The translations under genes and the position numbers were made by a program. A stretch of DNA of 64,000 nt, taken from the IMG/VR virus record IMGVR_UViG_3300035181_002074, positions 96,613-160,612 of that record; one strand, given 5' to 3'. The notes below the pieces were generated by a model. The model had not been told where the DNA came from and did no database searches. It saw nothing but the letters and a program-made list of their open reading frames with translations. Shown piece by piece: positions 1-64,000 of this stretch. Numbering within the stretch: position 1 is the first letter of the stretch; each line of letters starts with the position of its first letter. The DNA is from a virus.

Positions 1-684
1 GATCTATTTAATACCCATTTATTTCCAAGATTCTTACCAAATCTTTCTGAATCTCATCAGATGATCTTTTCTGGCTTAGATAAAGAAGATCCAGAAAAAG
101 AATCTACTCGTTTACAGCAAGATATGAATGTTCATTTAACATACAATGACATCCTTAAAAAAGTTGAAAAAGATATTTTGCCTGCGGCTTTTGGTGCAGA
201 TTTTCCTCTTAATCCACAATTCCAGCAAGTTGTTGAAAAGTACATGACTTTTGGTGAAATCCAAGAAAACTTTTTTGGTAAAAAAGGTGCAGCCCAAGAT
301 CCTAGAAATCAATGGTATGCTAATCCAATGTGGATGCAACAGCAACAAATGCTTGTCCAAAATGCACAGATTGCTATGCAAAATCAAATGCAAGCCCAAC
401 AAATGGTTGCCCAAGCCATGAATCCACAGCCACAACAAGATCCTAATGCCCCTCAACAAGAAGGTGACGGTGGGGAACCTACGCAGAAATCTGAAAAAGA
501 TTTTTATGGTGAAATATTCCAAAAGAATATGCAAAATATTCAAACTAATCATAACACGATCAGTAATATGATTCTAGCTAGACATTCTGCTATTACTAAA
601 AAGCATTCAGATGATTTCCAAAAGCAATCTAAAAAAGCTGCTGAAAAATTAACAGCCGGACTGATTAAAAAGAAGAAAAAATAA
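1..684 (+). CDS. Portal protein, C-terminal part (5' end outside window)
   Basis: The frame is open from base 1, so only the C-terminal ~227 residues are seen. A portal role is inferred from position (directly before a Mu F-like head gene and the prohead protease) and from the Q/M-rich, then basic, C-terminal tail typical of portal tails. Residues around DNA 300-440 are a run of Q, M, N and A, probably flexible or coiled. A K-S-E tripeptide is encoded at 487-495, followed by a mostly helical tail ending in a lysine run. That site could be a prohead-protease cut removing the tail. The first in-frame ATG (61) is not taken as the start because the frame continues upstream. Confidence 0.6.
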   Translation, partial: DLFNTHLFPRFLPNLSESHQMIFSGLDKEDPEKESTRLQQDMNVHLTYNDILKKVEKDILPAAFGADFPLNPQFQQVVEKYMTFGEIQENFFGKKGAAQDPRNQWYANPMWMQQQQMLVQNAQIAMQNQMQAQQMVAQAMNPQPQQDPNAPQQEGDGGEPTQKSEKDFYGEIFQKNMQNIQTNHNTISNMILARHSAITKKHSDDFQKQSKKAAEKLTAGLIKKKKK

Positions 685-702
685 TCTTATTCGGAGAATT
701 CA

Positions 703-1551
703 ATGAATCTATCTACCGATCAAGAAGAACTAATCAAAATAACCTTACAGGCTTTGTTTGAAACTATCAAAGCCAAGTTTCTTGGTAATTTTTACAAAGG
801 ACCATCGATTTATTTTGAATTAGCTACTAAGCAAAATCCACTAGATACCGTTGGTGGTATTTTTGAGTACGCATTGAGAGCAACCACGAAAAATCCCGTT
901 ATCGATCATGACCTCATTAGTAAGCTTGCGAATACATCAGAAAATTATATCGAAGCCGAAAAACAACGCACAATGGAACGGATTTTAACCGGCGCCGAAA
1001 CAGTTACAAATCCCGACGACCTGAAAGATCTTATTCAAACGTCTATTGATAAATCGAGCAAATATATTGACTTATTAATGGCAACGGAAACTCGCAATGT
1101 ACAAGCGTGGGGTGAAATGTCTGGAATTCAGCAGGTTGGTGCATCTTTGGGCGTAGATGATCCAACTATCGCTCGCTTAGGTGTATGGGATGATAAGATT
1201 TGCGATGCTTGCCTGAAATTATGGCACCAACCGGATAATCAAAAAATACCACGTGTATGGAAAATGTCAGAGCTTCAAAGTGGGTATAATACCGATCAAA
1301 AGAATCCCGTGCCAACCGTATCAAGTACGCACCCCCGGTGCAGACATATCCTGACAATTGTTCCACCCAGTTTTGGGTATGACGAAAACGGGCGAATTAA
1401 GTTTATTCGGTTCGGTTATGATATCTATGATGATCAAAAGGGTATTCATAAAAATGAACGATCTTTCCGTACAGGTGGTACGACTGACGATGTGGAAGAA
1501 TTTATTAATCTGCATCTAGCAGAAAGCTGTTGTAATCATTCAGGAACTTGA
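703..1551 (+). CDS. Phage Mu gpF-like minor head protein
   Basis: 282 residues, starting 18 nt after the portal stop behind a GGAG Shine-Dalgarno. The C-terminal half has the pattern of Mu F-like head morphogenesis proteins: C167-D-A-C170, then H210-P-R-C213-R-H215, a probable zinc or cysteine cluster, followed by a short beta-rich tail. The N-terminal half is helical (residues 1-130). Members of this family are minor capsid proteins made next to the portal and needed for head assembly, which fits this location. No K-S-E site is present. The family call rests on the Cys/His pattern and gene order, not on a database search. Confidence 0.6.
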   Translation: MNLSTDQEELIKITLQALFETIKAKFLGNFYKGPSIYFELATKQNPLDTVGGIFEYALRATTKNPVIDHDLISKLANTSENYIEAEKQRTMERILTGAETVTNPDDLKDLIQTSIDKSSKYIDLLMATETRNVQAWGEMSGIQQVGASLGVDDPTIARLGVWDDKICDACLKLWHQPDNQKIPRVWKMSELQSGYNTDQKNPVPTVSSTHPRCRHILTIVPPSFGYDENGRIKFIRFGYDIYDDQKGIHKNERSFRTGGTTDDVEEFINLHLAESCCNHSGT

Positions 1552-1563
1552 TTAAGCCTTAAG

Positions 1564-1573
1564 CCTAATATTT
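1564..1573 (+). promoter_or_regulatory. CCTAATATTT late-promoter motif
   Basis: Perfect copy of the recurring decamer, 34 nt before the protease gene start. It follows the F-like gene with no -35-like element. Confidence 0.6.
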
Positions 1574-1607
1574 TAGGTAGTCACTGCAGGGTAAGGATTA
1601 ATTTACA

Positions 1608-3587
1608 ATGAAAATATACGGAATAGGCGCCAGTCAAGCCATTGATTCTTCAGGGGAAATCTTAATGATCGACGGTGTCGATCTATCCGATGTTCATGCT
1701 GGAAAAGCCTTCTTCAATTGGGAGCACAGTAACGATGGCGCCGATACCTGCGTCGGAAGCCTGACTTTTGCCAAAAAAATCTATTCTGAAAAAGACTGTG
1801 AAAATCCAAAACAATTAGAATGCTGGAATGAAACCCTTTTACCAATGATTTACATTGAAGGGGTTCTCTTTGATAAAGAAGGACATGTTGGGGCAATTTG
1901 CTTGGCCGCTATGTTTCGTTCATTTGTAGCCAGAAATCAAAAAATTGAAATCGGTTCTTCCATTGAAGGTTCTACCATGGAACGTGGAAAAGGCGAAGAG
2001 CACCATGTTCTTAAAAGAACTGTAGCCCGCCGTTGGGCAATTACCCTCAGACCGTGTAACAAGCAATGTTTCCTTAAGGTATTGGCAGACGATACTGCTG
2101 ATGTAATGAAATCGGAAATCGACTGGGATTCTATCAGTCATGATCGTGCCCCAAAACATGGATTCATCGAAATCGACGACCCAATCGAAGATATTTACCA
2201 CACTATTAATGAATTAAATAAAACCCTAACAGCTGGATCGTCTAATGTTGCACCAAGTCAAATGGTTGGCGGATCTGCACTTACCCGTGAAAATCTAGTA
2301 CCTAAAATGCAAAACGTTGGGATGCAAACTAGACTGAAAGCATCATTCAAGCGTTGGAATAAAAAGAAACCACTTAAGGAGCACCTTAAATCTGAGCTTG
2401 AAGATGTATCAGAGGAGTATATAGATAACTTCGCTAAACTCGCTGATGAACTCCATATTAAGAAATCTGAAGAATCAATGCATACTTGGCAACAAGTTTG
2501 GAATAATATGAAAGATTTCCATACTGGTTCAGTTAATGAAAAAGATGCACCCCATATGCACAAAGATGCGCAAAAATATGAGCATTATAAACTTAGAAAA
2601 ATCCCACTATCAAGTTTACATCATGGATCTGATACGCCCGATAAACCATTAGATCGCGAAGATGAAGCGCATGCACATCATTACGCTAAATTAGATACCC
2701 AAGCGCCACCAATCACTCTGCACCCAAAAGAAACTGGTTACCATATCGTAGATGGTCGTCATCGTGCTAGAGCTGCATACCTGAGAGGCGACAAAGATAT
2801 TCTAGCTTACGTTGGTACTCCTATTCAAGCATTCACTAAATCTGAATCCCCTATTCGTATAGACCAGTCAATTGGTAATGATCGCGCAAATGCAGACCAG
2901 AAAGCTTTAATTGCAGGTATAGTTGTGCCAGCCAATGGCGGACAAAATATTCAAGTCATGAATGATTACGGCCAATCATCCCATATCAAGCCTTCTGCCC
3001 TGACCGAATCAGGTGGAGAAACCGCTAAAAATGCTTCTGCATATTATGCTGCAGCAAAAGATTTTTTCGACTTGGGCGAGCATGTTCCAGTATCAGCCTA
3101 TTTTGCACACCAGACGGCACCACAAGAAGGGGCACCATTATTTCTAGCCACCGAGCATGTATCTGGTAAGCCATCGCTCATGGGTTCATTGTTTGAGGAT
3201 TCTATCGGTAAAGATAAAAATCTTATGCATAAAATTGCATTAATGGATACTATTTTGGGAAATTCACACAGAAACCATGGTAATATTATATTGGGAGATA
3301 CACCAAAGCTGATTGACAACGAACACGCTTTCGAATATAAACAAAAACCAGCGTTTCACATCAATCAATCCGGTGCCGACATTATTTCCGAAGATGTTCG
3401 TAATTGGTTAACTAGTAAGGATGCCAAGAAATTGGCTGGCTTGCTTGCATCACATAGAATCGGTATAGACCGTATTAAGAAAGCTATTTTTGCATTGAAG
3501 ACTGCACAAAAAATGAATCATCATCCGATAGGTACCATTTTAGAGAACGTCCACTTTGTGGAACCTTCTCCAGAGGTAGCACAGTAA
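1608..3587 (+). CDS. Prohead protease fused to capsid-type segment, ParB-like and kinase-like domains (polyprotein)
   Basis: 659 residues; prohead proteases are usually about 200. Residues 1-165 look like the protease: H40 in a W-E-H context and S118 in I-G-S-S-I-E-G, the serine motif of phage prohead proteases. K-S-E follows at 168-170. Residues 203-240 closely match the major capsid N-terminus of this phage (both have AGS, AP and GSAL in register). More K-S-E sites lie at 261-263, 286-288 and 411-413. Between the last two is a ParB/sulfiredoxin-like domain with D-G-R-H-R-A-R. After 413 comes a region like HipA/PI3K-type kinases (L-G-N-S-H-R-N-H-G-N, then L-I-D-N). The usual catalytic Asp of that loop is not in place, so it may be inactive. 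The gene has its own late motif. I infer that it is cut into separate proteins. Confidence 0.75.
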   Translation: MKIYGIGASQAIDSSGEILMIDGVDLSDVHAGKAFFNWEHSNDGADTCVGSLTFAKKIYSEKDCENPKQLECWNETLLPMIYIEGVLFDKEGHVGAICLAAMFRSFVARNQKIEIGSSIEGSTMERGKGEEHHVLKRTVARRWAITLRPCNKQCFLKVLADDTADVMKSEIDWDSISHDRAPKHGFIEIDDPIEDIYHTINELNKTLTAGSSNVAPSQMVGGSALTRENLVPKMQNVGMQTRLKASFKRWNKKKPLKEHLKSELEDVSEEYIDNFAKLADELHIKKSEESMHTWQQVWNNMKDFHTGSVNEKDAPHMHKDAQKYEHYKLRKIPLSSLHHGSDTPDKPLDREDEAHAHHYAKLDTQAPPITLHPKETGYHIVDGRHRARAAYLRGDKDILAYVGTPIQAFTKSESPIRIDQSIGNDRANADQKALIAGIVVPANGGQNIQVMNDYGQSSHIKPSALTESGGETAKNASAYYAAAKDFFDLGEHVPVSAYFAHQTAPQEGAPLFLATEHVSGKPSLMGSLFEDSIGKDKNLMHKIALMDTILGNSHRNHGNIILGDTPKLIDNEHAFEYKQKPAFHINQSGADIISEDVRNWLTSKDAKKLAGLLASHRIGIDRIKKAIFALKTAQKMNHHPIGTILENVHFVEPSPEVAQ

Positions 3588-4204
3588 TGAAAGTTTTAAG
3601 AGTTACTTCTGATTATGTTGACGTACCACTATTAGAAGTACGTACTGATGGTAATAAAATTGAAATTATCGTTGATAATAGTAATGGCAAGATCAGCAAG
3701 GAATTGGATGACACCCTAGCTTCTTTACATGATTATGTTAAACATTCATCCCATTTAAAACTAACTGAACCAGATGAGCCAGCCGCACATTTACTTCGTT
3801 ACGTTTTAGAGAATGGTGATGTTGCAGAAGTTACGACCGATGGTGCTACGTGTGTATTGAATAATAAACTTTTATCACGCCAAGAAAAAGCAGCCTTTTT
3901 TGATGCTTTATCATCTGGTCAAATTAAAGTTGCTCGCAAGGCTGATATTCAAACTCCAATTCCCGTGCCTGCTGGAACGAAAAGACAACCGCAACCAAAT
4001 GAGCCTAAAAAGGTTAAATTGGATATGCATATATTAGAGCAATACAATGATCAGCAGCGTGAAAAAAAGAAGAAGCAAGAAGATCAAGCTCTAAGAGGTG
4101 AGGCTGATTTTGGTGATGCGACGTTTGAAATACCGTCTACTGATATACCATTTGCTCAAAGTATTGCTCAAGTCATAGCGAAGGACAAGTATGCCAACAA
4201 ATAA
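3587..4204 (+). CDS. Uncharacterised head-module protein
   Basis: 205 residues. The start overlaps the previous stop as TAATG and the end overlaps the next gene by 14 nt, so it is translationally coupled on both sides. The N-terminal ~130 residues look like an alpha/beta domain. The middle (about 130-175) is rich in P, K, Q and E, probably a disordered linker, with a basic run of lysines before an acidic C-terminal segment. I recognise no family. Position between the protease polyprotein and the giant repeat protein suggests a virion or assembly role. Confidence 0.55.
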   Translation: MKVLRVTSDYVDVPLLEVRTDGNKIEIIVDNSNGKISKELDDTLASLHDYVKHSSHLKLTEPDEPAAHLLRYVLENGDVAEVTTDGATCVLNNKLLSRQEKAAFFDALSSGQIKVARKADIQTPIPVPAGTKRQPQPNEPKKVKLDMHILEQYNDQQREKKKKQEDQALRGEADFGDATFEIPSTDIPFAQSIAQVIAKDKYANK

Positions 4205-7200
4205 TGATAACGTGCCTGATATTGACATACGTCAAGCTACTCCGCCAGCGATGGAACAGCCCCAAGCGATCAATGAAGAATTATCTCCAGAAACTGATGC
4301 GGAACCTACTTGGCAGCCGCATGGAGATCATTGGCGTAACTTATCAGACCAAGATGCTACTCCAGAATATTTAGATAGCGTAGCTCAACAGCATATTGCT
4401 AACCCTGATTTTATTGATAAGTACGACTCCGAAAAGCTAGCCGAACATCCAAATATCACGCCGGAGACCTTAAATAACTTATATAATCATTATTCACAAG
4501 ATCCTGATAAACATAAATATTTAGAGCAGCTGGCTGCTATTCATGGTAATCCAAATGCCCCAGCCGCTATACATAACACGACTTTAGATAACTGGCTAGC
4601 GCAACCTAATTCTGATACCGCATCTAATGCTTCTAATCCGATATTAAACGCTGCATTAAACCATCCCAACGTCCCGCAAGAAAAAGTTCATCAAGTACTG
4701 GATCGAGTAATTAGTGACCCTAAGAATAATAACCATCTTGATGCATCAAGAGCTGATCCAGCTTGGTTGCAAAATAAATATAACGAAGCTAAACAAGCAC
4801 ATGATGATAATTTTCATGAGCTTTCCGTTTCCGGTCGATTACGCGACTCTCAGAAAAAGATTAGCCATTATGGCAATGAATTGATCGATCACCCAAATCA
4901 TACGCCAGAATCATTAAGCGCACTCCATAATCAGATCACTACTCAAGGCAATGGCAGCGCTGCTGAACGATTACTGGAAAAACAGCCAAACTTATCGCAT
5001 AATCAAGTCGAAGATCTATATAATAAATTTAAACCAGAAGAAGGCAGCTGGTCTAATATTACCTCTAGAGCTTTTGGTCATAATAATATTGACCCAGCTT
5101 TTTTGGCGCACAAGGCGCTGACCGGTAACGATCAAGAAAAGGAAGAGGCTCTTCAGTCTGAAAAACTTCCGCATGAAACGCAAAAGAAGATTACGGAAGA
5201 TGCCATTGCTAGTGGTGATAGCAACACTCTAGCACAGCTATTAGAAAATAAATCCTTACCTTCCGAGTTAGTACATCAAATCTATAATAATAGTGCTAAT
5301 GAAGGTGACTATGCTCGCCGTAAGGCTTTTAATCATGGTAACTTTCCAGAGCATGAAGTGGAAAATGCGTGGAATTCATCAGATAAAAGTCGTGAAACTA
5401 CAAAACAGTTTTTGCAACGCGATGTGTTGCCAAAATCCGTTTTAGCTGATATCATTACTAAAGGTAAGCCCGTTGATGCAGCTAAAGCGGTTGGCCATAA
5501 AAGTACCGATAAAGATATTTTAGATATTGCCGCCAAACGTAAATCTAAAGATGTTAAAGCTGCTATTGCTAGGCATCCTTTAGCTGCCGAATCCAATGTT
5601 CAGGATTATATTAAATCTGGCCATGTTCCTGCTGATCAATATTGGGCAAAATTTGACAGCAAATTACCACCCGAAGATCAAGCAAAAATGCATCAGCATT
5701 ACTTTGATAAATTAATGACCGCTGCACCAAATAAAAAAACGGACGGGCTTGCCGGAAAATCCGCTATCAATTTGTACAATTCGCCTCATCTCACTGCTGA
5801 GCAAAAAAATAAAATTACGGAAAAAGCATTGCACGAGAGCGATTCATATAATTATGGTTATGATGATCGCAGAGCATTTCTGAAAGTTATAGGTCAGGCA
5901 GCCAATGATGGCAATGAAGAGGCCATTAAAAAAACATTTTCCGGTCGTGGTAGTATTGAGGCGTTACAATTAGAAAAAGCGCATAACCCAAAAGTGATCA
6001 GCACTGCACTAGATATAGCCATGGGTAGGGCAGAGGATGACCGATATAGTGATAATGACAGATCTGGAATCGCTTCTAAAATAATTGCAAATCCAAACTT
6101 AAGTGACGATCACGTGCATTCGTTACTATCTAACGAAGACTTAGATCTGACTGTCGCAGTGGCGGATGGCGCAATTTCCAAGCATTTAGAAACGAAGACT
6201 CCAGAGCAGCAACAACAGTTCTTGAATAATTTAGCTCAATCAGGAGATCATGGTAAAGCATTAGTGATTGCTAATCCATCCACACCGATTGAGATGAAAA
6301 ATCAGCATATTAATTCTCTCGATAGCGATCATATTGCTGCTTTAGCGTATACCATGGGTACTAGATTTGGCGAAATGGCCAAAGGTTTACCAGAAGATAC
6401 TAAATTAAAGCTGTATTCCATGCCAACCAGTAGTCGGACACCGATGTTTGATCGGATGAAAGAGGCTTTTTCACCGGAACAAACTCCGTTAAGCACTTTA
6501 CTTTCCAGCGTACCGTCAACTGATATGCGTCACATACTTAAGTATAGTATTTCCGATAAATATAAATTCACGGCAGATGCAGTTCCAGTAGTATTACAAA
6601 AAAGTCCAGAAGCTTTTGATACATATTTCGATAGAATGGTATCCCAGCATCCACATTATAGTGTCCGTCGAGATCATCCAGCTCATAATCATATGAAAGA
6701 TACCATTAATTCTATACTACCCCACTTAAATGAGGATAATGGTGTTCATGCCATCATTGGTATGATGACGTCTGAAGCTACTAGACATAGTTCAGAAAGC
6801 GCCAAAGGTGCCTTTAACTTTTTACTAGATCCAGCCCAAAGCCCATTTTTAGACCCAGCAGCTAGGGAAGAATTAATCCCAATGGCTTTGAAGCGTGATC
6901 TTTTCGATGACGAGACCAAGAAACAAATTTTTAGTGATCCAGCTTATCAAGCCACGTTAATTGCTAATGCTAGTACGCCACCAGCAGTGAAAGCTAATTT
7001 AATTCAAAGTAATCTAGCATCTGGGCAAGCTTCCGATGCAATCTGGAATGCTATTAAAACTGAACCGAGAGTATTTGGAAGTCTTGATCGTGATAGCGAT
7101 GAGCAGATGTTTAAAAGTATCATTAATGAGGGTGCTCGTCGTGCAGATCATGATACGGTTGCCAATACTTTTAAAGAGTTTTTAGATTCCAAATCTGCTA

Positions 7201-10200
7201 GTTCAATGGCTATTACATCAGCAATGCAAAACATCCAACGCAATCCAGCCATGGGTGAGCAAGAAAAGAATAAGTTAATTTTAGATTCCTATAATCAAAT
7301 GTCGAAAAGCAGAACAAACGCTACTTTTTTCAGGGATCGCGTAGCTCCGGCATTAGACGAAACAGTTGCGAATGCTATGATGGCAACAAATGACATGAGG
7401 TCATTGTTTAATATCGCAGCCGATAAAAATTCATCCGATATTTTCAAGGATACCATCAACAAGATCGCTGTTAATGCTGACTCTTTGAATGACGATCAGC
7501 TTGGAAGCATGCTTGATCAGATGCAGGATAATGCATCGCACTTAGCTAACTTAACTCCGAAAAATTTCATTAATGTTGTCAATGCTTCACTGCGTAAAGA
7601 TGATGTGACGGCAATCGCGGGTACTAATGCGTTATCATCTGGAATTAAATACTCCAAAGGGCGTAATTTACAGACGTTAAGTAAAGCTGGACTCCAACGA
7701 TTAGATGTGTTGTCGCAACAATTAGTTGTGCCACCAGCTGCCGACGATATAAACGGCCAAGAAATTTACAAGAATAAACAAACAGTTCACTCTGGACTTG
7801 CTCAGACGATCATGCAAACATCGACCGATCTTGATACGCAAGTGAAGGCTGGATTACAGATTCCTGATGATTACGAAGGTCGTGTAATTAGACTTAATAG
7901 TGATTTCTTGAATTCTGGTGATTTTTTAACCAAATTTTCTGGTAAAAAATGGGCTGGATTAGCAGCTGCCTCTTATTTTAATCAATTTGATCGGACGAAT
8001 CAATCTGCTGCGGCAGATTTTCTCGTCAAAAACTATTTGCCGTTTAAAGAAGACTCTGGCGAACACGTCGGAATGATTTTATCATCATTTAGTGGAAGCG
8101 CACAGAATATAGACCCAGAATTCGTACATAAATTATTTGATTCCCAGAATTTTGATCAGCAACTTAATGCAATGAATAGAATGATCAATCATGGTCAAAA
8201 ATACGGCTTTCAAAACCTGCCGATAGAGCATATCATCGATAAGTTTCATTCTAATGTAGAACAATTAGTGAATGGGATAGATGCAACTACTGGAGCTAAA
8301 TACGATGCGACCCATCCAGAATACCATAATAAGATAGCATCAGCAATCAAGGCGTTAATACCTGCTAGCGTGTACGGCGGATATAATAATGAGCAATCCG
8401 CAGAAAAAAGACAAGAAGCAATTGCTAAGTCATCAGCCCTTGCTAATAAAGTCCTGAGTAATCCAAACACTCCGATAGATGTAAAACAGTCAATAGCAAA
8501 TTCGGCGCATGCTATCTTTGACATGCATGACGGTATATCAAAAATACCGGAAGAATCATTGAACGACCTGATTGCAAATATTGTTGATCATACGACTGTA
8601 ACAACAAACTTGTCGGATATGATTCGGACTCCAAAAGTAAGCGCATCTAATACTGAAAAAATCCTAACGAAATCTCCAGAACAAGCACGTTTCATGACAG
8701 ATAACCCGCAAATGACGCCGGAAAGAATGTCATTAATTGGTAAACACGTGTTACCTAATTTATCTGAATTTGGACATCACCATATATCTGAAATGTCGAA
8801 TGAAATTCTCACACATGCGCAAACTGCGGGTACAATTGATCTTGCTATACCTTTAGTGGGTGACATGATTTCCCAGTCAGGTGCTGGCGGGAATAATTTA
8901 AAATACGTGATCAAGGATCTATCCCCTCTGAGTGATGATCATACCCAAACTCTGATTCGTAAGTACGGATTTGATGCCGAGCAAATGTTGATGGCTGGTC
9001 ACGGTGGTCAAAAAACCTATGATGATTATGTAATTTCAGGTTCCACTCCAAGTAATGTACATGCATTTATTCAACATCCATTGTTTGATGATCGTGGCGT
9101 TGATCTGGTGATGAATAACGGCAGGAATGTAACTGATAATATCGCTCGGATCGTAAAAGCAGGAACCAAGGTATCAGAAGCGAAGTTTAATCAATTAACT
9201 AAAGAGCATTCAGATGTGTTCGAAAAGAATCCTAACCTATTAACTTCGTCACCGTATGTAACGTATGAGAAATTAAATGAGCTGCATAAGAAAATTGCAC
9301 CAACTTTTGATAAATTTATCCGACCGGGTGAGGCGTTCCCACCAACTTATACTAATATTAAATACGGTTCAAAAGTATTCCGTGAAAATTATCCACAAGA
9401 ATTGCCACGCGGAATGACTACCTTATCTAATGGTGATATTTTAAAGTCACATTCAGCAAGGCCAGAAGCCGACAGGCTCCAGAAAGCAATGCAAGTTATT
9501 CCACCGGAAGGAATAGCTTGGGCTCAATTTAAAAAACTACATAAACAAATGGAAAACTGGCCAGAGGTTAAGGCATTATTTATGTCTAAGAATAATAAGC
9601 CGGTTATGCCGGAAGATGTAGCAAATGAAATCGCCAAAAAACCGGAACAGCAATTTCATATCAGCTATTCCACATGGGATGGTGGCCAAAGACATTCGCA
9701 GGCTAATAACTTAGTTGTTCAAGTAAATACAGGAGAATTTTTCGATAAAGAGCTAGGTCAAGACCAAAAGTTATGGCAATTCTATCAAATGATTCAACAA
9801 TCTGCTAATGGTGCTGCCGGTGGACATGCAGGCAGTCATCCAGTAACTCCTCATACGATTGGATGGGTTCGCATTGATGTTTCAAGTCCAGAAAGTTTTA
9901 TCGTAGAGGAATTCCAATCTGATTTCAATCAAAAATTGAAAAAGAAGGTTCGTGATTCATTAGGAAGCCGAGATTCTTTCGAATATGGCGGAGAAAGGTA
10001 TACCGCAAAAGAAGCTGAGCAGTACGTGGATAAGATATCAGAATTGTTTAAGCATTTTAATCCCATCTCTTATGATATCGTAGAGAAACTGGCAAGACAG
10101 CAAGGCATCAAACAGATTTATATACATGGACAAGGTGTTCGCCGTTATTTATCTGGAGTAAACGAAGATCAACATATCGCAGCATTCGATGAGGCGTATA

Positions 10201-10319
10201 CCAAATTGCCGAAACAGAACGGTTATTCTGAATGCAATTACGAAGATTACCCGAATCACAGCAACAGAACATCAAGTGCTATTAAGAATCATCAATGCTG
10301 GGTTAAAAAGCTCAGCTAA
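4191..10319 (+). CDS. Giant 2042-residue repeat protein with C-terminal polyvalent-type domain
   Basis: The N-terminal 60 residues are acidic and P/Q-rich. Most of the chain is built of helical units recurring about every 25-40 residues, with cores like N-P-N-x-x-x-x-x-x-x-x-L or H-P-N-x-x-P-E-x-L. These resemble leucine-rich-variant or HEAT-type solenoid repeats. The last ~330 residues (DNA from about 9360) change character to a mixed alpha/beta domain with E-E-F-Q-S-D-F and a block like I-V-E-K-L-A-R-Q-Q-G-I-K-Q-I-Y-I. The Q-S-D motif resembles that of domains found in large polyvalent phage proteins. Unlike its neighbours I find no K-S-E site; a Q-S-E occurs once. It is probably a virion-packaged protein with scaffold or delivery function. 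It is convergent with the next gene (4-nt stop overlap). Confidence 0.6.
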   Translation: MPTNNDNVPDIDIRQATPPAMEQPQAINEELSPETDAEPTWQPHGDHWRNLSDQDATPEYLDSVAQQHIANPDFIDKYDSEKLAEHPNITPETLNNLYNHYSQDPDKHKYLEQLAAIHGNPNAPAAIHNTTLDNWLAQPNSDTASNASNPILNAALNHPNVPQEKVHQVLDRVISDPKNNNHLDASRADPAWLQNKYNEAKQAHDDNFHELSVSGRLRDSQKKISHYGNELIDHPNHTPESLSALHNQITTQGNGSAAERLLEKQPNLSHNQVEDLYNKFKPEEGSWSNITSRAFGHNNIDPAFLAHKALTGNDQEKEEALQSEKLPHETQKKITEDAIASGDSNTLAQLLENKSLPSELVHQIYNNSANEGDYARRKAFNHGNFPEHEVENAWNSSDKSRETTKQFLQRDVLPKSVLADIITKGKPVDAAKAVGHKSTDKDILDIAAKRKSKDVKAAIARHPLAAESNVQDYIKSGHVPADQYWAKFDSKLPPEDQAKMHQHYFDKLMTAAPNKKTDGLAGKSAINLYNSPHLTAEQKNKITEKALHESDSYNYGYDDRRAFLKVIGQAANDGNEEAIKKTFSGRGSIEALQLEKAHNPKVISTALDIAMGRAEDDRYSDNDRSGIASKIIANPNLSDDHVHSLLSNEDLDLTVAVADGAISKHLETKTPEQQQQFLNNLAQSGDHGKALVIANPSTPIEMKNQHINSLDSDHIAALAYTMGTRFGEMAKGLPEDTKLKLYSMPTSSRTPMFDRMKEAFSPEQTPLSTLLSSVPSTDMRHILKYSISDKYKFTADAVPVVLQKSPEAFDTYFDRMVSQHPHYSVRRDHPAHNHMKDTINSILPHLNEDNGVHAIIGMMTSEATRHSSESAKGAFNFLLDPAQSPFLDPAAREELIPMALKRDLFDDETKKQIFSDPAYQATLIANASTPPAVKANLIQSNLASGQASDAIWNAIKTEPRVFGSLDRDSDEQMFKSIINEGARRADHDTVANTFKEFLDSKSASSMAITSAMQNIQRNPAMGEQEKNKLILDSYNQMSKSRTNATFFRDRVAPALDETVANAMMATNDMRSLFNIAADKNSSDIFKDTINKIAVNADSLNDDQLGSMLDQMQDNASHLANLTPKNFINVVNASLRKDDVTAIAGTNALSSGIKYSKGRNLQTLSKAGLQRLDVLSQQLVVPPAADDINGQEIYKNKQTVHSGLAQTIMQTSTDLDTQVKAGLQIPDDYEGRVIRLNSDFLNSGDFLTKFSGKKWAGLAAASYFNQFDRTNQSAAADFLVKNYLPFKEDSGEHVGMILSSFSGSAQNIDPEFVHKLFDSQNFDQQLNAMNRMINHGQKYGFQNLPIEHIIDKFHSNVEQLVNGIDATTGAKYDATHPEYHNKIASAIKALIPASVYGGYNNEQSAEKRQEAIAKSSALANKVLSNPNTPIDVKQSIANSAHAIFDMHDGISKIPEESLNDLIANIVDHTTVTTNLSDMIRTPKVSASNTEKILTKSPEQARFMTDNPQMTPERMSLIGKHVLPNLSEFGHHHISEMSNEILTHAQTAGTIDLAIPLVGDMISQSGAGGNNLKYVIKDLSPLSDDHTQTLIRKYGFDAEQMLMAGHGGQKTYDDYVISGSTPSNVHAFIQHPLFDDRGVDLVMNNGRNVTDNIARIVKAGTKVSEAKFNQLTKEHSDVFEKNPNLLTSSPYVTYEKLNELHKKIAPTFDKFIRPGEAFPPTYTNIKYGSKVFRENYPQELPRGMTTLSNGDILKSHSARPEADRLQKAMQVIPPEGIAWAQFKKLHKQMENWPEVKALFMSKNNKPVMPEDVANEIAKKPEQQFHISYSTWDGGQRHSQANNLVVQVNTGEFFDKELGQDQKLWQFYQMIQQSANGAAGGHAGSHPVTPHTIGWVRIDVSSPESFIVEEFQSDFNQKLKKKVRDSLGSRDSFEYGGERYTAKEAEQYVDKISELFKHFNPISYDIVEKLARQQGIKQIYIHGQGVRRYLSGVNEDQHIAAFDEAYTKLPKQNGYSECNYEDYPNHSNRTSSAIKNHQCWVKKLS

Positions 10320-10546
10320 TATTCAAACATTCCACGTTTTTCACCCAAATGTATCTGAGTGTACTCATGGTAAATCGTTAATGTTTTCCCGTCAATAATA
10401 ACTTCATGAAGCGGTGGCATAAGTATATGTAACGCTTCAGGCACTTTAATGCCAAGCCGAGCACTCTGTTCATATTCTTTGAATACCATGGTATGCAAAA
10501 ATACTAACAAGGTATTTTGCAATTTAGTATTATTTGGTGGCAGCAT
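10316..10546 (-). CDS. Small uncharacterised early protein
   Basis: 76 residues, minus strand. I chose ATG at 10546, which overlaps the upstream gene by 17 nt; a longer open frame begins at 10597 but lies wholly inside the upstream gene. The sequence is mixed alpha/beta with no recognisable motif. Last gene of a three-gene minus-strand unit, tail-to-tail with the giant repeat protein. Confidence 0.5.
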   Translation of the reverse strand: MLPPNNTKLQNTLLVFLHTMVFKEYEQSARLGIKVPEALHILMPPLHEVIIDGKTLTIYHEYTQIHLGEKRGMFEY

Positions 10547-10790
10547 TTTGAGTAAACAGCATATAACCACGCTTGAATCTTTGCTCACCAGCATCATCTA
10601 CCAAAGTAGTCTCTACTTGAGCCAGCACGTATGGAGTATTGTTACGTTCAAGGCGGCTTTCGACTTCTTCTATGTCTCCCATGGACATTGGTTCAGTATA
10701 AGCATCTATTTCTCGGATGAAAATCTTTTGATTTAAAAGATCATGTGAATCTTCGATAATTTTTACATTTTTGTATTGTTGTGCTGCCAT
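10530..10790 (-). CDS. Small uncharacterised early protein
   Basis: 86 residues, minus strand, starting 2 nt after the stop of the zinc-motif protein upstream, so in the same operon. It is acidic in the middle and beta-rich near the C-terminus (alternating V/L/T and R/Y). No family recognised. Probably transcribed from the minus-strand sigma70-type promoter at 11456-11484. Confidence 0.55.
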   Translation of the reverse strand: MAAQQYKNVKIIEDSHDLLNQKIFIREIDAYTEPMSMGDIEEVESRLERNNTPYVLAQVETTLVDDAGEQRFKRGYMLFTQNAATK

Positions 10791-10791
10791 A

Positions 10792-11433
10792 TTATGCTGC
10801 CTTTCCTTCTGCTACGTTAAACTTAAAGATATTCTTAATTGCGAATCTTGGGATACGGATAGTCATTTCAGCTTTTCCTAAAGCTACGTTAAGGTCTTCA
10901 ACTCTCTTAATTTTCTTGGCTTTTGCGCAAACTGGGCCAATTCCAAGGGCAATTGAATTCTCGTCAGTCAATTTCAATCCACAGATACCACAGTGGCAAA
11001 CTCTTTTGTAAGAAGTAACCACGCGAGCAGTAACAGAACTGTAATTTTCGCTAATAACTTCAAGTACTTCTACGTTGTGGAACTTCTTCTCAAAACCAGC
11101 TTGAAGGCCAATTTTTACAGCCATCATGTGGTTTACGGTAATAATGTCGCCAACCGCCACAGAAGCGTCAGGATTAGCAGCTTTCACCGGAGTGGTTACT
11201 TCACCTTGGGACTGTAAAGTGCGTAAAGTAATATTGTTTACTACGCTTTGGGAAGCTGCAAGTTGTGCAGGAGATAAGATCCAACCTTTTGCAACATACG
11301 CAGCCATTCTTGCGAGAAAGCTATTTCTTTTGCTGTGCTCGGAAATCGCAGCGAAAAGCTCTTGGTTGGCTTCTAGGTAGAGAGCCTTAGTTTCAGATTG
11401 TTCAGCAGTTACTGGATTAATAATAAATTTCAT
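10792..11433 (-). CDS. Zinc-motif protein with C-x-C-x2-C ... G-P-V-C pattern
   Basis: 213 residues, minus strand. Start chosen at the ATG at 11433, with AAGGAA about 10 nt upstream. A longer frame to 11484 would put the start codon on the -35 box of the promoter. The C-terminal third contains C-H-C-G-I-C-G-L-K-L-T-D then G-I-G-P-V-C, a zinc-binding signature common in phage and plasmid proteins of unknown function (DUF6011-like). The N-terminal part is helical and the centre beta-rich. First gene of the minus-strand unit. Function unknown; nucleic acid binding is possible. Confidence 0.65.
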   Translation of the reverse strand: MKFIINPVTAEQSETKALYLEANQELFAAISEHSKRNSFLARMAAYVAKGWILSPAQLAASQSVVNNITLRTLQSQGEVTTPVKAANPDASVAVGDIITVNHMMAVKIGLQAGFEKKFHNVEVLEVISENYSSVTARVVTSYKRVCHCGICGLKLTDENSIALGIGPVCAKAKKIKRVEDLNVALGKAEMTIRIPRFAIKNIFKFNVAEGKAA

Positions 11434-11455
11434 AGTATGTGTTTCCTTCTTATAT

Positions 11456-11484
11456 AGATTATCACTATTCGAATCAGAAGTCAA
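11456..11484 (-). promoter_or_regulatory. Sigma70-type promoter, minus strand
   Basis: TTGACT (11479-11484), 17-nt spacer, TAATCT (11456-11461), reading leftward into the zinc-motif gene with a ~17-nt leader holding a Shine-Dalgarno. Confidence 0.65.
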
Positions 11485-11586
11485 TAAATAGTTTTGAGAT
11501 AATGCATATTATTTTTACCAATAAAAACAAATGTTTATAAAATCAAAGCTAACTCCATAATAATATACACTTTTTGAGAAATCTAT

Positions 11587-11596
11587 CCTAATACTC
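11587..11596 (+). promoter_or_regulatory. Variant late-promoter motif CCTAATACTC
   Basis: Matches the late decamer in 8 of 10 positions and lies 53 nt before the first gene of the scaffold/capsid block. The long leader resembles that of the tail sheath gene. Confidence 0.4.
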
Positions 11597-11649
11597 TTTG
11601 GTGTACGGGCGAATTATGCCCACAATAAACTTTTAAGGAGTTAAAACCT

Positions 11650-12105
11650 ATGTCAGTTTTCAAAGCTGCCGCTCACGTAAGAGAGCTAAAACAAAGATTG
11701 TCAATTTTATTGCCATCTTCCACTATTTCTGAATCATCTGATACAGATACAATGCCAACCCTCACTATTCAAACTGGTACTGAATACCAAAATTTGAAAA
11801 TCAGTGTTGATGGAAACCAAGGACGTGTTGATGGTCTCGGACTTTCTCAACGTGCTTATTCACCACATGTTTGTCAACTAATCCAAGAGTCTGCTGCTGC
11901 TGCTGATGCTGCAAAAGCGTCCGCTCGTGCTAAAGTACTTGCAGGTTGTGCAAAACTGGGCATGAAAATTACTCTACAGCAAGCTGCTGATGCTGGATTA
12001 TCTGCTAACTGGACTGCTGCTGTAGCTGCTGTAGCTGCTGACTCAGGTGCGACTACTATCGTATTACCAAGTGATGAAATCAATCCATTAACATCTTCTC
12101 AATAA
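11650..12105 (+). CDS. Uncharacterised virion-module protein preceding scaffold
   Basis: 151 residues behind AAGGAG 10 nt upstream. The N-terminus is helical with a Ser/Thr-rich stretch (residues 25-40). The centre is beta-rich, and residues 80-125 are strikingly alanine-rich. It sits directly ahead of the scaffold and capsid genes, a position typical of head decoration or core proteins, but no family is recognised. Confidence 0.55.
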   Translation: MSVFKAAAHVRELKQRLSILLPSSTISESSDTDTMPTLTIQTGTEYQNLKISVDGNQGRVDGLGLSQRAYSPHVCQLIQESAAAADAAKASARAKVLAGCAKLGMKITLQQAADAGLSANWTAAVAAVAADSGATTIVLPSDEINPLTSSQ

Positions 12106-12116
12106 GGAGCTTCTAA

Positions 12117-12935
12117 ATGAAATTCTCCGATATAGAAATAGATCAACTATTAGCATCCGTAGAAGATGCTATGGCACAAGCTAGTAAGCTTGCTAAGTCT
12201 CAGCCGATGCAAAAAGATGCAGACGCTGATCAAGACGATCAGCAAGCTGCTCCAGCAATGGATGCCCAAGCTCCTGAAAGCGCTCCAGCAATGGACGCTG
12301 CTCCAGCTGCTGATGCACAAGCTGCTCCTGATCAAGACCAAGGACAAGACCAAGCCCCAGAAGGTTCACCAGAAGATCAAATCCAAGATGAAGGACAAGA
12401 TCAAGGCGAAATTTCTGATGAAGAACTTCACCAAATCTATGCGAGCATGGATGAAAATGAACTTCATAGGCATTTGACTGCTATTGAAGCAGCTCTAGGT
12501 GGTGGACAAGATCAAGGCCAAGAACAAGAACAACAAGCTCCAGAACAAGCGCCAGCAGCTGCTCCGGCACCTGCGTCAATGACTGACCAAATGGCGATGA
12601 AATCTGAACAAACTGTAAGTGACCTCAATAAATCTGAAACTAAAAAGCTTCAAGATGAAAATGATGCACTTAAAAAGTCACTTGATAAAGTAATTTCAGC
12701 AATGGGTAAAGCTTTTCAGCCAACTCGTAAAGCTGTAACCGATATCGAGTATATCCAAAAATCAGAGTCTCAAACCGACGAGCGTCCGCTCACTAAGTCT
12801 GAAACTGTGGCACAACTCAACAAAATTGTAAAATCTAACAGCCTCTCAAAAGCCGATAGACAAGCAATCAACGATTACATCCTTGCGGATGGATCACAAG
12901 AACAAGTCAAAAAAATTCTCAAAGGGGGAAAATAA
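12117..12935 (+). CDS. Scaffolding / prohead core-like protein with four K-S-E sites
   Basis: 272 residues, directly upstream of the capsid gene with 3 nt between them. It is highly acidic and rich in A, Q, D and P (residues 30-160), then a coiled-coil-like helix (about 170-200) and a basic helical C-terminus. This is the usual composition of phage scaffolds. K-S-E occurs at DNA 12600-12608, 12630-12638, 12759-12767 and 12795-12803. T4-type and phiKZ-type prohead cores are degraded by the maturation protease at short motifs ending in Glu, so the clustering fits a protease-digested core. Assignment is from composition and gene order. Confidence 0.7.
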   Translation: MKFSDIEIDQLLASVEDAMAQASKLAKSQPMQKDADADQDDQQAAPAMDAQAPESAPAMDAAPAADAQAAPDQDQGQDQAPEGSPEDQIQDEGQDQGEISDEELHQIYASMDENELHRHLTAIEAALGGGQDQGQEQEQQAPEQAPAAAPAPASMTDQMAMKSEQTVSDLNKSETKKLQDENDALKKSLDKVISAMGKAFQPTRKAVTDIEYIQKSESQTDERPLTKSETVAQLNKIVKSNSLSKADRQAINDYILADGSQEQVKKILKGGK

Positions 12936-12938
12936 ATA

Positions 12939-14327
12939 ATGGACTTAATTAAGCAACTAGAATCCCTAGTTAAAACCTTAGAGGCTGGAAGTTACAATTC
13001 AGCACCGGGACAATTAGTACAAGGATCTGCGCTTCAATCTGAAGATCTGTCAGCTGTTATGCATAATGTGTGTATCGCTTCAGATGAGATTAAATTGCAG
13101 AAACTTTTCGGTAAGAAAAAAGCAAAATCTCTTACCATCCAATTCAATCGTCAGTTATCATACGGACGTTTGGGTGGAGCAGCTCAGCGCGAAGGCGCGG
13201 TTGGTAATACCAACGTAGGCGACTACGTTCGTGCTACAGTACCTATGTGCTTCTATTCAGAAGTACGCAGAGTGACTGAAGCAGCTAACTTGATCGAAGC
13301 ATTTGATGGTATCAAAGCAGAAGATCGCGAAGCTGAAAACGCAGCTGAAGTAATTGCTATGAACATTGAGTTCGACCTTTTCAAAGGTAAAGCAGACTTC
13401 TCTAACGCAGGTGTATTTGATGGTCATCCAGCAGCTATGCCTGAATTACCAAACATGCTTGGAGTTGACTCTCAAATTCGTCAATCTGACATGCTTGTAA
13501 CTACTCAAGACCTTATGTTCGCGTCTTACGGATCTAATCAATCTGTAGTTCTTGCTCAGAACGCTGCTCTTGACCAGATCGTAATTGAAGATGCTCGTCT
13601 TCGTGCAAAGTTGAACTTTTCACAAGCTAAGAATCTTTATGTAGATCCTGTAATCATGACTAGCTACAACAAAAAAGTTGCACTTGGTACTGGTACTAAC
13701 AGTATTCAACGTATTCAACTCGCTGGTTCTGCTCAAGACGTTTCTGGAGCTTCTCTCCGTCGTCAATGGACAGCTCACGGTGATGTTAATCTTGAAGAGT
13801 CTCACTTCTTACGCGGTAAGACTTCTCCACTTCGTCCAAACATTGGTGGGCCTTCTGCTCCAGCAATCACTACTCAACCATCTTTCGGTGGTTCTGGTTC
13901 ATTGATTACTGCGGGTACTTATGTTTACCTAGTAACTGCTCAAAGTGAAATCGGCGAAAGCCCTGCTACTGCTACTAACACAGTTTCTCCTACTACTGGC
14001 ACAGTTGTTACTATGACAATTACTGCTCAGTCTGGAGTTAAGTTTTACAGCATCTATCGCGGAACTAATGCTAAGAATGCTAAGTTCATCGGTAACGTTG
14101 CTGCAACTGGTGGAAACGTAGTATTTACTGACCTTGGTAATAAGGCTCCGGGATTCGTCACAGGGTACCTCCTAGACGAGAAGACTTGGGAAATGCATGA
14201 TCTTGCCGCTTACAGTCGTAAGAAACTTGCTCAATCCGATCTTTCTACTCCAGAGGCCCATTATACCTTCACAACTGTGGCAGGATACCAACCTCGTAAA
14301 AATGTAATTATCGATAATTTAATTTAG
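12939..14327 (+). CDS. Major capsid protein with C-terminal Ig/FN3-like insertion
   Basis: 462 residues. N-terminal 35 residues: helix L-I-K-Q-L-E-S-L-V-K-T-L-E, then AGS...GSAL-Q-S-E. Q-S-E ends at E35 and is a likely maturation cleavage point. Residues 36-300 look like an HK97-fold capsid shell (E/A-rich helix region near 100-150, then long beta segments). About residues 300-405 form a separate beta domain with G-T-Y-V-Y-L-V-T-A and V-K-F-Y-S-I-Y-R-G-T, like FN3/Ig surface domains, after which the shell sequence resumes. It follows the scaffold and ends before a strong terminator, as expected for the most abundant head protein. Confidence 0.8.
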   Translation: MDLIKQLESLVKTLEAGSYNSAPGQLVQGSALQSEDLSAVMHNVCIASDEIKLQKLFGKKKAKSLTIQFNRQLSYGRLGGAAQREGAVGNTNVGDYVRATVPMCFYSEVRRVTEAANLIEAFDGIKAEDREAENAAEVIAMNIEFDLFKGKADFSNAGVFDGHPAAMPELPNMLGVDSQIRQSDMLVTTQDLMFASYGSNQSVVLAQNAALDQIVIEDARLRAKLNFSQAKNLYVDPVIMTSYNKKVALGTGTNSIQRIQLAGSAQDVSGASLRRQWTAHGDVNLEESHFLRGKTSPLRPNIGGPSAPAITTQPSFGGSGSLITAGTYVYLVTAQSEIGESPATATNTVSPTTGTVVTMTITAQSGVKFYSIYRGTNAKNAKFIGNVAATGGNVVFTDLGNKAPGFVTGYLLDEKTWEMHDLAAYSRKKLAQSDLSTPEAHYTFTTVAGYQPRKNVIIDNLI

Positions 14328-14356
14328 TTAATAATCTAATAAAACAATAATTTAGG

Positions 14357-14389
14357 AAGCCTACTAGTCTATGATTAGTAGGCTTTTTT
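14357..14389 (+). terminator. Rho-independent terminator after capsid gene
   Basis: Perfect 10-bp stem AAGCCTACTA / TAGTAGGCTT with a 9-nt loop, followed by six T. Ends the head-gene transcript. Confidence 0.9.
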
Positions 14390-14404
14390 GTTGACGAAAA
14401 GCGG

Positions 14405-14433
14405 TTGACTTGTCTTAATATTAATGGTATAAT
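14405..14433 (+). promoter_or_regulatory. Sigma70-type promoter with extended -10
   Basis: TTGACT, 17-nt spacer, TATAAT preceded by TGG. The ATG of the next gene is 7 nt past the -10 box, so the mRNA should start at or next to the start codon. Confidence 0.85.
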
Positions 14434-14439
14434 ACTAAT

Positions 14440-14706
14440 ATGAAGAAGCCAGTCTTTATACCCAAAAAAATTGCAACCATGACTAAAGAAGCTGAAATTG
14501 TGTCAGCCCTTGCTGCACAGGGATTAAATACCCAAGCAATAATTAAAGCTTCTGGTTTATATAAAGATATTGTCAGAGCTGTTGCATATCATTTCAATAT
14601 TGTACTGCCAAAACATATTGCACCAGAGCGCAAACAAAAAGAATCAGAATTCCTAGAGAGGTTGACATCTTTCCATTTTCATGCTACACTCCTATTAGGA
14701 GCCTAG
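14440..14706 (+). CDS. Small basic helical protein, possible DNA-binding
   Basis: 88 residues, start fixed by the adjacent promoter; no Shine-Dalgarno, so a leaderless mRNA is likely. Residues 15-50 resemble a helix-turn-helix arrangement (E-A-E-I-V-S-A-L-A-A-Q-G-L then an I-I-K-A-S-G-L helix). The next strong promoter lies inside its 3' end. First gene of the early-type cluster. A regulatory role is possible but unproven. Confidence 0.6.
   Translation: MKKPVFIPKKIATMTKEAEIVSALAAQGLNTQAIIKASGLYKDIVRAVAYHFNIVLPKHIAPERKQKESEFLERLTSFHFHATLLLGA
14662..14690 (+). promoter_or_regulatory. Sigma70-type promoter inside the 3' end of the previous gene
   Basis: TTGACA, 17-nt spacer, TACACT. An AGGAG follows at 14697-14701. 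Confidence 0.75.
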
Positions 14707-14708
14707 TC

Positions 14709-14876
14709 ATCGAAACTTTTAGTATTTATCACACCAATCAATTTTCTGGAAACGATACTTGGTTATACCAAGTATTATCTTTTAAATGGATTGAAAGTAG
14801 ATATGGTGGTTACTGGCTTCGGTCGGGTAGAGACTGGAGAATTAGCTACGTAGAGGAGAAATTATGTACCAAATAA
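14709..14876 (+). CDS. Small aromatic-rich protein, apparent ATC start
   Basis: A 55-codon frame rich in W, Y and S, like the other tiny genes here. A strong promoter (14662-14690) and AGGAG (14697-14701) lie upstream. The codon 7 nt after the Shine-Dalgarno is ATC, and there is no in-frame ATG, GTG or TTG in the frame. Its stop overlaps the next gene by 13 nt, and its 3' end encodes that gene's GAGGAG site. Either ATC is used for initiation, or the start codon was lost by one substitution. Confidence 0.4.
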   Translation: METFSIYHTNQFSGNDTWLYQVLSFKWIESRYGGYWLRSGRDWRISYVEEKLCTK

Positions 14877-15031
14877 AAACTGTTATTAATGGCGAAGAAG
14901 TAATTAAAATGACTTGCGATGATCTGGGCGAAACCCAGAAATGGCTGTTACTTTACGAAAGCAGTTACGACACCTTTATTTATTACCCGCCGCACAGAGA
15001 CCCATCCTTGAATGAAAGCTACGAAGGATGA
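14864..15031 (+). CDS. Small uncharacterised protein
   Basis: 55 residues, ATG behind AGAGGAG, acidic overall with an aromatic C-terminal stretch. Its stop overlaps the next start as ATGA. No family recognised. Confidence 0.55.
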   Translation: MYQIKTVINGEEVIKMTCDDLGETQKWLLLYESSYDTFIYYPPHRDPSLNESYEG

Positions 15032-15159
15032 ACTACCTAGTTTATTTCTATAACCTCAGAGAGATGAGGAAATCATCGTATTATATCTGCTATACTTCTG
15101 ACCGTAGTGCAACATGGGGAACTAAGGCTACTAATAAATGGTATATTATCACAGATTAG
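15028..15159 (+). CDS. Small aromatic-rich protein
   Basis: 43 residues, start coupled to the previous stop through ATGA. Rich in Y, S, T and W, probably a small beta-sheet domain. Too short for homology by eye; supported by tight gene packing. Confidence 0.45.
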   Translation: MNYLVYFYNLREMRKSSYYICYTSDRSATWGTKATNKWYIITD

Positions 15160-15165
15160 GAATTC

Positions 15166-15279
15166 ATGAAAACTAAAAAACTATTCCGTATTCGCATAAA
15201 GGGTAACTATTATAGTACCCACGCCTTATCTTATAAACAGGCAGCATTTTTTATTCGATGGCGATTAAATAAGTCTTGA
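15166..15279 (+). CDS. Small basic protein
   Basis: 37 residues, very basic, 6 nt after the previous stop with AGGAA upstream. Its stop codon overlaps the -35 box of the next promoter. Function unknown. Confidence 0.45.
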   Translation: MKTKKLFRIRIKGNYYSTHALSYKQAAFFIRWRLNKS

Positions 15280-15304
15280 CTTCTGGGGTGATACATAGTA
15301 AACT
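15276..15304 (+). promoter_or_regulatory. Sigma70-type promoter
   Basis: TTGACT, 17-nt spacer, TAAACT. Predicted start about 9 nt before the next ATG, leaving only a GAGG-type site. Confidence 0.6.
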
Positions 15305-15319
15305 ACTATAGAGGTAGTT

Positions 15320-15811
15320 ATGGAAATTATCAAAGATCAAAACGGTTGGAAGTTAGGCAAGAAAGACAATGTTTTTTATCTAATCTGCCAAGATGGTGAA
15401 GAAATTCGCTATGGAACGTCTAAAGATAACGCCTTCCAGTGGTTTGATCGGGTCATAGAAAAAGGCTGGACACACCTAACTCGAAACTATTACACCGTCA
15501 CTGTGACCAACGGTAAGATTATTACTGGCAAACACCAAAACAATAGCGTAAGAAGCGATAAGCTCGATCAGTGGAGCAGCAGCGTGTATTTGACCGCAGA
15601 AGAGGCCAAAGCTGCGATTAGCTTGGTATTACCCAAAGCCAAAGAAAAGTTTGAAGCCTGTCAAAGTGCCTACTTAGCTCTGCACAAAGAAATGGGGTTC
15701 TCTTCTGGTTGTAATTATGATGGCGACACCCATGGCATCTATAATGAATATGAATATATTTCGTTTCAGATGGATGGATTTCATTTCGAGTTTCCCCTAA
15801 ATTGTTCTTGA
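15320..15811 (+). CDS. Uncharacterised early protein
   Basis: 163 residues with its own sigma70-type promoter. N-terminal half beta-rich with G, N and T turns. Residues 90-120 form a helical segment (A-E-E-A-K-A-A-I-S then A-K-E-K-F-E-A-C). The C-terminus is aromatic and acidic. Its last codons hold the -35 box of the following promoter. No family recognised. Confidence 0.6.
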   Translation: MEIIKDQNGWKLGKKDNVFYLICQDGEEIRYGTSKDNAFQWFDRVIEKGWTHLTRNYYTVTVTNGKIITGKHQNNSVRSDKLDQWSSSVYLTAEEAKAAISLVLPKAKEKFEACQSAYLALHKEMGFSSGCNYDGDTHGIYNEYEYISFQMDGFHFEFPLNCS

Positions 15812-15836
15812 CTTCTTCCAAAGAAAGGTGTAAGAT
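15808..15836 (+). promoter_or_regulatory. Sigma70-type promoter for a leaderless gene
   Basis: TTGACT, 17-nt spacer, TAAGAT, then TTATAT-ATG. The same TAAGATTTATATATG string occurs at the minus-strand promoter 46735-46763. Confidence 0.8.
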
Positions 15837-15842
15837 TTATAT

Positions 15843-15965
15843 ATGAGTGATATAGACAGTCCATTTTGGGATATTTTGTTTGATAATAACCAGTTCTTTT
15901 TTTGCCACGATCCAATTGGTGAAAACGGTAATAGCTATCCGATGCTAGCAGTAGGAGATTGTTAA
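15843..15965 (+). CDS. Small acidic protein, leaderless
   Basis: 40 residues, acidic and phenylalanine-rich. ATG lies 7 nt after the -10 box with no Shine-Dalgarno. Its stop overlaps the next start as TAATG, and it carries the next gene's AGGAG. Function unknown. Confidence 0.5.
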
Positions 15966-16408
15966 TGACCCCAAAACAACTTAAATTAATCTTAGACCAG
16001 CACCTTTTATGGTTACAAACTGACCCGAAGGGCATCCGTGCCAACCTTAGTGGAGCCGACCTTCGTGTAGCCAACCTTAGTGGAGCCGACCTTCGTGGAG
16101 CCAACCTTAGTGTAGCCGACCTTCGTGGAGCCAACCTTAGTGGAGCCCACCTTCGTGGAGCCCACCTTAGTGGAGCCAACCTTAGTGGAGCCAACCTTAG
16201 TGGAGCCCACCTTCGTGGAGCCCACCTTAGTGGAGCCCACCTTAGTGGAGCCATAGGCATCCAAGTTTTTTGTTTGATGCAAAACGCAAAAACCTACGAT
16301 TTATCCAAACAATATATTAAAATCGAATATTGTCAATATTATTCGGCTAAAAATCTGGTAAATATCAACAAAGTTTACAATGTTAGTGTAGTGGAGGAAG
16401 TAATATAA
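15965..16408 (+). CDS. Pentapeptide-repeat protein
   Basis: 147 residues. After a 24-residue helical N-terminus, residues 26-95 are 14 consecutive pentapeptides of the form A-[NDH]-L-[SR]-[GV], a right-handed quadrilateral beta-helix. Some members of this family mimic DNA and protect gyrase from inhibitors, while others have unknown roles. The C-terminal ~50 residues are unrelated and aromatic. Start chosen at ATG 15965 (TAATG coupling, AGGAG upstream) rather than the TTG two codons earlier. The near-identical DNA units suggest recent expansion. Confidence 0.85.
16040..16249 (+). repeat. 14 tandem 15-bp units coding pentapeptides
   Basis: Fourteen units of the type GCC-[AGC]AC-CTT-[AC]GT-GGA with very few substitutions, almost all at two codon positions. 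Much more alike at DNA level than most pentapeptide proteins, so slippage or unequal crossing-over is likely. Confidence 0.9.
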
Positions 16409-16584
16409 TGGAAATTATAGTAATCATTTTATTCATAGTAGTTATTGCTTTACTGAGAACCGATACCCCATCCTTTAAAAAGGTGCCGCATTGTAAATCG
16501 CATAAATGGGCTTACACTGAAGATAACCAACTTAAGTGTGATGTTTGTCATTACACCGCTGGACAGGATTCTGGTCGTGAGTAA
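16408..16584 (+). CDS. Small membrane protein with zinc-ribbon-like tail
   Basis: 58 residues. Residues 1-17 are a hydrophobic helix (E-I-I-V-I-I-L-F-I-V-V-I-A-L-L), a signal anchor. The rest contains H-C-K-S-H then C-D-V-C-H, a possible Cys/His zinc site exposed to one side of the membrane. TAATG coupling to the pentapeptide gene. Architecture resembles the minus-strand protein at 55165-55308. Confidence 0.6.
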   Translation: MEIIVIILFIVVIALLRTDTPSFKKVPHCKSHKWAYTEDNQLKCDVCHYTAGQDSGRE

Positions 16585-16756
16585 GCTTGTAAGATTATAT
16601 GGCGTATTTTCTGGGGAAACAAAATATATGATTCATTGCAATTATGCACAATACTCTTGGAGTGAATTTGTATTAGTATCGGATTCAAAATGCAGCTATA
16701 CATCACCAGCTAGCATAGCCCATCGTTTATGGAATATACAAGTTTATGAGGGATGA
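16577..16756 (+). CDS. Small aromatic-rich protein
   Basis: 59 residues from a GTG start that overlaps the previous stop (GTGAGTAA); the longer open frame upstream lies inside the previous gene. Beta-rich, many S and Y. No family recognised. Confidence 0.45.
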   Translation: MSKLVRLYGVFSGETKYMIHCNYAQYSWSEFVLVSDSKCSYTSPASIAHRLWNIQVYEG

Positions 16757-16847
16757 ATATTATATTCAAGTATGGCAAAGTGAACCGATGATTACTATCA
16801 CTAAGAATAGCGTTGAGTGGCATCGATGGGTGATCAGGTTTTTATGA
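16746..16847 (+). CDS. Very small protein
   Basis: 33 residues, overlapping the previous gene by 11 nt and the next by ATGA. Coding status rests only on the chain of stop/start overlaps. Confidence 0.35.
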   Translation: MRDEYYIQVWQSEPMITITKNSVEWHRWVIRFL

Positions 16848-17008
16848 AATCTTACTATTACATCCGAAAGCACACGTATGCAGACGCTGGCGACTTCCCT
16901 TATCACACGAATGCCATAGCATACTACCAGATTTTTAAGACACCCCAAGGTTTTTTGGGATCACAATCTAAGATTTGGTACAGGATAAACATTTATGACG
17001 AGAATTAG
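16844..17008 (+). CDS. Small aromatic-rich protein
   Basis: 54 residues, start coupled by ATGA to the previous gene. Many Y, I and K; no motif. Overlaps the next start by 14 nt. Confidence 0.5.
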   Translation: MKSYYYIRKHTYADAGDFPYHTNAIAYYQIFKTPQGFLGSQSKIWYRINIYDEN

Positions 17009-17138
17009 GCCATCATTTCGGATTTTTAAGTATGACAATGGTGTTTATCGAGTTGTTGATAAACCATGGCATGACTACATGCCACATTCGTGGGCTTTTT
17101 GTGCTGGAAAAAAATGGAAAATTTCATATGCATCTTAA
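16995..17138 (+). CDS. Small basic aromatic protein
   Basis: 47 residues, basic with several W, Y and F. Overlaps the previous gene by 14 nt and the next by 11 nt. No motif; supported by packing. Confidence 0.4.
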   Translation: MTRIRPSFRIFKYDNGVYRVVDKPWHDYMPHSWAFCAGKKWKISYAS

Positions 17139-17262
17139 ATGGAGTGTTTTCCGATTATCACAAGATGACAGAACGGTATATTATCAAATCCATAAGTTTC
17201 GTAAAAATAAAAAAGGCGTATATGTTTATGCAGGCCACTTTTTCAGGATTGAATTTATATGA
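17128..17262 (+). CDS. Small basic protein
   Basis: 44 residues, basic, predicted beta-rich, with the pattern Y-Y-Q-I-H-K-F. A similar Y-Y-Q-I-F-K block occurs in the protein at 16844-17008, hinting at paralogy. ATG 17128 is chosen; the frame is open further upstream but would overlap the previous gene fully. Ends with ATGA coupling. Confidence 0.45.
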   Translation: MHLKWSVFRLSQDDRTVYYQIHKFRKNKKGVYVYAGHFFRIEFI

Positions 17263-17954
17263 TATTTAAAATAATGGAAGCCAAAATCAGACCAACCCGT
17301 GAAATGCCCTCCCAATGGCCAGATGTGTTACCAAATAATCCTGATGGAACTCCGCAGCGCATGCCGAAATATTACTGGGAAACAATAGATGAATCCACCA
17401 TTCCTGTAGATTCCGATTTATTTAGATTTTGGAAATTGATTACTGCTTTTTTAGACTCAGGCGCTTTTTTAGCTGGTGGATTCATGGTGGATTCATGGAT
17501 GAGTAAGACACCGAAAGATATTGATTTGTACTTTAATTGCACTGAAGCCGTCAGAAAAACTCTTCGCCAAGCGTATGAATTTGGTTATCATGTGACGGAA
17601 GAGCATTTATCTGCATTAGAAAATGGTGCTATGCAAATTATTTTAACTCATGATAATGGCTACATCCCGATTAATATCGTCAATGCTGAATACCGGAGCA
17701 CCGTTCAGTCGTTCATGGAGCGCTTTGATTTAACTGCTTGCATGATCGGAATGCAGAAAGTTAAGGGGCAGTATCAAATCATAGCTGCCAGCGATTGGCA
17801 AATAAATTTTGATATTAAAATAATGAAATACAATTTTATTCATAACTGGATGGCCACCAAAAAAAGAACTTTAAAATATTCAATAAAAGGTTTTAAACTT
17901 GAGGAAAGTAACGGAATGGTAGTCTTAGGCGATGGAACCTCAAAATATTACTAA
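17259..17954 (+). CDS. Nucleotidyltransferase-like protein
   Basis: 231 residues, start coupled by ATGA to the previous gene. Residues around 70-90 contain L-A-G-G-F-M-V-D-S then K-D-I-D-L-Y-F, the G-G...D-x-D signature of the DNA polymerase beta/nucleotidyltransferase superfamily. Phages often carry such stand-alone domains, which may modify host tRNA or proteins. The third acidic residue is not obvious. Substrate unknown. Last sizeable gene before the VWA operon. Confidence 0.55.
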   Translation: MIFKIMEAKIRPTREMPSQWPDVLPNNPDGTPQRMPKYYWETIDESTIPVDSDLFRFWKLITAFLDSGAFLAGGFMVDSWMSKTPKDIDLYFNCTEAVRKTLRQAYEFGYHVTEEHLSALENGAMQIILTHDNGYIPINIVNAEYRSTVQSFMERFDLTACMIGMQKVKGQYQIIAASDWQINFDIKIMKYNFIHNWMATKKRTLKYSIKGFKLEESNGMVVLGDGTSKYY

Positions 17955-17957
17955 ATT

Positions 17958-18191
17958 ATGATCAATACCCAAGATAAACTATTAGAACTAATTGGAAATG
18001 TGTTTAAGGAATACAAGGACAAGCAGAAAAAGGCCCAGTATGCTTACCTACATGTTCACCCATCACTATTCGCACTGCTGCCAATTGAAGGAGATTATAT
18101 TGCATTCCCGCAAGGACTTGAAACCATTGTTGTTTCCGATCCGTCGGTTTTTATTCAAATAACGGTTGACAAACCACTTAGCATGAGGTAA
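17958..18191 (+). CDS. Small uncharacterised protein
   Basis: 77 residues: a lysine-rich N-terminal helix then a beta-rich half. Its end overlaps the promoter of the VWA gene. No family recognised. Confidence 0.5.
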   Translation: MINTQDKLLELIGNVFKEYKDKQKKAQYAYLHVHPSLFALLPIEGDYIAFPQGLETIVVSDPSVFIQITVDKPLSMR

Positions 18192-18194
18192 TAT
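18166..18194 (+). promoter_or_regulatory. Sigma70-type promoter for a leaderless VWA gene
   Basis: TTGACA, 17-nt spacer, TAATAT, then 6 nt and ATG. No ribosome-binding site can fit in the transcript. Confidence 0.8.
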
Positions 18195-18200
18195 TATTAT

Positions 18201-19361
18201 ATGAGTTTAAGCGTATTAGAAGATAGCATTATTTACTTACTCCACACTGAACCTTTCTATGCCCATCTCTTAATGAGAATGCGTCGCATGAAAACGACTA
18301 AGATCGAAACCGCAGGTGTTCGTATTACCGACGGAATCGACCTTCTTTATAATGAAAACTATCTGATTAAGCAAAAAACTGCCCACGGCATTAAAGCCCC
18401 TGCTGGGATTCTTAAGCATGAGTGCGAGCATGTGTTATTCCTACACTTGGGCGGACGTCAAGAAGGTTTCGAACACAAGAAATTCAATATCGCTGCTGAT
18501 TGCTCTATTAACCAATTTAATTCCCTGATTGACGGTATGAAAGAGGATATTGTTACCCTTGATAACTTTAAGAAGCTCGTGGAAAATCCAAATGTGGAAG
18601 CTCAACAAACTCTTGAATATTACTATGGCCTTCTTCAGAAAAAATCTGACGAGAAAAAAGGTGACCCAGAATTTCAGAAAATGCTTGACCAGATGTCTGA
18701 GTCTTTAGACGACCACGGCACATGGGATGAATCAGTTTGTGGTGAAGCCCAAAAACGTATTGCTCAATATGCGGTTAATCAGGCTGCTACGTCAACTGGC
18801 AGAGGCAACCTTCCCGCTAATATTGCCAAACAAATTGAAACAATGAACAAAGAAACCCTTAACTGGAAATCCATCTTAAGGCGCTTCTGGAGTCGTGGAG
18901 TAACTGTAGAAATTAAATCCACTAGAATGCGCGTAAATCGTCGTTGGGGTATCGCTCAACCGGGTAAACGCACAAATCCATTGGTTCACGTTGCAATGGT
19001 TATCGATACTTCTGGCTCTATGGGAGATGACGACATTGATGCAATTTTTTGTGAAGCGAAACGTATTCACGACACTGGTGCTACTGTAACGATTATTGAA
19101 TGTGATACAGAAGTGCATAAAACATGGACTTATCAAGGTAAAAATAATGTAGAAGTGCATGGCCGTGGCGGTACCAGTTTCCAGCCCGGTTTGGATGCTG
19201 CAGCAAAAGCTGATGCAGATGTTTGTATTTATTTTACGGATGGGGACGGCGAACAAGATTTTAAACTCCCTAAAATGCCAGTACTTTGGGTATTGACCCG
19301 CGAAGGCCACTCTGGAACAGTTCCAGAAAAAGGACTTAAAGTATGGATGAAAACGAAGTAA
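18201..19361 (+). CDS. VWA-domain protein with metallopeptidase-like N-terminus
   Basis: 386 residues. H73-E-C-E-H77 is an HExxH zinc motif in the N-terminal domain. The C-terminal domain starts with V-I-D269-T-S-G-S-M-G, a complete MIDAS metal site of von Willebrand A domains, followed by G-R-G-G-T-S-F and F-T-D-G-D. This two-part layout matches DUF2201-type proteins that work with MoxR AAA+ ATPases, and such an ATPase lies two genes downstream. The pair probably forms a chaperone or complex-remodelling machine. mRNA appears leaderless. Confidence 0.8.
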   Translation: MSLSVLEDSIIYLLHTEPFYAHLLMRMRRMKTTKIETAGVRITDGIDLLYNENYLIKQKTAHGIKAPAGILKHECEHVLFLHLGGRQEGFEHKKFNIAADCSINQFNSLIDGMKEDIVTLDNFKKLVENPNVEAQQTLEYYYGLLQKKSDEKKGDPEFQKMLDQMSESLDDHGTWDESVCGEAQKRIAQYAVNQAATSTGRGNLPANIAKQIETMNKETLNWKSILRRFWSRGVTVEIKSTRMRVNRRWGIAQPGKRTNPLVHVAMVIDTSGSMGDDDIDAIFCEAKRIHDTGATVTIIECDTEVHKTWTYQGKNNVEVHGRGGTSFQPGLDAAAKADADVCIYFTDGDGEQDFKLPKMPVLWVLTREGHSGTVPEKGLKVWMKTK

Positions 19362-19744
19362 GAAAAAGACTTCATCGTTTTAGCGGATTAATGGCTAGCA
19401 CTGTGCATGCTATCTACATGAACGAGATTATACATTCTAGCAAACCAAAACCTGAATTATACAATGATCTAGTGCTTGTTGATTATCCAGCCATACAAAT
19501 TGGAATTATTCATATTTTGCCAGTACCAGAAGAAATATTAGCTTTTCTTGTAGATTATCCAAGCACGTCTGAAGCTGTAAGGCTCGAAATTGCTTCGAAA
19601 ACCACTAGTCATGACCTTATTCTGAAACTACACCAGTCTGCGAGTCATGTGGTCTCACGCGCCGCTCTTTACAACAAGAACGCTCCTGCTAATATCCAAA
19701 TGCTCAGAATTAAAGACGAATTAGTAATGAAAATTAATAAATAA
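19343..19744 (+). CDS. Small helical-repeat protein between VWA and MoxR genes
   Basis: 133 residues, starting inside the VWA gene (19-nt overlap) behind AAAGGA. Residues 65-125 show L-V-D-Y-P-S-T-S-E-A-V-R then N-A-P-A-N-I-Q-M-L, like the solenoid units of the giant protein at 4191. Possibly an adaptor for the AAA+/VWA pair. Followed by a new promoter. Confidence 0.55.
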   Translation: MDENEVRKRLHRFSGLMASTVHAIYMNEIIHSSKPKPELYNDLVLVDYPAIQIGIIHILPVPEEILAFLVDYPSTSEAVRLEIASKTTSHDLILKLHQSASHVVSRAALYNKNAPANIQMLRIKDELVMKINK

Positions 19745-19751
19745 AAAAGGG

Positions 19752-19780
19752 TTGACTAAAACAATAAACCCTGATAGTAT
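19752..19780 (+). promoter_or_regulatory. Sigma70-type promoter for the MoxR gene
   Basis: TTGACT, 17-nt spacer, TAGTAT, then a ~30-nt leader with AAAGGAAAA. Confidence 0.75.
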
Positions 19781-19816
19781 TAAAGTAACAACAACCCCGA
19801 AAGGAAAACTTGACCG

Positions 19817-20896
19817 ATGAAGATTAGTGAAATTAAAAGAGGATTACCCCACCTGATTGCCGCAAAAGTTCCAGCATTACTTATTGGACACCACGGCTTA
19901 GGTAAAAGTTCTGTAATGAGACAAATTGCAGATGAATCTGGAATGACATTTTTTGATGTACGCCTTGGAACTATGTGCGATCCGGGCGATTTACTTGGAC
20001 TTATGATCGAGCGCCAAGATGCTGAAGGCAACAAATCTTTTGAACACGTGCTACCAGCTTGGTGGCCTAAAGCCGGTGAACGCAAAATGATCTTTATCGA
20101 CGAGATCAATCGTGCTCGCCCAGATATGCTCCAAATGGTATTCCAATTAATCCTTGATCGTCGTATCCATACCCATGTATTGCCAGAAGGCTGTACTGTG
20201 CATGCTGCGATGAATCCAGACAGCAATGATTACAAAACTACCAATATTGACGATGCCGCTTTATTGAGTCGTTTTTGCCAAATTAAGTTTACTCCATCCC
20301 AAGAAGAATTTCTTGAATATGCTCGCAGTAAACCAAAATTTGATTCTACTTTCCTTGGCTTCGTAGCAGAAAATATGCAAATGGTTGACTGCACTGGCCT
20401 TGAATCATTCGAAGTAAAAGCGAAACCAGATCGTCGTGCTATCGTAAGAGCTGAAGAAGTGCTTTCTTCGGGATTACCAGAAGATCTTTGGATTGAGATG
20501 CTTGGCGGAATGCTTGGTTACGAAATGGCTGTAAAATACGTTGAATACGTAAAGTCAAACGAAATCAAACCACTTACTTTTGAACAAGTAGTTGGTGCAT
20601 ACAATAAACACAGCCATGTTGTTGCTGCTATGATGAAAAAAGAACGTCATGATGTAGTGACTGTAACCGTGGACAATGTATTGTCGGAGCTTTTCAAGCG
20701 TAAAGATTTGACTAAGAAAGAATCATTGAATATTAGATCATTCTTGCTTGATATCCCTAAAGATATTACTCAAGGTTTCATCAACAGATTCCTTTCTGAT
20801 TCTCCAAGTCATGCGAATAATCCAGTAAGCATTAACATCAATAAATATGTTCTTGATGACGCTTTCGTGGAAACGTTCTCAGCGAAAGTGAAATAA
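19817..20896 (+). CDS. MoxR-type AAA+ ATPase
   Basis: 359 residues. Walker A G24-x-x-G-L-G-K-S31, Walker B I92-F-I-D-E96 followed by I-N-R-A, sensor-1-like A-A-M-N-P-D, and the L-L-S-R-F arginine-finger region. These are typical of MoxR/RavA ATPases, which act with VWA partners to remodel protein complexes or insert metals. The C-terminal ~120 residues form the helical lid and a unique tail. Own promoter and Shine-Dalgarno. Confidence 0.85.
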   Translation: MKISEIKRGLPHLIAAKVPALLIGHHGLGKSSVMRQIADESGMTFFDVRLGTMCDPGDLLGLMIERQDAEGNKSFEHVLPAWWPKAGERKMIFIDEINRARPDMLQMVFQLILDRRIHTHVLPEGCTVHAAMNPDSNDYKTTNIDDAALLSRFCQIKFTPSQEEFLEYARSKPKFDSTFLGFVAENMQMVDCTGLESFEVKAKPDRRAIVRAEEVLSSGLPEDLWIEMLGGMLGYEMAVKYVEYVKSNEIKPLTFEQVVGAYNKHSHVVAAMMKKERHDVVTVTVDNVLSELFKRKDLTKKESLNIRSFLLDIPKDITQGFINRFLSDSPSHANNPVSININKYVLDDAFVETFSAKVK

Positions 20897-20897
20897 T

Positions 20898-21101
20898 ATG
20901 GATTTTGCACTTTGGATTTTAGTAATGCTACTCTTATTTAAGGCGTCATCTTTAGATGATGAACTGGAGCTTTCTCGCCAAGAATCCAAGGCATCTTTAG
21001 AACAGCATACTAAAGAGATCGCGGTTTTAAATGAAAAATGTGCCAACTTGACTGAGGATCTTGATGCAGTGAAGCTAAGGCTCAGAGTAAAAGGTAAATA
21101 A
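20898..21101 (+). CDS. Small membrane-anchored coiled-coil protein
   Basis: 67 residues: N-terminal hydrophobic helix (residues 3-16), then a charged coiled-coil with heptad leucines to the end. Starts 1 nt after the MoxR stop. Topology resembles inner-membrane spanins or small regulators of membrane complexes; function unknown. Confidence 0.55.
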   Translation: MDFALWILVMLLLFKASSLDDELELSRQESKASLEQHTKEIAVLNEKCANLTEDLDAVKLRLRVKGK

Positions 21102-21108
21102 TATAAAG

Positions 21109-21142
21109 GGGTAGCGCTTGATGGGTGCTACCCTGCTATAAT
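21109..21142 (+). promoter_or_regulatory. Inverted repeat next to a -10-like TATAAT
   Basis: Perfect 7-bp inverted repeat GGGTAGC / GCTACCC (21109-21115, 21127-21133) with TATAAT at 21137-21142. No T-run follows, so an operator or RNA hairpin is more likely than a terminator. A -35 box is not clear. Confidence 0.4.
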
Positions 21143-21174
21143 CACAACAAAGATAGTAAAGCATCGAGGGATCT

Positions 21175-21351
21175 GTGAAAAAAATAAAGGAAGGCGATGT
21201 GGTTACGATCACACAAGCCATTAAAAGTATGCTTGGCACGGAAGTTCAGCCTATCGGAACGGTCGTAGGAGTATTTGGAGATCAGCTCACCGTACTGCTC
21301 GGCAATAATGATATTTGGATTGGAAGCGCTAAGTTTGTATTTAAACAGTAG
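21175..21351 (+). CDS. Small beta-rich protein
   Basis: 58 residues from GTG, with GAGGG 8 nt upstream. Sequence K-E-G-D-V-V-T-I then V-V-G-V-F-G-D-Q-L-T-V looks like a KOW/SH3-type small barrel. No family assigned. Confidence 0.5.
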   Translation: MKKIKEGDVVTITQAIKSMLGTEVQPIGTVVGVFGDQLTVLLGNNDIWIGSAKFVFKQ

Positions 21352-21364
21352 ATAAGGAAAAGGT

Positions 21365-21682
21365 ATGAAAAGAAAAAAACGGATTGAATTAAGTAGACTT
21401 TTAGATAGAAAATTGGATATTTTGGGTGTAGCTAACGAGCCAAAATTAAGACAGATCGGTAATAAACCGATTTTAACTATCAAAGATGAAAAAATTGTAG
21501 AAGGCACCGCACCGGTGTACCAGTTGCATAACCTTCGTAGACAAATGATTTCAAAGATCCTTGAGGGTGGTGAGGGTGCTGCAAGGGCATTTCTCGCGAT
21601 GGATAATCAAGCCCTTAAAGGTGCATTAGTGCCTCAAACTGACGAGTCCCCAACTCCGTCAGCCGAAGAAGCTAATGATTAA
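21365..21682 (+). CDS. Uncharacterised small protein
   Basis: 105 residues behind AAGGAAAAGGT. Basic N-terminus, helical centre, acidic Ser/Pro-rich tail. Overlaps the next membrane protein by 8 nt. No family recognised. Confidence 0.5.
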   Translation: MKRKKRIELSRLLDRKLDILGVANEPKLRQIGNKPILTIKDEKIVEGTAPVYQLHNLRRQMISKILEGGEGAARAFLAMDNQALKGALVPQTDESPTPSAEEAND

Positions 21683-21824
21683 TGCCCTGCTCACGGTAGC
21701 AGCATTAGGAGCTACGGTCTTATTCGTGTATCAAGCGGTTGTTGTAAATCAATGTAATTATTCGCTTTTGTTTGTTATCCTAGCGAATTTACTGATAATG
21801 CGCTTAAGATCGTGGCTCCCCTAA
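21675..21824 (+). CDS. Small protein with two predicted membrane helices
   Basis: 49 residues. Two hydrophobic stretches (about 4-24 and 30-44) separated by a short polar turn, a hairpin topology seen in small holins and other membrane peptides. Its stop codon overlaps the late motif at 21820. Holin is one possibility, not established. Confidence 0.4.
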   Translation: MINALLTVAALGATVLFVYQAVVVNQCNYSLLFVILANLLIMRLRSWLP

Positions 21825-21829
21825 TATTT
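21820..21829 (+). promoter_or_regulatory. CCTAATATTT late-promoter motif
   Basis: Perfect copy 14 nt before the next virion-block gene; marks the switch from early-type to late-type genes. Confidence 0.6.
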
Positions 21830-21843
21830 GTCATGAGGGTAAA

Positions 21844-22143
21844 ATGGATAAAACAAGGTATGAATTTACCGTTACCGTTTCCGCAGAAGTACTTAGCGGC
21901 TTCCCTATGCCTATTTACGATGAATCAGGCAAAATCATCGGGGCATTTACCCAGCACTATACAAACTCATTACGCTGCTTTGTAGCAGCAACCGGATGGG
22001 GTGATTCAATTCATCTCGAAGATCAATTCTGGTTTACCCCTACATTAAATGAATCCAATATCGTTGTCTCTGGCCATATTTCCGCCATTGAGCATTCTAA
22101 TCAATCCATCAAAGTAAAAGGTGCAGGGAGAAACTATGAGTAG
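21844..22143 (+). CDS. Uncharacterised beta-rich virion-block protein
   Basis: 99 residues, first gene after a late motif. Alternating hydrophobic beta pattern throughout. Its end overlaps the ClpP-like gene by 8 nt. Possibly a small structural protein. Confidence 0.5.
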   Translation: MDKTRYEFTVTVSAEVLSGFPMPIYDESGKIIGAFTQHYTNSLRCFVAATGWGDSIHLEDQFWFTPTLNESNIVVSGHISAIEHSNQSIKVKGAGRNYE

Positions 22144-22768
22144 ACCAAGACAAATGCGGAAACCACCAAATGACTCTGATCAAATCTGGGTAACTCATTT
22201 TGATGATGAAGGTTTAGAAGATTTTTACGAAAAATTCATGGAATTAGAAAATGACCCATCTATTTCAATTATCTCAATAATTGTAAGCAGTTATGGTGGT
22301 GATGTGGCCATAATGAACTCCATGAGAGATTTGATTAAGTCATCCCATAAGCCTGTATCCACCTTGGCACTGGGTAAAGCGATGTCAGCTGGCATTTGCC
22401 TGTTAGCGTCTGGCACAAAGGGATATCGTTTTGCGGCACCTAATTCATCCTTAATGTTTCATGAAGTTAGTACGATGCATCACGGGAAGGCCACTGATCT
22501 GGAAACATCATCACTTAATACGACCCAGATTAATAAATTATTGATTAGAAATTTCGCGCATGATACCGATAATACAGTCAAAGAGATTGAGAATGAAATG
22601 CATGCGCGGGGTAATAGTGATTGGTTTCTGACACCACAAGAAGCTCTTAATTGGGGTATCATCGATCAAATTGCAATTCCACGTGTTGTGACGCAGCATT
22701 CTCCATCTACCTTAGCTATCGTTAAAACTGTCCCAAAGCCACTATCCAAGAAAAAGAGAAAAGCCTAA
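22136..22768 (+). CDS. ClpP-like serine protease
   Basis: 210 residues from the ATG at 22136 (GGGAG upstream; a GTG 15 nt earlier is less likely). Family motifs in order: S-S-Y-G-G-D-V (substrate strand), K-A-M-S84-A-G with the catalytic serine, L-M-F-H109-E with the catalytic histidine, and S-D-W-F-L-T-P-Q-E-A then W-G-I-I-D, where ClpP has its Asp. The triad looks intact. Phage S14 proteases often serve in head maturation, but a separate prohead protease exists at 1608. This one may process another virion protein or act on host proteins. Confidence 0.8.
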   Translation: MSRPRQMRKPPNDSDQIWVTHFDDEGLEDFYEKFMELENDPSISIISIIVSSYGGDVAIMNSMRDLIKSSHKPVSTLALGKAMSAGICLLASGTKGYRFAAPNSSLMFHEVSTMHHGKATDLETSSLNTTQINKLLIRNFAHDTDNTVKEIENEMHARGNSDWFLTPQEALNWGIIDQIAIPRVVTQHSPSTLAIVKTVPKPLSKKKRKA

Positions 22769-22773
22769 TATTT
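22764..22773 (+). promoter_or_regulatory. CCTAATATTT late-promoter motif
   Basis: Overlaps the stop of the ClpP-like gene, 20 nt before the next ATG. Confidence 0.6.
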
Positions 22774-22793
22774 TCTAAGGATTGGAAGTACGA

Positions 22794-23213
22794 ATGCGCT
22801 ACGGTTTCATACTCTTAGATAATGTTTATAATGTAAATTCCTTTGATAAAACTGAAAACCTCAATATTATCAACGGGAACCTCACGACCATTTACTTTAG
22901 ATTGGTAACAATCAAAGGTAATTCCGGTGATATCGACCATGACACCTTGCGATTCATTCCAGCCGCTGGAACCCAAGCTTACGTTTCTTTTGCGAGTATT
23001 GATGATGCAGCTGCAATTACCGACCGCCCAGCATCTCAACCATACCCAACCCAAGATACCTCTATTTTTTCTGTTACCTTAGCAGCTGACGAAAGTATCG
23101 CACAAAATTCCATGTCGGTTAAATTTAACGACGGCGTGAATACATTTTACGCAGAACGTTTATCTGATATTACACAACAAGACATTAATTCAAAGGACAG
23201 ATTTTTCTGTTAA
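22794..23213 (+). CDS. Uncharacterised virion protein
   Basis: 139 residues from ATG 22794 (GGAAG upstream; a TTG four codons earlier is unlikely). Beta-rich with an acidic centre. Follows a late motif and precedes the connector gene, so probably a small head or neck component. Confidence 0.55.
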   Translation: MRYGFILLDNVYNVNSFDKTENLNIINGNLTTIYFRLVTIKGNSGDIDHDTLRFIPAAGTQAYVSFASIDDAAAITDRPASQPYPTQDTSIFSVTLAADESIAQNSMSVKFNDGVNTFYAERLSDITQQDINSKDRFFC

Positions 23214-23219
23214 AGTTAC

Positions 23220-24098
23220 ATGGCAGATTTAAGTAAAGCAAAAAAAGGCATTTATGCCGTATCACCCGAAGGTACCATTGACTCAGCGCAATCATTTGAG
23301 ACAATGGAGCCTATTTACAATGGCAGGGATGTGCGCGAGAATTTTCTTTTCGGCGTACCGATGACTGCTCCATTAACAGGTGAAAAATTAACTGATCGTA
23401 TGTTGGATAAGTACGTTAAACGCGCTATCAATCTTGTGGAAACGGAATCAAAAATTGATATTCAGCCGCGAGTTAAAAGAACACGCCAGCCGTTTCATAG
23501 CAAAGATTACACACATTATATTCACTTGGAAATTCCACATAAGCCGATTCGTAAAGTTATTAGTATTTCTATTTCTGCTGCAAATTATGCAGATACACCT
23601 GACCAGAATGAACAATTTCCGAATGGTTTGAAACTTTATACTATGCCTAACGAATGGGTAGATATGGCGAATGCTACTAGAGGGGTATTAAATATTAACC
23701 CGTTTTCACCAGCATTTTCGCCGGTAGGGGCAGCCGCTGAATTTGGTACTGCAGGTGCAACACCGATCACCCATTTTCTTGGACAGATGTCTTTTATTCC
23801 GGGCTTTTGGAATATTGAAGTACTGTGCGGAGTTGGATGCGAAAAAACCGGCATGATTCCTGTTAGTTTTAACGAATTACTGGGAATGAAGGCAGCAATG
23901 CTTGCTTTAGATAATTTAATTCCAATGTTTCGCGTAAGCTCTCAATCGTTAGGTGTTGACGGTTTAAGTCAAAGCGTGAATGATAATCTTTTTACTTTGC
24001 TAGCAAATAAACGTAAACAACTAGAAGCTGATTACGATAAACTTTTAAAATCACTGAAGACTAATTACTCACAACGGTTCTTCATGACGAGCGTCTAA
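23220..24098 (+). CDS. Head-tail connector / adaptor-like protein
   Basis: 292 residues. N-terminal tail, then a helical segment with L-T-D-R-M-L-D-K-Y-V-K-R-A-I-N (about 60-75), a beta domain, and a long C-terminal helix. The arrangement resembles head-completion adaptors that dock on the portal. Identification is by architecture and position only. Confidence 0.45.
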   Translation: MADLSKAKKGIYAVSPEGTIDSAQSFETMEPIYNGRDVRENFLFGVPMTAPLTGEKLTDRMLDKYVKRAINLVETESKIDIQPRVKRTRQPFHSKDYTHYIHLEIPHKPIRKVISISISAANYADTPDQNEQFPNGLKLYTMPNEWVDMANATRGVLNINPFSPAFSPVGAAAEFGTAGATPITHFLGQMSFIPGFWNIEVLCGVGCEKTGMIPVSFNELLGMKAAMLALDNLIPMFRVSSQSLGVDGLSQSVNDNLFTLLANKRKQLEADYDKLLKSLKTNYSQRFFMTSV

Positions 24099-24112
24099 GA
24101 GGGGAAATAATC

Positions 24113-25363
24113 ATGACCCCAAAAGATAATATTACAATTCAAAAAACTATCGCCGACTACTTCAGCACATTGCCTGTAACGAGTCAGACATTAATAGTTC
24201 AGGCGATTAATGATCAAGTATCACCGTTATTGGCTACATATGCCAACCAATTAGGAATGAGCCCAGCAGATTATACTATTAATTTAGCTATTAATCAATC
24301 AATCCAAGAGGCAACCAAATCGTTAGCTAAATCCGAATCACTATATTCTATAGTACTGACAAACAGCCATACCTCTACACAAGATATTCAAAATCTTGTT
24401 GATGAGTTGGTATATAAAAGTTATTTCAATAATCAGGAACTTAATAAAAGCTTAAAGAATGCTGCAATCGGATTAGGAATGGCGGCAATGTTTGCTAATC
24501 CTAGTGCTGCTCAGGGGTTAAAAGTTCAGAGCCCATCAAAAGCGACTTCTTATTTAACTCATTCCGCACCAAAAACTGCAGATATGCGTACAACGTTTGA
24601 ACCAGAGCCGTGGGGCAGTCAACCAGAAGATGCTTTTTTACATAACACCATGCAACTCGAAACAAGCGGCGGCAAGAATACCCAGCATAAAAAAATCACC
24701 TCCGGTCCACAAGCCGGACAGACAGCTATTGGTAGGTGGGCATTATTGCCCAACACTATCCGTGAAATGCATAATCGAAATAAAGGCCACTGGGGGCATC
24801 CAGATTTAGAGCGTCTTGGCAGCATGAATGATACCCAAATGTCTAAATATTTACAATTAAATCCGGGCATTGAATTACATATTGCCCGTACTCTGGCTAA
24901 ATTCGTAAATAAGAAGCAATGCGGCGATAAACTGAAATGTGCATATTCTTGGAAATTTGGCCATAATTTATCACCGAACGATATCGGCGCAGATAAATTA
25001 AATAATAGTTATGTGCAAGACTACCATAAATTACAGCAAGGTAAGTCACCTCGCGGATTGAGACCAGCATCGTTTGGATTTCCGTTACAGCCAGCAAAAA
25101 CACTAACCCCTAAACAACCGTTCCAGATCCTTAAAAGTGAAGCAGCTGATTTTGCTCCACGATTGAAACAATGGATCAAAGCTCGCGAAGACAAAGAGCA
25201 AGATACTATTTCAAATACTATGAAGCAGTATGATGATTTACGTGCAGTATCAGCCGTACCCGATAGTGGTACCAAGCCAGATGATCGATTGAATCTTGAT
25301 TTAGATAATCCCATGGATCGTATTAAACTTGCTATCAGAAAAGTTGTAGGTAAAGACGAATGA
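24113..25363 (+). CDS. Virion-packaged lytic-transglycosylase-like protein flanked by K-S-E sites
   Basis: 416 residues. K-S-E sits at 73-75 and 341-343. Between them a lysozyme-like domain begins at L-E183-T-S-G-G and continues with Q-A-G-Q-T-A-I-G-R-W-A-L-L-P-N-T-I. That is the catalytic Glu and following G-x-W pattern of SLT-type transglycosylases. A hydrophobic, alanine-rich stretch (about 118-135) precedes it. Cleavage at both K-S-E sites would free the enzyme domain. It could locally open peptidoglycan during DNA entry. The C-terminal ~70 residues are acidic and helical. Confidence 0.65.
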   Translation: MTPKDNITIQKTIADYFSTLPVTSQTLIVQAINDQVSPLLATYANQLGMSPADYTINLAINQSIQEATKSLAKSESLYSIVLTNSHTSTQDIQNLVDELVYKSYFNNQELNKSLKNAAIGLGMAAMFANPSAAQGLKVQSPSKATSYLTHSAPKTADMRTTFEPEPWGSQPEDAFLHNTMQLETSGGKNTQHKKITSGPQAGQTAIGRWALLPNTIREMHNRNKGHWGHPDLERLGSMNDTQMSKYLQLNPGIELHIARTLAKFVNKKQCGDKLKCAYSWKFGHNLSPNDIGADKLNNSYVQDYHKLQQGKSPRGLRPASFGFPLQPAKTLTPKQPFQILKSEAADFAPRLKQWIKAREDKEQDTISNTMKQYDDLRAVSAVPDSGTKPDDRLNLDLDNPMDRIKLAIRKVVGKDE

Positions 25364-25866
25364 ATATAGCAGCTAATCAAATTCAAGAAAAGAAACTTGC
25401 TGGCGTTTGTAAAAATGGCCCAGTTGTGTATATCCTTACTAAAGGAGGACTCCACAGCATGTTCTCACGTGATGGAAAAGGTGATATAGTATCACTTGCC
25501 GCCGCCCCACACCGAGCGATTTGTACTTTTTTTGCTGAAAAGAAAGATCCTAGTATTAAGTGGCACAGTGATTTTTTATCTAAAACTGATGGAACTGAAA
25601 TTGACTTAATTAAGAACGAAGAAGATCAATTTCAAAAATATCGTAAAATGATTTGGTTTCAAACTGAAGATTTCTATAAATCGGAAGCGTCCGATATTTA
25701 TTTCGTATATGATACATCATCAAATGATATCTGGATCTCTGATTTGAATGAAATTAAAGAAGATTTACAAAAGAATGAAATTAACCGAAATTGTATAGTT
25801 CGACCAATCGATCTCAGTGCTCCGCCAAGAATGCTGGATCTTTGTGATGAATTCAAAGTGGAATAA
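25360..25866 (+). CDS. Uncharacterised virion-block protein
   Basis: 168 residues, coupled to the previous gene by ATGA. Alpha/beta with many D, E and K. It contains one K-S-E, but in a compact part of the chain (F-Y-K-S-E-A), so I do not count it as a processing site. No family recognised. Confidence 0.5.
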   Translation: MNIAANQIQEKKLAGVCKNGPVVYILTKGGLHSMFSRDGKGDIVSLAAAPHRAICTFFAEKKDPSIKWHSDFLSKTDGTEIDLIKNEEDQFQKYRKMIWFQTEDFYKSEASDIYFVYDTSSNDIWISDLNEIKEDLQKNEINRNCIVRPIDLSAPPRMLDLCDEFKVE

Positions 25867-26115
25867 ATGACTTCGCTAGAACGTCGTTTTTTACTGTTTT
25901 GTTCGTTGCAAGATAAACAAGGCTACGGCATAAAACCTTATGCAATGACTATTGTTCGTCAATTATTGAATCGGATGAAACATATTATTATTGAACATGA
26001 CTGCGAAGTATATGAGTTTACAAAGTTCGGTGAAATGATTTATATCGTATATCGATACGAGAATTCTCGTTTTGTATATCAGTCGAGATTAAAGGTAGAT
26101 TATGGCAGAAAATAA
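25867..26115 (+). CDS. Small uncharacterised protein
   Basis: 82 residues, immediately after the previous stop, and overlapping the next gene by 14 nt. Helical N-terminus, beta C-terminus with many tyrosines. No motif. Confidence 0.5.
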   Translation: MTSLERRFLLFCSLQDKQGYGIKPYAMTIVRQLLNRMKHIIIEHDCEVYEFTKFGEMIYIVYRYENSRFVYQSRLKVDYGRK

Positions 26116-26986
26116 ATTAGGACCAAGAGGGAGAAAATCAAAAGCGCCCAGTGGTAATCAGCTAATCAACGGATTAGTTAATTATCAGGTTAGTTTTGAT
26201 AAAGCTGCATTCGATCATTTAATCAGATCGCAAGGCGTAGCTATGACTCATTACAGAGCAATTCCCGACCCACGCGGAATGTCTTCTCGTGGAGACAGTC
26301 ATGCCGTAGGAACCGCTAGACAATCCGTAGATGGATACATTTATAAAGAAGCAGGTACTATTACCGCATTTTTTAGTAATAATAGCAATAATCCCAAGGC
26401 AGCTGAATCCAGTGTGCTTGAACATGCTACTGCCTATATTACTGCCCCAGATTTTTATGATGACAAGCCTGAATGTCCTGTATTGTTTAGTCCATGGGAC
26501 AGACTTTTCCTTAAAGATATCGAAATCCGTGTAGTTACTTCTCAGGAATTAGAAGCATCTCAAACCGGTATTGATATCCTGCAATTCCCTGCTACATGTG
26601 TTGAACACTTAATAGATGCCCATGGCGTTGAATATATTGAAGGAGTGGATTTTGAAATTACCACCGAAGGGCATATTCAATGGATAAGCCAAAATAGACC
26701 CGGATTCGATCCAGAGCTTGGCAGAGGACGAGTGTTTGCCGTTAGGTTCCGTTATACCCCTTTTTTCGTCGTTGATCGCCTATTACATGAAATCCGCGTC
26801 AGTCAGGTGACCAATCCAAGAACAAATAAGCGCAGCCTAGAACGCATGCCTTATCAAGTATCTGTTGTTCGAGAGTATGTATTCAGGGATATGAACCGTA
26901 ATAACTCAAAAGACGAAAATACCGACCATTCCCGCTTCCAAGATGCTCCATCCCCAGCTGGCCGAATGGGCCCGAAAGACTATTAA
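26102..26986 (+). CDS. Virion structural (neck-type) protein
   Basis: 294 residues with a basic N-terminus and a large beta-rich body including L-F-S-P-W-D-R-L-F-L-K-D-I-E and R-V-F-A-V-R-F-R-Y. Acidic, polar C-terminal tail. Conserved-looking aromatic beta core and location suggest a neck or baseplate-type structural protein. The following gene has its own late motif. Confidence 0.5.
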   Translation: MAENKLGPRGRKSKAPSGNQLINGLVNYQVSFDKAAFDHLIRSQGVAMTHYRAIPDPRGMSSRGDSHAVGTARQSVDGYIYKEAGTITAFFSNNSNNPKAAESSVLEHATAYITAPDFYDDKPECPVLFSPWDRLFLKDIEIRVVTSQELEASQTGIDILQFPATCVEHLIDAHGVEYIEGVDFEITTEGHIQWISQNRPGFDPELGRGRVFAVRFRYTPFFVVDRLLHEIRVSQVTNPRTNKRSLERMPYQVSVVREYVFRDMNRNNSKDENTDHSRFQDAPSPAGRMGPKDY

Positions 26987-26987
26987 C

Positions 26988-26997
26988 CCTAATATTT
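26988..26997 (+). promoter_or_regulatory. CCTAATATTT late-promoter motif
   Basis: Perfect copy immediately after the previous stop, 16 nt before the next ATG, with AAGGAA between. Confidence 0.65.
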
Positions 26998-27013
26998 TCA
27001 CTAAGGAAACCTT

Positions 27014-27352
27014 ATGGCAATACAATCATATCAATCACCAAAAAAACCCTCATCGGTCGTCCAAGGTGGTAATTCTAATCATGTTGGTATCTTATCTCCT
27101 GTCGGCGATTTGACGGCAGCTAAATCAGTTGGCGAAAATTGCATTATTGCATGCTTTAATAGTACCAATCAGGTTCAATTTATTCGTACCGGTGATAACA
27201 CTGTTACAATTGGTACCAGCTATGTAGATAATATCCCTGTCCCACCGGATAGTTATATATATATAAATACCGGCGGCTATCGATTTATAATCGGATCTTC
27301 TGGCATGTATGGTTACAAATTAATGGATGAATCTGCCCCAAGTTACGAGTAA
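27014..27352 (+). CDS. Small beta-rich virion protein
   Basis: 112 residues. S/P/N-rich N-terminal 30 residues, then a compact beta domain with G-D-N-T-V-T-I-G and Y-I-Y-I-N-T-G-G-Y-R-F-I-I. Resembles small head-fibre or decoration proteins. Own late motif. Confidence 0.5.
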   Translation: MAIQSYQSPKKPSSVVQGGNSNHVGILSPVGDLTAAKSVGENCIIACFNSTNQVQFIRTGDNTVTIGTSYVDNIPVPPDSYIYINTGGYRFIIGSSGMYGYKLMDESAPSYE

Positions 27353-27355
27353 GCT

Positions 27356-27922
27356 ATGTCAAACAACGACGATCTTAAATGCAAAACAATGGGGAACAGG
27401 CTTTTTAAAAAACAACGCGCCGCTTTATCTAAAGCTAAATTGAATGAAGCTCCATCAGGTGCTGCAATACCCAAATTACCATCCATGCCTAAATTACCAG
27501 TAGCTCCAGTAGCTCCGGGTAAAAATCCTGCAGGCCAAGCAGCTAAGCAATCAATGCAAGCAGCTAAAGGTCAAAATACTAAAGTTGCCCAAGCACCAAA
27601 AGCTCCAAAATCGTTACAAACTCCGAAGGCTCCAACGACTCCGAAGATCGGAAAATCAGAATTACGCTTGAGTGAAAAAGAATTATATACCGATTGTGAA
27701 CATTGCGGAACGCCACAATTTACGAAAACAGCGGCAGGACCAGAATATGCTCCATGCGCATGTTTCATGGTAACTAAGTCTGAAAAATTTGTTACACTTA
27801 GTAAAAATGAATCAGGTTACTCTTTAGACTTCAATCCGAAATCAGATCCAGAATCTGTTAAGGCATTCCTTTTAGCTTTGAAAGCAAAATTACTAGTTAC
27901 GAAAAAATTTGGGGATCAATAA
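27356..27922 (+). CDS. Cargo-like protein: K-S-E-flanked zinc motif with P/A/K-rich arm
   Basis: 188 residues. Residues 25-98 are a disordered arm rich in P, A and K with repeated A-P-K and T-P-K. K-S-E occurs at 100-102 and 141-143. The ~38 residues between contain C-E-H-C-G and later C-A-C-F, a compact zinc-ribbon-like unit. The C-terminus is a small helical domain. The site spacing suggests that maturation would release the zinc unit separately. Confidence 0.6.
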   Translation: MSNNDDLKCKTMGNRLFKKQRAALSKAKLNEAPSGAAIPKLPSMPKLPVAPVAPGKNPAGQAAKQSMQAAKGQNTKVAQAPKAPKSLQTPKAPTTPKIGKSELRLSEKELYTDCEHCGTPQFTKTAAGPEYAPCACFMVTKSEKFVTLSKNESGYSLDFNPKSDPESVKAFLLALKAKLLVTKKFGDQ

Positions 27923-29077
27923 ATGGATAACCTTTGGTGTGCAATGGTGAGTAAGCAAATAGCCGACTCGATCCGTAAAGACCTTGATGGTGGTCGATTT
28001 GCGGATGCTACCAATGCTACTAACCTACTTAAAGCATTCCAACAAAACATTTCCAATATGTGCCAGCAAAACGGTGGACGTGTTCACGTATTTTTGCCTG
28101 AATGGATGGTAATGGAATGTCCACAATCCGTTGCGGAACAAATCCCACAATTATTGGCAAGCTTCAATGAGCAAATTGGTCATTCAATGGCCTGCGGTAT
28201 AGGCTTAGATTTTTCAGAAGCCGTGAAAGCTGTTCATCAGTCTGAACGTAGTGGTGAAATCTGCTTATACGAAGAAAAGACCTTGAAGTCGGAAGGATTA
28301 TCTATTCCGCCCAATCTTTTTGATTACACCGATCAATCAGTAGCTAATAATGATGGAACTAACGCAGAAGAGCAAGAATTTGCCTCTGCACCAGATTTCC
28401 AGAATTCAGTTAAATTAGCGCAAGCCCAAATCCAAGCAATCATCCAGCAATTAGGCGGAGATGCCCAAGAAAAAGCTCAACAACAAATTCAGCAGATTCA
28501 ACAACAACAAGCACAGGCGCAACAAGCTCAGCAACAGCCACGTGATCTTACGGAAGCGTTACATGGCCAACAAATCCAAGGTCGCAATCCATACAGTGGT
28601 GATTCAGCTAAACCAGAAGATAAAAAAGAATCTAAATCCGATTCTAAAGAAACTAAAAAAGACGAACCAGAAGCATCCGAAGAAGATGATGGAAACGACG
28701 AAGTCCAGCAAAAACTTGGCGCCGCATTATTACATATCAAACAGCAAATTCCACAACTAATGGATCTCGCTGAAAAGAATCCAGATGCATTCAAACAGTC
28801 AATGTCACTTGTTCAAAAACTTTTGAATCTCACAAAAAAGACCAAAGGTCAAGTTGAGAAAAGTGAAATGGAAATCTTGACTGAGGATTTAAATAAAAAA
28901 ATTATCCATTTACCGGTTGGCACAATCAAAGACCGCAAGAAAAAAGTATTAGTAAATGGAAAAGCTGTATGGCGCAGTATCATCAGTGGAGAGGTCCGCG
29001 ATTTACAAGGCCAGCCTGTTTCTGTGAAGTCATCTAATCTCTCCGCATCCAAAGGCAAGCAAGCCGGAGAGAAATAA
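27923..29077 (+). CDS. Cargo-like protein with degenerate nucleotidyl-cyclase (mCpol/GGDEF-like) domain
   Basis: 384 residues. Residues 1-118 resemble the palm fold of GGDEF/mCpol cyclases: a first strand and helix, a segment ending N-G-G-R-V-H-V-F-L-P, then M-A-C-G-I-G-L-D-F-S-E-A and S-E-R-S-G-E. The catalytic G-G-D-D/E position reads L-P-E-W and the first Asp is absent, so it is probably inactive. K-S-E follows at 122-124. Residues 150-290 are Q-rich then K/D/E-rich with a helical bundle. A second K-S-E lies at 313-315, before a basic beta-rich tail. Starts right after the previous stop. Confidence 0.5.
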   Translation: MDNLWCAMVSKQIADSIRKDLDGGRFADATNATNLLKAFQQNISNMCQQNGGRVHVFLPEWMVMECPQSVAEQIPQLLASFNEQIGHSMACGIGLDFSEAVKAVHQSERSGEICLYEEKTLKSEGLSIPPNLFDYTDQSVANNDGTNAEEQEFASAPDFQNSVKLAQAQIQAIIQQLGGDAQEKAQQQIQQIQQQQAQAQQAQQQPRDLTEALHGQQIQGRNPYSGDSAKPEDKKESKSDSKETKKDEPEASEEDDGNDEVQQKLGAALLHIKQQIPQLMDLAEKNPDAFKQSMSLVQKLLNLTKKTKGQVEKSEMEILTEDLNKKIIHLPVGTIKDRKKKVLVNGKAVWRSIISGEVRDLQGQPVSVKSSNLSASKGKQAGEK

Positions 29078-29081
29078 TCTC

Positions 29082-30020
29082 ATGGCTGATTCATTTAAAA
29101 TCGGATGTAACGCCGAAGAAATAGCAACCCAGCTCGGAGTAGCAGTCGAAGAAGTCCAAGGCCAGCTCCAAAGCGCCATGGAAAATCTATCTGCATCTAC
29201 TCATGCATTCATCGTACAAAAAGCCAATACCGACCTTGCACATAATGATTATCTTCGTAATGCATTCTTAGGTAAAGGCGATAAAATCACACATAATTTA
29301 CAATCTGATCAGCATCCATTAGTATCACCCGATGCTAAGAATCTTCGTTGGAATAAGCTCGGTAATAATATGTGGGTAGTTGAACTTGATGAAAGCGCTG
29401 CTTATATTAATGATGGTCGTGCGCGTATGTCCATGGCTACCGCCGAGTGGTTACTGAAGCCGAACGATAAACTACGTAGAGCTAAAGATGGTTCAACTTA
29501 TAAGGTTATCCCGATGCCTGCTGGTGGCGCGTCGCAACATGATGGTGGTGCCCAAATGGGTGCCTCAATGTTCTTGAAACATTCACTTAAGGCTGCTATT
29601 AAAAAAGCAGGGGTGAATATGAAGAAAATCGAAAACGACGAATTCGGTAAACCTAAAATGGGCATCCTTCATCATTTAGATACAAGTAAGTTTGAAGAAA
29701 AGGGACGCTCTATTCAGGGAGCTTATTCAAAACCAAGATCACCATCCGAAGCGGCTGCTACTGGACTCAAAGCCCATAGCGGAAATTTCATGATCGGGGG
29801 CGCTGCTGTTATTCAAAGAGCGGCTACCAATAAAGCAGGGGCAACTAAAGAAGCCGTAGTATTCCGCGTAGTATCCTCTAAGCATCAAGGAGAAGACCGA
29901 TGGATGGCTCCAGAAGTACACGGCATTAAAGCCGTTGAAGCAGCATACGATTGGGCTCAAAAGGAATGGTCTGATATTCTTAAGCAGATCGAAGAAGATT
30001 TTGCTAAGAAGATGACATAG
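29082..30020 (+). CDS. Virion structural protein (tail-completion type)
   Basis: 312 residues with no K-S-E. Helical N-terminus, a middle with N-M-W-V-V-E-L-D-E and R-M-S-M-A-T-A-E-W-L-L-K-P, and a C-terminal part ending in a helix (A-A-Y-D-W-A-Q-K-E-W). This ending is common in neck/tail-completion proteins that form the gateway between head and tail. Assignment tentative. Followed by the methyltransferase cassette. Confidence 0.5.
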   Translation: MADSFKIGCNAEEIATQLGVAVEEVQGQLQSAMENLSASTHAFIVQKANTDLAHNDYLRNAFLGKGDKITHNLQSDQHPLVSPDAKNLRWNKLGNNMWVVELDESAAYINDGRARMSMATAEWLLKPNDKLRRAKDGSTYKVIPMPAGGASQHDGGAQMGASMFLKHSLKAAIKKAGVNMKKIENDEFGKPKMGILHHLDTSKFEEKGRSIQGAYSKPRSPSEAAATGLKAHSGNFMIGGAAVIQRAATNKAGATKEAVVFRVVSSKHQGEDRWMAPEVHGIKAVEAAYDWAQKEWSDILKQIEEDFAKKMT

Positions 30021-30024
30021 TTAT

Positions 30025-30032
30025 GGTATATA
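30025..30032 (+). promoter_or_regulatory. Extended -10 promoter for first methyltransferase
   Basis: GG-TATATA after TAT, an extended -10 element (TGG at 30024-30026). The ATG starts 8 nt past it with no Shine-Dalgarno, so a leaderless start is likely. No good -35. Confidence 0.5.
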
Positions 30033-30039
30033 TAGATAT

Positions 30040-30957
30040 ATGCCCAGTCATAAACTCAAAGTATTTGATTTGTTTAGCGGCATTGGTGGGTTTTCCAAAG
30101 GTTTAGAGCAAACCGGTTTATTTGAAACAGTTGGTTTTTGTGAAATTGAGCCATATTGCCAACAAGTCATCAAGAAGCATTGGCCACACGTCAAGATCTT
30201 TGACGATATCAAATCTTTATCTAACAAAACTCCAGAACTTTCAGGTATAGATGTTTTATGCGGTGGATTTCCATGTCAAGATATCTCAATCGCGGGTAAA
30301 GGTAAAGGCATAACCGGTGAAAGATCTGGATTATGGCAAGAATACAAGAGGGTAATTAATGAAGTAAGACCAAAATACGCAATTATTGAAAACGTCAGCG
30401 CACTCCTTGGCAGAGGACTTGAAACAGTCTTACAAGACCTTGCCGAAATCGGGTACGATGCGACTTACACGACCTTTGACAGCCAATTCTTCGGAGTCCC
30501 ACAACGTAGACGTAGAGTGTACATTCTCGCAGTCCGCGATGGAATCTTGCCCGAATCCGATATCTTCGAGCTTGGAAAACGTGATAGTGAACAACTCGGA
30601 CGAGAAATGGCAGCTATCAAAGAAGGCAGCGAGTGGAATTTTACGCAGAGAGATAGAAAGCAATATTCCTTTGCCTATTTTACTCGCCAACGCTCTGATC
30701 AGTATTCGTGCTGCGGAGTAAGCGGCACTTTAGCAAAAAGAGACTATAAAAGTTATACTGATCTGGTAGTGGATAATCATGGAGTACGCAGAGTGACACC
30801 ACAAGAAAGAATGCTTTTACAGGGGCTTCCGGCTGATTGGCTAGATGGGTGCGGATTAACGAATATGCAAATGTTTTTATGTAATGGAATGACCGTTCCT
30901 GTGGTATCATATATAGGGAATCGTTTATATGAATACAATCAAACAGCTCGAATTTAA
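30040..30957 (+). CDS. DNA (cytosine-5) methyltransferase
   Basis: 305 residues with the family motifs in order: I D-L-F-S-G-I-G-G-F (10-18), IV G-G-F-P-C79-Q with the catalytic cysteine, VI E117-N-V, VIII-like Q-R-R-R-R-V-Y, and a C-terminal C-N-G-M-T-V-P-V that stands for motif X. The region between VIII and IX is short (target recognition about 170-250), so specificity cannot be read. It probably methylates phage or host DNA to evade restriction. Overlaps the second methyltransferase gene by 29 nt. Confidence 0.92.
   Translation: MPSHKLKVFDLFSGIGGFSKGLEQTGLFETVGFCEIEPYCQQVIKKHWPHVKIFDDIKSLSNKTPELSGIDVLCGGFPCQDISIAGKGKGITGERSGLWQEYKRVINEVRPKYAIIENVSALLGRGLETVLQDLAEIGYDATYTTFDSQFFGVPQRRRRVYILAVRDGILPESDIFELGKRDSEQLGREMAAIKEGSEWNFTQRDRKQYSFAYFTRQRSDQYSCCGVSGTLAKRDYKSYTDLVVDNHGVRRVTPQERMLLQGLPADWLDGCGLTNMQMFLCNGMTVPVVSYIGNRLYEYNQTARI
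30903..30910 (+). promoter_or_regulatory. Possible extended -10 promoter
   Basis: TGG-TATCAT (TATCAT 30905-30910), followed by AGGGAA and the second methyltransferase ATG. Weak evidence. Confidence 0.3.
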
Positions 30958-31978
30958 CGGAATTACTGTTGGTGATTTATTCTGTGGTGCTGGCATTGGT
31001 GGATTAGGGGCTAAACTAGCTGGAATCAAAACAGTGTATGCCTTTGATAATAATCGCATTGCGGTAGATACTTTTAATCGGAATGTAGAACCAGTAGCAT
31101 ATCTCGCGGACGCTAATCAGATAGAGGCTTCTCTTCTTCCTTATACTGACATTATTACTGCTGGGTTTCCTTGCAAGCCGTTTTCTGTCGCCGGTAAAGG
31201 TTTAGGAATTAAAGATCAGAAATACGGTAATTTAGGTACCATCGCGGTTAATATCATTTTGAACAAACAGCCCAAGGCTTTCTTATTAGAGAATGTAAAG
31301 GGAATTTTATCTAAATCAAATATGCCATCATTTGAAGCTTTATTGTTACCTCTCACCAAAGACTATAATATTACTTGGCAGTTGATCGATTGCTCAGAGT
31401 ACGGTGTACCGCAAAAAAGAGAAAGAGTTTTTGTTATTGGACTACGCAAAGATCTCGAAAAGCAATTTACTTTTCCTTTGCCAACTCACCCGAATAAGAA
31501 AAACACCGTTTTGGACGCAATAGGTGATTTACCAAAAGATCCTTGCAATTCGGTTCCTAATCACGCAAGAGATTGTGGTTTACGTAACGATGAAAAACCC
31601 TTCGTACATAAAATTCCTGTAGGTGGTAATTGGAAAAATTTACCAGTTGAAGATCAAAAAACCTTCATGAAGAGGGGGTTTTATAGCGGCGGCGGACGAA
31701 CTGGAGCTTTATATAAAGTTGACCCATACAAGCCAGCTAAAACCATTTTAAGTTCGCCAATGGGAAAGGCAACCGCACAGATTCTCCACTGGGAAGGGCA
31801 CCAACCAAGACGATATACTGTGCGCGAATGTTTACGTCTACAATCAGTACCTGATAGTTTTATTTTCGATGAGTCTATATCACTACTGCGCCAGTATGAA
31901 CGATGCAGTGGAATCCCAACATTAGTTTCGTATATTTTAATGAATCAGATATCTCAGATAATCAGGAGTACAGAATGA
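30929..31978 (+). CDS. Second DNA (cytosine-5) methyltransferase
   Basis: 349 residues. Motif I D-L-F-C-G-A-G-I-G-G, IV G-F-P-C82-K-P-F-S (K instead of the common Q), VI L-L-E-N-V, VIII G-V-P-Q-K-R-E-R-V-F, and a C-terminal R-E-C-L-R-L-Q-S-V-P-D-S-F block. Not a close copy of its neighbour, so it probably has another target site. The terminal motif X is altered (C-S-G-I-P-T-L-V). Coupled to the next gene by ATGA. Confidence 0.92.
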   Translation: MNTIKQLEFNGITVGDLFCGAGIGGLGAKLAGIKTVYAFDNNRIAVDTFNRNVEPVAYLADANQIEASLLPYTDIITAGFPCKPFSVAGKGLGIKDQKYGNLGTIAVNIILNKQPKAFLLENVKGILSKSNMPSFEALLLPLTKDYNITWQLIDCSEYGVPQKRERVFVIGLRKDLEKQFTFPLPTHPNKKNTVLDAIGDLPKDPCNSVPNHARDCGLRNDEKPFVHKIPVGGNWKNLPVEDQKTFMKRGFYSGGGRTGALYKVDPYKPAKTILSSPMGKATAQILHWEGHQPRRYTVRECLRLQSVPDSFIFDESISLLRQYERCSGIPTLVSYILMNQISQIIRSTE

Positions 31979-32628
31979 GCAGTAAATTTGATTTCGATAA
32001 CGTGGCGGATTTTGACAAACATATTGAAATGTCTATCCCGAATTATAGTTTTTTAGCAGCACAGGTTAAAGAATATATTGAATGTTTTGCTCAGGCTGGT
32101 ACCGAAGTCATTGATCTCGGATGCTCTACTGGTAAATTGTTACAATCCGTACAAAAACTACCAGAGGTAACTTATCGTGGAATCGATAACTCAACTTTGT
32201 GCCCGACCAGTGAAGTTAATTGGGTGAAATTTACTAGGGGCGATGCTCGTCGTTTTACTGATATAACTAACGGCAAAAGATCCTCGGTCATTACCAGCAT
32301 CTTCTTTTTACAGTTTTTATCCAGAATAGATCGTCGCCATCTCATTGCAAAAATTAAAGATAATTTAGTTGTTGGCGGTTGTTTCATATGTTGCGAAAAA
32401 ACTCATTTCGATAACCACCGATTAGAGAATATTACCAATACTATGCAGATGGTAAATAAAACCAAAAATTTTAGCGCAGATGAGATTTTAACTAAGCAAA
32501 AGCAACTATCTCGCTCAATGTGGTTATCTACCGAGTCAGAACTAATGAATGAAATGTCTGAGATCGGACAGCCGTCTATATTCTGGAAATCCTTTGGTTT
32601 TACTGGCATAATCGTCTTTAAAGAGTAA
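31975..32628 (+). CDS. Class I SAM-dependent methyltransferase
   Basis: 217 residues, start ATG 31975 (AGGAG upstream, ATGA overlap; the frame is open upstream but inside the previous gene). Motif I V-I-D-L-G-C-S-T-G-K, then G-I-D-N-S, and an F-L-Q-F-L block typical of CmoA/UbiE-like enzymes. Substrate unknown: tRNA, small molecule or protein. Its place after two DNA methyltransferases suggests one transferred cassette. Confidence 0.8.
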   Translation: MSSKFDFDNVADFDKHIEMSIPNYSFLAAQVKEYIECFAQAGTEVIDLGCSTGKLLQSVQKLPEVTYRGIDNSTLCPTSEVNWVKFTRGDARRFTDITNGKRSSVITSIFFLQFLSRIDRRHLIAKIKDNLVVGGCFICCEKTHFDNHRLENITNTMQMVNKTKNFSADEILTKQKQLSRSMWLSTESELMNEMSEIGQPSIFWKSFGFTGIIVFKE

Positions 32629-32640
32629 TTAATAGCTACC

Positions 32641-32650
32641 CCTAATATTT
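32641..32650 (+). promoter_or_regulatory. CCTAATATTT late-promoter motif, very close to ATG
   Basis: Only 8 nt separate the motif from the start codon. If the motif is a -10-type element, this late mRNA is also leaderless; this copy limits where transcription can start. Confidence 0.65.
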
Positions 32651-32658
32651 GATGTAAT

Positions 32659-33696
32659 ATGGCGATTCTAGCGACCGACATTCTAATAAAAACAGCCATG
32701 GAAGGCGCCTTAGCTGATATGCGTCGTAACGAATATCTTCTCGATGACTGCTTTGGCGGTCTAGTGGATGATGTTCTTTCTAAAGCGGAATTTGGTACCA
32801 AGGAATTAAATCAAGCTAAAAACTTCATTATAAACAATAATATACCAGTTTATCTCCCATATCGGGTGGACTCACCCTCTACCCCAGCACTCCTAATTAC
32901 CCGTTCCCAAGCTACGGAAGCCAACGACAGAGCTTCCTTAGCCGATGATGGTGAAGACCAAGCTTATGATCCAGCCAAGGCTGGCCAGCCATTGCACCGT
33001 ATTGTACCCCCATTTACGCCTACATTCTATGATGCTGTTCAGGGTATGGTTACTATGCCAAGCCCCCATACGACTTACCAAGTAGCTGCAGGCATGTTCT
33101 TGATGGCTAAAAATGGAAGATCATATCAAATTACCCAAATCTTGGATGATGTGACGTTTTTAATCGCTGCAAACATTAACGAAGATTTCACCGGTTGCTA
33201 TATTGTTCCAGAAACCAAGACTTGGCTAGCGCACAGGGAAAACCTTTTCTTTAGCGAAGGCTGGACTATCACGGTAATGGCATCAGGTGAGCCAATTTTC
33301 GCTGAGTGGTTGCGCCAATTAGTAATTTACTGTTTAAGCCGCTACAGGGAAGCTTATCTAGAAGCAAGAGGATTCGAAATATCTTCTATGCAAGCAGGTC
33401 CAGTTTATTTAGACCCGTCATTTGAAGGAACCAAAGTATTTGCCGCTAAAATTACCTTAAGCGGCACAGTGCCAGCAACTTGGATTAAGTATATTAGTCC
33501 AGTATTTGCGAAAGTTGAAGGCGGAATTAAGATTTTGGAAATGCCTAAAACTCCTGAATATTATATGGATCAAGTAGCTAAGCAAGGATGGTCATCAGTA
33601 AATGATAACATCGATTTACTTGGTCAAGACGAGTCCGACTCCCAAACTATCGGTTCCGCAGACGATGATTATTTATTAGGAACTACCGATGAATAA
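32659..33696 (+). CDS. Virion structural protein (neck/tail region)
   Basis: 345 residues. Helical N-terminus with D-D-C-F-G-G-L-V-D-D-V-L, beta-rich centre, and an acidic tail ending D-D-D-Y-L-L-G-T-T-D-E. Late motif and position before the large cargo polyprotein support a structural role. No K-S-E. Family not recognised. Confidence 0.5.
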   Translation: MAILATDILIKTAMEGALADMRRNEYLLDDCFGGLVDDVLSKAEFGTKELNQAKNFIINNNIPVYLPYRVDSPSTPALLITRSQATEANDRASLADDGEDQAYDPAKAGQPLHRIVPPFTPTFYDAVQGMVTMPSPHTTYQVAAGMFLMAKNGRSYQITQILDDVTFLIAANINEDFTGCYIVPETKTWLAHRENLFFSEGWTITVMASGEPIFAEWLRQLVIYCLSRYREAYLEARGFEISSMQAGPVYLDPSFEGTKVFAAKITLSGTVPATWIKYISPVFAKVEGGIKILEMPKTPEYYMDQVAKQGWSSVNDNIDLLGQDESDSQTIGSADDDYLLGTTDE

Positions 33697-36600
33697 TATT
33701 ACCCCGCCGCCAGCAAAAGCTGGGGACACATCACCAGATGGACGCATGACAGCAATCAACCATAAAGATTTAGGTATAGTCTGGGACGCATCTCCGGCTC
33801 ATAAACAGCAAATGGATTCCAATACGCTTAAAACTGCCAGATCTTGGTTACAGACTCAACCTGTTGAGAATCATCCAGTCTTAAAAGCCTTTATTAATCA
33901 AACGCTAACTAGTCCTAATCGTCATTTACGCTATGGTTCAGATATTCAAAATGGTCCAGAAGTAGTTAGGCAGCGCCATATTCATCAAATGATCACTAAT
34001 CATCCAGATTCCAAGCTGATGGTGCATAATCCAAATTCGTTGAGTTTATACGTTAACAGGCACGGTCGAGATAAAAAAATATCACATTTCCAGTTTAACT
34101 TACAAAATAATGTTGCAAAATCTGAAACGTTGTGTTATAATAATGAGTATGGAACCTACACAGACGAATTCTGTAATCGATTTAAGTACACTATTGGCGA
34201 TGACGGAAAACTTGCCGAAAGCGGAATGGGACGCTATTTGGGCAAGAACGAACATGGGGACGATTATTACGAAAGCAGAGATTATGAATCTGACCCTAGT
34301 CGAATTCAGTCTGTTCTTGAACTCCTACGATACAGCCGCTTGTTTAGAAGCACCGGGCAGAGTAGCGATGCAGGAAGTGATGGATCACTTCAACGTAGTG
34401 AACCATTGTTATTAGCAGACCAGCTAGCTAAGCATTTTTTAGGTAAAGGCTCTTTACAGAGAAGAAATCCTTTTAATCCGAATTCGATTCCAGATACCGA
34501 ACGAAAGGCTGTGGAAGCCTGGACTAGTGGTTTTGCAATATCACCAGATAAAATCCTAGCAGCCCCGAAAGAAGCAATAGATCGTGGTGTGCATAAATTA
34601 CACGGCAGAACATCCGTCCGAAAAAACCCAGCCACCGGTGAGCGTGAATTTTTATTACACAGGGGAATGAGACCTAGCCAGTCTGCAGATTTTCAAAATG
34701 GTGGCGCAATGCGTAATACTTCTTGGACACCATCATATGAAGCCGCCAAAGGTTTTGCATCTGATTATTTACGAGAAGAGCAAGATGATACTGATTGGGT
34801 TAAACAATACCAAACGCAATATGGCAGAGACTTAGATCTATCTAAGCCGCATATACATTCAGCATGGATTCCAGAATCAAAAATTTTACATATTCCAAAT
34901 ACTATTGGTCAAAAAGGACACGGCCATAGCGATGATCCAACTTGGGATAAAGATCAAAAGCCATCAAAAACACTTCGCTATCGCGAACATGAAGTGATCG
35001 TAACGCCCCATCAAATGGCAATTGAAAGTAATCCTGAAAAACATATTAAGTTGCCTCATACTGAAGGCTCATTACATGAGCGAATCAATTCACGTGCAAC
35101 TAACAAATCGGAATACTTTTCTAATAAACTAGCTCCTTTAGCGAAAATGTCTCGCCCCGTTTTGAGATTCCCAAAATTAGGCGTTGACCCGCGTTCCGAA
35201 CAAAATGTACAACAAATTGAAACAGGTAAACAAGCTGAAATGTATGGCCGCAAAATAACTGCGCATGCCATACCGGATACCACTAAGCCCAACGTTGGGT
35301 ATAAGTTAGATAACTGGGATAATTTGGTACCACATGACTTACCACCTACGAAACAAAGCTTACAACCACAACGAAATAAAGAAGCTAAACGCTTGGCGGG
35401 TAAATTTGGTTCAAGAGTTTTAGGGACTAACGTTCAATCTACAACTTCGGATACAACCAGAAAACCAAAATCTTTCCAAGCGGCATTAGGTGGTAAACTA
35501 CGATCTAAGTATGAAAGCTTTGATGATACTCATGCTGACCGTATGCAAGAGCACTTTACAAAAAAACGCGACGCATTAAGACAGCACAGCCAAAATCTGG
35601 ACAATTGGTGGAGTTCAAGACCCACCCGTGCCGCAGTGCATGCAGCTAATCCTGATTCTGCAACACCAGAAATGGATTTGATTAACGCAACTAATGCCCA
35701 TCGTAAAGAAAAACCAAAACGTCCAGTCGTAAGAGCCCCATCGAAGAAACGTATCGCGACAAATAAGCTCACCCCAGATCAACAAGCTTTACGCGGTAAA
35801 ACAGTTGATAGTACTATTGAGCATGAAGCAGCTCACGGAGTATTTGACCAGATTGAGCAAAAGCATGGTAAACAAGCGATGTTCAAAGCTCGCAAGCACA
35901 TCTTAGATGCATTTGATCACGATTCATATAGCACTTTGTCTCGTTTTATTATTAGTCGTAATTATAATCCAAAATCAGAATCCTTCCCAGAAGAAATATT
36001 AACGCATGCTAGAGATATTTTAGTTAATCCGACCAAGCGCACCGATTTCATGAATAAGCTTCCAGCTACTATGACCCCAGAGCAAAAACAAATGGTGGTA
36101 AGTAAAATTAAAAAACAATGGGAAGAAGCTTACCGTCGTAGCCAAAACTTAAAGCCAGAAGATATCGTAAATAAATCTGAAGATCTAAATAAAGCATTAT
36201 CACCCGATGAATTAAAGTCACAAGGATACTCCTTTAAAATATTAAACCCGAATAAAAGCAGATCTAGTTATTTAATGCGAGCTTACCATAATAACAAACC
36301 TGTTGGACATATGATGTATAGTGGTCGAGCATTCAGTGTTCCCGATAATGAAAATATGGCAGATCGTTCCCATAAAAACGGCTACCATGATGTTTCGAAT
36401 TCCAATCTTGGGGAAGCACATCGCGGCAAAGGCATTTATCAACACATGCTGAACCTCGGTTCAGAACATGTCAAAAGTTTAGGTTCTAAAGGTCTAATGT
36501 CTTCTGGCTACCAAAGAAGTTCGTCCGCAACGAGAGCATGGGATAAGACAGCTACCCATTCATCGGTAGTTACACCGAAAGATGTTGGTGTCGTTAGTCC

Positions 36601-37438
36601 AGACGTGATGTCCCCTGAGTGGAACCAAGTTTTTGATCCCAAAAAACGTAAAAACGCCGACTATTTTAAATCTGAACCTCTTATGAAACCGTGGGCATCA
36701 CAAGCTCAAGCTGCATGGGGACATTCAGAAGCCGGTAAAGAAGCATTAGGTGCCGAAGGTGTTAAACATTGGGATGCAGCTACTCACGGGAAACATTTAC
36801 CTAAAAGAGTTAAAAAGGATGAGCCTTTAATGAAACCTAAATCTTTAAAACAAAAATGGTATGACAAATCCCTGAAAGAAAAGAAACAGGTCGTACAGGA
36901 AAAAATGAGACAAGGGCCAGCTTTACCACCATTGAAAGACTCACTTAAGCAAGCAATGGATGTTTTCAAAAAGCCTGCACCAAAAGAAGAAGTTAAAAAA
37001 GAAGAACTAGCTAAGATGCCTGTTGTGTTCAGCGGCACCAAGAAGAAACCTTTTACAACCATCCAAAGAATGCAGAATAAAGAAGGTCAAGGCCCGTATG
37101 TCAGTGGCGGAGATATTCCAGAACTGGAAGAACATGGAGATTCTAATGCATCGTGGGATGTCGCAGAAAGAACGCCGAATCCTATTGACGATGAAGGATT
37201 CACATCGGCAGATCAGAAAAGACTTGGACAGGTACCAACGCCAAAAACCCCTAATGTTAAATTCGGTTTCCATAAACCAGAACATGCCAAAAATTGGTTT
37301 TCACCAGAAGAAACTGAAGCCCTAGCCCAACATGGATTCACATTGCAGCCAGTTAAAGCAGCTAAAGTATGGTCATCAGGTAAACAAGCCTTCTTTGAAG
37401 CATATAAAGGCAAAGCTAATAAGAAACCGAAAATCTAG
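33689..37438 (+). CDS. Cargo polyprotein: ADP-ribosyltransferase, HExxH metalloprotease, GNAT, separated by K-S-E sites
   Basis: 1249 residues, overlapping the previous gene by 8 nt. K-S-E at 144-146, 473-475, 829-831 and 994-996 divides it into five parts, with one more at 762-764. Part 2 has the ART signature: H-R325-G, N-T-S345-W-T-P, and E433-H-E435 (R-S-E, with ExE as in arginine-specific toxins). Part 3 has H712-E-A-A-H716 zinc protease. Part 4 has a GNAT-type R912-G-K-G-I-Y acetyl-CoA loop. Part 5 has W-G-H-S-E-A-G-K-E-A-L-G and H-L-P-K-R-V, common in phage internal proteins, plus a C-terminal F-G-F-H-K-P-E-H-A domain. Probably packaged, cut and injected to modify host proteins. Confidence 0.75.
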   Translation: MNNITPPPAKAGDTSPDGRMTAINHKDLGIVWDASPAHKQQMDSNTLKTARSWLQTQPVENHPVLKAFINQTLTSPNRHLRYGSDIQNGPEVVRQRHIHQMITNHPDSKLMVHNPNSLSLYVNRHGRDKKISHFQFNLQNNVAKSETLCYNNEYGTYTDEFCNRFKYTIGDDGKLAESGMGRYLGKNEHGDDYYESRDYESDPSRIQSVLELLRYSRLFRSTGQSSDAGSDGSLQRSEPLLLADQLAKHFLGKGSLQRRNPFNPNSIPDTERKAVEAWTSGFAISPDKILAAPKEAIDRGVHKLHGRTSVRKNPATGEREFLLHRGMRPSQSADFQNGGAMRNTSWTPSYEAAKGFASDYLREEQDDTDWVKQYQTQYGRDLDLSKPHIHSAWIPESKILHIPNTIGQKGHGHSDDPTWDKDQKPSKTLRYREHEVIVTPHQMAIESNPEKHIKLPHTEGSLHERINSRATNKSEYFSNKLAPLAKMSRPVLRFPKLGVDPRSEQNVQQIETGKQAEMYGRKITAHAIPDTTKPNVGYKLDNWDNLVPHDLPPTKQSLQPQRNKEAKRLAGKFGSRVLGTNVQSTTSDTTRKPKSFQAALGGKLRSKYESFDDTHADRMQEHFTKKRDALRQHSQNLDNWWSSRPTRAAVHAANPDSATPEMDLINATNAHRKEKPKRPVVRAPSKKRIATNKLTPDQQALRGKTVDSTIEHEAAHGVFDQIEQKHGKQAMFKARKHILDAFDHDSYSTLSRFIISRNYNPKSESFPEEILTHARDILVNPTKRTDFMNKLPATMTPEQKQMVVSKIKKQWEEAYRRSQNLKPEDIVNKSEDLNKALSPDELKSQGYSFKILNPNKSRSSYLMRAYHNNKPVGHMMYSGRAFSVPDNENMADRSHKNGYHDVSNSNLGEAHRGKGIYQHMLNLGSEHVKSLGSKGLMSSGYQRSSSATRAWDKTATHSSVVTPKDVGVVSPDVMSPEWNQVFDPKKRKNADYFKSEPLMKPWASQAQAAWGHSEAGKEALGAEGVKHWDAATHGKHLPKRVKKDEPLMKPKSLKQKWYDKSLKEKKQVVQEKMRQGPALPPLKDSLKQAMDVFKKPAPKEEVKKEELAKMPVVFSGTKKKPFTTIQRMQNKEGQGPYVSGGDIPELEEHGDSNASWDVAERTPNPIDDEGFTSADQKRLGQVPTPKTPNVKFGFHKPEHAKNWFSPEETEALAQHGFTLQPVKAAKVWSSGKQAFFEAYKGKANKKPKI
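34113..34141 (+). promoter_or_regulatory. Internal sigma70-type promoter inside the polyprotein gene
   Basis: TTGCAA, exact 17-nt spacer, TATAAT; an ATG in another frame begins 8 nt later. It overlaps the codons of the first K-S-E site. Confidence 0.5.
34149..34415 (+). CDS. Possible overprinted small gene in another frame
   Basis: 88 residues, M-E-P-T-Q-T-N-S-V-I-D-L then helical, with a normal globular composition. It lies wholly inside the polyprotein gene in a different frame, directly behind the promoter at 34113-34141. An in-frame ATG also occurs at 34143. Over the same stretch the polyprotein frame reads as Y/G/S/R/D-rich low-quality sequence. There is no Shine-Dalgarno, so expression would need leaderless initiation, as at several other genes here. 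Could be a captured early gene. Confidence 0.4.
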   Translation: MEPTQTNSVIDLSTLLAMTENLPKAEWDAIWARTNMGTIITKAEIMNLTLVEFSLFLNSYDTAACLEAPGRVAMQEVMDHFNVVNHCY

Positions 37439-37702
37439 CTATCCGTTCATTTGCTCCAAAAATTGAATATCCGACATGTGGGTATATTTATCAAATAGAC
37501 GATCGACTCTAGATGCTTTATCTAATAGCATAAAACAATCAAAAAAGCTTCCTACCGTTAAACTGAAATAAGGCGAGGGATCGTCAGGGAAGAAACATTT
37601 GACTTCACCCGTAACGCAGCATTCATCTAATTCATCTTTCGTCCAGCCATCTGTCAAGTAAAACCGTAAAGCCAGATTAGAGCTTCTAATTACTTTTTTC
37701 AT
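37439..37702 (-). CDS. Small uncharacterised early protein
   Basis: 87 residues, minus strand, coupled to the upstream gene by a 4-nt overlap and convergent with the polyprotein gene. Contains G-W-T-K-D-E-L-D-E-C-C and an F-F-D-C-F-M-L-L-D-K-A-S-R-V-D-R-L-F-D helix. No family recognised. Confidence 0.55.
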   Translation of the reverse strand: MKKVIRSSNLALRFYLTDGWTKDELDECCVTGEVKCFFPDDPSPYFSLTVGSFFDCFMLLDKASRVDRLFDKYTHMSDIQFLEQMNG

Positions 37703-37941
37703 TTACCGGATACCATCCTGTACGTGAACCGGTCATCTCTATCCACTGGATAAACATAGAAAAAATAATTAGGATTATCTTCCATGGTTATGTATACATA
37801 ATCTTTAACGAAACAATGACGCCTTGCTTCTGAAATCATGTCATACATATACTGCGGGATAGGTTTTTCATAAAATCCTTTTACACGTTGAGGATAAGTC
37901 ACGAGCGCAAAATACAGGAAATCTTCTTGGAGTTTGGTCAC
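37699..37941 (-). CDS. Small uncharacterised early protein, leaderless GTG start
   Basis: 80 residues, minus strand. The GTG at 37941 lies 7 nt past the -10 box of its promoter with no Shine-Dalgarno. Aromatic, with V-Y-I-T-M-E-D-N-P-N-Y-F-F-Y-V-Y-P. Function unknown. Confidence 0.55.
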   Translation of the reverse strand: MTKLQEDFLYFALVTYPQRVKGFYEKPIPQYMYDMISEARRHCFVKDYVYITMEDNPNYFFYVYPVDRDDRFTYRMVSGK

Positions 37942-37947
37942 CCCTAT

Positions 37948-37976
37948 AACCTATCATCATTAACCTTTTTTGTCAA
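37948..37976 (-). promoter_or_regulatory. Sigma70-type promoter, minus strand
   Basis: TTGACA (37971-37976), 17-nt spacer, TAGGTT (37948-37953). It diverges from the late motif at 37990. Confidence 0.6.
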
Positions 37977-37989
37977 CCGCATCCAAAAG

Positions 37990-37999
37990 CCTAATATCT
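37990..37999 (+). promoter_or_regulatory. Variant late-promoter motif CCTAATATCT
   Basis: Nine of ten positions match; 10 nt before the next ATG, back-to-back with a minus-strand early promoter. Confidence 0.55.
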
Positions 38000-38009
38000 A
38001 CAGTAGAGT

Positions 38010-40385
38010 ATGGGATATTTTCAAAAGTTAGCCAAAAATACGAGATGGTCAGGCAAACATCTGTCAACACCGCAAGCTGGTGATTCTATTCATTTTTCCC
38101 ATCCAGAACATGGTACAGTATCGGTTGTAAAAGATGGTGGCCAGTATCATGTTAAGCATAATGGCGCTCACGCTGGAATTTTAAACCAAAAAGGCATTTT
38201 CAATACCCCAAAAGAAGCCGTACAACATGCCAAGGATTTCATGGCTAAACTAGGCTCTGGTGGACATGGTAATGCTATGCACAATATGCCTAGCGCACAA
38301 TCCATGCCAAGTAAGCCGCATCTACAAGCCCCTAAAAATGATGTTTTCGGTAAAGCTGAAGGATATGCCCCATCGGCAGTAGATAGCCCAAATTTTAAGA
38401 TCGGCGGCACGTTAGCTGATTTCCAAGCCGGTGCCCAAACGAATAGCTTTTCTAGCCCAACTCCGATTCCGCCAGTAATGAAAGACGAAAAACCAAATTA
38501 TACTCGCAATATATGGCATCCAAAACGATTAGATGTTGGCTCCCATATCATGTATCAAGGCAAGAAACATAAAGTAGTTGCCCAGCATCCGAAACCGGAC
38601 AATAGCGCTAATTTTAAAGAACATTATCATACCACACTTTTAGAGGTCAAAGATCCAATTAAAAAAGAAGAATTAGATAAATCTACAGCATTAGAAAGAC
38701 ATTTACAGGCGAAAGGTAAAAGTAAGAATCAAGCCCGTGCTGTCAGATCTCGCGGGAATCCAAAAGGTGTACATTTACCGATTGATAATAAGGGTATATC
38801 AAGCGCGGGAGCATATGCCACTGGACGTATTCGTACCGCTGATGAAAATTTTAATGCAGTTCCTAAATCACAAGATGTTCAGCATGCAAAGTCTTTGCAC
38901 TCCCAAAAACTAAGAGAATTGCGCGCAATGCCAAAGCCAGATCTTGGTAAAGCTCGCCAAGAAGAAGATCTTTCATCAAGGCAAAAAGTTCAAGTACGCC
39001 ATGCACGTTCAGAAAAACCTATTCATCCATTTGGAACTAATGAAAGATTCCATCCAGAAGGACGTAATACCCAAATGGGACAAATTGCCCGTAATAATAA
39101 GTTACGTGCATTCAGAAAACAACCTAAGCCAGACTTAGGTAAAAAAGAATCTAAATTAGCTTTCTTGTTTAAGCACGACTATTTCAATCTGTTTAAAACT
39201 GTATCAAGTCCAGTCAGAACTAAAACTATCATGGATTGCCCAGAGGATCATGACATAGCGGTTAATCAAAAATTTGAATCAATGATTATGGATCGTTTAG
39301 CTCAGTTCCGTAAAGACGAATCAGAAAATCCAGCACAGCCAGATAAGCCAGCCGAAACAATTGCCGGTACGCCTAAAAAACAACAATCTAGATCTTATGA
39401 TTTGTTCACGGATGAAATGGCCAACGCAAAAACTGCTAAGAGCGGTAAACGCGGCGAATTTCTATCTGCTATTTTACATTTAGCTCCAGCGGATCTTGCT
39501 GGCGGTAAAGATGTATGCCCATTCGCTACTGACGGTTGCCGACATGCCTGTTTAAATACGTCTGGTCGCGGTGGTATGCTCGACAGAGAATATGATCTCA
39601 ATGATATTCAATTGGCCCGTATTCGTAAAACAAAAGAATTCCATGATAGTCCGCATGCGTTTTTAAGTCGCATTAGTCGTGATATCGAAAAGCTTAAGCG
39701 TTACGCTAAAGCTGACGGACGTAGACCAGTAGTAAGATTAAATGGAACATCTGATATTAATTGGGCGGCATTGAAATCCCCTAATTTGAAAGGGCAAAAT
39801 ATTTTCGACGCTCATCCAGATGTACAATTCTACGATTATACAAAAAATCCATATATTGTAAAAAATAATAAACACCCAAATTATCACGTAACTTTCAGTT
39901 ATGCTGATGGTGCCCAAAATCAAGGCCACGCAAAAGAATTATTAGCTCAAGGGCACAATGTTGCGGTAGTATTCGGTGGCAAAAAAGATGGCCAAGCTAT
40001 TTTCCCTAAAAAATTTAACGGACATGATGTTGTAAGCGGCGATGAGACAGATTTACGTTTCTTAGACCCAAAAGGCGGCAAAATTGTTGGATTAAGCGCT
40101 AAAGCAGACGCTATGCGTGATACTACCGGTTTCGTACAATGGGGTCATGAAGGTGAACCCGATGCCGTACCTAGACCGAAGACTGAAAAAGATCGTTACG
40201 AAAGAGTTAAGCAGTCTGGCGAAGCTAAGGTTGAAGCCTTCAGACAAAAGAAGTTAGACGCTAGAGCTGCAAAAGTGCCAGTTATTAAATCTGAACAAAC
40301 TCTGCTCGAACAAGCCAAAGAATTATTGAAATCATTACAAGAAAATCCAGCACAGCTGGAAGCATTAACGAAAGTTAAGAAATAG
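38010..40385 (+). CDS. Cargo protein with K-P-x-L-G-K repeats and Gp88-like cysteine domain
   Basis: 791 residues. Residues 1-75 form a small beta domain. Residues 235-390 hold two ~60-residue repeats ending M-P-K-P-D-L-G-K and Q-P-K-P-D-L-G-K. Residues 470-715 are a globular domain with C503-P-F-A-T-D-G-C510-R-H-A-C514, followed by V-V-R-L-N-G-T-S-D and F-V-Q-W-G. It resembles the mycobacteriophage gene-88-like family, whose function is unknown. K-S-E at 760-762 precedes a C-terminal helix E-Q-A-K-E-L-L-K-S-L-Q-E-N-P, almost the same as the N-terminus of the next protein. Late motif upstream. Confidence 0.6.
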   Translation: MGYFQKLAKNTRWSGKHLSTPQAGDSIHFSHPEHGTVSVVKDGGQYHVKHNGAHAGILNQKGIFNTPKEAVQHAKDFMAKLGSGGHGNAMHNMPSAQSMPSKPHLQAPKNDVFGKAEGYAPSAVDSPNFKIGGTLADFQAGAQTNSFSSPTPIPPVMKDEKPNYTRNIWHPKRLDVGSHIMYQGKKHKVVAQHPKPDNSANFKEHYHTTLLEVKDPIKKEELDKSTALERHLQAKGKSKNQARAVRSRGNPKGVHLPIDNKGISSAGAYATGRIRTADENFNAVPKSQDVQHAKSLHSQKLRELRAMPKPDLGKARQEEDLSSRQKVQVRHARSEKPIHPFGTNERFHPEGRNTQMGQIARNNKLRAFRKQPKPDLGKKESKLAFLFKHDYFNLFKTVSSPVRTKTIMDCPEDHDIAVNQKFESMIMDRLAQFRKDESENPAQPDKPAETIAGTPKKQQSRSYDLFTDEMANAKTAKSGKRGEFLSAILHLAPADLAGGKDVCPFATDGCRHACLNTSGRGGMLDREYDLNDIQLARIRKTKEFHDSPHAFLSRISRDIEKLKRYAKADGRRPVVRLNGTSDINWAALKSPNLKGQNIFDAHPDVQFYDYTKNPYIVKNNKHPNYHVTFSYADGAQNQGHAKELLAQGHNVAVVFGGKKDGQAIFPKKFNGHDVVSGDETDLRFLDPKGGKIVGLSAKADAMRDTTGFVQWGHEGEPDAVPRPKTEKDRYERVKQSGEAKVEAFRQKKLDARAAKVPVIKSEQTLLEQAKELLKSLQENPAQLEALTKVKK

Positions 40386-40391
40386 GACATT

Positions 40392-41639
40392 ATGAAAAAG
40401 ACTATAGAGCAAGCTAAAGCATTATTGAAAGCTATCCAAGAAAATCCACAAGGAATGGAAGAGCTGAATAAAGCTTTTAATCCAAATATTAAAGGAGTGC
40501 ATCAATCAGCTTTTATGCATAGCGATAAAAGCGGAACTTCAAGTGTAGGCGCCCATATGGCACCCGGCGGTGTTAGTCCTCAAACGAATGCATATGCAAA
40601 AGTCCAACACCTCAAAATTTTAGCAGAGCAAAAAGCAATGAAGAAACCCATCCTTGGTAAAGAAGAAGACGAAGTTTCTATGCCCAAAAAAGATTTTATC
40701 AAAGAGCATAAAAATCTAGTGCATACTCTTAAGACTCCATCACACAAGGATGACCTCGCAGAAGCTAAAGAGCAAGGTAAAGAATTAAAAGAAGAAATGT
40801 CAAAAGCTAAGCTAGAAGAAGGCGCACCTGCTGATTACAAACAAGATATTCGTGCTGCTAGACAAGCCCCAAGACCAACCGTTAATCCAACCATTCATCA
40901 ACCGTTTGACCAAAACATTGGACGTTCTCAAGCTGGGTCTGCAACTGCGGGTGCCCACAAAGCAGCTATGACTGGCATCGGTGGAGCTGGTACTAAAGAA
41001 GCTTTATTAGCCAAAGCAAAACAATTGCACCAAAAAGTGCTATCTGGAATGCAATCTCAAAAAGCTCCCAATCTTCCAAAGTCTGAATTAGAAAAAGCTA
41101 AAATCGACCAAGGGCTATCTATTCCAGCAAAGAACCAAGCACGTTGGGATCGTGGCGGTGTTCACCAAGATCAATCTAAAGGTGTTCATACAGCCCCATT
41201 CAAGTCAGTTCCGGGTATGTCTGTATCAGGTCATGAAATTTCTCAAACTGGTACCGTGACTCCGATTGCTAAAGAATCTCACATCCATAAGGTTAAAGAG
41301 CTTAAAGCGATGTTAGCTCCTAAGCTCGGTAAAGGTTCGGCTATGCCAGCTCCAGCCCCAGCACCAATGTCGAGCGGGTTCGGCAAGATTCTACCTAAAC
41401 CTAAGCCAAAACCAATGTCTGCCCCTGCCCCTATGATGGCTAAAGAAGAGAAATGTACAACTTGCGGTAAAGCAGGATGTAAATGTACCCCAGCGATCAA
41501 AAAAGACGAAACTTCGGCTGCTAATGGTGAAATCGGAACCAAAAAACCTAAAGAATTCGACCCTTTGAAGGATGCGCCAGAATTAAAAGAAATTAACCCT
41601 GCTGCTTACTTTGCTAAGAAAAAGAATAAAAAGAAGTAA
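40392..41639 (+). CDS. Cargo/internal protein with K-P-x-L-G-K repeats
   Basis: 415 residues, mostly disordered and basic. N-terminal helix E-Q-A-K-A-L-L-K-A-I-Q-E-N-P matches the C-terminus of the preceding protein. Three degenerate ~60-residue repeats begin G-V-H or I-H and end K-K-P-I-L-G-K, K-A-P-N-L-P-K and A-P-K-L-G-K. K-S-E at 230-232. The C-terminal part is P/A/M-rich, then C-T-T-C-G-K-A-G-C-K-C, a compact cysteine cluster likely to bind metal. Probably an internal head protein; enzymatic role not evident. Confidence 0.55.
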   Translation: MKKTIEQAKALLKAIQENPQGMEELNKAFNPNIKGVHQSAFMHSDKSGTSSVGAHMAPGGVSPQTNAYAKVQHLKILAEQKAMKKPILGKEEDEVSMPKKDFIKEHKNLVHTLKTPSHKDDLAEAKEQGKELKEEMSKAKLEEGAPADYKQDIRAARQAPRPTVNPTIHQPFDQNIGRSQAGSATAGAHKAAMTGIGGAGTKEALLAKAKQLHQKVLSGMQSQKAPNLPKSELEKAKIDQGLSIPAKNQARWDRGGVHQDQSKGVHTAPFKSVPGMSVSGHEISQTGTVTPIAKESHIHKVKELKAMLAPKLGKGSAMPAPAPAPMSSGFGKILPKPKPKPMSAPAPMMAKEEKCTTCGKAGCKCTPAIKKDETSAANGEIGTKKPKEFDPLKDAPELKEINPAAYFAKKKNKKK

Positions 41640-41641
41640 TT

Positions 41642-41881
41642 ATGGCCAAGAAAAAAGAAGAACCTAAGCTTAAAATAGTTGGGGAGCAAGAAGAAGCTCC
41701 TAGACAGCCGGAAATTGCCCCAATCGAAGCTAAACTCAGTTTTGACGCTTGGTGGATGATGAAAGCCCAAAGCCTGAAGCTAAAGCCTGAACTTAAAAAT
41801 GCCGTTAAAAAGCATTTTGAAAGCAGGGGCTTTTTACAAACTGGTGATTTTGATAAAGCAATAAAGGATTTCGGGTTGTAA
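41642..41881 (+). CDS. Small protein before the tail sheath gene
   Basis: 79 residues. Basic, disordered first 28 residues, then a helical domain with F-D-A-W-W-M-M-K-A and H-F-E-S-R-G-F. Small proteins with such F-x-x-W-W helical domains occur next to tail genes in other myoviruses. Role unknown. Confidence 0.5.
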   Translation: MAKKKEEPKLKIVGEQEEAPRQPEIAPIEAKLSFDAWWMMKAQSLKLKPELKNAVKKHFESRGFLQTGDFDKAIKDFGL

Positions 41882-41886
41882 TTCAA

Positions 41887-41896
41887 CCTAATATTT
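41887..41896 (+). promoter_or_regulatory. CCTAATATTT late-promoter motif for sheath gene
   Basis: Perfect copy, 50 nt before the sheath ATG. The long leader carries TAAGGAG. Confidence 0.65.
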
Positions 41897-41946
41897 ACTA
41901 ACGATAAGCTATTAATAAGCTTTACAAGTTTTAAGGAGAATTAAAA

Positions 41947-44721
41947 ATGGCTCAACAATATACGACAAACGATGGAATCAGCCTCAAGATACCCGGCACA
42001 TACGTAAGTCCTACAGTTAAATCCGGTTCAGGTGGCGTTGCTGCTGCAGGTATCGTGACTATTATCGGTGAAAGTTCGGCTGGTCCCGCATTCACACAAG
42101 AAACAGATCTACAAAATACAGCATACACCCCAGATCAATTCGGTCGCGTAGCTGCTAAATACGGCAGTGGACAAATCGTTGATGCATTTAAAGCCCTAGT
42201 ATCCGCAGCTAATGACGCAGCGATTGTTGGAGCTGTTAGTTTAGTACGTATCATCAAAACGAATCCATCTGTGGCTGCAACTGGCACAATGAGATCTAAT
42301 GGCGCTACGTATTCTACATTGACTGCTCGCAGTGAAGGTAGTGACGGTAACCTTATTAAATACAGTTCTGCAACTTCTACTCAAGAAACTGCTCCACAAA
42401 CTGGATCAATGGCTTATACCCCTGATTTTATTACAGCAGCAACTGGGTCTTTGACTATCAATGGCTCTGTAACCCAAGCATTATCGTTTGCAGCAAAAGC
42501 TGAATTATCGGCTATTACTGCTAGTACTGAAAGCATTGCTAATGACATATTAGTAGCAGGTTCAGCTGAATCTCTTCCAACAGCTGCAAACGTAGGCGCT
42601 ACATTAACTGCGTCTTCTCCTTCAGCTAATACATTAATCGTATCTCTTAGCTCTGGCCAAACATTCGCTGGTTCACCTGCTATTGGTGATTCCATTGTTA
42701 TTCCTGCAAGTGGTGACTTTAGTGCATCCGCAGATTCTCTAATTAGTGCTGCTGGTACAATTAACATTGGTTCATATATTATCACTGCAGTGTCTAACAC
42801 AGTGTCTAGTGCATCCATGACATTGAAAAAAATCAATTCTCCATCTGGAATGGCTTTAGGTTCTGCTTCTGGAACGATCTTGGCAGCACAAAGAGATACC
42901 ATTCTTTATAAATCAATCAATATTCGTAACATGTCTGGTTCTAATCGTAGAGCTGCTCATGGACAAACTGGAAATTTCGTTTCTGTTATTTCTGGACCAA
43001 ATGTAACTTTAACTGCTCCAGCTAACTGGACACAACAACCACAAACTGGTGACATCTTCAAAACTGCTGCTACTTTTGCTGGTATTACGACTGGATTCTA
43101 TTCTGTAGTATCTTCTAGCGCTAATACAGTAACCATGGTTAGATTGTCAACTGGTTCTGCTGGTTCATCTAATACAACCAACGTAGTAACAGCTATTTCT
43201 GATAGCTCTGAGCCATTTAAGTTTTCTCGTCCAGCTATTGATGGACTTGGTAAATCACTTGAATTATCTGGTGCATTGACTTCAGTTTTCAAAGATCCAG
43301 CTACCCAGTCTACAGCTGCTCAAATTAATACTTTGATGACTTCAGCGTCTGAGTCTAAGAACACAACTTCTTTCTCAAGAGGAACGACCAGTGAAAATTT
43401 CACTACCGGTGGCGAAATTGCAATGAGAGCTGGTTCAAGTCTAGCTAATCCCACTATGCAAGTACTTTCCGATAGAATTGATTTTTATACAGGAGCAACA
43501 TTAGTGTTCAGCGCTTCTTATAAGCAATTTAGTACCATGCAAAACATGGCTGATTACATCAATTCTCAAACTGGGTTCTCTGCTTCATTAACTTCTGCAA
43601 AATATTCCACAATGAATCCTTCTTCATTAGACGATGGAACATACGGTTTATTGTCTAGCATCTCTGCTAGCCCTGCTCGTATTAAAATTGATGCATTCAG
43701 ATTCAATGCTGCAGTTAATCAATCAACATTAGTTACAGCAGCTACAGCTTCTCAATCTGGATTACCTGAAACTATTACCCCAGCGCAATTCCTATCAGGC
43801 GGTGCTAAAAACGGTACAACTTCTGCTCAAGCAGTAGCTGCAATCGATGCATGTGAAAAACTTGATACTAACTTCATCGTGCCATTGTTTTCAAGAGATG
43901 CTGCTGACGATGTTACTGATGGATTGACTGAATCTTCTTCTACATATTCTGTAGATGCAATTAATGCTTACCTTCAAGCACATGTGATCAAGATGTCATC
44001 TGTTAAGATGCGCAAGAATCGTATCGCGATTGTTTCTAAATCTTCTGACTATGAAAGCGTTAAAAATGCTGCAGGAGAATTAGTTTCTTACCGTGTAGCT
44101 ATGGCTTTCCAAAACGTTCGTGCAGTAAATACTGCTGGCCAAATTGCTGAATTCCAACCTTGGATGACTGCATGTATTGCTGCAGGTATGCAAGCTGCTG
44201 CTGGTTACAAAGGTATCGTTAAAAAGTTTGCGAATGTATCTGGCGTAATGTCTCAGTCTGATTTTGATGCAAGTTCACCGGGTGATCTCGAAGATGCATT
44301 ATCAGCTGGATTATTGATTATGGAACGTGTTAACACTGGTGGAACTCGTTGGGTTTCTGATCAAACTACTTACTCAGTTGATAACAATTTCGTATACAAT
44401 TCTTTGCAAGCTGTTTATCTTGCCGATCTTATTACATTATCACTCATTCAAACCTTTGACAGAGCTGTTGTTGGTAAATCAGTTGCTGAAATTTCAGCTG
44501 CTGCAGCATTATCAGTTCTCGAAGCTGCAATGTTTGATTACTTAAGACTCCGTTGGATTGCACCAAGCGATGATCAAGCCCCTAAAGGCTTCAAGAATGC
44601 TTCAGTTAAATTAACTGGTGGTGTTATGAATATCAGCGTTGAAGTGAAACTTGCTGGAATCATCTACTTCGTGCCTATTGCTCTTGCAATATCAGAAGTA
44701 CAACAAAGCGCATCAGCGTAA
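41947..44721 (+). CDS. Tail sheath protein
   Basis: 924 residues, first gene of the tail block. N-terminus G-T-Y-V-S-P-T and I-I-G-E-S-S-A-G-P and the C-terminal region (residues ~640-924: M-D-Y-L-R-L-R-W and G-G-V-M-N-I-S-V-E-V-K-L) follow the pattern of contractile sheath proteins. The long middle (about 95-500), rich in S, T, A and G beta repeats, is an insertion that should decorate the sheath surface. Followed by a tube gene, as in other myoviruses. Strong Shine-Dalgarno and late motif suit a high-copy protein. Confidence 0.85.
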   Translation: MAQQYTTNDGISLKIPGTYVSPTVKSGSGGVAAAGIVTIIGESSAGPAFTQETDLQNTAYTPDQFGRVAAKYGSGQIVDAFKALVSAANDAAIVGAVSLVRIIKTNPSVAATGTMRSNGATYSTLTARSEGSDGNLIKYSSATSTQETAPQTGSMAYTPDFITAATGSLTINGSVTQALSFAAKAELSAITASTESIANDILVAGSAESLPTAANVGATLTASSPSANTLIVSLSSGQTFAGSPAIGDSIVIPASGDFSASADSLISAAGTINIGSYIITAVSNTVSSASMTLKKINSPSGMALGSASGTILAAQRDTILYKSINIRNMSGSNRRAAHGQTGNFVSVISGPNVTLTAPANWTQQPQTGDIFKTAATFAGITTGFYSVVSSSANTVTMVRLSTGSAGSSNTTNVVTAISDSSEPFKFSRPAIDGLGKSLELSGALTSVFKDPATQSTAAQINTLMTSASESKNTTSFSRGTTSENFTTGGEIAMRAGSSLANPTMQVLSDRIDFYTGATLVFSASYKQFSTMQNMADYINSQTGFSASLTSAKYSTMNPSSLDDGTYGLLSSISASPARIKIDAFRFNAAVNQSTLVTAATASQSGLPETITPAQFLSGGAKNGTTSAQAVAAIDACEKLDTNFIVPLFSRDAADDVTDGLTESSSTYSVDAINAYLQAHVIKMSSVKMRKNRIAIVSKSSDYESVKNAAGELVSYRVAMAFQNVRAVNTAGQIAEFQPWMTACIAAGMQAAAGYKGIVKKFANVSGVMSQSDFDASSPGDLEDALSAGLLIMERVNTGGTRWVSDQTTYSVDNNFVYNSLQAVYLADLITLSLIQTFDRAVVGKSVAEISAAAALSVLEAAMFDYLRLRWIAPSDDQAPKGFKNASVKLTGGVMNISVEVKLAGIIYFVPIALAISEVQQSASA

Positions 44722-44732
44722 GGTAAAGACAA

Positions 44733-45107
44733 ATGCTAAAAAAAGCGCAAATGCCACCCAAGCTTAGATATCGTATCAGACGTTGGTTACAACAGATGAA
44801 AAGTACTAATGTGTCTCCACAACAGGCACAACAAATTATTACTCAGAAGTTTGAAGAAGCCGTAGCTTTGAAGACTTTACAAAAGAATCAAGTGATGGCT
44901 ACATTATATAAAAATAATGCATTGCGTTTAGATTTTGGTTCAAATGTGTCTGAGAAAGCTAAAAAAGCCGCTCTAGATTGGGCAAAGAAAAAAGGATTGA
45001 AGATTGAAACTACCGAGCTTGCTAAGTCGTTAGATAAATCAAATAAATTAATATTCGGTGACGCATCTATGTCAGAATGCATTAAACGAATCGTTTGGGA
45101 TTGTTAA
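44733..45107 (+). CDS. Small basic protein between sheath and tube
   Basis: 124 residues, basic and helical, with Q-Q-A-Q-Q-I-I-T-Q-K-F-E-E-A. No family recognised. Position suggests a tail assembly factor. Confidence 0.5.
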   Translation: MLKKAQMPPKLRYRIRRWLQQMKSTNVSPQQAQQIITQKFEEAVALKTLQKNQVMATLYKNNALRLDFGSNVSEKAKKAALDWAKKKGLKIETTELAKSLDKSNKLIFGDASMSECIKRIVWDC

Positions 45108-45119
45108 GGAGAATATAAG

Positions 45120-45593
45120 ATGGCTATTGCAAAAATTATGACTGGTGCCAGAGCTAAGTTAATTATTAACGGAAATACAGTGGGATTGTTTTCTAACTGT
45201 AGTTATTCAGTTAGACAAGATAAAGTACCTGCTTTTATCTTGGGTAAGTTCGGTCCTGCCGAAATCACCCCTACTTCACAAGAAGCAGTTACAATGGATC
45301 TGCGTGGTTATCGCGTAGTTGATGCTGGACCTCACGCTGTAGCAAACGTATCAATGCTTAAGAATCTTCTCAATGAAGAAGACTTTTCAATCGCAGTGGT
45401 GGATCGCCAATCTGGAAAAACTATTTTTTCAGCTGTAGGCTGTCGCGCAACTGGATTCAGTTCTGGGTTTGCAGCTAAGTCAGTATCTGATCTTAGTATT
45501 TCAATCATTGGACTTAAAGCTGAAGACGAATTTACTATCGCACAAGGTGGCGATGGTGAACCGGGTTCTTCTGAACTTACTGATGGTTCCTAA
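45120..45593 (+). CDS. Tail tube protein
   Basis: 157 residues of mostly beta sequence beginning I-M-T-G-A-R-A-K-L-I-I-N-G. The size, the start with a small ligand-like beta hairpin, and the place right after the sheath are typical of myovirus tube proteins. AAGGAG upstream. Followed by a strong terminator. Confidence 0.75.
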   Translation: MAIAKIMTGARAKLIINGNTVGLFSNCSYSVRQDKVPAFILGKFGPAEITPTSQEAVTMDLRGYRVVDAGPHAVANVSMLKNLLNEEDFSIAVVDRQSGKTIFSAVGCRATGFSSGFAAKSVSDLSISIIGLKAEDEFTIAQGGDGEPGSSELTDGS

Positions 45594-45865
45594 TTAAAAA
45601 GATTTACAACAAATCGCTTAAAGGCAGCCCACAAGGTTGCCTTTTTGTTTTTGGCTTCCTTCCTATAATTCTTAATATCTAGCAGACGTGTAATAGTATC
45701 CGATAAATCCGCTCGCTCTGATTTACTGGATAAGTTGAAGCTTTTCCGTGCAGGTATAGGCGGAGTTATCGCGTAATATGCTCGCCACATAGTTATCGAT
45801 ATCAAGTTTTTATTATATGAGCTAATGTAGAATTTACTACCTTGATCTGTACGCAAAGTGATCAT
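45590..45865 (-). CDS. Small protein, paralog of its two upstream neighbours
   Basis: 91 residues, minus strand, overlapping the upstream gene by 4 nt (ATGA). Shares the layout M-I-x-L, a beta-rich centre, then D-L-S-x-x-I-T-R-L-L near the end with the genes at 45862 and 46054. Its C-terminal codons contain the plus-strand terminator hairpin. A K-S-E here is probably chance. Confidence 0.55.
   Translation of the reverse strand: MITLRTDQGSKFYISSYNKNLISITMWRAYYAITPPIPARKSFNLSSKSERADLSDTITRLLDIKNYRKEAKNKKATLWAAFKRFVVNLFN
45620..45650 (+). terminator. Rho-independent terminator after tail tube gene
   Basis: 10-bp stem AAAGGCAGCC / GGTTGCCTTT (one G-T pair), 5-nt loop, then TTTTTGTTTTT. It lies inside the coding 3' end of the opposing minus-strand gene. 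Confidence 0.85.
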
Positions 45866-46053
45866 TTTTTATGTCTCAATTCTTTGGTAATTCGACTAGA
45901 TAGCCGCTTTCGATCTATAGCACTGTCTAAATTGTAATATGCCCATACACTTGATTGGCCAGATGGGCCATACCATATTCTAGCCGCGATATCTTTCGTA
46001 AATAAAGAGGATCGGATTTCAAATCTGCCGTCCGATACTTGTAACTTAATCAT
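45862..46053 (-). CDS. Small protein of the same paralogous family
   Basis: 63 residues, minus strand. M-I-K-L-Q-V start, beta-rich, Y-Y-N-L-D-S then D-R-K-R-L-S-S-R-I-T. Directly abuts the upstream gene stop. Function unknown. Confidence 0.55.
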   Translation of the reverse strand: MIKLQVSDGRFEIRSSLFTKDIAARIWYGPSGQSSVWAYYNLDSAIDRKRLSSRITKELRHKK

Positions 46054-46326
46054 TTATACCCCTAGTAACCAATAAAACATATTATCCAGTATTCTTTTAT
46101 ATAATGGTGCCCGTGGAAGTTTCATTTCGTTTAATAAATATACTAAGTGTTCCGATAAAGCAGTCCTGTCTTGAGTATTCTTAAGATAATAATAATGAGA
46201 ATTACTTACCTTATACCCATCCCTAACTCCGACGATTTTAATGTATAATTGGTGATCGTGATGACTCCTAAAAATTAAGGATATATACATACCAGTTTGT
46301 GAATGAGGAATCATCAGGTATATCAT
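46054..46326 (-). CDS. Small protein of the same paralogous family
   Basis: 90 residues, minus strand. M-I-Y-L start, Y-Y-Y-L-K-N then D-R-T-A-L-S-E-H-L-V-Y-L-L. ATGA overlap with the gene upstream. The C-terminal ~20 residues are hydrophobic (M-F-Y-W-L-L-G-V). Confidence 0.55.
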   Translation of the reverse strand: MIYLMIPHSQTGMYISLIFRSHHDHQLYIKIVGVRDGYKVSNSHYYYLKNTQDRTALSEHLVYLLNEMKLPRAPLYKRILDNMFYWLLGV

Positions 46327-46514
46327 AAAATTGTAGGCTTGAATCCGGCATTTAAGAGCTTAACGATAGTCTCAACAAATAAATCCATACGCTCTCTGTA
46401 ATGATAAGTGCTGCAGTTGTCTATGGCAGGTTTGGTATGAATAGCAAACCCATCTTTACCGTTGCTCATTAATGACTTAACATATCTAACTGTGAATTTT
46501 TTATTCGTGCTCAT
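46323..46514 (-). CDS. Small uncharacterised early protein
   Basis: 63 residues, minus strand. Start chosen at 46514, which overlaps the upstream stop region by 14 nt; a longer frame to 46562 lies inside the upstream gene. Basic N-terminus and a C-terminal helix R-M-D-L-F-V-E-T-I-V-K-L-L that recalls the tail of the paralogs downstream. Confidence 0.5.
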   Translation of the reverse strand: MSTNKKFTVRYVKSLMSNGKDGFAIHTKPAIDNCSTYHYRERMDLFVETIVKLLNAGFKPTIL

Positions 46515-46728
46515 GCTTAATAGTTGGCCAAATAAGATCTTCGAATACTTTCTTAATGTCAATTGTATCCGTTTCAGGGTTGTAATTATATTTGTTTTCT
46601 GCTTGTTCTACGAAAGCTTGGAATCTAGCCGCTTTTATTGCTTCATGCATAGTGGGTTTAGGTACTCCGTATTGGATAAGGATATCATCAGAAAGGTTTG
46701 AGCTAAAAAAAGTAGTTTTCTTATTCAT
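46501..46728 (-). CDS. Small uncharacterised early protein, leaderless
   Basis: 75 residues, minus strand, acidic C-terminus. ATG lies 7 nt past its TAAGAT box, no Shine-Dalgarno. First gene of a five-gene minus-strand operon. Confidence 0.55.
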   Translation of the reverse strand: MNKKTTFFSSNLSDDILIQYGVPKPTMHEAIKAARFQAFVEQAENKYNYNPETDTIDIKKVFEDLIWPTIKHEHE

Positions 46729-46734
46729 ATATAA

Positions 46735-46763
46735 ATCTTATCATTAAATTTTACGAATGTCAA
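46735..46763 (-). promoter_or_regulatory. Sigma70-type promoter, minus strand
   Basis: TTGACA, 17-nt spacer, TAAGAT, then TTATAT-ATG, identical downstream of the spacer to the promoter at 15808-15836. Confidence 0.85.
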
Positions 46764-46770
46764 GACAAAA

Positions 46771-46965
46771 TTAACTGAGTTTTTTCCAAAAGATATCTAA
46801 TTCGTTCTCTTCCTCGTCCGAAGAGTAGTTAGAGTTTAGACGTGATATCTCATTATGTGCCAAAGTATTATTGCATTCTCGGCAGAATCTAGCGTATTCA
46901 TCCGTCTTAAAGAATTTTTGACAATTTTTTGACCGTTGAGACAGGCACTCCCTGATTTTCTTCAT
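46771..46965 (-). CDS. Small zinc-finger-like protein
   Basis: 64 residues, minus strand. ATG 46965 chosen just after the kinase stop; a longer frame lies inside the kinase gene. C-L-S-Q-R-S-K-N-C then F-C-R-E-C-N forms a four-cysteine zinc site. Acidic C-terminus. A nucleic-acid or protein adaptor is possible. Confidence 0.55.
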   Translation of the reverse strand: MKKIRECLSQRSKNCQKFFKTDEYARFCRECNNTLAHNEISRLNSNYSSDEEENELDIFWKKLS

Positions 46966-46966
46966 G

Positions 46967-47527
46967 CTATAAATCAAACTTTTTTTCCAATGCACATTTC
47001 ACCACATCGATTGTACTCGATATGTTGCTTAAACTAGTATCGATGATCACATCAAATCTTTCATCACAATTGTCCAGTCCGTTTTCCGATGAGTGACTAT
47101 TACCCCGCCAGCTTTCTGCACGGTTTTTGCGTACATCTTCTGGAGCCTTCAGCCTAATCTTCAAAGCGTTCGGGAACTGGTCTAATTCAGTTTTATAACG
47201 ACAATCCTCGATAATGAGTATCTCGGTACCAACATGTGAATGAGCCTCTACCCGATTAAGCGCCACATTAATCCACACATCATCACCCTTAACTTTTTTA
47301 CCCCAATCACCAAGCATCTGAAGAAATAAGCCTTCCTTTTCTTCCATTGGGATGTCATATTGTTTCAGGATTTCTGATACAGCATTGTGACATTTATATA
47401 ACGGGTCAGCAAACTTGATTTTGTTTGCATAATTGTTATGATATCTTGTATTGAAGTGTTTGATTAGACCGTCTGCAAGTGTTGATTTGCCGCTACCCTG
47501 TTGTCCTGCTATTACGATAACTTTCAT
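46967..47527 (-). CDS. Deoxynucleoside monophosphate kinase-like P-loop protein
   Basis: 186 residues, minus strand, behind AAAGGAAAAA. Walker A G-Q-Q-G-S-G-K-S-T at residues 8-16. I-I-E-D-C-R-Y then matches the second acidic motif seen in T4 gp1-type dNMP kinases, followed by L-K-A-P-E-D-V-R-K-N-R. Such enzymes phosphorylate dNMPs, including modified ones, for phage DNA synthesis. Served by its own promoter. Confidence 0.7.
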   Translation of the reverse strand: MKVIVIAGQQGSGKSTLADGLIKHFNTRYHNNYANKIKFADPLYKCHNAVSEILKQYDIPMEEKEGLFLQMLGDWGKKVKGDDVWINVALNRVEAHSHVGTEILIIEDCRYKTELDQFPNALKIRLKAPEDVRKNRAESWRGNSHSSENGLDNCDERFDVIIDTSLSNISSTIDVVKCALEKKFDL

Positions 47528-47594
47528 TATTTTTCCTTTAATTTCAACTGTAATCCCATTATCTTACACTGAAAAGCGCTTCATGGATACTATT

Positions 47595-47623
47595 AATATA
47601 TCATGATTTATGTTACATGTCAA
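47595..47623 (-). promoter_or_regulatory. Sigma70-type promoter, minus strand
   Basis: TTGACA, 17-nt spacer, TATATT. Its -35 box abuts the plus-strand late motif at 47625, giving a compact divergent early/late control region. Leader about 60 nt. Confidence 0.8.
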
Positions 47624-47624
47624 C

Positions 47625-47634
47625 CCTAATATTT
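47625..47634 (+). promoter_or_regulatory. CCTAATATTT late-promoter motif
   Basis: Perfect copy, 22 nt before the first tail-appendage gene. Confidence 0.65.
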
Positions 47635-47656
47635 TGCCATAGAGAATCATTACATT

Positions 47657-49006
47657 ATGTGGACTTTTTTATCGAACAAACAAGAAACTAACGAACGCTC
47701 AAACGAGTTGAAATCATTTTCCGCTCCAGCTGGCGTTCTATTTCAGAACATTACTTCGTATAAAGATCATGCTGGTAATTACATTAAAATAATTGAAACT
47801 AGTATGGATATTGTTCCCGTTCTTGGTCTGACTGCCCCAAATGGTTGGAATTGGGTAGAAGATAGTCATAATATAGTTGTAGGTGCTGATCCCCAAATTG
47901 AAACCGTTTTTAAAATTCTATTATCGGATGGAAATTATCTTTACCGTGTTCTCACTGAATCAATTGACCGAAGCAGCGGACTGATTAAGGCTGCAGACGA
48001 ATCCATACATTATTCTGGAGTATTGTCTTCGGAAACCCCAACACGCTGGTACGACATTGCTCCAGCAGACGGCAAAGTATTGCCAATATCAGCTCCAAGA
48101 GCTTATTACCCATCTATTTTGTATAGCTCGACGCCCGTTTTTTTTGATGGTACTAAACTCAGAAAATACGTAGCATATTATGGAGCTGGAACTTCACCGG
48201 TGTTTAGCTCTGCCGCATTTTCAGATGACGGAAAGACTTGGGATAATGAGCAGCAATTATCGGGAGTAGTTGGTGATGCATACCATGCTGCCTCTATTTT
48301 GATCGGCACGACCATACATTATTTTTACTGGGATACTACAACTACTATTTATTCTCCAAGTGCTACAAGACATGCGACATTTAATGCTGCAGTCAGTTGT
48401 ACTGCTGCAGTAACCGATGCAGCTTGTACCGGTAATTATATTACGGGTATTTCCGGTGATTTAAGAAATGGCACCTACGGATTTAATCAAGTATTTTATA
48501 ATGCAGCCCCAACCAATAACCCCGCTAATCCGTATTCATATACATGGTGTGCAATTCACAGCGGCACGGATGGCTCTAATGAAGGGATTTTGTTTGCGAC
48601 ATCTACTGATGGTTTAAATTTTACAAAATGGAACAATCTTGTTGAAGTTATCCCACGCGGATTAAGCACCAGTTTCTGGGATTATATGATTGGCACCATG
48701 TTTGTATTCACTGATTCAACTGGTTTTTATCACGCATATTATTCAGGTGGATTAGGTACGAGTAATGGTGAAGATACTAATTTCGGTGGCGGCATAGGGT
48801 ATGCAACCAGTGTAGATGGTATTACATGGGTGAAATATGAAAAAAATCCCATCATCCGTAAAACTGAAGCACTAAAAATATGGAAACGTTGTTATACCCC
48901 ATGCGTAATTAAGGATTCACATGGAGTATATACCATGTATTATTCAGGAAAAAGCTCTGCTGGTGTCTATACTGTACTATCCGCTAAAATTGCGGGATTC
49001 ATCTGA
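47657..49006 (+). CDS. Tail appendage with shared N-terminal anchor and Asp-box beta-propeller
   Basis: 449 residues. Residues 1-120 (M-W-T-F-L...K-Q-E-T, D-H-A-G-N-Y, L-S-D-G-N-Y-L-Y-R) are shared with the proteins at 49048 and 49718, so they form the virion anchor. Residues 130-449 are a propeller-like domain with F-S-D-D-G-K-T-W, T-S-T-D-G-L-N-F and T-S-V-D-G-I-T-W, which are Asp-box/BNR-like or GH43-type blades. A glycan-binding or depolymerase role at the host surface is likely. Confidence 0.65.
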   Translation: MWTFLSNKQETNERSNELKSFSAPAGVLFQNITSYKDHAGNYIKIIETSMDIVPVLGLTAPNGWNWVEDSHNIVVGADPQIETVFKILLSDGNYLYRVLTESIDRSSGLIKAADESIHYSGVLSSETPTRWYDIAPADGKVLPISAPRAYYPSILYSSTPVFFDGTKLRKYVAYYGAGTSPVFSSAAFSDDGKTWDNEQQLSGVVGDAYHAASILIGTTIHYFYWDTTTTIYSPSATRHATFNAAVSCTAAVTDAACTGNYITGISGDLRNGTYGFNQVFYNAAPTNNPANPYSYTWCAIHSGTDGSNEGILFATSTDGLNFTKWNNLVEVIPRGLSTSFWDYMIGTMFVFTDSTGFYHAYYSGGLGTSNGEDTNFGGGIGYATSVDGITWVKYEKNPIIRKTEALKIWKRCYTPCVIKDSHGVYTMYYSGKSSAGVYTVLSAKIAGFI

Positions 49007-49013
49007 TTTTCTC

Positions 49014-49023
49014 CCTAATATTC
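49014..49023 (+). promoter_or_regulatory. Variant late-promoter motif CCTAATATTC
   Basis: Nine of ten positions; 24 nt before the second appendage gene. Confidence 0.55.
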
Positions 49024-49047
49024 TTATCTGGAGATTGAATCATAATT

Positions 49048-49668
49048 ATGTGGATAACACTATTAGAAAAGCAGGAAACGGCTGAACGTTTCAATGAATT
49101 ACAAATTCTTACTACTGCTCATGGCACATTCTTTAAAAGTGTTTCCACTTATACTGATCCTGCCGGTAATTACAGTAAAGCCGTAGAATCAAGCTTAGAT
49201 TTACTTCCGTTGGGGCTATCAGCTCCGAATGACTGGATTTGGGTCGAAAATTCCGTGACCACGTCAGTTAAATTATCTGATAAGCGTGTTAATATCTTAT
49301 ACACTATTCTGCTGTCAGATGGCAATTTTCTATATCGAACAGTGACTGAATATCGTGATTTAGCCACCGGTTCTATCAAATATTCAGATGAAAACATGCA
49401 GTATTCCGGTTCCGCTGCATCATCTGGATCAGCATTTAATGTGCAATATTTCGTATTAACCGGAACAGATATTACCAATAAATACTTAGTACTTCCGAAT
49501 ACCCCTTCCGACTCGTCCAAGGTACTAATAGCAGTCGCAGACTTGATTGGAGATCCAGAAAATGGGCTCGATTATACCGTTACTGGTCAAGTGATATCTT
49601 GGAATGGGCTTGGATTACAACCATATCTGACTGCTGGCATGAAACTTACCGTCACATATGCGGCATAA
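49048..49668 (+). CDS. Tail appendage with shared N-terminal anchor and short C-terminal domain
   Basis: 206 residues. Residues 1-120 match the anchor of the flanking appendage proteins. The last ~85 residues (Y-F-V-L-T-G-T-D-I-T-N-K-Y-L-V-L then a beta domain ending V-T-Y-A-A) form a different beta domain like those found on phage fibres. Own late motif. Confidence 0.65.
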   Translation: MWITLLEKQETAERFNELQILTTAHGTFFKSVSTYTDPAGNYSKAVESSLDLLPLGLSAPNDWIWVENSVTTSVKLSDKRVNILYTILLSDGNFLYRTVTEYRDLATGSIKYSDENMQYSGSAASSGSAFNVQYFVLTGTDITNKYLVLPNTPSDSSKVLIAVADLIGDPENGLDYTVTGQVISWNGLGLQPYLTAGMKLTVTYAA

Positions 49669-49687
49669 GCTTATTATTGGCAATGAA

Positions 49688-49697
49688 CCTAATATTT
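49688..49697 (+). promoter_or_regulatory. CCTAATATTT late-promoter motif
   Basis: Perfect copy, 20 nt before the collagen-like fibre gene. Confidence 0.65.
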
Positions 49698-49717
49698 TTA
49701 ACGGGAACCCTTAGACA

Positions 49718-51598
49718 ATGTGGACTTTTTTAGCAGAAAAACAAGAAACTTTAGAGCGCTATAATGAGATTTACAGCTTTCAAACAGCTGTAGGTACCTT
49801 TTTTAAAAGCGTTACGTCGTATAAAGACCATGCTGGTAACTATATTAAAATAGTTGAAACAAGCATGAGTTTGGTTCCAGATTTTAATCTGACTGCCCCA
49901 AATGGTTGGAATTGGGTACTGGAAAACTCCTTTAATACTGACTTGGTCGATACCAAGGTCGAAAGCTTTCATAAGATATTGTTATCTAATGGTAGCTATT
50001 TATACCGTACTCTGACTGAGTACCGTGATGATTCTAATGGTCTCATTAAAGCAGCCGATGAAGCACTAGCGTATGACGGCATAGTTAACGGTCCTGCCGG
50101 TGTACAAGGTCTACAAGGCTTTTCTGGCACGATGGCTGTTAATTCCACTGTAACTGGCATTGCAGGTTCACCAGCAACCGTCACCAATGTCGGTACTCCA
50201 CAGGCCGCATTACTTGACTTCGTCATCCCTAGAGGGATTACAGGCAATACTGGGGCAGCTGGAGCGAATGGAGCCGACGGTGCTGCAGCAACTATTGCAG
50301 TTGGAACTGTGATAACTGGCAACGCTGGCTCAAGTGTTATAATTAATAATGTCGGGTCATCTTCTGCGGCCATTTTCAATTTTACTATCCCACGCGGTAA
50401 TGTTGGGGCAGCTGGAGCTAATGGAGCCGATGGTGCTGCTATTTATACTGGCGCTGGAACCCCATTAAACACCAACGGTGATGATGGCGATTTCTATGTT
50501 AAATCTAGTAACGGTGATTTCTATACCAAGGCAAGCGGTGTCTGGACTGTACAAGGCAATCTAACTGGTCCCGCTGGACCTCAAGGAATACAAGGACTTA
50601 CGGGTTCTGCTGGTTCTGTCGGAGCAACCGGTCCTGCCGGATTAAACGGTACTAATGGAACCAACGGTATTGATGGTAAAACTATCCGCAGTGGTACATC
50701 CACCCCATTAAATTCTTTCGGTAACGATGGCGATATTTACATTAAAACAAGTACTAACGAGCTGTTCGGACCTAAATCTGGCGGCAATTGGGGTACCCCT
50801 ATTTCATTAATCGGACCTCAAGGAATTCAAGGAATTCAAGGGGTTACAGGATTAACCGGCGCTACCGGCGCTACTGGAGCAACCGGTGCAACTGGCGCCG
50901 ATGGATCACAAATTTTGACCGGAATCGGAACCCCATCTAATGTTCTTGGGGTTGATGACGATCTATATATCAAAACTTCTAACGGCGCTTATTATTTAAA
51001 AGTAGCTGGTGCATGGGTACTTCAAGGAAACCTCACCGGACCCCAAGGAATTCAAGGGGTTATCGGATTAACTGGAGCAACCGGACCAGCTGGACCACAG
51101 GGAGCTGGCTTCCCGATAGGCGGTTCAACCGGACAGTTTCTTAAAAAGAATTCTGGCACGGATTTTGATACATCATGGTCTACTGTCACCAAAAGTACGG
51201 TCGGATTATCTAATGTTGATAATACATCTGATGCAGGAAAACCCATTTCCACGGCAACTCAAACAGCTTTAAACGGTAAACAAGATGCGGCTCAAATTGT
51301 AGATTATGCCCAAAACGGGGTTGTAACTAATGTACAATATTCAAATTTAGAATTTGAAATAGCCCATGATCTTAAAGTAAATACTTACTTCAAAGAATTA
51401 CAATATTCATTGGGTGTCTTAACTGTAATGAATGTATGGACTACTCCAGCAATGACGGTACACAAGTATCAAAAAACTTTTACATATACGTTGGGACAAT
51501 TAACCAGTATTGTTACAGTGCGAATAGCTGATTCAGCAACATTAACAAAAACATTTACTTATTCAGGATCTGATCTGATAGGTGTGAGCGCGGCATAA
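49718..51598 (+). CDS. Tail fibre with shared anchor and collagen-like repeats
   Basis: 626 residues. Residues 1-120 are the shared anchor. After that come G-X-Y collagen-like blocks (G-P-A-G-P-Q-G-I-Q-G-L-T-G, G-A-T-G repeats) alternating with repeated segments of the type I-G-T-P-S-N-V-L-G-V-D-D-D-L-Y-I-K-T, at least three copies. The C-terminal ~110 residues are a beta domain. Collagen-like repeats form trimeric stalks in phage fibres, so this is a trimeric tail fibre. Confidence 0.8.
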   Translation: MWTFLAEKQETLERYNEIYSFQTAVGTFFKSVTSYKDHAGNYIKIVETSMSLVPDFNLTAPNGWNWVLENSFNTDLVDTKVESFHKILLSNGSYLYRTLTEYRDDSNGLIKAADEALAYDGIVNGPAGVQGLQGFSGTMAVNSTVTGIAGSPATVTNVGTPQAALLDFVIPRGITGNTGAAGANGADGAAATIAVGTVITGNAGSSVIINNVGSSSAAIFNFTIPRGNVGAAGANGADGAAIYTGAGTPLNTNGDDGDFYVKSSNGDFYTKASGVWTVQGNLTGPAGPQGIQGLTGSAGSVGATGPAGLNGTNGTNGIDGKTIRSGTSTPLNSFGNDGDIYIKTSTNELFGPKSGGNWGTPISLIGPQGIQGIQGVTGLTGATGATGATGATGADGSQILTGIGTPSNVLGVDDDLYIKTSNGAYYLKVAGAWVLQGNLTGPQGIQGVIGLTGATGPAGPQGAGFPIGGSTGQFLKKNSGTDFDTSWSTVTKSTVGLSNVDNTSDAGKPISTATQTALNGKQDAAQIVDYAQNGVVTNVQYSNLEFEIAHDLKVNTYFKELQYSLGVLTVMNVWTTPAMTVHKYQKTFTYTLGQLTSIVTVRIADSATLTKTFTYSGSDLIGVSAA

Positions 51599-51610
51599 GG
51601 AAAATAAAAT

Positions 51611-53722
51611 ATGGCAATAGCAAAAGTAATTACGGCAGATTTACAAGCATCAGTAGGCGGATCATATCTGCAGACAAGAACTACGATTTCTGGCACAACA
51701 ACACAAAAAACACTTCAAGGTGTTCCAGTAGTTGGGGCTCCATTAGTTCGCTGGGTAGACGTATTCACTGATTTTTCTGGCGAGATTCCTGTTATGACTC
51801 GACTCACTGTAAATAATCGATTATTTACGATTACCGCAATTACTGGGGGGCTTGCACGATTGATGATGTATACCTTTGATCCCGCTACCGGAAACGCTAC
51901 GCCCGTTGGTCGTATTCAGTTAACATTTCCAAATTTAATTGCCACTGCTCATACCATTAAAGGTCTAAGAGTTGATGATAGTAATCCATCAGCAATTAAA
52001 GTATTTATTGCTACCCTTGGTTCAGTTACTGCTAATGCTGGATTATTTATGGCAAATAATATATCTACCAGTGATTTTGCTTTTTTTGGATTTCCTACTC
52101 TTTTGTCTGCAACCGGTTCAAATCAAAAAGCGGTATATTTACTAGAAGATCCAGCAAATGCTGGTAACTTACAGTTAAATACTGTACCAGTGGCGCTCGC
52201 CCTAGATCGAGTTAATAAATTAGTATACGTGCATAATGGTACAGCCGCTACGCACCAATATTATGTTTATGATTATAATCTTACCCCAGATGTACCATCA
52301 CAGACTTGTACTGTCACGACTGTCGGCGCAAATGCCATTATTACAACATCTGGTGCGCACGGATTATCGACAATCGATCAAATCGTGTTTTCTAATACTG
52401 GCGGTGCTTTACCGACTGGATTAGTTGCAGGTACTGTTTACTGGATCAGTATTTCAAATTTTACTGCAAATACTTTTTCCGTTTCGACTACTGCGGCTCT
52501 TGCTGCTGTCGGAACAAACCTAACTATTTCTACTGCGGGTACAGGTACACAAAGCGTACAAAGAGGATATGGAATCAGCGGATCTTGCTGGAAATGGAAA
52601 ACAGGTAATTTACCTTCTGCTACTGGAACATTAATTACTATCAATTCTGAAAAATATATGACACCTGCACATTCTACGAATTCAGGTTTTCCTTGTTTAT
52701 TTTTTGCTACAACAACCAATCTATATCTAGGTAAAGCTTCAGAATTAACTTCTGGTGCTACAACATGGCCATCACTCACAACTTCAAATATCTTGGGAAC
52801 GCCAAATCAGATTATTGCACCAACAACCGTGCTAGCTGATTGGGATGAATCTTTAGATAGAGCTATGTATACCACGTCAATTATTAAAATAGTTGCAAAA
52901 AAAGTAGTGAATAATGCCATTGAATCTATTTTTGGTGAATTAAATAATGATTACCTTGAAGGTGTATCACAAACAGATTTGATTACTCAATTCGGAGCTA
53001 TCACCGTAGCGGATATGGGCCATGCCAATGGGTGGATGTTTTTAACTGGAGCATCAACTGGTCAGCGTGGTATTTTACTATCCAACACAGCAATGCAGAA
53101 CACCGTAGATACTTCATATGTCATTACTAAAGTATTAGATACCCCGAATGCATTATCATATGTAGGCGTTGCTACATCTTTGCAAGCACCAAGTAAAACC
53201 ACTAATCCAGTAATATATTATCGCACTTCTGGGTTTGGTGCTGCAACTGGTGGATGGACTCTCTTGCCAGATAATTTATTAATGGGTTCCGTAACTCCAG
53301 CCGCACAAATACAGTTTAAAATTGAACAAAGGTTTGATAACACGGCATCTGCTAACCCTCCGCAAATGATTGAATGTTTTTTGGCATACACTTCTTCTAT
53401 TGCAATGTCAGACAACTGGACTGGTTCGAAAGTTAATTCATCTGCTCCATCTGCAAGTCCATTTTACGTGGCTTTCAGGTTAAATAGAGCTTATTCTTCT
53501 GGTACTGTACCACGCATGAAGGTTACTGTAGTAGATGATTCTGGTGCGGTATCTATTTATGATACAATTACCCATGCAAGTGCCTTTAGTTATACTATCA
53601 ATAATGGAACGAGCTGGTCGGCACTTGGAACTGTACCTAATACGGCACTTACTACTGAATTAAGATTATTAATTAGTGCGCCAAGTGGTAATCCAGTGAC
53701 ATGCGGAATACAGGAGTACTAA
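51611..53722 (+). CDS. Large beta-rich tail-appendage protein
   Basis: 703 residues. Nearly all beta, rich in T, S, A and G, with a possible propeller in the first half (repeated I-K-V-F-I-A-T and L-Y-L-G-K-A type strands). An inserted ~85-residue unit (T-V-T-T-V-G-A-N-A-I-I-T-T then G-T-V-Y-W-I-S) recurs in other phage fibres. Same operon as the collagen-like fibre. Probably part of the host-recognition apparatus. Confidence 0.55.
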   Translation: MAIAKVITADLQASVGGSYLQTRTTISGTTTQKTLQGVPVVGAPLVRWVDVFTDFSGEIPVMTRLTVNNRLFTITAITGGLARLMMYTFDPATGNATPVGRIQLTFPNLIATAHTIKGLRVDDSNPSAIKVFIATLGSVTANAGLFMANNISTSDFAFFGFPTLLSATGSNQKAVYLLEDPANAGNLQLNTVPVALALDRVNKLVYVHNGTAATHQYYVYDYNLTPDVPSQTCTVTTVGANAIITTSGAHGLSTIDQIVFSNTGGALPTGLVAGTVYWISISNFTANTFSVSTTAALAAVGTNLTISTAGTGTQSVQRGYGISGSCWKWKTGNLPSATGTLITINSEKYMTPAHSTNSGFPCLFFATTTNLYLGKASELTSGATTWPSLTTSNILGTPNQIIAPTTVLADWDESLDRAMYTTSIIKIVAKKVVNNAIESIFGELNNDYLEGVSQTDLITQFGAITVADMGHANGWMFLTGASTGQRGILLSNTAMQNTVDTSYVITKVLDTPNALSYVGVATSLQAPSKTTNPVIYYRTSGFGAATGGWTLLPDNLLMGSVTPAAQIQFKIEQRFDNTASANPPQMIECFLAYTSSIAMSDNWTGSKVNSSAPSASPFYVAFRLNRAYSSGTVPRMKVTVVDDSGAVSIYDTITHASAFSYTINNGTSWSALGTVPNTALTTELRLLISAPSGNPVTCGIQEY

Positions 53723-53725
53723 TCG

Positions 53726-54184
53726 ATGGCTAATAATATTTATTTCGGCGGAACAGATTATAATGTTTCATCAAATGCTTGTGTATTTGATATCACGCCG
53801 CCATCATTTTCAGGTGTTTCTTCATTAGTAGCTCAACCGAATGGCTCATTAAGAGCTACATGGACTGCTGCTACTGATGCATCATCACCAGTACGTTACA
53901 ATATTTATGTTTCCACATCAGCGGGGGACATCTACACTAAACTAATTGGTAGTGTTAACGGATTAACGGTTGATATATTTCAAAGTACTACTGGTTTATT
54001 ACAATATAATACTACTTATTATGTTGCAGTACGTGCCGTAGATGCAGTTGGTAATATTAATACTAACGTAGTAACATTAAGTGCAATCAGTTCTGGCGTA
54101 TCCATTGATAGTACATATAATTTATTGCAACAAATTCTTAATAAAGAAGATAAAATCATTAATTCAGTATACGGACTATATTAA
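53726..54184 (+). CDS. FN3-domain tail protein
   Basis: 152 residues. Residues 20-120 form one fibronectin type III domain: D-I-T-P-P-S-F, then L-R-A-T-W-T-A-A-T-D, R-Y-N-I-Y-V-S-T and Y-Y-V-A-V-R-A-V-D. The C-terminus is a helix (L-L-Q-Q-I-L-N-K-E-D). FN3 domains on tails often bind surface carbohydrates. Confidence 0.7.
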   Translation: MANNIYFGGTDYNVSSNACVFDITPPSFSGVSSLVAQPNGSLRATWTAATDASSPVRYNIYVSTSAGDIYTKLIGSVNGLTVDIFQSTTGLLQYNTTYYVAVRAVDAVGNINTNVVTLSAISSGVSIDSTYNLLQQILNKEDKIINSVYGLY

Positions 54185-54186
54185 CT

Positions 54187-54675
54187 ATGAGACAGTATGC
54201 ACTTATTAAAGACGATGTTATTACTAGTATTGAAAATCTCAGTAATGATGACTATAGTCGTCGCATTACGTCGTATCAAACTATCATTGATATCGAAGAT
54301 ATGACTAATAAGCCATCTACTGGATGGATACTGTGTGGAAATAAATTTAAACCAAATAATAATTTTGCAACCATCCAAGATCAAGTATATGATCAACAAC
54401 AACGTCAACGTGTTTTTGGCGAAAGTTTGTCTCCCGTACTGGTAGATATGATGGGCGCACGTAATTTAAAATTATCGTTGGATGGCACAGTCGTTAATGT
54501 CGCCTCCTTGTTAAATTCCCTGAATGCAGTAAAGGCATTACTGGAAACGGGAGCATTAAAAACTGCCCGCACCGTGATTAACTCCGTTACGGCATCTTTC
54601 CCCGCGTATGCAGATATTTTTACGTATGCTGTAAATGAAATAACTATTTTTCTAGCGGAAAATCATTACGAATAA
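54187..54675 (+). CDS. Uncharacterised tail-appendage protein
   Basis: 162 residues, 2 nt after the previous stop. Beta N-terminal half with S-T-G-W-I-L-C-G-N-K-F like fibre-attached domains, helical C-terminal half. Possibly a fibre chaperone or fibre tip partner. Confidence 0.5.
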   Translation: MRQYALIKDDVITSIENLSNDDYSRRITSYQTIIDIEDMTNKPSTGWILCGNKFKPNNNFATIQDQVYDQQQRQRVFGESLSPVLVDMMGARNLKLSLDGTVVNVASLLNSLNAVKALLETGALKTARTVINSVTASFPAYADIFTYAVNEITIFLAENHYE

Positions 54676-54685
54676 GGGTTAATTT

Positions 54686-55198
54686 ATGGATTACATCATT
54701 GTTGGATTCTCAAAGCCGACCAGATGGAAACCTTTTGCTTGGCTTATTTCAGCTTTATGGAAAACTGAATATGATCATGTCTATATCGGATTCTATTTTG
54801 ATAAGTATGAGCGTAACGTGGTTTATCAAGCCAGCAAATTAAGTGTTAATTTCATGGAGAAGTCGAACTTCACCAGAGATAATGTGATAATTAAAGAGTT
54901 TCAGATTTCTATTACCCCTGAAAATAAAATCAAAATGATGCAATTTGCTATCGATAACTCGGCAAAAGCTTACGGCATGAAATCAGCCATTGGTGTTGGA
55001 TTAGTTAAGATTTTTTCATTCTTTGGTAAGAAGATTGCGAATCCGTTCCGTGATGGCGGAAAAACATATATTTGTTGCGAACTAGCTGCTGTGATAATGG
55101 AACAATTTGCTGATGCGAAGTTTAATACCGGCAACGATGAGATATCCCCAAAAGACGTGTACGACTATTTAGAGTCATCTGAAGCGTCATCAATATAA
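54686..55198 (+). CDS. Permuted NlpC/P60-like (papain-type) hydrolase
   Basis: 170 residues. Y-D-H31-V-Y-I-G-F then I-C130-C131-E-L-A gives the His-before-Cys order of permuted NlpC/P60 (YiiX-like) enzymes. These are amidases or thioesterases acting on cell wall or lipid targets. Placed last in the appendage operon, it could be a tail-borne or lytic enzyme. Its 3' end overlaps a minus-strand gene by 34 nt. Confidence 0.6.
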   Translation: MDYIIVGFSKPTRWKPFAWLISALWKTEYDHVYIGFYFDKYERNVVYQASKLSVNFMEKSNFTRDNVIIKEFQISITPENKIKMMQFAIDNSAKAYGMKSAIGVGLVKIFSFFGKKIANPFRDGGKTYICCELAAVIMEQFADAKFNTGNDEISPKDVYDYLESSEASSI

Positions 55199-55308
55199 CG
55201 GCCACATTCATTGCAGATATTGAATTGCTGATCTTCCAAGGCAATCATTATTAATACTGTAGTGATGGAACCCAGAAACACTCCACAACCTATTACGATC
55301 AACATCAT
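55165..55308 (-). CDS. Small membrane protein with C-x2-C tail
   Basis: 47 residues, minus strand. Hydrophobic helix at residues 2-24, then N-I-C-N-E-C-G-R-Y. ATGA overlap with the upstream gene; a second ATG follows one codon later. Similar architecture to the protein at 16408-16584. Tail-to-tail overlap with the hydrolase gene. Confidence 0.5.
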   Translation of the reverse strand: MMLIVIGCGVFLGSITTVLIMIALEDQQFNICNECGRYIDDASDDSK

Positions 55309-55580
55309 TTGAACCAATCCGACCAAAAGTATCTTTTATCCAGTTGCTCGATACGATCCAGTAGTCGAGCATTTTCTTGGTGTAATTGATCATTCGCGTA
55401 CTTGTAGCTGCGAGCTTCAGCATAAGCTTGCTGTGCGCCAAGCTGATTTTCTTCGTAATTACGTTGTAGATTCTGGAAATTTTCCAAAAGTAGTTTACGT
55501 CTACGCGCAAGATTGTGATAACGTTTCAGAATCTCTTCACGGGATTTTGGACGTTTTTTAATTGTTTTTGCTTTTTTCAT
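55305..55580 (-). CDS. Coiled-coil early protein
   Basis: 91 residues, minus strand. Basic first 30 residues, then a long heptad-rich helix with Q, N, E and R. Probably dimeric; spanin-like or regulatory role cannot be decided. Confidence 0.55.
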   Translation of the reverse strand: MKKAKTIKKRPKSREEILKRYHNLARRRKLLLENFQNLQRNYEENQLGAQQAYAEARSYKYANDQLHQENARLLDRIEQLDKRYFWSDWFK

Positions 55581-55583
55581 GTA

Positions 55584-55784
55584 TTATCCTCTCGCTGGCT
55601 CGGTAGCTTTTATACCGGTTAAAGCTAATTGTAATAATTGTCTAGTTGTATCATCATCTAGAGTCATCATTGGTTCACTATAACGAATATAACCAGATTC
55701 ATCTACTGGATCGCGGGTAGATACGATAGTTAATTGTAATTTTTTATCACTGTTAAGTAATTTTAAAATTGGCGAGTTTTGCAT
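55584..55784 (-). CDS. Small uncharacterised early protein
   Basis: 66 residues, minus strand, starting directly at the end of the upstream gene. Beta centre with D-P-V-D-E-S-G-Y-I-R-Y, helical C-terminus. No motif. Confidence 0.5.
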   Translation of the reverse strand: MQNSPILKLLNSDKKLQLTIVSTRDPVDESGYIRYSEPMMTLDDDTTRQLLQLALTGIKATEPARG

Positions 55785-56150
55785 TTACTTTTTAGCCTTC
55801 TTTTTAGTTGCTGTTTTCTTTGAAGGTTTTGGTTTAGTTAAACGCACTAGGCTGCTTTTGTGAGCATAAACCACTTCAAGCTTGTTTGGCAGTAATCGCC
55901 CCAGTTCGGATAGGAATACGTCTGCGGGGTGAGCCCCGAAGATATCGTACAGCATATCTGACTCTAAGAAATGAAGGTCTAATGGCCAGCCATCTTTCGT
56001 GAAATGTTTGATAGCCTCTTTCGCGTGTTTTCGTGCCATTGTACGTAATTTCGCTGGAGCTTTCTCTGTAGCAGCCCGAAAAAACTGCGTAGACGTTTGC
56101 AATGGAAACACTAGAGATAGATCTTTTGTGGCTTTACTTTTTCTTTTCAT
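55785..56150 (-). CDS. Uncharacterised basic early protein
   Basis: 121 residues, minus strand. ATG 56150 overlaps the upstream gene by 17 nt; a longer frame to 56258 is inside that gene. Helical middle (A-K-L-R-T-M-A-R-K-H-A-K-E-A) and a lysine-rich tail. Possibly nucleic-acid binding. Confidence 0.5.
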   Translation of the reverse strand: MKRKSKATKDLSLVFPLQTSTQFFRAATEKAPAKLRTMARKHAKEAIKHFTKDGWPLDLHFLESDMLYDIFGAHPADVFLSELGRLLPNKLEVVYAHKSSLVRLTKPKPSKKTATKKKAKK

Positions 56151-56346
56151 TTGATTTAGCTTTCTTTGGTTTTGACGGTTCTGCTGCAGCGAATAAGGTT
56201 CCCACAATGAGATCCCAACCCGCGAAAACTTTTTTGGACTTATGTCCGCCGAACTCAACTTGTTTATTAAATTCGAAGATACATCCTTGTTCGTTTGGTT
56301 CTACGCCCAGCACTTTCACACTTTTATTATTAACTTTTGTATTCAT
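56134..56346 (-). CDS. Small basic early protein
   Basis: 70 residues, minus strand. Beta-rich core (V-K-V-L-G-V-E-P-N-E-Q-G-C-I-F-E-F) and a lysine-rich tail. No family recognised. Confidence 0.5.
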   Translation of the reverse strand: MNTKVNNKSVKVLGVEPNEQGCIFEFNKQVEFGGHKSKKVFAGWDLIVGTLFAAAEPSKPKKAKSNEKKK

Positions 56347-56349
56347 TTT

Positions 56350-56568
56350 TTACCTTTCTAAATATGCTAAAAATTTATAACGTTTCAATGCTTCTTTTTT
56401 GGTTTTAAAAACTTCTGCATGGTTGCATAATCGATCATGTACCGCATAAGCTCTCCTGCATTTGTAAACTACGCCATCGTATCGTTTTACCGCACTCAAG
56501 AATAGAATAACTTTTGTATCTTTGTTCTCAACTACTGCAACTTTGTCTGTTTTTTTACTGGGTTTCAT
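56350..56568 (-). CDS. Small basic early protein
   Basis: 72 residues, minus strand. ATG 56568 chosen (AAAGGAAG upstream, ATGA overlap with the previous stop) over the GTG at 56586. Beta strands then a helix with E-V-F-K-T-K-K-E-A-L-K-R-Y. Confidence 0.5.
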   Translation of the reverse strand: MKPSKKTDKVAVVENKDTKVILFLSAVKRYDGVVYKCRRAYAVHDRLCNHAEVFKTKKEALKRYKFLAYLER

Positions 56569-56771
56569 TGTCTTCCTTTTACGCACTCGGTTTTTTTAAC
56601 TCTTTTTAAAGCGTAACTAGAATCTAATCCACGCTCTTGTTGTTCGACCGAAAAATCCATGGTATAGTAAGTATCGTCTTCCTTGACGATCTTACCGGCA
56701 ATTTCCGATTCTGTAATGACATTTTGGCCACCAACCGACATACCCATTAGAACAAAGCATACTGCTATCAT
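56565..56771 (-). CDS. Small exported or membrane-anchored protein
   Basis: 68 residues, minus strand. Hydrophobic N-terminal stretch (M-I-A-V-C-F-V-L-M-G-M-S-V-G-G) without a strong positive n-region, so signal-peptide status is uncertain. The rest is polar. ATGA overlap with the upstream stop. Confidence 0.5.
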   Translation of the reverse strand: MIAVCFVLMGMSVGGQNVITESEIAGKIVKEDDTYYTMDFSVEQQERGLDSSYALKRVKKTECVKGRQ

Positions 56772-56941
56772 ACCGTAGTTTTTCTTGCTGTAAGACGAAT
56801 CTCAGCAATCTTTTCCTCTGCTCTAGCAGCTTGAAAAAGAAATAAATCTCTCAAAGCTCCAGCGGTTTCTTTAGCGTTACGTAAACTAAATTTACGAATA
56901 GCCTTTTGATGTCTAAGTTCGACAGTTGGTGATCTTTTCAT
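56768..56941 (-). CDS. Small basic helical protein
   Basis: 57 residues, minus strand, mostly one or two basic amphipathic helices (A-L-R-D-L-F-L-F-Q-A-A-R-A-E-E-K). Its start overlaps the upstream stop as TAATG and its stop overlaps the next start. No family recognised. Confidence 0.5.
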   Translation of the reverse strand: MKRSPTVELRHQKAIRKFSLRNAKETAGALRDLFLFQAARAEEKIAEIRLTARKTTV

Positions 56942-57288
56942 TATTTTGTTTTTTCTTCTTTATTTTCGTTAATTTTTTTACTCAATTGAGATTTAGTACG
57001 AGCCAATTGTACAGCTGCGTCAGCTTTAGGATTACTGCAAGCTGCTTGACTGATAGAATCCTCATCCGCAGCTGCTAGTGCTAGTAGAGCCTCGTATGGA
57101 GCTTCATCGTCTAGAGCTAGGAGTAGAAAACGACAAGCGCTTTCACCTGTAGAAAGATCAATTTTACCGGTTTCTTTCCATGATTTAAGAGCTTCATCAC
57201 GGTATTGCTCAACATTTACTTCCGTAGTTGAAACTGTACCGTCTTCTGCTTTTACTGATTCTGTTACTTTGATTTTTTTAGTAGCCAT
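56941..57288 (-). CDS. Uncharacterised acidic early protein
   Basis: 115 residues, minus strand, overlapping the upstream gene by 25 nt. Alpha-helical, alanine-rich centre (A-P-Y-E-A-L-L-A-L-A-A-A-D-E-D) resembling a short helical-repeat unit. Function unknown. Confidence 0.5.
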   Translation of the reverse strand: MATKKIKVTESVKAEDGTVSTTEVNVEQYRDEALKSWKETGKIDLSTGESACRFLLLALDDEAPYEALLALAAADEDSISQAACSNPKADAAVQLARTKSQLSKKINENKEEKTK

Positions 57289-57455
57289 TCTGGGTCTTGT
57301 CCTTCTGATTTTAGATAATTATATAGACCTTCCAGAATACAGACTACCTGTACATCGTTTGGGTCTACGTTACGGAAATTGCCTTCCATAAAATAATTAT
57401 GCGCGAAATATTTGATTCTGTCAACCGCTTTTTTATCAAGATCAATTTTGCTCAT
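57264..57455 (-). CDS. Small early protein after the tRNA gene
   Basis: 63 residues, minus strand. ATG 57455 (AAAGGAAATT upstream) chosen; a longer frame to 57494 runs into the tRNA. Helical with V-D-P-N-D-V-Q-V-V-C-I-L-E-G-L-Y. First protein gene of the tRNA-led operon. Confidence 0.55.
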   Translation of the reverse strand: MSKIDLDKKAVDRIKYFAHNYFMEGNFRNVDPNDVQVVCILEGLYNYLKSEGQDPEWLLKKSK

Positions 57456-57471
57456 AATTTCCTTTATAGGG

Positions 57472-57557
57472 GTCCAAGGATGGATTTGAACCATCTCCCC
57501 GTTTTATGGACTAGGAGCTATGAACCCCCCGCTGGGTTCACACCCCAGTGCTTGGAC
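57472..57557 (-). tRNA. Atypical class II-like tRNA, anticodon probably CAT
   Basis: 86 nt, minus strand. The acceptor stem GTCCAAG/CTTGGAC pairs fully, and the T arm GATGG-TTCAAAT-CCATC is canonical. A D-like arm CTGG...CCAG has a 9-nt loop. The anticodon stem GGGGG/CTCCT pairs with two G-U pairs around the loop TTCATAG, reading CAT. The ~17-nt variable region is long, as in Leu, Ser or Tyr tRNAs, which does not fit a Met tRNA. The D loop lacks the usual G-G, and position 8 is C. No CCA is encoded (CCCC follows). Either a degenerate tRNA or an unusual one. Confidence 0.65.
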
Positions 57558-57563
57558 ATCTCA

Positions 57564-57592
57564 ATCGTACCACAAAAAAAAGATATTGTCAA
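57564..57592 (-). promoter_or_regulatory. Sigma70-type promoter of the tRNA operon, minus strand
   Basis: TTGACA, 17-nt spacer, TACGAT preceded by TGG. The expected start point coincides with base 1 of the tRNA (57557). Confidence 0.8.
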
Positions 57593-57663
57593 CACTTTTT
57601 CAATAATTACTACTGGTTATAAATAAATTAATGATTACATATAGTTATAATTCTTTAAAAAAC

Positions 57664-57673
57664 CCTAATATTT
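57664..57673 (+). promoter_or_regulatory. CCTAATATTT late-promoter motif
   Basis: Perfect copy, 15 nt before the coiled-coil membrane gene. Confidence 0.65.
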
Positions 57674-57688
57674 CCAATATGGTGGCTT

Positions 57689-58174
57689 ATGGCTAAAGAC
57701 GACAGTAATTCTACATTGGAAGTGAAGATTGATGCGATTAAGACCGAAATGGAAATCCATAGAGAATCCTTTAAGGAGCACCAGCGCACCCAAAGAGATC
57801 GCTATGACGATTTTAAAACTTCCTTGAATACCATCCTCAAGCAGAATGAAGATATTGAAAATGGCCTAGCGGATGCCAACGAGAAATTATCAGATTATAA
57901 TACCCAGCTACAGATTCACATTCAAGGCGTTTTACAGCTTAAAGAAATGAACCAGCTTCTTAGAGAAGAGATCAAAATTTTCCGCGAAAAGACTGATGTG
58001 GAAGTAAAAGAAATCAATGCTAGACTTCAATCAGTTGAAGTGCCATTCAAGTGGGCAGATACTACAGCAAACTTTGCAGAAAAAGCTTTCACAATTTTAA
58101 AATTTATTGCACTTCTTACAGTGATATTCGGCGGTGGAGCTGGTATCTGGAGTCTCATTAAACAGTATGTTTAG
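57689..58174 (+). CDS. Coiled-coil protein with C-terminal membrane helix
   Basis: 161 residues. Residues 5-120 are a long charged coiled coil; residues ~134-156 are a hydrophobic helix (F-I-A-L-L-T-V-I-F-G-G-G-A-G-I-W). Tail-anchored topology. Late motif and a two-helix membrane gene overlapping its end suggest a lysis pair (antiholin or spanin-like partner), but no family is recognised. Confidence 0.55.
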   Translation: MAKDDSNSTLEVKIDAIKTEMEIHRESFKEHQRTQRDRYDDFKTSLNTILKQNEDIENGLADANEKLSDYNTQLQIHIQGVLQLKEMNQLLREEIKIFREKTDVEVKEINARLQSVEVPFKWADTTANFAEKAFTILKFIALLTVIFGGGAGIWSLIKQYV

Positions 58175-58520
58175 TAAAATTAAAGAATATTTCCGCAAAT
58201 GGTTCAGTGACGGAGTAATGCTCCCGCTCATTTACGATCCAATATCTAAAGCGCCATCAGTTACATTAACGTGCGTATACATATCTTTTTTTTGGGCAAT
58301 CAAAGCCCTTTGGGATTTCAAAGCAGCTCCCACTAACGCAATGCCATCCATCCTTGGGATGATCTTTTGGGCATTAGCTATGACATTTTATTTAATCCGC
58401 AAGATTGGCAAAGCAAAGTTTGATCTAGCCAATAAAAGTATGGAATTCGATAATGGGGATGATGCTGACAAAGCTTCGGATACAACTGCCGCAGCAAAAA
58501 CAGATAATCCTGACAACTAA
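58167..58520 (+). CDS. Two-helix membrane protein, holin candidate
   Basis: 117 residues from ATG 58167, overlapping the previous stop by 8 nt (a longer frame begins inside the previous gene). Two membrane helices (about 32-52 and 64-81) and an acidic, polar C-terminal tail (D-N-G-D-D-A-D-K-A). Size, topology and late expression suit a class II-type holin, unproven. Confidence 0.5.
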   Translation: MFSKIKEYFRKWFSDGVMLPLIYDPISKAPSVTLTCVYISFFWAIKALWDFKAAPTNAMPSILGMIFWALAMTFYLIRKIGKAKFDLANKSMEFDNGDDADKASDTTAAAKTDNPDN

Positions 58521-58939
58521 GCCTTACGACCTGTTTTTTTACCTTTAGCCGGTGCTGGCGTTGATTGTAAGCCAAAATCGCTTACAGCTTTAAGTGACAC
58601 CTTTTCTAATACTTCTACCATTAAAAAATCTTGTTTTTCACGCAACCGAATATCATTGTCGGTCATATTGAATACACCGACAGAAATACTGCCGTCTTCT
58701 TCATAAGCTCCCAGCAAAGTCACACCTTTTTGTGTTAATTCTTTGGCCAGCTTAAATTGAAATGCCATTAATGCTTTATCATTTGGATTCATGAGTTCTA
58801 GTGCAAATGGTATGTTAAATGTATTGGTACCTTTGTTGAGCCTCATGTCTGGGAATACTTCTGATGTGATCTTGAGATTAATGGTATTGCCATCTTGTAT
58901 TGGGGCATTTAGTTTTTTCTTGATAATGAATTGACGCAC
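58517..58939 (-). CDS. dUTPase-like-fold protein (tentative)
   Basis: 140 residues, minus strand, 2 nt after the upstream stop. The block G-V-T-L-L-G-A-Y-E-E-D-G-S-I-S-V-G-V-F-N then I-R-L-R-E-K-Q-D-F-L-M-V-E-V resembles the G-x-D-x-x-Y-x-G-x-I-x-V ... G-D-x-x-x-Q core of trimeric dUTPases. The catalytic Asp and Gln are not conserved, so activity is doubtful. Lysine-rich tail. Convergent with the holin candidate. Confidence 0.45.
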   Translation of the reverse strand: MRQFIIKKKLNAPIQDGNTINLKITSEVFPDMRLNKGTNTFNIPFALELMNPNDKALMAFQFKLAKELTQKGVTLLGAYEEDGSISVGVFNMTDNDIRLREKQDFLMVEVLEKVSLKAVSDFGLQSTPAPAKGKKTGRKA

Positions 58940-58941
58940 TG

Positions 58942-59364
58942 TTATTTTCCTCTGATTTCTGATTTAGTATACTGATAATGATTAGACTCGTCGGCTAGTT
59001 TTTTAATTTTGTTATATTCAGCGCCGATTAAGCTATCTTGATTATCACTAAGCATGTTATGTTTATGGTCGTAAACGCTGATAGCTTGGTAAACGAAACT
59101 GAAAGCCTTTGTTACGAACATTAGAACCTCGCCCTTGGCATCGGACACGTAATTAACATGAGGTAGCTTGCCGGTCAAGGACTCGTAATAAGCGAGATCA
59201 TCCAATATTTGGCTGACCCCTTCATTACTGGCGATAGCTTGATCTGCTACATCATCAATCGTACCTTTGATACGTAAGCTGATGTAATTAAATATGATTA
59301 ACTTAAGCGCAGCCTTTTGGACTGGGTTTAAGAACATTACATGGTATTTAGTTTCGGATTCCAT
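58942..59364 (-). CDS. Uncharacterised early protein, leaderless
   Basis: 140 residues, minus strand, mostly helical. ATG begins 8 nt past its -10 box with no Shine-Dalgarno. One K-S-E near the C-terminus is probably chance. First of a two-gene unit. Confidence 0.55.
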   Translation of the reverse strand: MESETKYHVMFLNPVQKAALKLIIFNYISLRIKGTIDDVADQAIASNEGVSQILDDLAYYESLTGKLPHVNYVSDAKGEVLMFVTKAFSFVYQAISVYDHKHNMLSDNQDSLIGAEYNKIKKLADESNHYQYTKSEIRGK

Positions 59365-59371
59365 CTAAAAT

Positions 59372-59400
59372 ATACTACCATAGTTTTTTAATTAAATCAA
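59372..59400 (-). promoter_or_regulatory. Sigma70-type promoter, minus strand
   Basis: TTGATT, 17-nt spacer, TAGTAT preceded by TGG. Diverges from the promoter at 59425. Confidence 0.75.
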
Positions 59401-59424
59401 CCCGCATTTCAGTAGTAATAGTTA

Positions 59425-59433
59425 TGGTATAAT
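59425..59433 (+). promoter_or_regulatory. Extended -10 promoter before tail chaperone gene
   Basis: TGG-TATAAT with no clear -35, then AGGAG and ATG. Unlike the other tail genes, this block has no late motif in the intergenic space. Confidence 0.5.
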
Positions 59434-59449
59434 CAAACAGGAGATATAA

Positions 59450-59842
59450 ATGGATACAATCAAAGTAATAGAGTTTAATGGTATAGGCGAAAACACTGGA
59501 CAGTCATTTAATGGTCGGTTTAAATTGAAAACAATTCTCTCAAGAAGAGATCGTTTTGCGGCAGATTTAAGGCGTCGCGAAATACTAGGCCCGCAATCAG
59601 AAAATGCAATGGCAGCGCTAAATGGTGAGTCATTTATGCTTGGGAGACTTTTTGTAAGCATTATTGAGGCACCATCATGGTGGGAAAACAGCGCTAACGG
59701 ATTAGATCTCAATGATGGGAACATTATTGCAGAACTATTCGAAGAGTGCTTGAAGGCTGAAAAAGAACAACTTGAATCAGTTCAAGAAAAAGCATCACAA
59801 GCTCTAGAGAAATTAAGCAAAAAGACAAAGAAGGATGAGTAA
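59450..59842 (+). CDS. Tail assembly chaperone 1 (predicted)
   Basis: 130 residues behind AGGAG. Mixed domain then an acidic, helical C-terminus. In myo- and siphoviruses the two small genes directly before the tape measure are assembly chaperones, and this pair has that position, size and an 8-nt overlap. No convincing slippery heptamer is seen near the end, so the second protein appears to start at its own ATG. Confidence 0.55.
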   Translation: MDTIKVIEFNGIGENTGQSFNGRFKLKTILSRRDRFAADLRRREILGPQSENAMAALNGESFMLGRLFVSIIEAPSWWENSANGLDLNDGNIIAELFEECLKAEKEQLESVQEKASQALEKLSKKTKKDE

Positions 59843-60359
59843 ACCGGACTACTACCGCTCCTTGCAAATCCTCGCGATTGAAGCTGTAGAGTTTCAAGAT
59901 GGGGATGCTTTTTACCGCAAGGTATGTCGGTGGTATTCGAAAACTTTTTCTACTCCTCTTACTGATGTGGCGCAATTATCCATGGATCACGTATTGACGA
60001 CATATTACGAAGATACCTTTGATACGCTGTACAGTGCAGACGATGAAGATTCAAAGTATACGTATGATCAATACCGTAAAAAGATATTGACACCTAATGC
60101 CGAAGGCGATGAAGTTAATGAAGACGAAGAATGGGCAATGAAGGAAATTGAAGCCATGCGTAAAAAAGCTGAAGCAAAAGCTAAGGCTAAAATGAATCAA
60201 ACCCTTGATAATACAGTGAAAGATATTGTGGATCTGGTTAAGAATGAGATGGATAAGCAAAAAATGGCCCACCCCCAAGACCCTAATATTCAAGATAATC
60301 CCCCAATAGATCTGGATAATTTCAGTATGAGTGGTGAAGATCCCTTTTTTCCAGAATAA
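59835..60359 (+). CDS. Tail assembly chaperone 2 (predicted)
   Basis: 174 residues, ATG inside the end of the previous gene. N-terminal globular part, then charged helical K/E/A-rich region (about 95-145) and an acidic P/D-rich tail. Precedes the tape measure by 19 nt. Contains an in-frame CCTAATATTC (60283-60292) that could double as a late promoter for the tape measure. Confidence 0.55.
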   Translation: MSKPDYYRSLQILAIEAVEFQDGDAFYRKVCRWYSKTFSTPLTDVAQLSMDHVLTTYYEDTFDTLYSADDEDSKYTYDQYRKKILTPNAEGDEVNEDEEWAMKEIEAMRKKAEAKAKAKMNQTLDNTVKDIVDLVKNEMDKQKMAHPQDPNIQDNPPIDLDNFSMSGEDPFFPE

Positions 60360-60378
60360 CAGATAAGTAGTTGTAATC

Positions 60379-62595
60379 ATGGCATTAAAAATCGAATTCT
60401 CGGCCCAATTTAAAGATGCACAAATGGTTGAAGGTGCTATTAAGTCTCTTCAAAAGCAACTTATTGATCTTGGAAAAGTGGGTGCAGGCGCTTCCAATGA
60501 GATCAATAAGTCCTTTACTGGCCTGTCCGCATCTCTCCAAAAAATACAAGATATTGCCAAAGGTGCCGGTAACCTCAAAGAGTTGACTAATCAGGTCGAT
60601 ACTTTGGCTAAGCTCGGAACGAACGTACAGGCGTTTTCCAGAAGCTTTGATTCTCTAGGTAAATCTATCAATGCGTCATTAGGTGGCGCAAGCCAAGCGA
60701 CTTTCAAGCAAATGAAAGCCGGTATTGAAGATATCACCCGCTCCATCCAAGAACAAAAGAAAGAATATGCCCACTTAGAAAAAGGCATGCCGTTCATTAA
60801 GGATAAATACGGCGAAGATAGTCCATTTTATCAATCCAAATTAGCTCTCCAGCAAGGTCGTGCGAGTTCAATTGCACAATCAGAAGCCATGGAAAAGAAT
60901 GCTCAATGGCAAGCAAGCATGCATCAACCAAGGGGGTTCTTGGGCGGCGGTAGTTTTGCTACTACTGCTGGCATGTTTCAAACAGGTGCTGCTGGGATGT
61001 ACGGAATCGGTGAAGGCGCTTGGCAAGTCGGTACTATGTCCATGCGTAGTGACGTGGCAATGCGTAGATTACGCATGCAGGCTGGTGAACAAGCTGCACA
61101 AGGCGATCCATCCCAAGTGATCATGCAAGGCTTAGGCGTTGGTATTGAGCACGGTGGAATGAGTACAGCGAAAGCTGGGGCTTACGGAGCTGAAGTCGGA
61201 AAAGAAATGTTAAAATACGCGGCCATTATTGGTGCGGGATTGCTAACAGGTGGTCTCGGTGCCTTGGCGGTAGGCGGTGGACTTGCGGCTACTACAGGAT
61301 TTAGAGGTGCTGGTAATATCGGGGCAGATGCTCAATCACGTATGCGCGGCATGGATTCAGAATACTACGAAAAATCTTTTGCTCCAGCTTATGGAGCTTA
61401 TCAAGCAAACGTTGGCGCATTCGGTGACATGTATCGTATGGCTGGCGATTATTCCGGTAATGCCATGACTGGTGCAATGATGCGCGGTGGATTAAGTAGA
61501 TCTGTTTTAACGAAATCACTCGGTGCAGCAACATATTATGGTAAAGCTGTGAACGATAATGCAGGCGATTTAATGATGCTTGATTCAGTGCGCGGGTTTG
61601 GCCTAACTGATCAGGGTCAAAGCGAAATGGCTCGCTTATCTCGTATCCGTGGTTCAGCCGCAACAGTTAATGCATTGTCTGGTTTTCTTGGCGGTACTAC
61701 CGCTGGTAGAGATATTAATTCTCGCAGAGTGTTAACTGATGCTGCCTTTGGTAATTTATCGGGAATGGGTAATCAAGCTGACTTAGGTCAAGCGGGAGCA
61801 TTAATTCAAGCTGCTTCCAAGGGAGTTGCTGCAACTGGCATGTACACTTCTGAATACGGTGGCATTAATGTTGAAGGAGCTAAAGTGGCTGTTTCAGCTG
61901 CAGCTGGTATCCAATCTCAAATGGTTGACCCGAATAACGTTGTACATGCAATGTATGACATGAAATTATTATCTATGGGTGTTACGGAAATTGGCACAAG
62001 ACAAGCTTTAATATCGGCAATATCTAAAACTGGGATGACTGATCAAATCGTAGGCGTTATCTCTCGAATCACTAAGATGGCTCCAGATGAAATTCGTGCC
62101 GCATTCAGTGGAACAGGTAAGATGATTGCAGAGACTAGAGCTAAATCACTTGGAGTGAATAGCCCCCAAGCTAAAATTGCAGCAGCTGGCGGAATCTCGG
62201 TTGGTGGATTCATGACAACCAATAATCCATTCAGCGGCGAATTTGAAGCAGCCCAAGCAACGTTACCAACCCTTGGTGACAAATCTACTATGGCGGCTGG
62301 CGGTCAAAGGTATCAAGACATTGGTGCGGATACTGTGTCACGCGGAGAAGCTCGCAAACAAGGCGAAGAAATCGGCGCATGGCAAGAAATCGGCGACACT
62401 TATTCAAAAGATCTTTATAAATCCATTTATAGCGCTATCGGAGATGCTCTGCAAAATACCGGTAAAGAGATTTCCGATAAAGTAAGAGAAGCTACGAATA
62501 AGGACAAATCGAATGAATCTTTCTTAAGCGATAGTACTGTAAACTCGATGCGCACATTCTTCGGCACCAAGAACAATTTTGAAGATAAAAAATAA
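60379..62595 (+). CDS. Tail tape measure protein
   Basis: 738 residues. Helical, heptad-like N-terminal ~170 residues, then a G/A/M-rich middle with a hydrophobic stretch (A-A-I-I-G-A-G-L-L-T-G-G-L-G-A-L-A-V-G-G-G near 280-300), then helical to the end. This is the tape-measure pattern. At ~1.5 A per residue it would fit a tail of about 110 nm. Follows two chaperone-type genes and precedes the hub. No K-S-E. Confidence 0.75.
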   Translation: MALKIEFSAQFKDAQMVEGAIKSLQKQLIDLGKVGAGASNEINKSFTGLSASLQKIQDIAKGAGNLKELTNQVDTLAKLGTNVQAFSRSFDSLGKSINASLGGASQATFKQMKAGIEDITRSIQEQKKEYAHLEKGMPFIKDKYGEDSPFYQSKLALQQGRASSIAQSEAMEKNAQWQASMHQPRGFLGGGSFATTAGMFQTGAAGMYGIGEGAWQVGTMSMRSDVAMRRLRMQAGEQAAQGDPSQVIMQGLGVGIEHGGMSTAKAGAYGAEVGKEMLKYAAIIGAGLLTGGLGALAVGGGLAATTGFRGAGNIGADAQSRMRGMDSEYYEKSFAPAYGAYQANVGAFGDMYRMAGDYSGNAMTGAMMRGGLSRSVLTKSLGAATYYGKAVNDNAGDLMMLDSVRGFGLTDQGQSEMARLSRIRGSAATVNALSGFLGGTTAGRDINSRRVLTDAAFGNLSGMGNQADLGQAGALIQAASKGVAATGMYTSEYGGINVEGAKVAVSAAAGIQSQMVDPNNVVHAMYDMKLLSMGVTEIGTRQALISAISKTGMTDQIVGVISRITKMAPDEIRAAFSGTGKMIAETRAKSLGVNSPQAKIAAAGGISVGGFMTTNNPFSGEFEAAQATLPTLGDKSTMAAGGQRYQDIGADTVSRGEARKQGEEIGAWQEIGDTYSKDLYKSIYSAIGDALQNTGKEISDKVREATNKDKSNESFLSDSTVNSMRTFFGTKNNFEDKK

Positions 62596-64000
62596 TGAAT
62601 CATCCACGTATAACTATCACAGCTAACGGTGAAAAAGATGGTGAGTATACAAAACATGATACTTCCATCTCGTGGACTATTGCGTTCATACGTTTTGCAG
62701 AGCCAGCATCGGCTTACGCATCTTCAGCGGAGCTTGACGCGATTAAGCCTATCTTAATAGTTGAAAATGATTGTGTGTCCGTTAACATTACCAATCAAAA
62801 AAGCAGTTTTGCTAAGACATGTAATTTAAGCATGAAAGTTACCGATAACTGGTATCAGTCTAATGTGAACCCCGGTGATTGGGTTTTCGTATGGCTAAAT
62901 AACGAGCAAGACAAGAATAATGAAATACAGAAATTATTGGGAAGCAGTAACTTTAAGAATCAAAAAGCATTAAACGGGTTTGATTCTGGATTAAAATTCG
63001 TTGGACGAGTATTAAGCTTAGGAGCGGTTGATTCAATTACATCCAGTGGCACCAGAACGCTGACTCAAAGTGTAAACTGTCAGGCATTCATTGAATTAGC
63101 GTCATCAATTTATTACTCCTATTTAAGTTCATCAATTATTAATGCTTCAACTAGCACTCCGTCCGGTAATTCTGCTACTTTGGATAAAACAGCTAAAACA
63201 ATTTTTACTAATAATGCACTAAACAAAGAAGCTAATACTCTGACAGACTTCGCGGGTAAATTTCTTAGCTTGTATTCATCCAGCACCTCATCTTATACAC
63301 CTGATTCTATTATCGGATATTTATTTGCGTTAACTATGGGCGTTAGTCGTGCTCAAAACCCTACGAACGCTTTTTTAAAAGCCGGTATTGACGGAACTTT
63401 CAATGATGCCATTACTATTCCAGCGGTTGTTGGTAAACTGTTGGGTAATTTTGGTGCAACTAGATTATGTCAAATATATCAAGTAATCTTAGGGCTTCAG
63501 CGTTATAGCAACACGGGCAATGTATCCCCTGCGTTAAAATTGAATCCAGATGTCCTTACAACGAAAAATACATTAAAAGATAATAATGCTGGCATAACAT
63601 CTAATAAACAAAATTATACCGTAATACATCAAACACCAGCTAGATGTAGTGGGTTCGTACCTTTTTATCCACCCCCTTGGGATAATACTCCTATATGGGA
63701 CATAATGACCCCGTATCTTAATCCCGTAGTGAATGAAATGTATACGGCTCTACGTATCAATAAAGACGGCATTATCATGCCTACTTTAATCGTCAGGGAA
63801 AAACCATTAAGTACTGGACTGTATCATGCACTAGAGCAACCAAAACTAGTAAATGATGTAATTGCCCAAGCACCAGAGAAAAAGGGAAGAGCTTTTACAA
63901 AATTTGAGCGATCCAGTAATACAGACAAAACAGGCACCGTAACGGATTTTGGTAAAAAAACTGATGTGAATAATTCATCGTCGGTTAATCAAACTCAGAG
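62595..64000 (+). CDS. Baseplate hub-like protein, N-terminal part (continues beyond window)
   Basis: Starts at TAATG overlapping the tape measure stop and stays open to the window end (468 codons seen). N-terminal beta barrel with L-S-M-K-V-T-D-N-W-Y and V-N-P-G-D-W-V-F-V-W-L, as in gpD/gp44-type hub proteins where a barrel forms after the tape measure. The middle is helical; later I-N-K-D-G-I-I-M-P-T-L-I-V-R-E-K is another beta block. Hub assignment is from position and the barrel motif. Confidence 0.6.
   Translation, partial: MNHPRITITANGEKDGEYTKHDTSISWTIAFIRFAEPASAYASSAELDAIKPILIVENDCVSVNITNQKSSFAKTCNLSMKVTDNWYQSNVNPGDWVFVWLNNEQDKNNEIQKLLGSSNFKNQKALNGFDSGLKFVGRVLSLGAVDSITSSGTRTLTQSVNCQAFIELASSIYYSYLSSSIINASTSTPSGNSATLDKTAKTIFTNNALNKEANTLTDFAGKFLSLYSSSTSSYTPDSIIGYLFALTMGVSRAQNPTNAFLKAGIDGTFNDAITIPAVVGKLLGNFGATRLCQIYQVILGLQRYSNTGNVSPALKLNPDVLTTKNTLKDNNAGITSNKQNYTVIHQTPARCSGFVPFYPPPWDNTPIWDIMTPYLNPVVNEMYTALRINKDGIIMPTLIVREKPLSTGLYHALEQPKLVNDVIAQAPEKKGRAFTKFERSSNTDKTGTVTDFGKKTDVNNSSSVNQTQ

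Follow-up and report, generated by a model that had tools for sequence, protein, structure and literature searches.

The sequence analyzed here raises the question of whether a short peptide motif, K-S-E, serves as a processing site that is shared by the prohead protease, the scaffold and a set of long multidomain proteins of a contractile-tailed phage. The stretch of DNA under study, hereafter the window, covers the terminal 64 kb of a virus record of 160,612 bases (the whole record is referred to as G000). Among named phages, the closest is Myxococcus phage Mx1 (169,621 bp), whose capsid protein and protease are 49% (across 99% of the length) and 38% identical to those of the window. The uncultured phage G002 (159,805 bp) is a closer relative than Mx1, with 83% identity for the capsid protein and 66% for the protease. 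Most proteins are common to G002 and the window and, therefore, Mx1 provides the strongest independent support. A megablast search of the first 24 kb of the window against phages yielded no match. The genes for portal, protease, scaffold and capsid protein follow each other in this order (Table 1), which is identical in Mx1 and SPO1.

Related loci were identified in IMG/VR with an alignment of the three capsid proteins of the window, G002 and Mx1, which retrieved 98 loci (the best 80 of the 98 were used), and with an alignment of the proteases, which retrieved 31 loci. Motif statistics were computed for 1,216 proteins encoded at about 100 related loci. For the head block, defined as the region from portal to sheath, expected counts were obtained from shuffles of each protein. 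The G+C content of the related loci spans about 0.31 to 0.70, so that codon bias is not the cause of the motif.

Table 1. Features of the window; phi denotes L, M, I, V or F, and aa positions refer to the respective protein.
Feature	Position (nt)	Strand	K-S-E sites	Details
Portal, C-terminal part (gene start upstream of the window)	1..684	+	1	nt 487-495, T-Q-K-S-E
Putative prohead protease fused to cargo	1608..3587	+	4 (aa 168, 261, 286, 411)	Based on identity to G002 and Mx1 proteases, AlphaFold and fold matches; protease fold aa 1-163, K-S-E 168, capsid N-arm copy about aa 203-240, helical region, K-S-E 286, ParB-like module, K-S-E 411, PI4-kinase-like domain about aa 416-655
phi-x-K-S-E site V-M-K-S-E	2109..2117	+		aa 168-170, directly after the protease domain
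Capsid N-arm mimic in protease ORF	2214..2333	+		L-N-K-T-L-T-A-G...G-S-A-L-T-R-E
phi-x-K-S-E site I-K-K-S-E	2463..2471	+		aa 286-288
phi-x-K-S-E site F-T-K-S-E	2838..2846	+		aa 411-413, precedes the kinase-like domain
Scaffold protein, directly 5' of the capsid gene	12117..12935	+	4	nt 12600, 12630, 12759, 12795 (three with phi)
Major capsid protein (MCP)	12939..14327	+		phrog_752; Mx1 MCP 49%
Transglycosylase-like head-block protein	24113..25363	+	2	phi-x-K-S-E at nt 24329 and 25133, both kept in G002
168-aa protein	25360..25866	+	1	phi-x-K-S-E at nt 25678; two phi-x-K-N-E
Zinc-arm protein	27356..27922	+	2	phi-x-K-S-E at nt 27653 and 27776, the first kept in the G002 homologue
384-aa protein	27923..29077	+	2	nt 28286 (no phi) and 28859 (phi), the second kept in G002
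1249-aa polyvalent-type protein (ART/peptidase/GNAT)	33689..37438	+	5 (aa 144, 473, 762, 829, 994)	ART-like aa 251-449, zinc-peptidase-like (HEAAH) aa 478-827, GNAT-like aa 838-978, further modules; modules occur individually in other proteins
K-P-x-L-G-K protein with GP88 domain (aa 472-709)	38010..40385	+	1	phi-x-K-A-E at aa 115; phi-x-K-S-E at aa 760, followed by a short helical module
Second K-P-x-L-G-K protein	40392..41639	+	1	phi-x-K-S-E at nt 41079

Extent and distribution of the motif

The long plus-strand ORFs of the window contain 23 K-S-E sites between nt 487 and 41087, in agreement with the approximately 20 sites, four of them in the scaffold, that had been reported in the initial annotation; one further site is located in the part of the portal outside the window. 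None is present in the sheath, tube, fibre, tape-measure and hub ORFs of the window, as had likewise been noted. The comparison with shuffled sequences proposed at that stage revealed an enrichment in the head block alone in all three genomes. Observed counts were 24 vs 4.3 expected for G000, 20 vs 4.4 for G002 and 17 vs 2.4 for Mx1 (Poisson p of 3e-11, 4e-8, and 1e-9, respectively), and K-S-E ranks first of all tripeptides by Poisson p in the three head blocks. Outside the head block, no enrichment of K-S-E was found (3 vs 7.7, 6 vs 7.0, and 2 vs 8.0, in the same order).

The real signal is longer than the tripeptide and reads [LMIVF]-x-K-(S>A>T)-E, as Leu, Met, Ile, Val or Phe occupies position -2 before the Lys in most sites. 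Among the 1,216 proteins, phi-x-K-S-E occurs 388 times vs 35 expected and phi-x-K-A-E 177 times vs 43, while K-S-E without the hydrophobic residue is found at chance level (118 vs 109). The head blocks of G000, G002 and Mx1 contain 16, 17, and 12 copies of phi-x-K-S-E, compared to 0, 2, and 1 in the rest of these genomes. In place of Ser, Ala is enriched 4.2-fold, Thr 2.8-fold, Asn 2.5-fold and Gly 2.0-fold. Arg is scarcely accepted for Lys (30 vs 19 expected, 1.5-fold) and Asp only weakly for Glu (2.4-fold). Judged from these sequences, the substitution pattern looks like the subsite preferences of a protease. Within the window, the sites in the portal tail and at aa 473 and 994 of the 1249-aa protein have neither an aliphatic residue nor Phe at the hydrophobic position. 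No description of the motif was found in a search of the open-access literature.

Because scaffold homologues dominate the pooled count, supplying half of all phi-x-K-S-E (200 vs 4.8 expected), the enrichment was recomputed without scaffolds and with one protein per cluster. It holds in both cases, with 188 sites vs 29 expected in non-scaffold proteins (6.4-fold) and 27 vs 6.5 for one protein per cluster (about 4.2-fold); proteins of at least 500 aa contain 87 vs 13. Of the 158 proteins of at least 600 aa, 69 carry no such site. Many sites are situated in charged linkers, and it could be argued that linkers rich in Lys, Ser and Glu yield K-S-E by chance. However, the five remaining permutations of K, S and E occur near or below expectation in the head blocks, and K-S-E itself falls to chance once the hydrophobic residue is missing. 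Based on these permutation and no-phi controls, an artefact of composition was rejected, and we assign it practically no probability.

Sites in scaffold, portal, protease and cargo proteins

In 62 scaffolds of relatives, phi-x-K-[SAT]-E was counted 285 times vs 13.7 expected, with up to nine closely spaced sites per scaffold. The K-S-E of the window portal lies about 65 aa from the C-terminus. Similarly, phi-x-K-S/A-E was found within 90 aa of the C-terminus in 21 of the 43 relatives with long portal ORFs, for the most part at -42 to -54, a distance of about 50 aa. The presence of phi-x-K-S-E in scaffold, portal and cargo, together with its absence elsewhere, would also fit an uncut docking motif that binds the scaffold or capsid and draws cargo into the prohead. 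This explanation is quite improbable, as up to nine copies are spread along the scaffold chains, the sites stand between modules rather than once per protein, and the motif matches the site at which the phi812 homologue of the capsid protein is documented to be cut during maturation (see below).

The 659-aa protease ORF is assigned as the prohead protease on the basis of its modeled fold and its homology to the Mx1 gene that carries the annotation “putative prohead protease”. In Foldseek searches, the AlphaFold model matched prohead proteases, including that of Staphylococcus phage qdsa002 (BFVD, TMt 0.66) and a fragment of the HK97 family (BFVD, TMt 0.64), as well as PI4-kinases in the PDB. 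Neither a Peptidase_S78 match in the record nor any protease match by hmmscan was obtained, and a PDB sequence search returned no relative of the protease. Confident domains were predicted at aa 1-163 and about 416-655. The K-S-E just after the protease domain, to which the initial annotation had drawn attention, indeed falls in a low-confidence linker (aa 164-189) and is kept in G002; K-S-E 411 is also located in a low-confidence linker and K-S-E 286 at a local dip, with pLDDT below 50 at aa 287-289. Beside K-S-E 286, at about aa 285-291, the homology of the protease module breaks off in more than 20 relatives. The ParB-like module, which lies exactly between K-S-E 286 and 411, is missing from the G002 protein. 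There, a single site takes the place of the two, and in its sequence, I-K-K-S-E-G-L-I-R-I, the left flank of K-S-E 286 (I-K-K-S-E) is followed by the right flank of K-S-E 411 (S-P-I-R-I). A copy of the capsid N-arm follows the catalytic domain in most Mx1-like proteases and also in those of SPO1, P100 and phiSA039. It is likely that this copy docks the protease where the capsid arms dock and is later cut away.

In the 1249-aa protein, the pieces 251-449, 478-827, 838-978 and 988-1061 match separate proteins elsewhere, and K-S-E is found at aa 473, 829 and 994. The AlphaFold model of this protein was poor (mean pLDDT of 53.6) and was left out of the analysis. The second K-P-x-L-G-K protein begins with the helical module that ends the preceding K-P-x-L-G-K protein; in G002, both exist as a single gene with phi-x-K-S-E beside the helical module. 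Among the window's own modules, only GP88 and ClpP were confidently recognised by Pfam, and the label “cyclase-like”, initially given to one K-S-E protein, found no support there. In relatives and Mx1, Pfam matches to ART-PolyVal, PBECR5, NUDIX, GNAT and PI3/PI4-kinase were obtained. Several unrelated enzymatic modules, including families first described for polyvalent proteins, thus occur in one chain in the relatives and Mx1 and, by homology, in the window. For example, a 906-aa protein of one relative (L077) contains an ART domain at aa 9-191, a site at 198, a NUDIX domain at 215-313, sites at 345 and 361, a PBECR5 nuclease at 383-590 and a site at 641.

The initial claim that K-S-E is encoded at domain borders applies to the extended motif and not to every K-S-E. 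Modules were mapped in 24 cargo proteins; of their 55 phi-x-K-[SAT]-E sites, none lies inside a module vs 10.9 expected, while K-S-E without phi is found inside at chance level (3 vs 2.8). The sites of the window without phi include two that are not at a border: K-S-E 762 of the 1249-aa protein lies inside the peptidase module and is not conserved (K-S-S in a relative), and K-S-E 261 of the protease ORF is part of a confidently predicted helix. A control motif also avoids domains (0 of 13 vs 3.7 expected), and the avoidance partly reflects charged linkers. Homology breaks, measured as BLAST ends, were found near sites in 129 cases vs 74 (1.75-fold, with 0.7 to 1.9 for controls, one of which gave a similar ratio on few sites). 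This boundary test is modest, and more reliance was therefore placed on the mapped domains. In proteins of at least 500 aa with at least two sites, the median gap between sites is 263 aa, which corresponds to the length of a domain.

The predicted scissile bond

For the capsid protein of the window, a maturation cut is predicted at L-V-K12↓T13-L-E-A-G (arrow, cut; Lys codon at nt 12972-12974), and about 70 Mx1-like capsids share, apart from a few exceptions, the sequence phi-x-K-[AT]-[LM]-E-A-G at the homologous position. This site is not identical to the cargo motif, since P2' is Leu or Met instead of Glu. In hmmsearch, the capsid protein matched SPO1 gp6.1 (E of 5.7e-27) and the phi812 MCP (E of 3.5e-14). 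The phi812 capsid precursor reads E-D-V-V-K24-S25-F-Q-T-G (PDB 5lii) and a 439-aa phi812 capsid chain begins exactly at S25 (PDB 9row); the start of this deposited chain is taken as the mature N-terminus, i.e., a cut at V-V-K24↓S25. In HK97, the cut is at K103↓S104 (PMC10275583). In the scaffolds of SPO1 and phiSA039, phi-x-K-S is found 11 and 7 times, respectively, vs 0.7 expected in each, while the sheaths of both phages contain none.

The initial annotation had invoked the T4 and phiKZ head proteases, which would place the cut after Glu. T4 gp21 cuts after L-x-E, and the same statistic, used as a positive control, recovered this motif in T4 gp22 (16 vs 5.7 expected) and gp21 (7 vs 2.6); the T4 proteins tested contain no phi-x-K-[SAT]-E. 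In the 62 Mx1-like scaffolds, L-x-E is depleted (140 vs 259 expected) and [ASG]-x-E occurs at chance (608 vs 645), and T4/phiKZ specificity was rejected for these scaffolds on this basis. The motif alone cannot separate cutting between Lys and Ser from cutting after Glu. Because phi812 and HK97 cut K↓S, SPO1-type scaffolds are rich in phi-x-K-S and L-x-E is depleted, the bond most likely to be cut is Lys-Ser with Glu at P2' (phi-x-K↓S-E), which would generate new N-termini beginning with S-E. The same processing system could also cut after Glu (phi-x-K-S-E↓), by analogy with T4 (L-x-E↓) or SPN3US/phiKZ (A-x-E↓). Cargo and scaffold sites show a strong preference for Glu, and SPN3US gp245 cleaves after the Glu of A-x-E (PMC10052503). 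However, the capsid-arm sites retain phi-x-K-[AT] and not Glu at P2', and the phi-x-K-S of SPO1-type scaffolds is mostly without Glu. Together with the homologous phi812 and HK97 cuts and the scaffold counts given above, this makes a cut after Glu unlikely, and the earlier assumption is probably wrong.

Processing in the prohead and comparison with known systems

Enrichment, restriction to the head block, position between modules, conservation, the protease fold and homology to a capsid cut at K↓S lead us to read phi-x-K-(S>A>T)-E, with high though not full confidence, as the predicted cleavage signal of this lineage's HK97/SPO1-type serine prohead protease on scaffold and polyvalent cargo. 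The initial proposal that scaffold and multidomain cargo have a processing site in common, linked to the prohead protease, is thereby supported, with conservation in about 100 divergent phages. We infer that the prohead protease cuts the sites at K↓S and that the resulting fragments are packaged and injected. In this model, portal, scaffold, protease and multidomain cargo would assemble together into the prohead, where the protease would be positioned by its capsid N-arm copy and then free itself by cutting. It would shred the scaffold at its dense sites, trim the portal tail and the capsid N-arm, and cut the fused cargo chains at their inter-domain linkers. The freed enzymes would comprise ADP-ribosyltransferase, GNAT, NUDIX, kinase-like, ParB-like and nuclease modules, which may be small enough to exit with the DNA.

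Polyvalent proteins are long phage proteins that combine several domains, among them ART, GNAT, nuclease and peptidase modules, and are predicted to be packaged and injected; zinc peptidases embedded in the chain or assemblin-like peptidases at the C-terminus have been proposed to release them (Iyer et al., 2017; PMC5512222). Self-processing of this kind, with K-S-E as the site of an embedded zinc peptidase, would accord with the HEAAH peptidase-like module of the 1249-aa protein and with the proposal made for phage P1 DdrB (PMC5512222). We consider it highly improbable, as the motif is strongest in scaffolds, is present in proteins without a peptidase module, and has its counterpart in the phi-x-K-S of SPO1-type scaffolds, which are accompanied by the head protease only.

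If the sites are cut, capsid maturation and the release of a variable set of enzymes destined for injection would both depend on a single protease, and this lineage of tailed phages would use, in its head, a polyprotein strategy akin to that of animal RNA viruses. The motif offers a sequence rule for the prediction of head cargo and its mature ends, applicable to about a hundred uncultured phages and to the cultured Mx1, and makes the release of polyvalent proteins directly testable. More tentatively, and with slightly less than even confidence, the sites may constitute a plug-in code, in which flanking phi-x-K-S-E sites turn any domain into head cargo freed by one protease, enzymes are gained, lost and shuffled as cassettes between sites, and the N-arm copy directs the protease to the capsid.

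The polyvalent proteins share ART-PolyVal and PBECR5 with the Mx1-like cargo (direct Pfam matches), but their account, in the sections considered here, provides neither a common cleavage motif nor a link to scaffold processing (PMC5512222). The Herelleviridae (SPO1 gp3.2/gp3.3/gp6.1, Staphylococcus phi812/K, and Listeria P100) resemble the Mx1-like phages in the major capsid family, the matching protease fold, a protease followed by a capsid N-arm copy, a scaffold rich in phi-x-K-S and the phi812 capsid cut at V-V-K↓S, the counterpart of the cut predicted for the Mx1-like capsids. However, Herelleviridae proteases, at about 260 aa, are short and not fused to cargo, Glu at P2' is dispensable in the sites of these phages, and no large fused cargo was found in the Herelleviridae head clusters examined. 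HK97 gp4 is a serine prohead protease of the same fold class and HK97 is cut at K↓S, the bond predicted here, but, unlike the Mx1-like phages, has no separate scaffold gene and no cargo polyproteins. As proposed for the lineage studied here, T4 gp21 and SPN3US/phiKZ gp245 are prohead proteases that act on scaffold, portal, capsid and internal or ejected proteins, although they cut after Glu (L-x-E and A-x-E, respectively) and not at the predicted K↓S. In SPN3US, 13 of the 14 mapped sites remove N-terminal propeptides (PMC10052503), whereas in the Mx1-like phages chains are proposed to be split into several enzymes.

Capsid-arm copies in prohead proteases

In both Mx1-like phages (named after Myxococcus phage Mx1) and Herelleviridae, a near copy of the capsid N-terminal arm is present in the prohead protease, C-terminal to the catalytic domain.

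Coordinates of arm-bearing proteases and of head-block proteins whose N-terminal domain is mCpol (minimal CRISPR polymerase)
Feature	Phage stretch	Position	phi-x-K-S/A/T-E site (phi, L/M/I/V/F)
Protease with capsid N-arm copy	window	2214-2333 (arm copy itself)	
Protease with capsid N-arm copy	L133	10416-11186	
Protease with capsid N-arm copy	L134	8085-8879	
Protease with capsid N-arm copy	L135	8086-8859	
mCpol-starting protein	L035	15332-17785	
mCpol-starting protein	L043	19130-20740	after mCpol, aa 152-153
mCpol-starting protein	L041	19476-21365	after mCpol, aa 152-153

Domain content of head-block proteins

Three relatives encode mCpol at the N-terminus of head-block (portal-to-sheath) proteins. 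Downstream of the capsid gene, L081 encodes a 2,266-aa protein (14643-21440) whose radical-SAM and DnaJ zinc-finger domains are separated by a processing-type site. The window's 2,042-aa head-block protein (4191-10319) is repeat-like, contains no K-S-E and gave no confident Pfam match; its counterpart in G002, a closer uncultured relative, carries a single K-S-E, which lacks the hydrophobic residue.

A short helical module ends the first of the window's two adjacent K-P-x-L-G-K proteins and a similar one starts the second (38010-41639); in the single fused protein of G002 (41833-43389) the module is internal and adjoins a phi-x-K-S-E site. This module may serve in packaging or in targeting.

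Other enzyme genes of the head block

Two neighbouring genes resembling cytosine DNA methyltransferases (30040-31978) are located within the window's head/cargo block, and a ClpP-type protease gene (22121-22768; Pfam E 7.5e-30) lies inside the head block. A Clp-like gene is also present in Mx1, located elsewhere.

Follow-up and report, generated by a model that had tools for sequence, protein, structure and literature searches.

Three paralogous genes with a common N-terminal domain, different C-terminal modules and a promoter-like motif form a probable tail-appendage set in a large contractile-tailed phage

We analysed a stretch of 64,000 nucleotides (the window), which corresponds to bases 96613-160612 of a 160,612-bp viral record from IMG/VR. 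Three consecutive forward genes (genes 1–3) lie there just downstream of the sheath and tube genes of a contractile tail. The ORF coordinates first noted for them proved exact, and all three ORFs are intact. The features of the locus, in window positions, are:

41947..44721, forward strand: tail sheath gene, a 36% full-length match to the Mx1 tail sheath, with its own CCTAATATT at 41887
47595..47623, reverse strand: sigma70-like promoter (TTGACA-17-TATATT, 11/12) for the leftward gene block, divergent from the motif of gene 1
47625..47633, forward strand: CCTAATATT of gene 1, exact, 23 nt before the ATG
47657..49006, forward strand: gene 1, 449 aa; N-domain A (residues 1-121) and a ~328-aa C-terminal part with blade-like repeats, a possible five-bladed propeller
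49014..49022, forward strand: CCTAATATT of gene 2, 25 nt before the ATG
49048..49668, forward strand: gene 2, 206 aa; N-domain A and a ~85-aa 'TDITNKY' beta module
49688..49696, forward strand: CCTAATATT of gene 3, 21 nt before the ATG
49718..51598, forward strand: gene 3, 626 aa; N-domain A, a collagen-like shaft, a fibre segment and a terminal module, tip T (~aa 535-626)
51611..53722, forward strand: 703-aa protein, a conserved neighbour and likely distal adhesin, with homologues at the same locus in the related loci L028 (36% identity), L104, L095 and L103
53726..54184, forward strand: 152-aa FN3-like tail protein, partner gene (phrog_31, central tail fibre J, 1.4e-6), with homologues after the 703-aa gene in L104, L095 and L028
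54686..55198, forward strand: 170-aa protein at the end of the cassette, with homologues that likewise end the fibre locus of L028 and of another relative, G005

An earlier, sequence-only reading of this DNA had proposed that the first ~120 residues of the three proteins are homologous, and this was borne out: residues 1-121 are common to genes 1–3, with 49-63% identity and E-values down to 6e-46. When the first 121 residues of gene 1 were compared by tblastn with the 160,612-bp record itself, gene 3 matched at 63% identity (E 5.9e-46) and gene 2 at 49% (E 4.3e-33), values that rule out a chance similarity. The search returned exactly three places (the query's own at 100%), so that there is no fourth copy in the record. 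In this domain (the N-domain) 51 of the 121 columns are invariant, and the similarity stops near residue 121, with no alignable sequence beyond it. The N-domains are under purifying selection, with a dN/dS of about 0.24 for the pair of genes 1 and 3; the dS of 1.45 for this pair is near or at synonymous saturation (dS was not computable for pairs involving gene 2). Together these values indicate that the duplications are old and that the domains have been maintained. Genes 1 and 3 also share an identical run of 31 nt, which could reflect a local conversion event between them.

Comparison of the N-domain with Pfam, PHROG and PDB sequences gave no matching family and no known anchor family. Mtd_N (PF18454) was rejected as a candidate, as the Pfam search gave no match to it in genes 1–3, and no homology was found to the ~200-aa adaptor or to the 239-aa gene of the relatives. 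With regard to gp10-like XD and TD domains of the Ackermannviridae type, the comparison covered Pfam and PHROGs, neither of which gave a match to the N-domain. The AF2 model of gene 2 shows the N-domain as all-beta, with a pLDDT of about 71-92 across residues 1-120; a fold search with this model gave no significant fold, with best E-values of 6e-3 (viral) and 2.5e-2 (PDB) and very low TM-scores. Searches of IMG/VR, GTDB genomes, phage records and further relatives, by pattern scans that favour close relatives, recovered a single additional carrier, the related locus L021. By these comparisons the N-domain appears to be a new domain family, missing from Pfam and PHROGs.

Behind the N-domain the three proteins differ. 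Here the sequence-only reading had named a propeller, a short beta domain and a collagen-like fibre. The last was confirmed in gene 3 (PF01391, 5e-12), which also matches tail-fibre PHROGs with E-values to 2e-19; its collagen-like part is the only stretch in genes 1–3 that looks like trimer-type sequence. Gene 2, very short for a fibre, has the beta domain in the form of its ~85-aa module, which recurs at ~40% identity in L115-L117; proteins from other phages carry it as a single copy or as tandem copies. The propeller is plausible and below significance: the C-terminal part of gene 1 contains repeated xSxDGxxW-type segments, and a profile of these blades had weak PDB matches, the best to 3taw, a hypothetical glycoside hydrolase (E 0.016), followed within a few places by an invertase. 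The AF2 model of gene 1 had a mean pLDDT of 40 and was unusable for the propeller part, and no relatives of the 328-residue C-terminal part were found, including in the locus database of relatives.

Other parts of the window also contain proteins with shared or composite segments. Residues 2-44 of the major head protein (12939-14327) are 51% identical (E 2e-6) to residues 195-237 of a ParB-like 659-aa protein (1608-3587), which suggests a capsid-arm-like segment inside a protein of DNA-binding type; similar segments occur in ORFs of L056, L057, L062 and L094. Two overlapping neighbour genes (30040-30957 and 30929-31978) are paralogues, 26% identical over 274 aa. A 791-aa protein (38010-40385) carries a Gp88 domain (PF17338, 1.2e-37) in its C-terminal half, after ~470 residues of unknown type.

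Each of the three genes had been credited with its own late promoter. The motif itself is there, an exact copy of CCTAATATT standing 21-25 nt before each ATG; the late timing is what its arrangement suggests. CCTAATATT is the commonest 9-mer upstream of the forward genes of the window (consensus CCTAATATT(T)), and for 10 of its 11 window copies a forward gene begins no more than 60 nt downstream (p about 1e-12). The one exact window copy farther than 60 nt from a gene start, at 60282-60290, sits inside the ORF 59835-60359, 88 nt before position 60379. On the reverse strand of the window there is none, despite 21 reverse ORFs, and in the whole 160.6-kb record 20 forward and 0 reverse copies were counted, as against 1 and 0 for the reversed control pattern. 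In L021, the closest relative, the counts are 18 forward and 0 reverse, with 3 control matches; the other relatives have no excess of CCTAATATT. The distribution makes CCTAATATT a convincing candidate for a late promoter. No copy occurs between gene 3 and the genes at 51611-55198, and the CCTAATATT of gene 3 may serve these genes as well. With the Pfam models for sigma70 r2 and r4, no canonical sigma factor was detected in the record. Sigma70-like promoters and terminators across the whole region are no more numerous than in shuffled sequence.

Relatives were reached through the sheath gene, which led to 14 and then to 80 related IMG/VR loci, and the N-domain was searched for in 91 loci (1.38 Mb) and in full records. 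It was present in just one relative, L021, whose sheath is 63% identical (N-domain E 1.6e-30), and absent from the other loci and the full records searched. The corresponding position in L021 is taken by a single N-domain gene of 857 aa; the same kinase-like reverse gene precedes it, and CCTAATATT stands 20 nt upstream of its start. The C-terminal part of this protein is of the minor-tail/tail-fibre type (minor tail protein PHROG, 1.3e-32) and differs from those of genes 1–3. The triplication was seen in no other fetched relative. The position of genes 1–3 is the tail-fibre locus of the clade: it lies downstream of sheath and tube, and fibre genes occupy it in the relatives. At the same locus G005 has two adjacent 401-aa genes that both start with Mtd_N (PF18454, above cut-off) and are related to each other along their whole length, which by sequence comparison marks the pair as an independent fibre-gene duplication with another adaptor. 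Lipoprotein-like reverse-strand genes with collagen-like GPAGPxG segments adjoin the fibre locus in L021 (15124-15597) and L028 (13851-14510).

The relatives also provide the swapped C-terminal domains that had been suggested as a check on modularity. In L028 and L095 the locus consists of a ~190-aa adaptor-like gene, a 227-239-aa gene with a different N-domain, and then the 703-aa homologue and the FN3-like gene; of these, the adaptor-like, the 703-aa and the FN3-like gene are present in L104. Tip T, the terminus of gene 3, is matched by the last ~90-100 residues of the 227-239-aa genes (2e-13 pairwise; 5e-7 and 1e-4 in the locus database). Gene 3 is therefore the N-domain of the window phage plus a collagen shaft joined to tip T, and it occupies the equivalent position ahead of the 703-aa gene. 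In the window and in L095 the tip T gene is immediately upstream of the 703-aa gene or its homologue, and in L028 one extra small gene comes between them. Because L021 carries a different C-terminus on the same N-domain, while L028 and L095 carry tip T behind another N-domain, exchange is visible on both sides of the junction.

These observations agree with the proposal of a modular tail-appendage set, with a shared N-domain in the fibre locus of a contractile-tailed phage, and we regard it as likely that genes 1–3 are such a paralogous set. They would be fibre or spike paralogues in the tail-fibre locus of a phage of ~160 kb, probably the outcome of old duplications of an ancestral gene that began with an all-beta domain of ~121 residues. 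Behind this domain unrelated modules follow: perhaps a propeller in gene 1, a small beta module in gene 2, and the collagen-like shaft plus terminal module in gene 3. Each gene would be transcribed late from its own CCTAATATT promoter, and the products may coexist on one virion, where they might bind receptors and offer several host-range options. Judged from where the N-domain lies and from how proteins of this kind are generally built (PMC10408124), its most likely role is to attach each protein to the virion, at the baseplate or at a fibre hub, and the C-terminal parts would make the surface contacts. The 703-aa and 152-aa proteins may in addition be carried by gene 3, whose distal part they would form.

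The strongest alternative is compatible with this explanation and narrows the roles within it. Gene 3 may be the shaft of a composite fibre, in which the N-domain docks to the baseplate, the collagen spans the distance and tip T docks the host-binding 703-aa and 152-aa proteins, with genes 1 and 2 as accessory proteins on the same hub instead of alternative receptor binders. A tip T gene precedes the 703-aa homologue in three phages (the window phage, L095 and L028), and no promoter motif separates gene 3 from the 703-aa gene. However, synteny is no proof of contact, and a proximal-to-distal gene order is an analogy with T4 fibres; we rate this arrangement a serious possibility somewhat short of an even chance. 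The synteny of tip T with the 703-aa gene suggests that the product of gene 3 may act as a shaft or linker for the 703-aa protein and not as an independent receptor binder of its own; genes 1–3 thus need not be three alternative receptor binders. A bolder version, which we hold to be rather doubtful, would make the N-domain a new docking fold on one hub carrying three appendages, with gene 3 as the composite-fibre shaft that docks the 703-aa protein via tip T, and with all of them expressed from a late promoter peculiar to the clade, for which the sigma factor would be one that has escaped recognition.

In another alternative the N-domain joins the three proteins into a branched complex of which a single member touches the baseplate, as in the tail spikes of Ackermannviridae. 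The three paralogues are indeed kept together, and such complexes use conserved N-terminal domains (PMC11414711). In Ackermannviridae, however, the members have differing anchor, XD and TD domains while genes 1–3 have one type, and L021, the closest relative, carries just one N-domain gene; we find this arrangement unlikely. That genes 1 and/or 2 are decaying duplicates without a role in the virion is very improbable: gene 2 is short and the triplication is confined to the window phage among the relatives fetched, but all three ORFs are intact, their N-domains are under purifying selection, and the 9/9 motif has stayed exact at a near-constant distance of 21-25 nt although synonymous sites are close to saturation, all of which argues against decay.

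The genes belong to a lineage of large contractile-tailed phages that has hardly been studied. Its fibre loci show adaptor, shaft and tip modules exchanged between relatives, and two of its genomes, those of the window phage and L021, have a clean late-promoter-like motif in common. Myxococcus phage Mx1 (OR576727) was the only named phage found with a full-length sheath relative (36%); unlike the window phage, it has neither the N-domain nor the CCTAATATT motif. Late promoters of the T4 type have the sequence TATAAATA, and phage Aeh1 uses CTAAATA (PMC1524935). By analogy CCTAATATT fits a T4-style late promoter, as it is a short AT-rich, -10-like element close before genes and is strand-biased here, but its sequence departs from the TATAAATA consensus.

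The general kind of arrangement, with a shared N-terminus, swapped C-termini and several appendages per phage, is already well known; the N-domain family and the CCTAATATT motif are what is new here. Modular homotrimeric tailspikes and tail fibres combine a conserved N-terminal anchor with an exchangeable C-terminal receptor domain (PMC10408124). Genes 1–3 resemble them in their conserved N-terminus of ~120 aa, their unrelated C-termini and the exchange between relatives. They differ in that the N-domain is homologous to no profile searched and is present in three adjacent copies in one genome, and in that anchor and trimer are putative. Mtd offers a comparison within the clade, since G005 has its two Mtd_N genes at the same locus, whereas the N-domain of genes 1–3 is not Mtd_N. 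The TSP1-4 proteins of Ackermannviridae form a branched complex and are encoded by adjacent spike genes with conserved N-terminal structural domains (PMC11414711). The window phage is similar in having several adjacent appendage genes with conserved N-terminal domains; while TSP1-4 have distinct anchor, XD and TD domains with different roles, genes 1–3 are united by a single shared domain.
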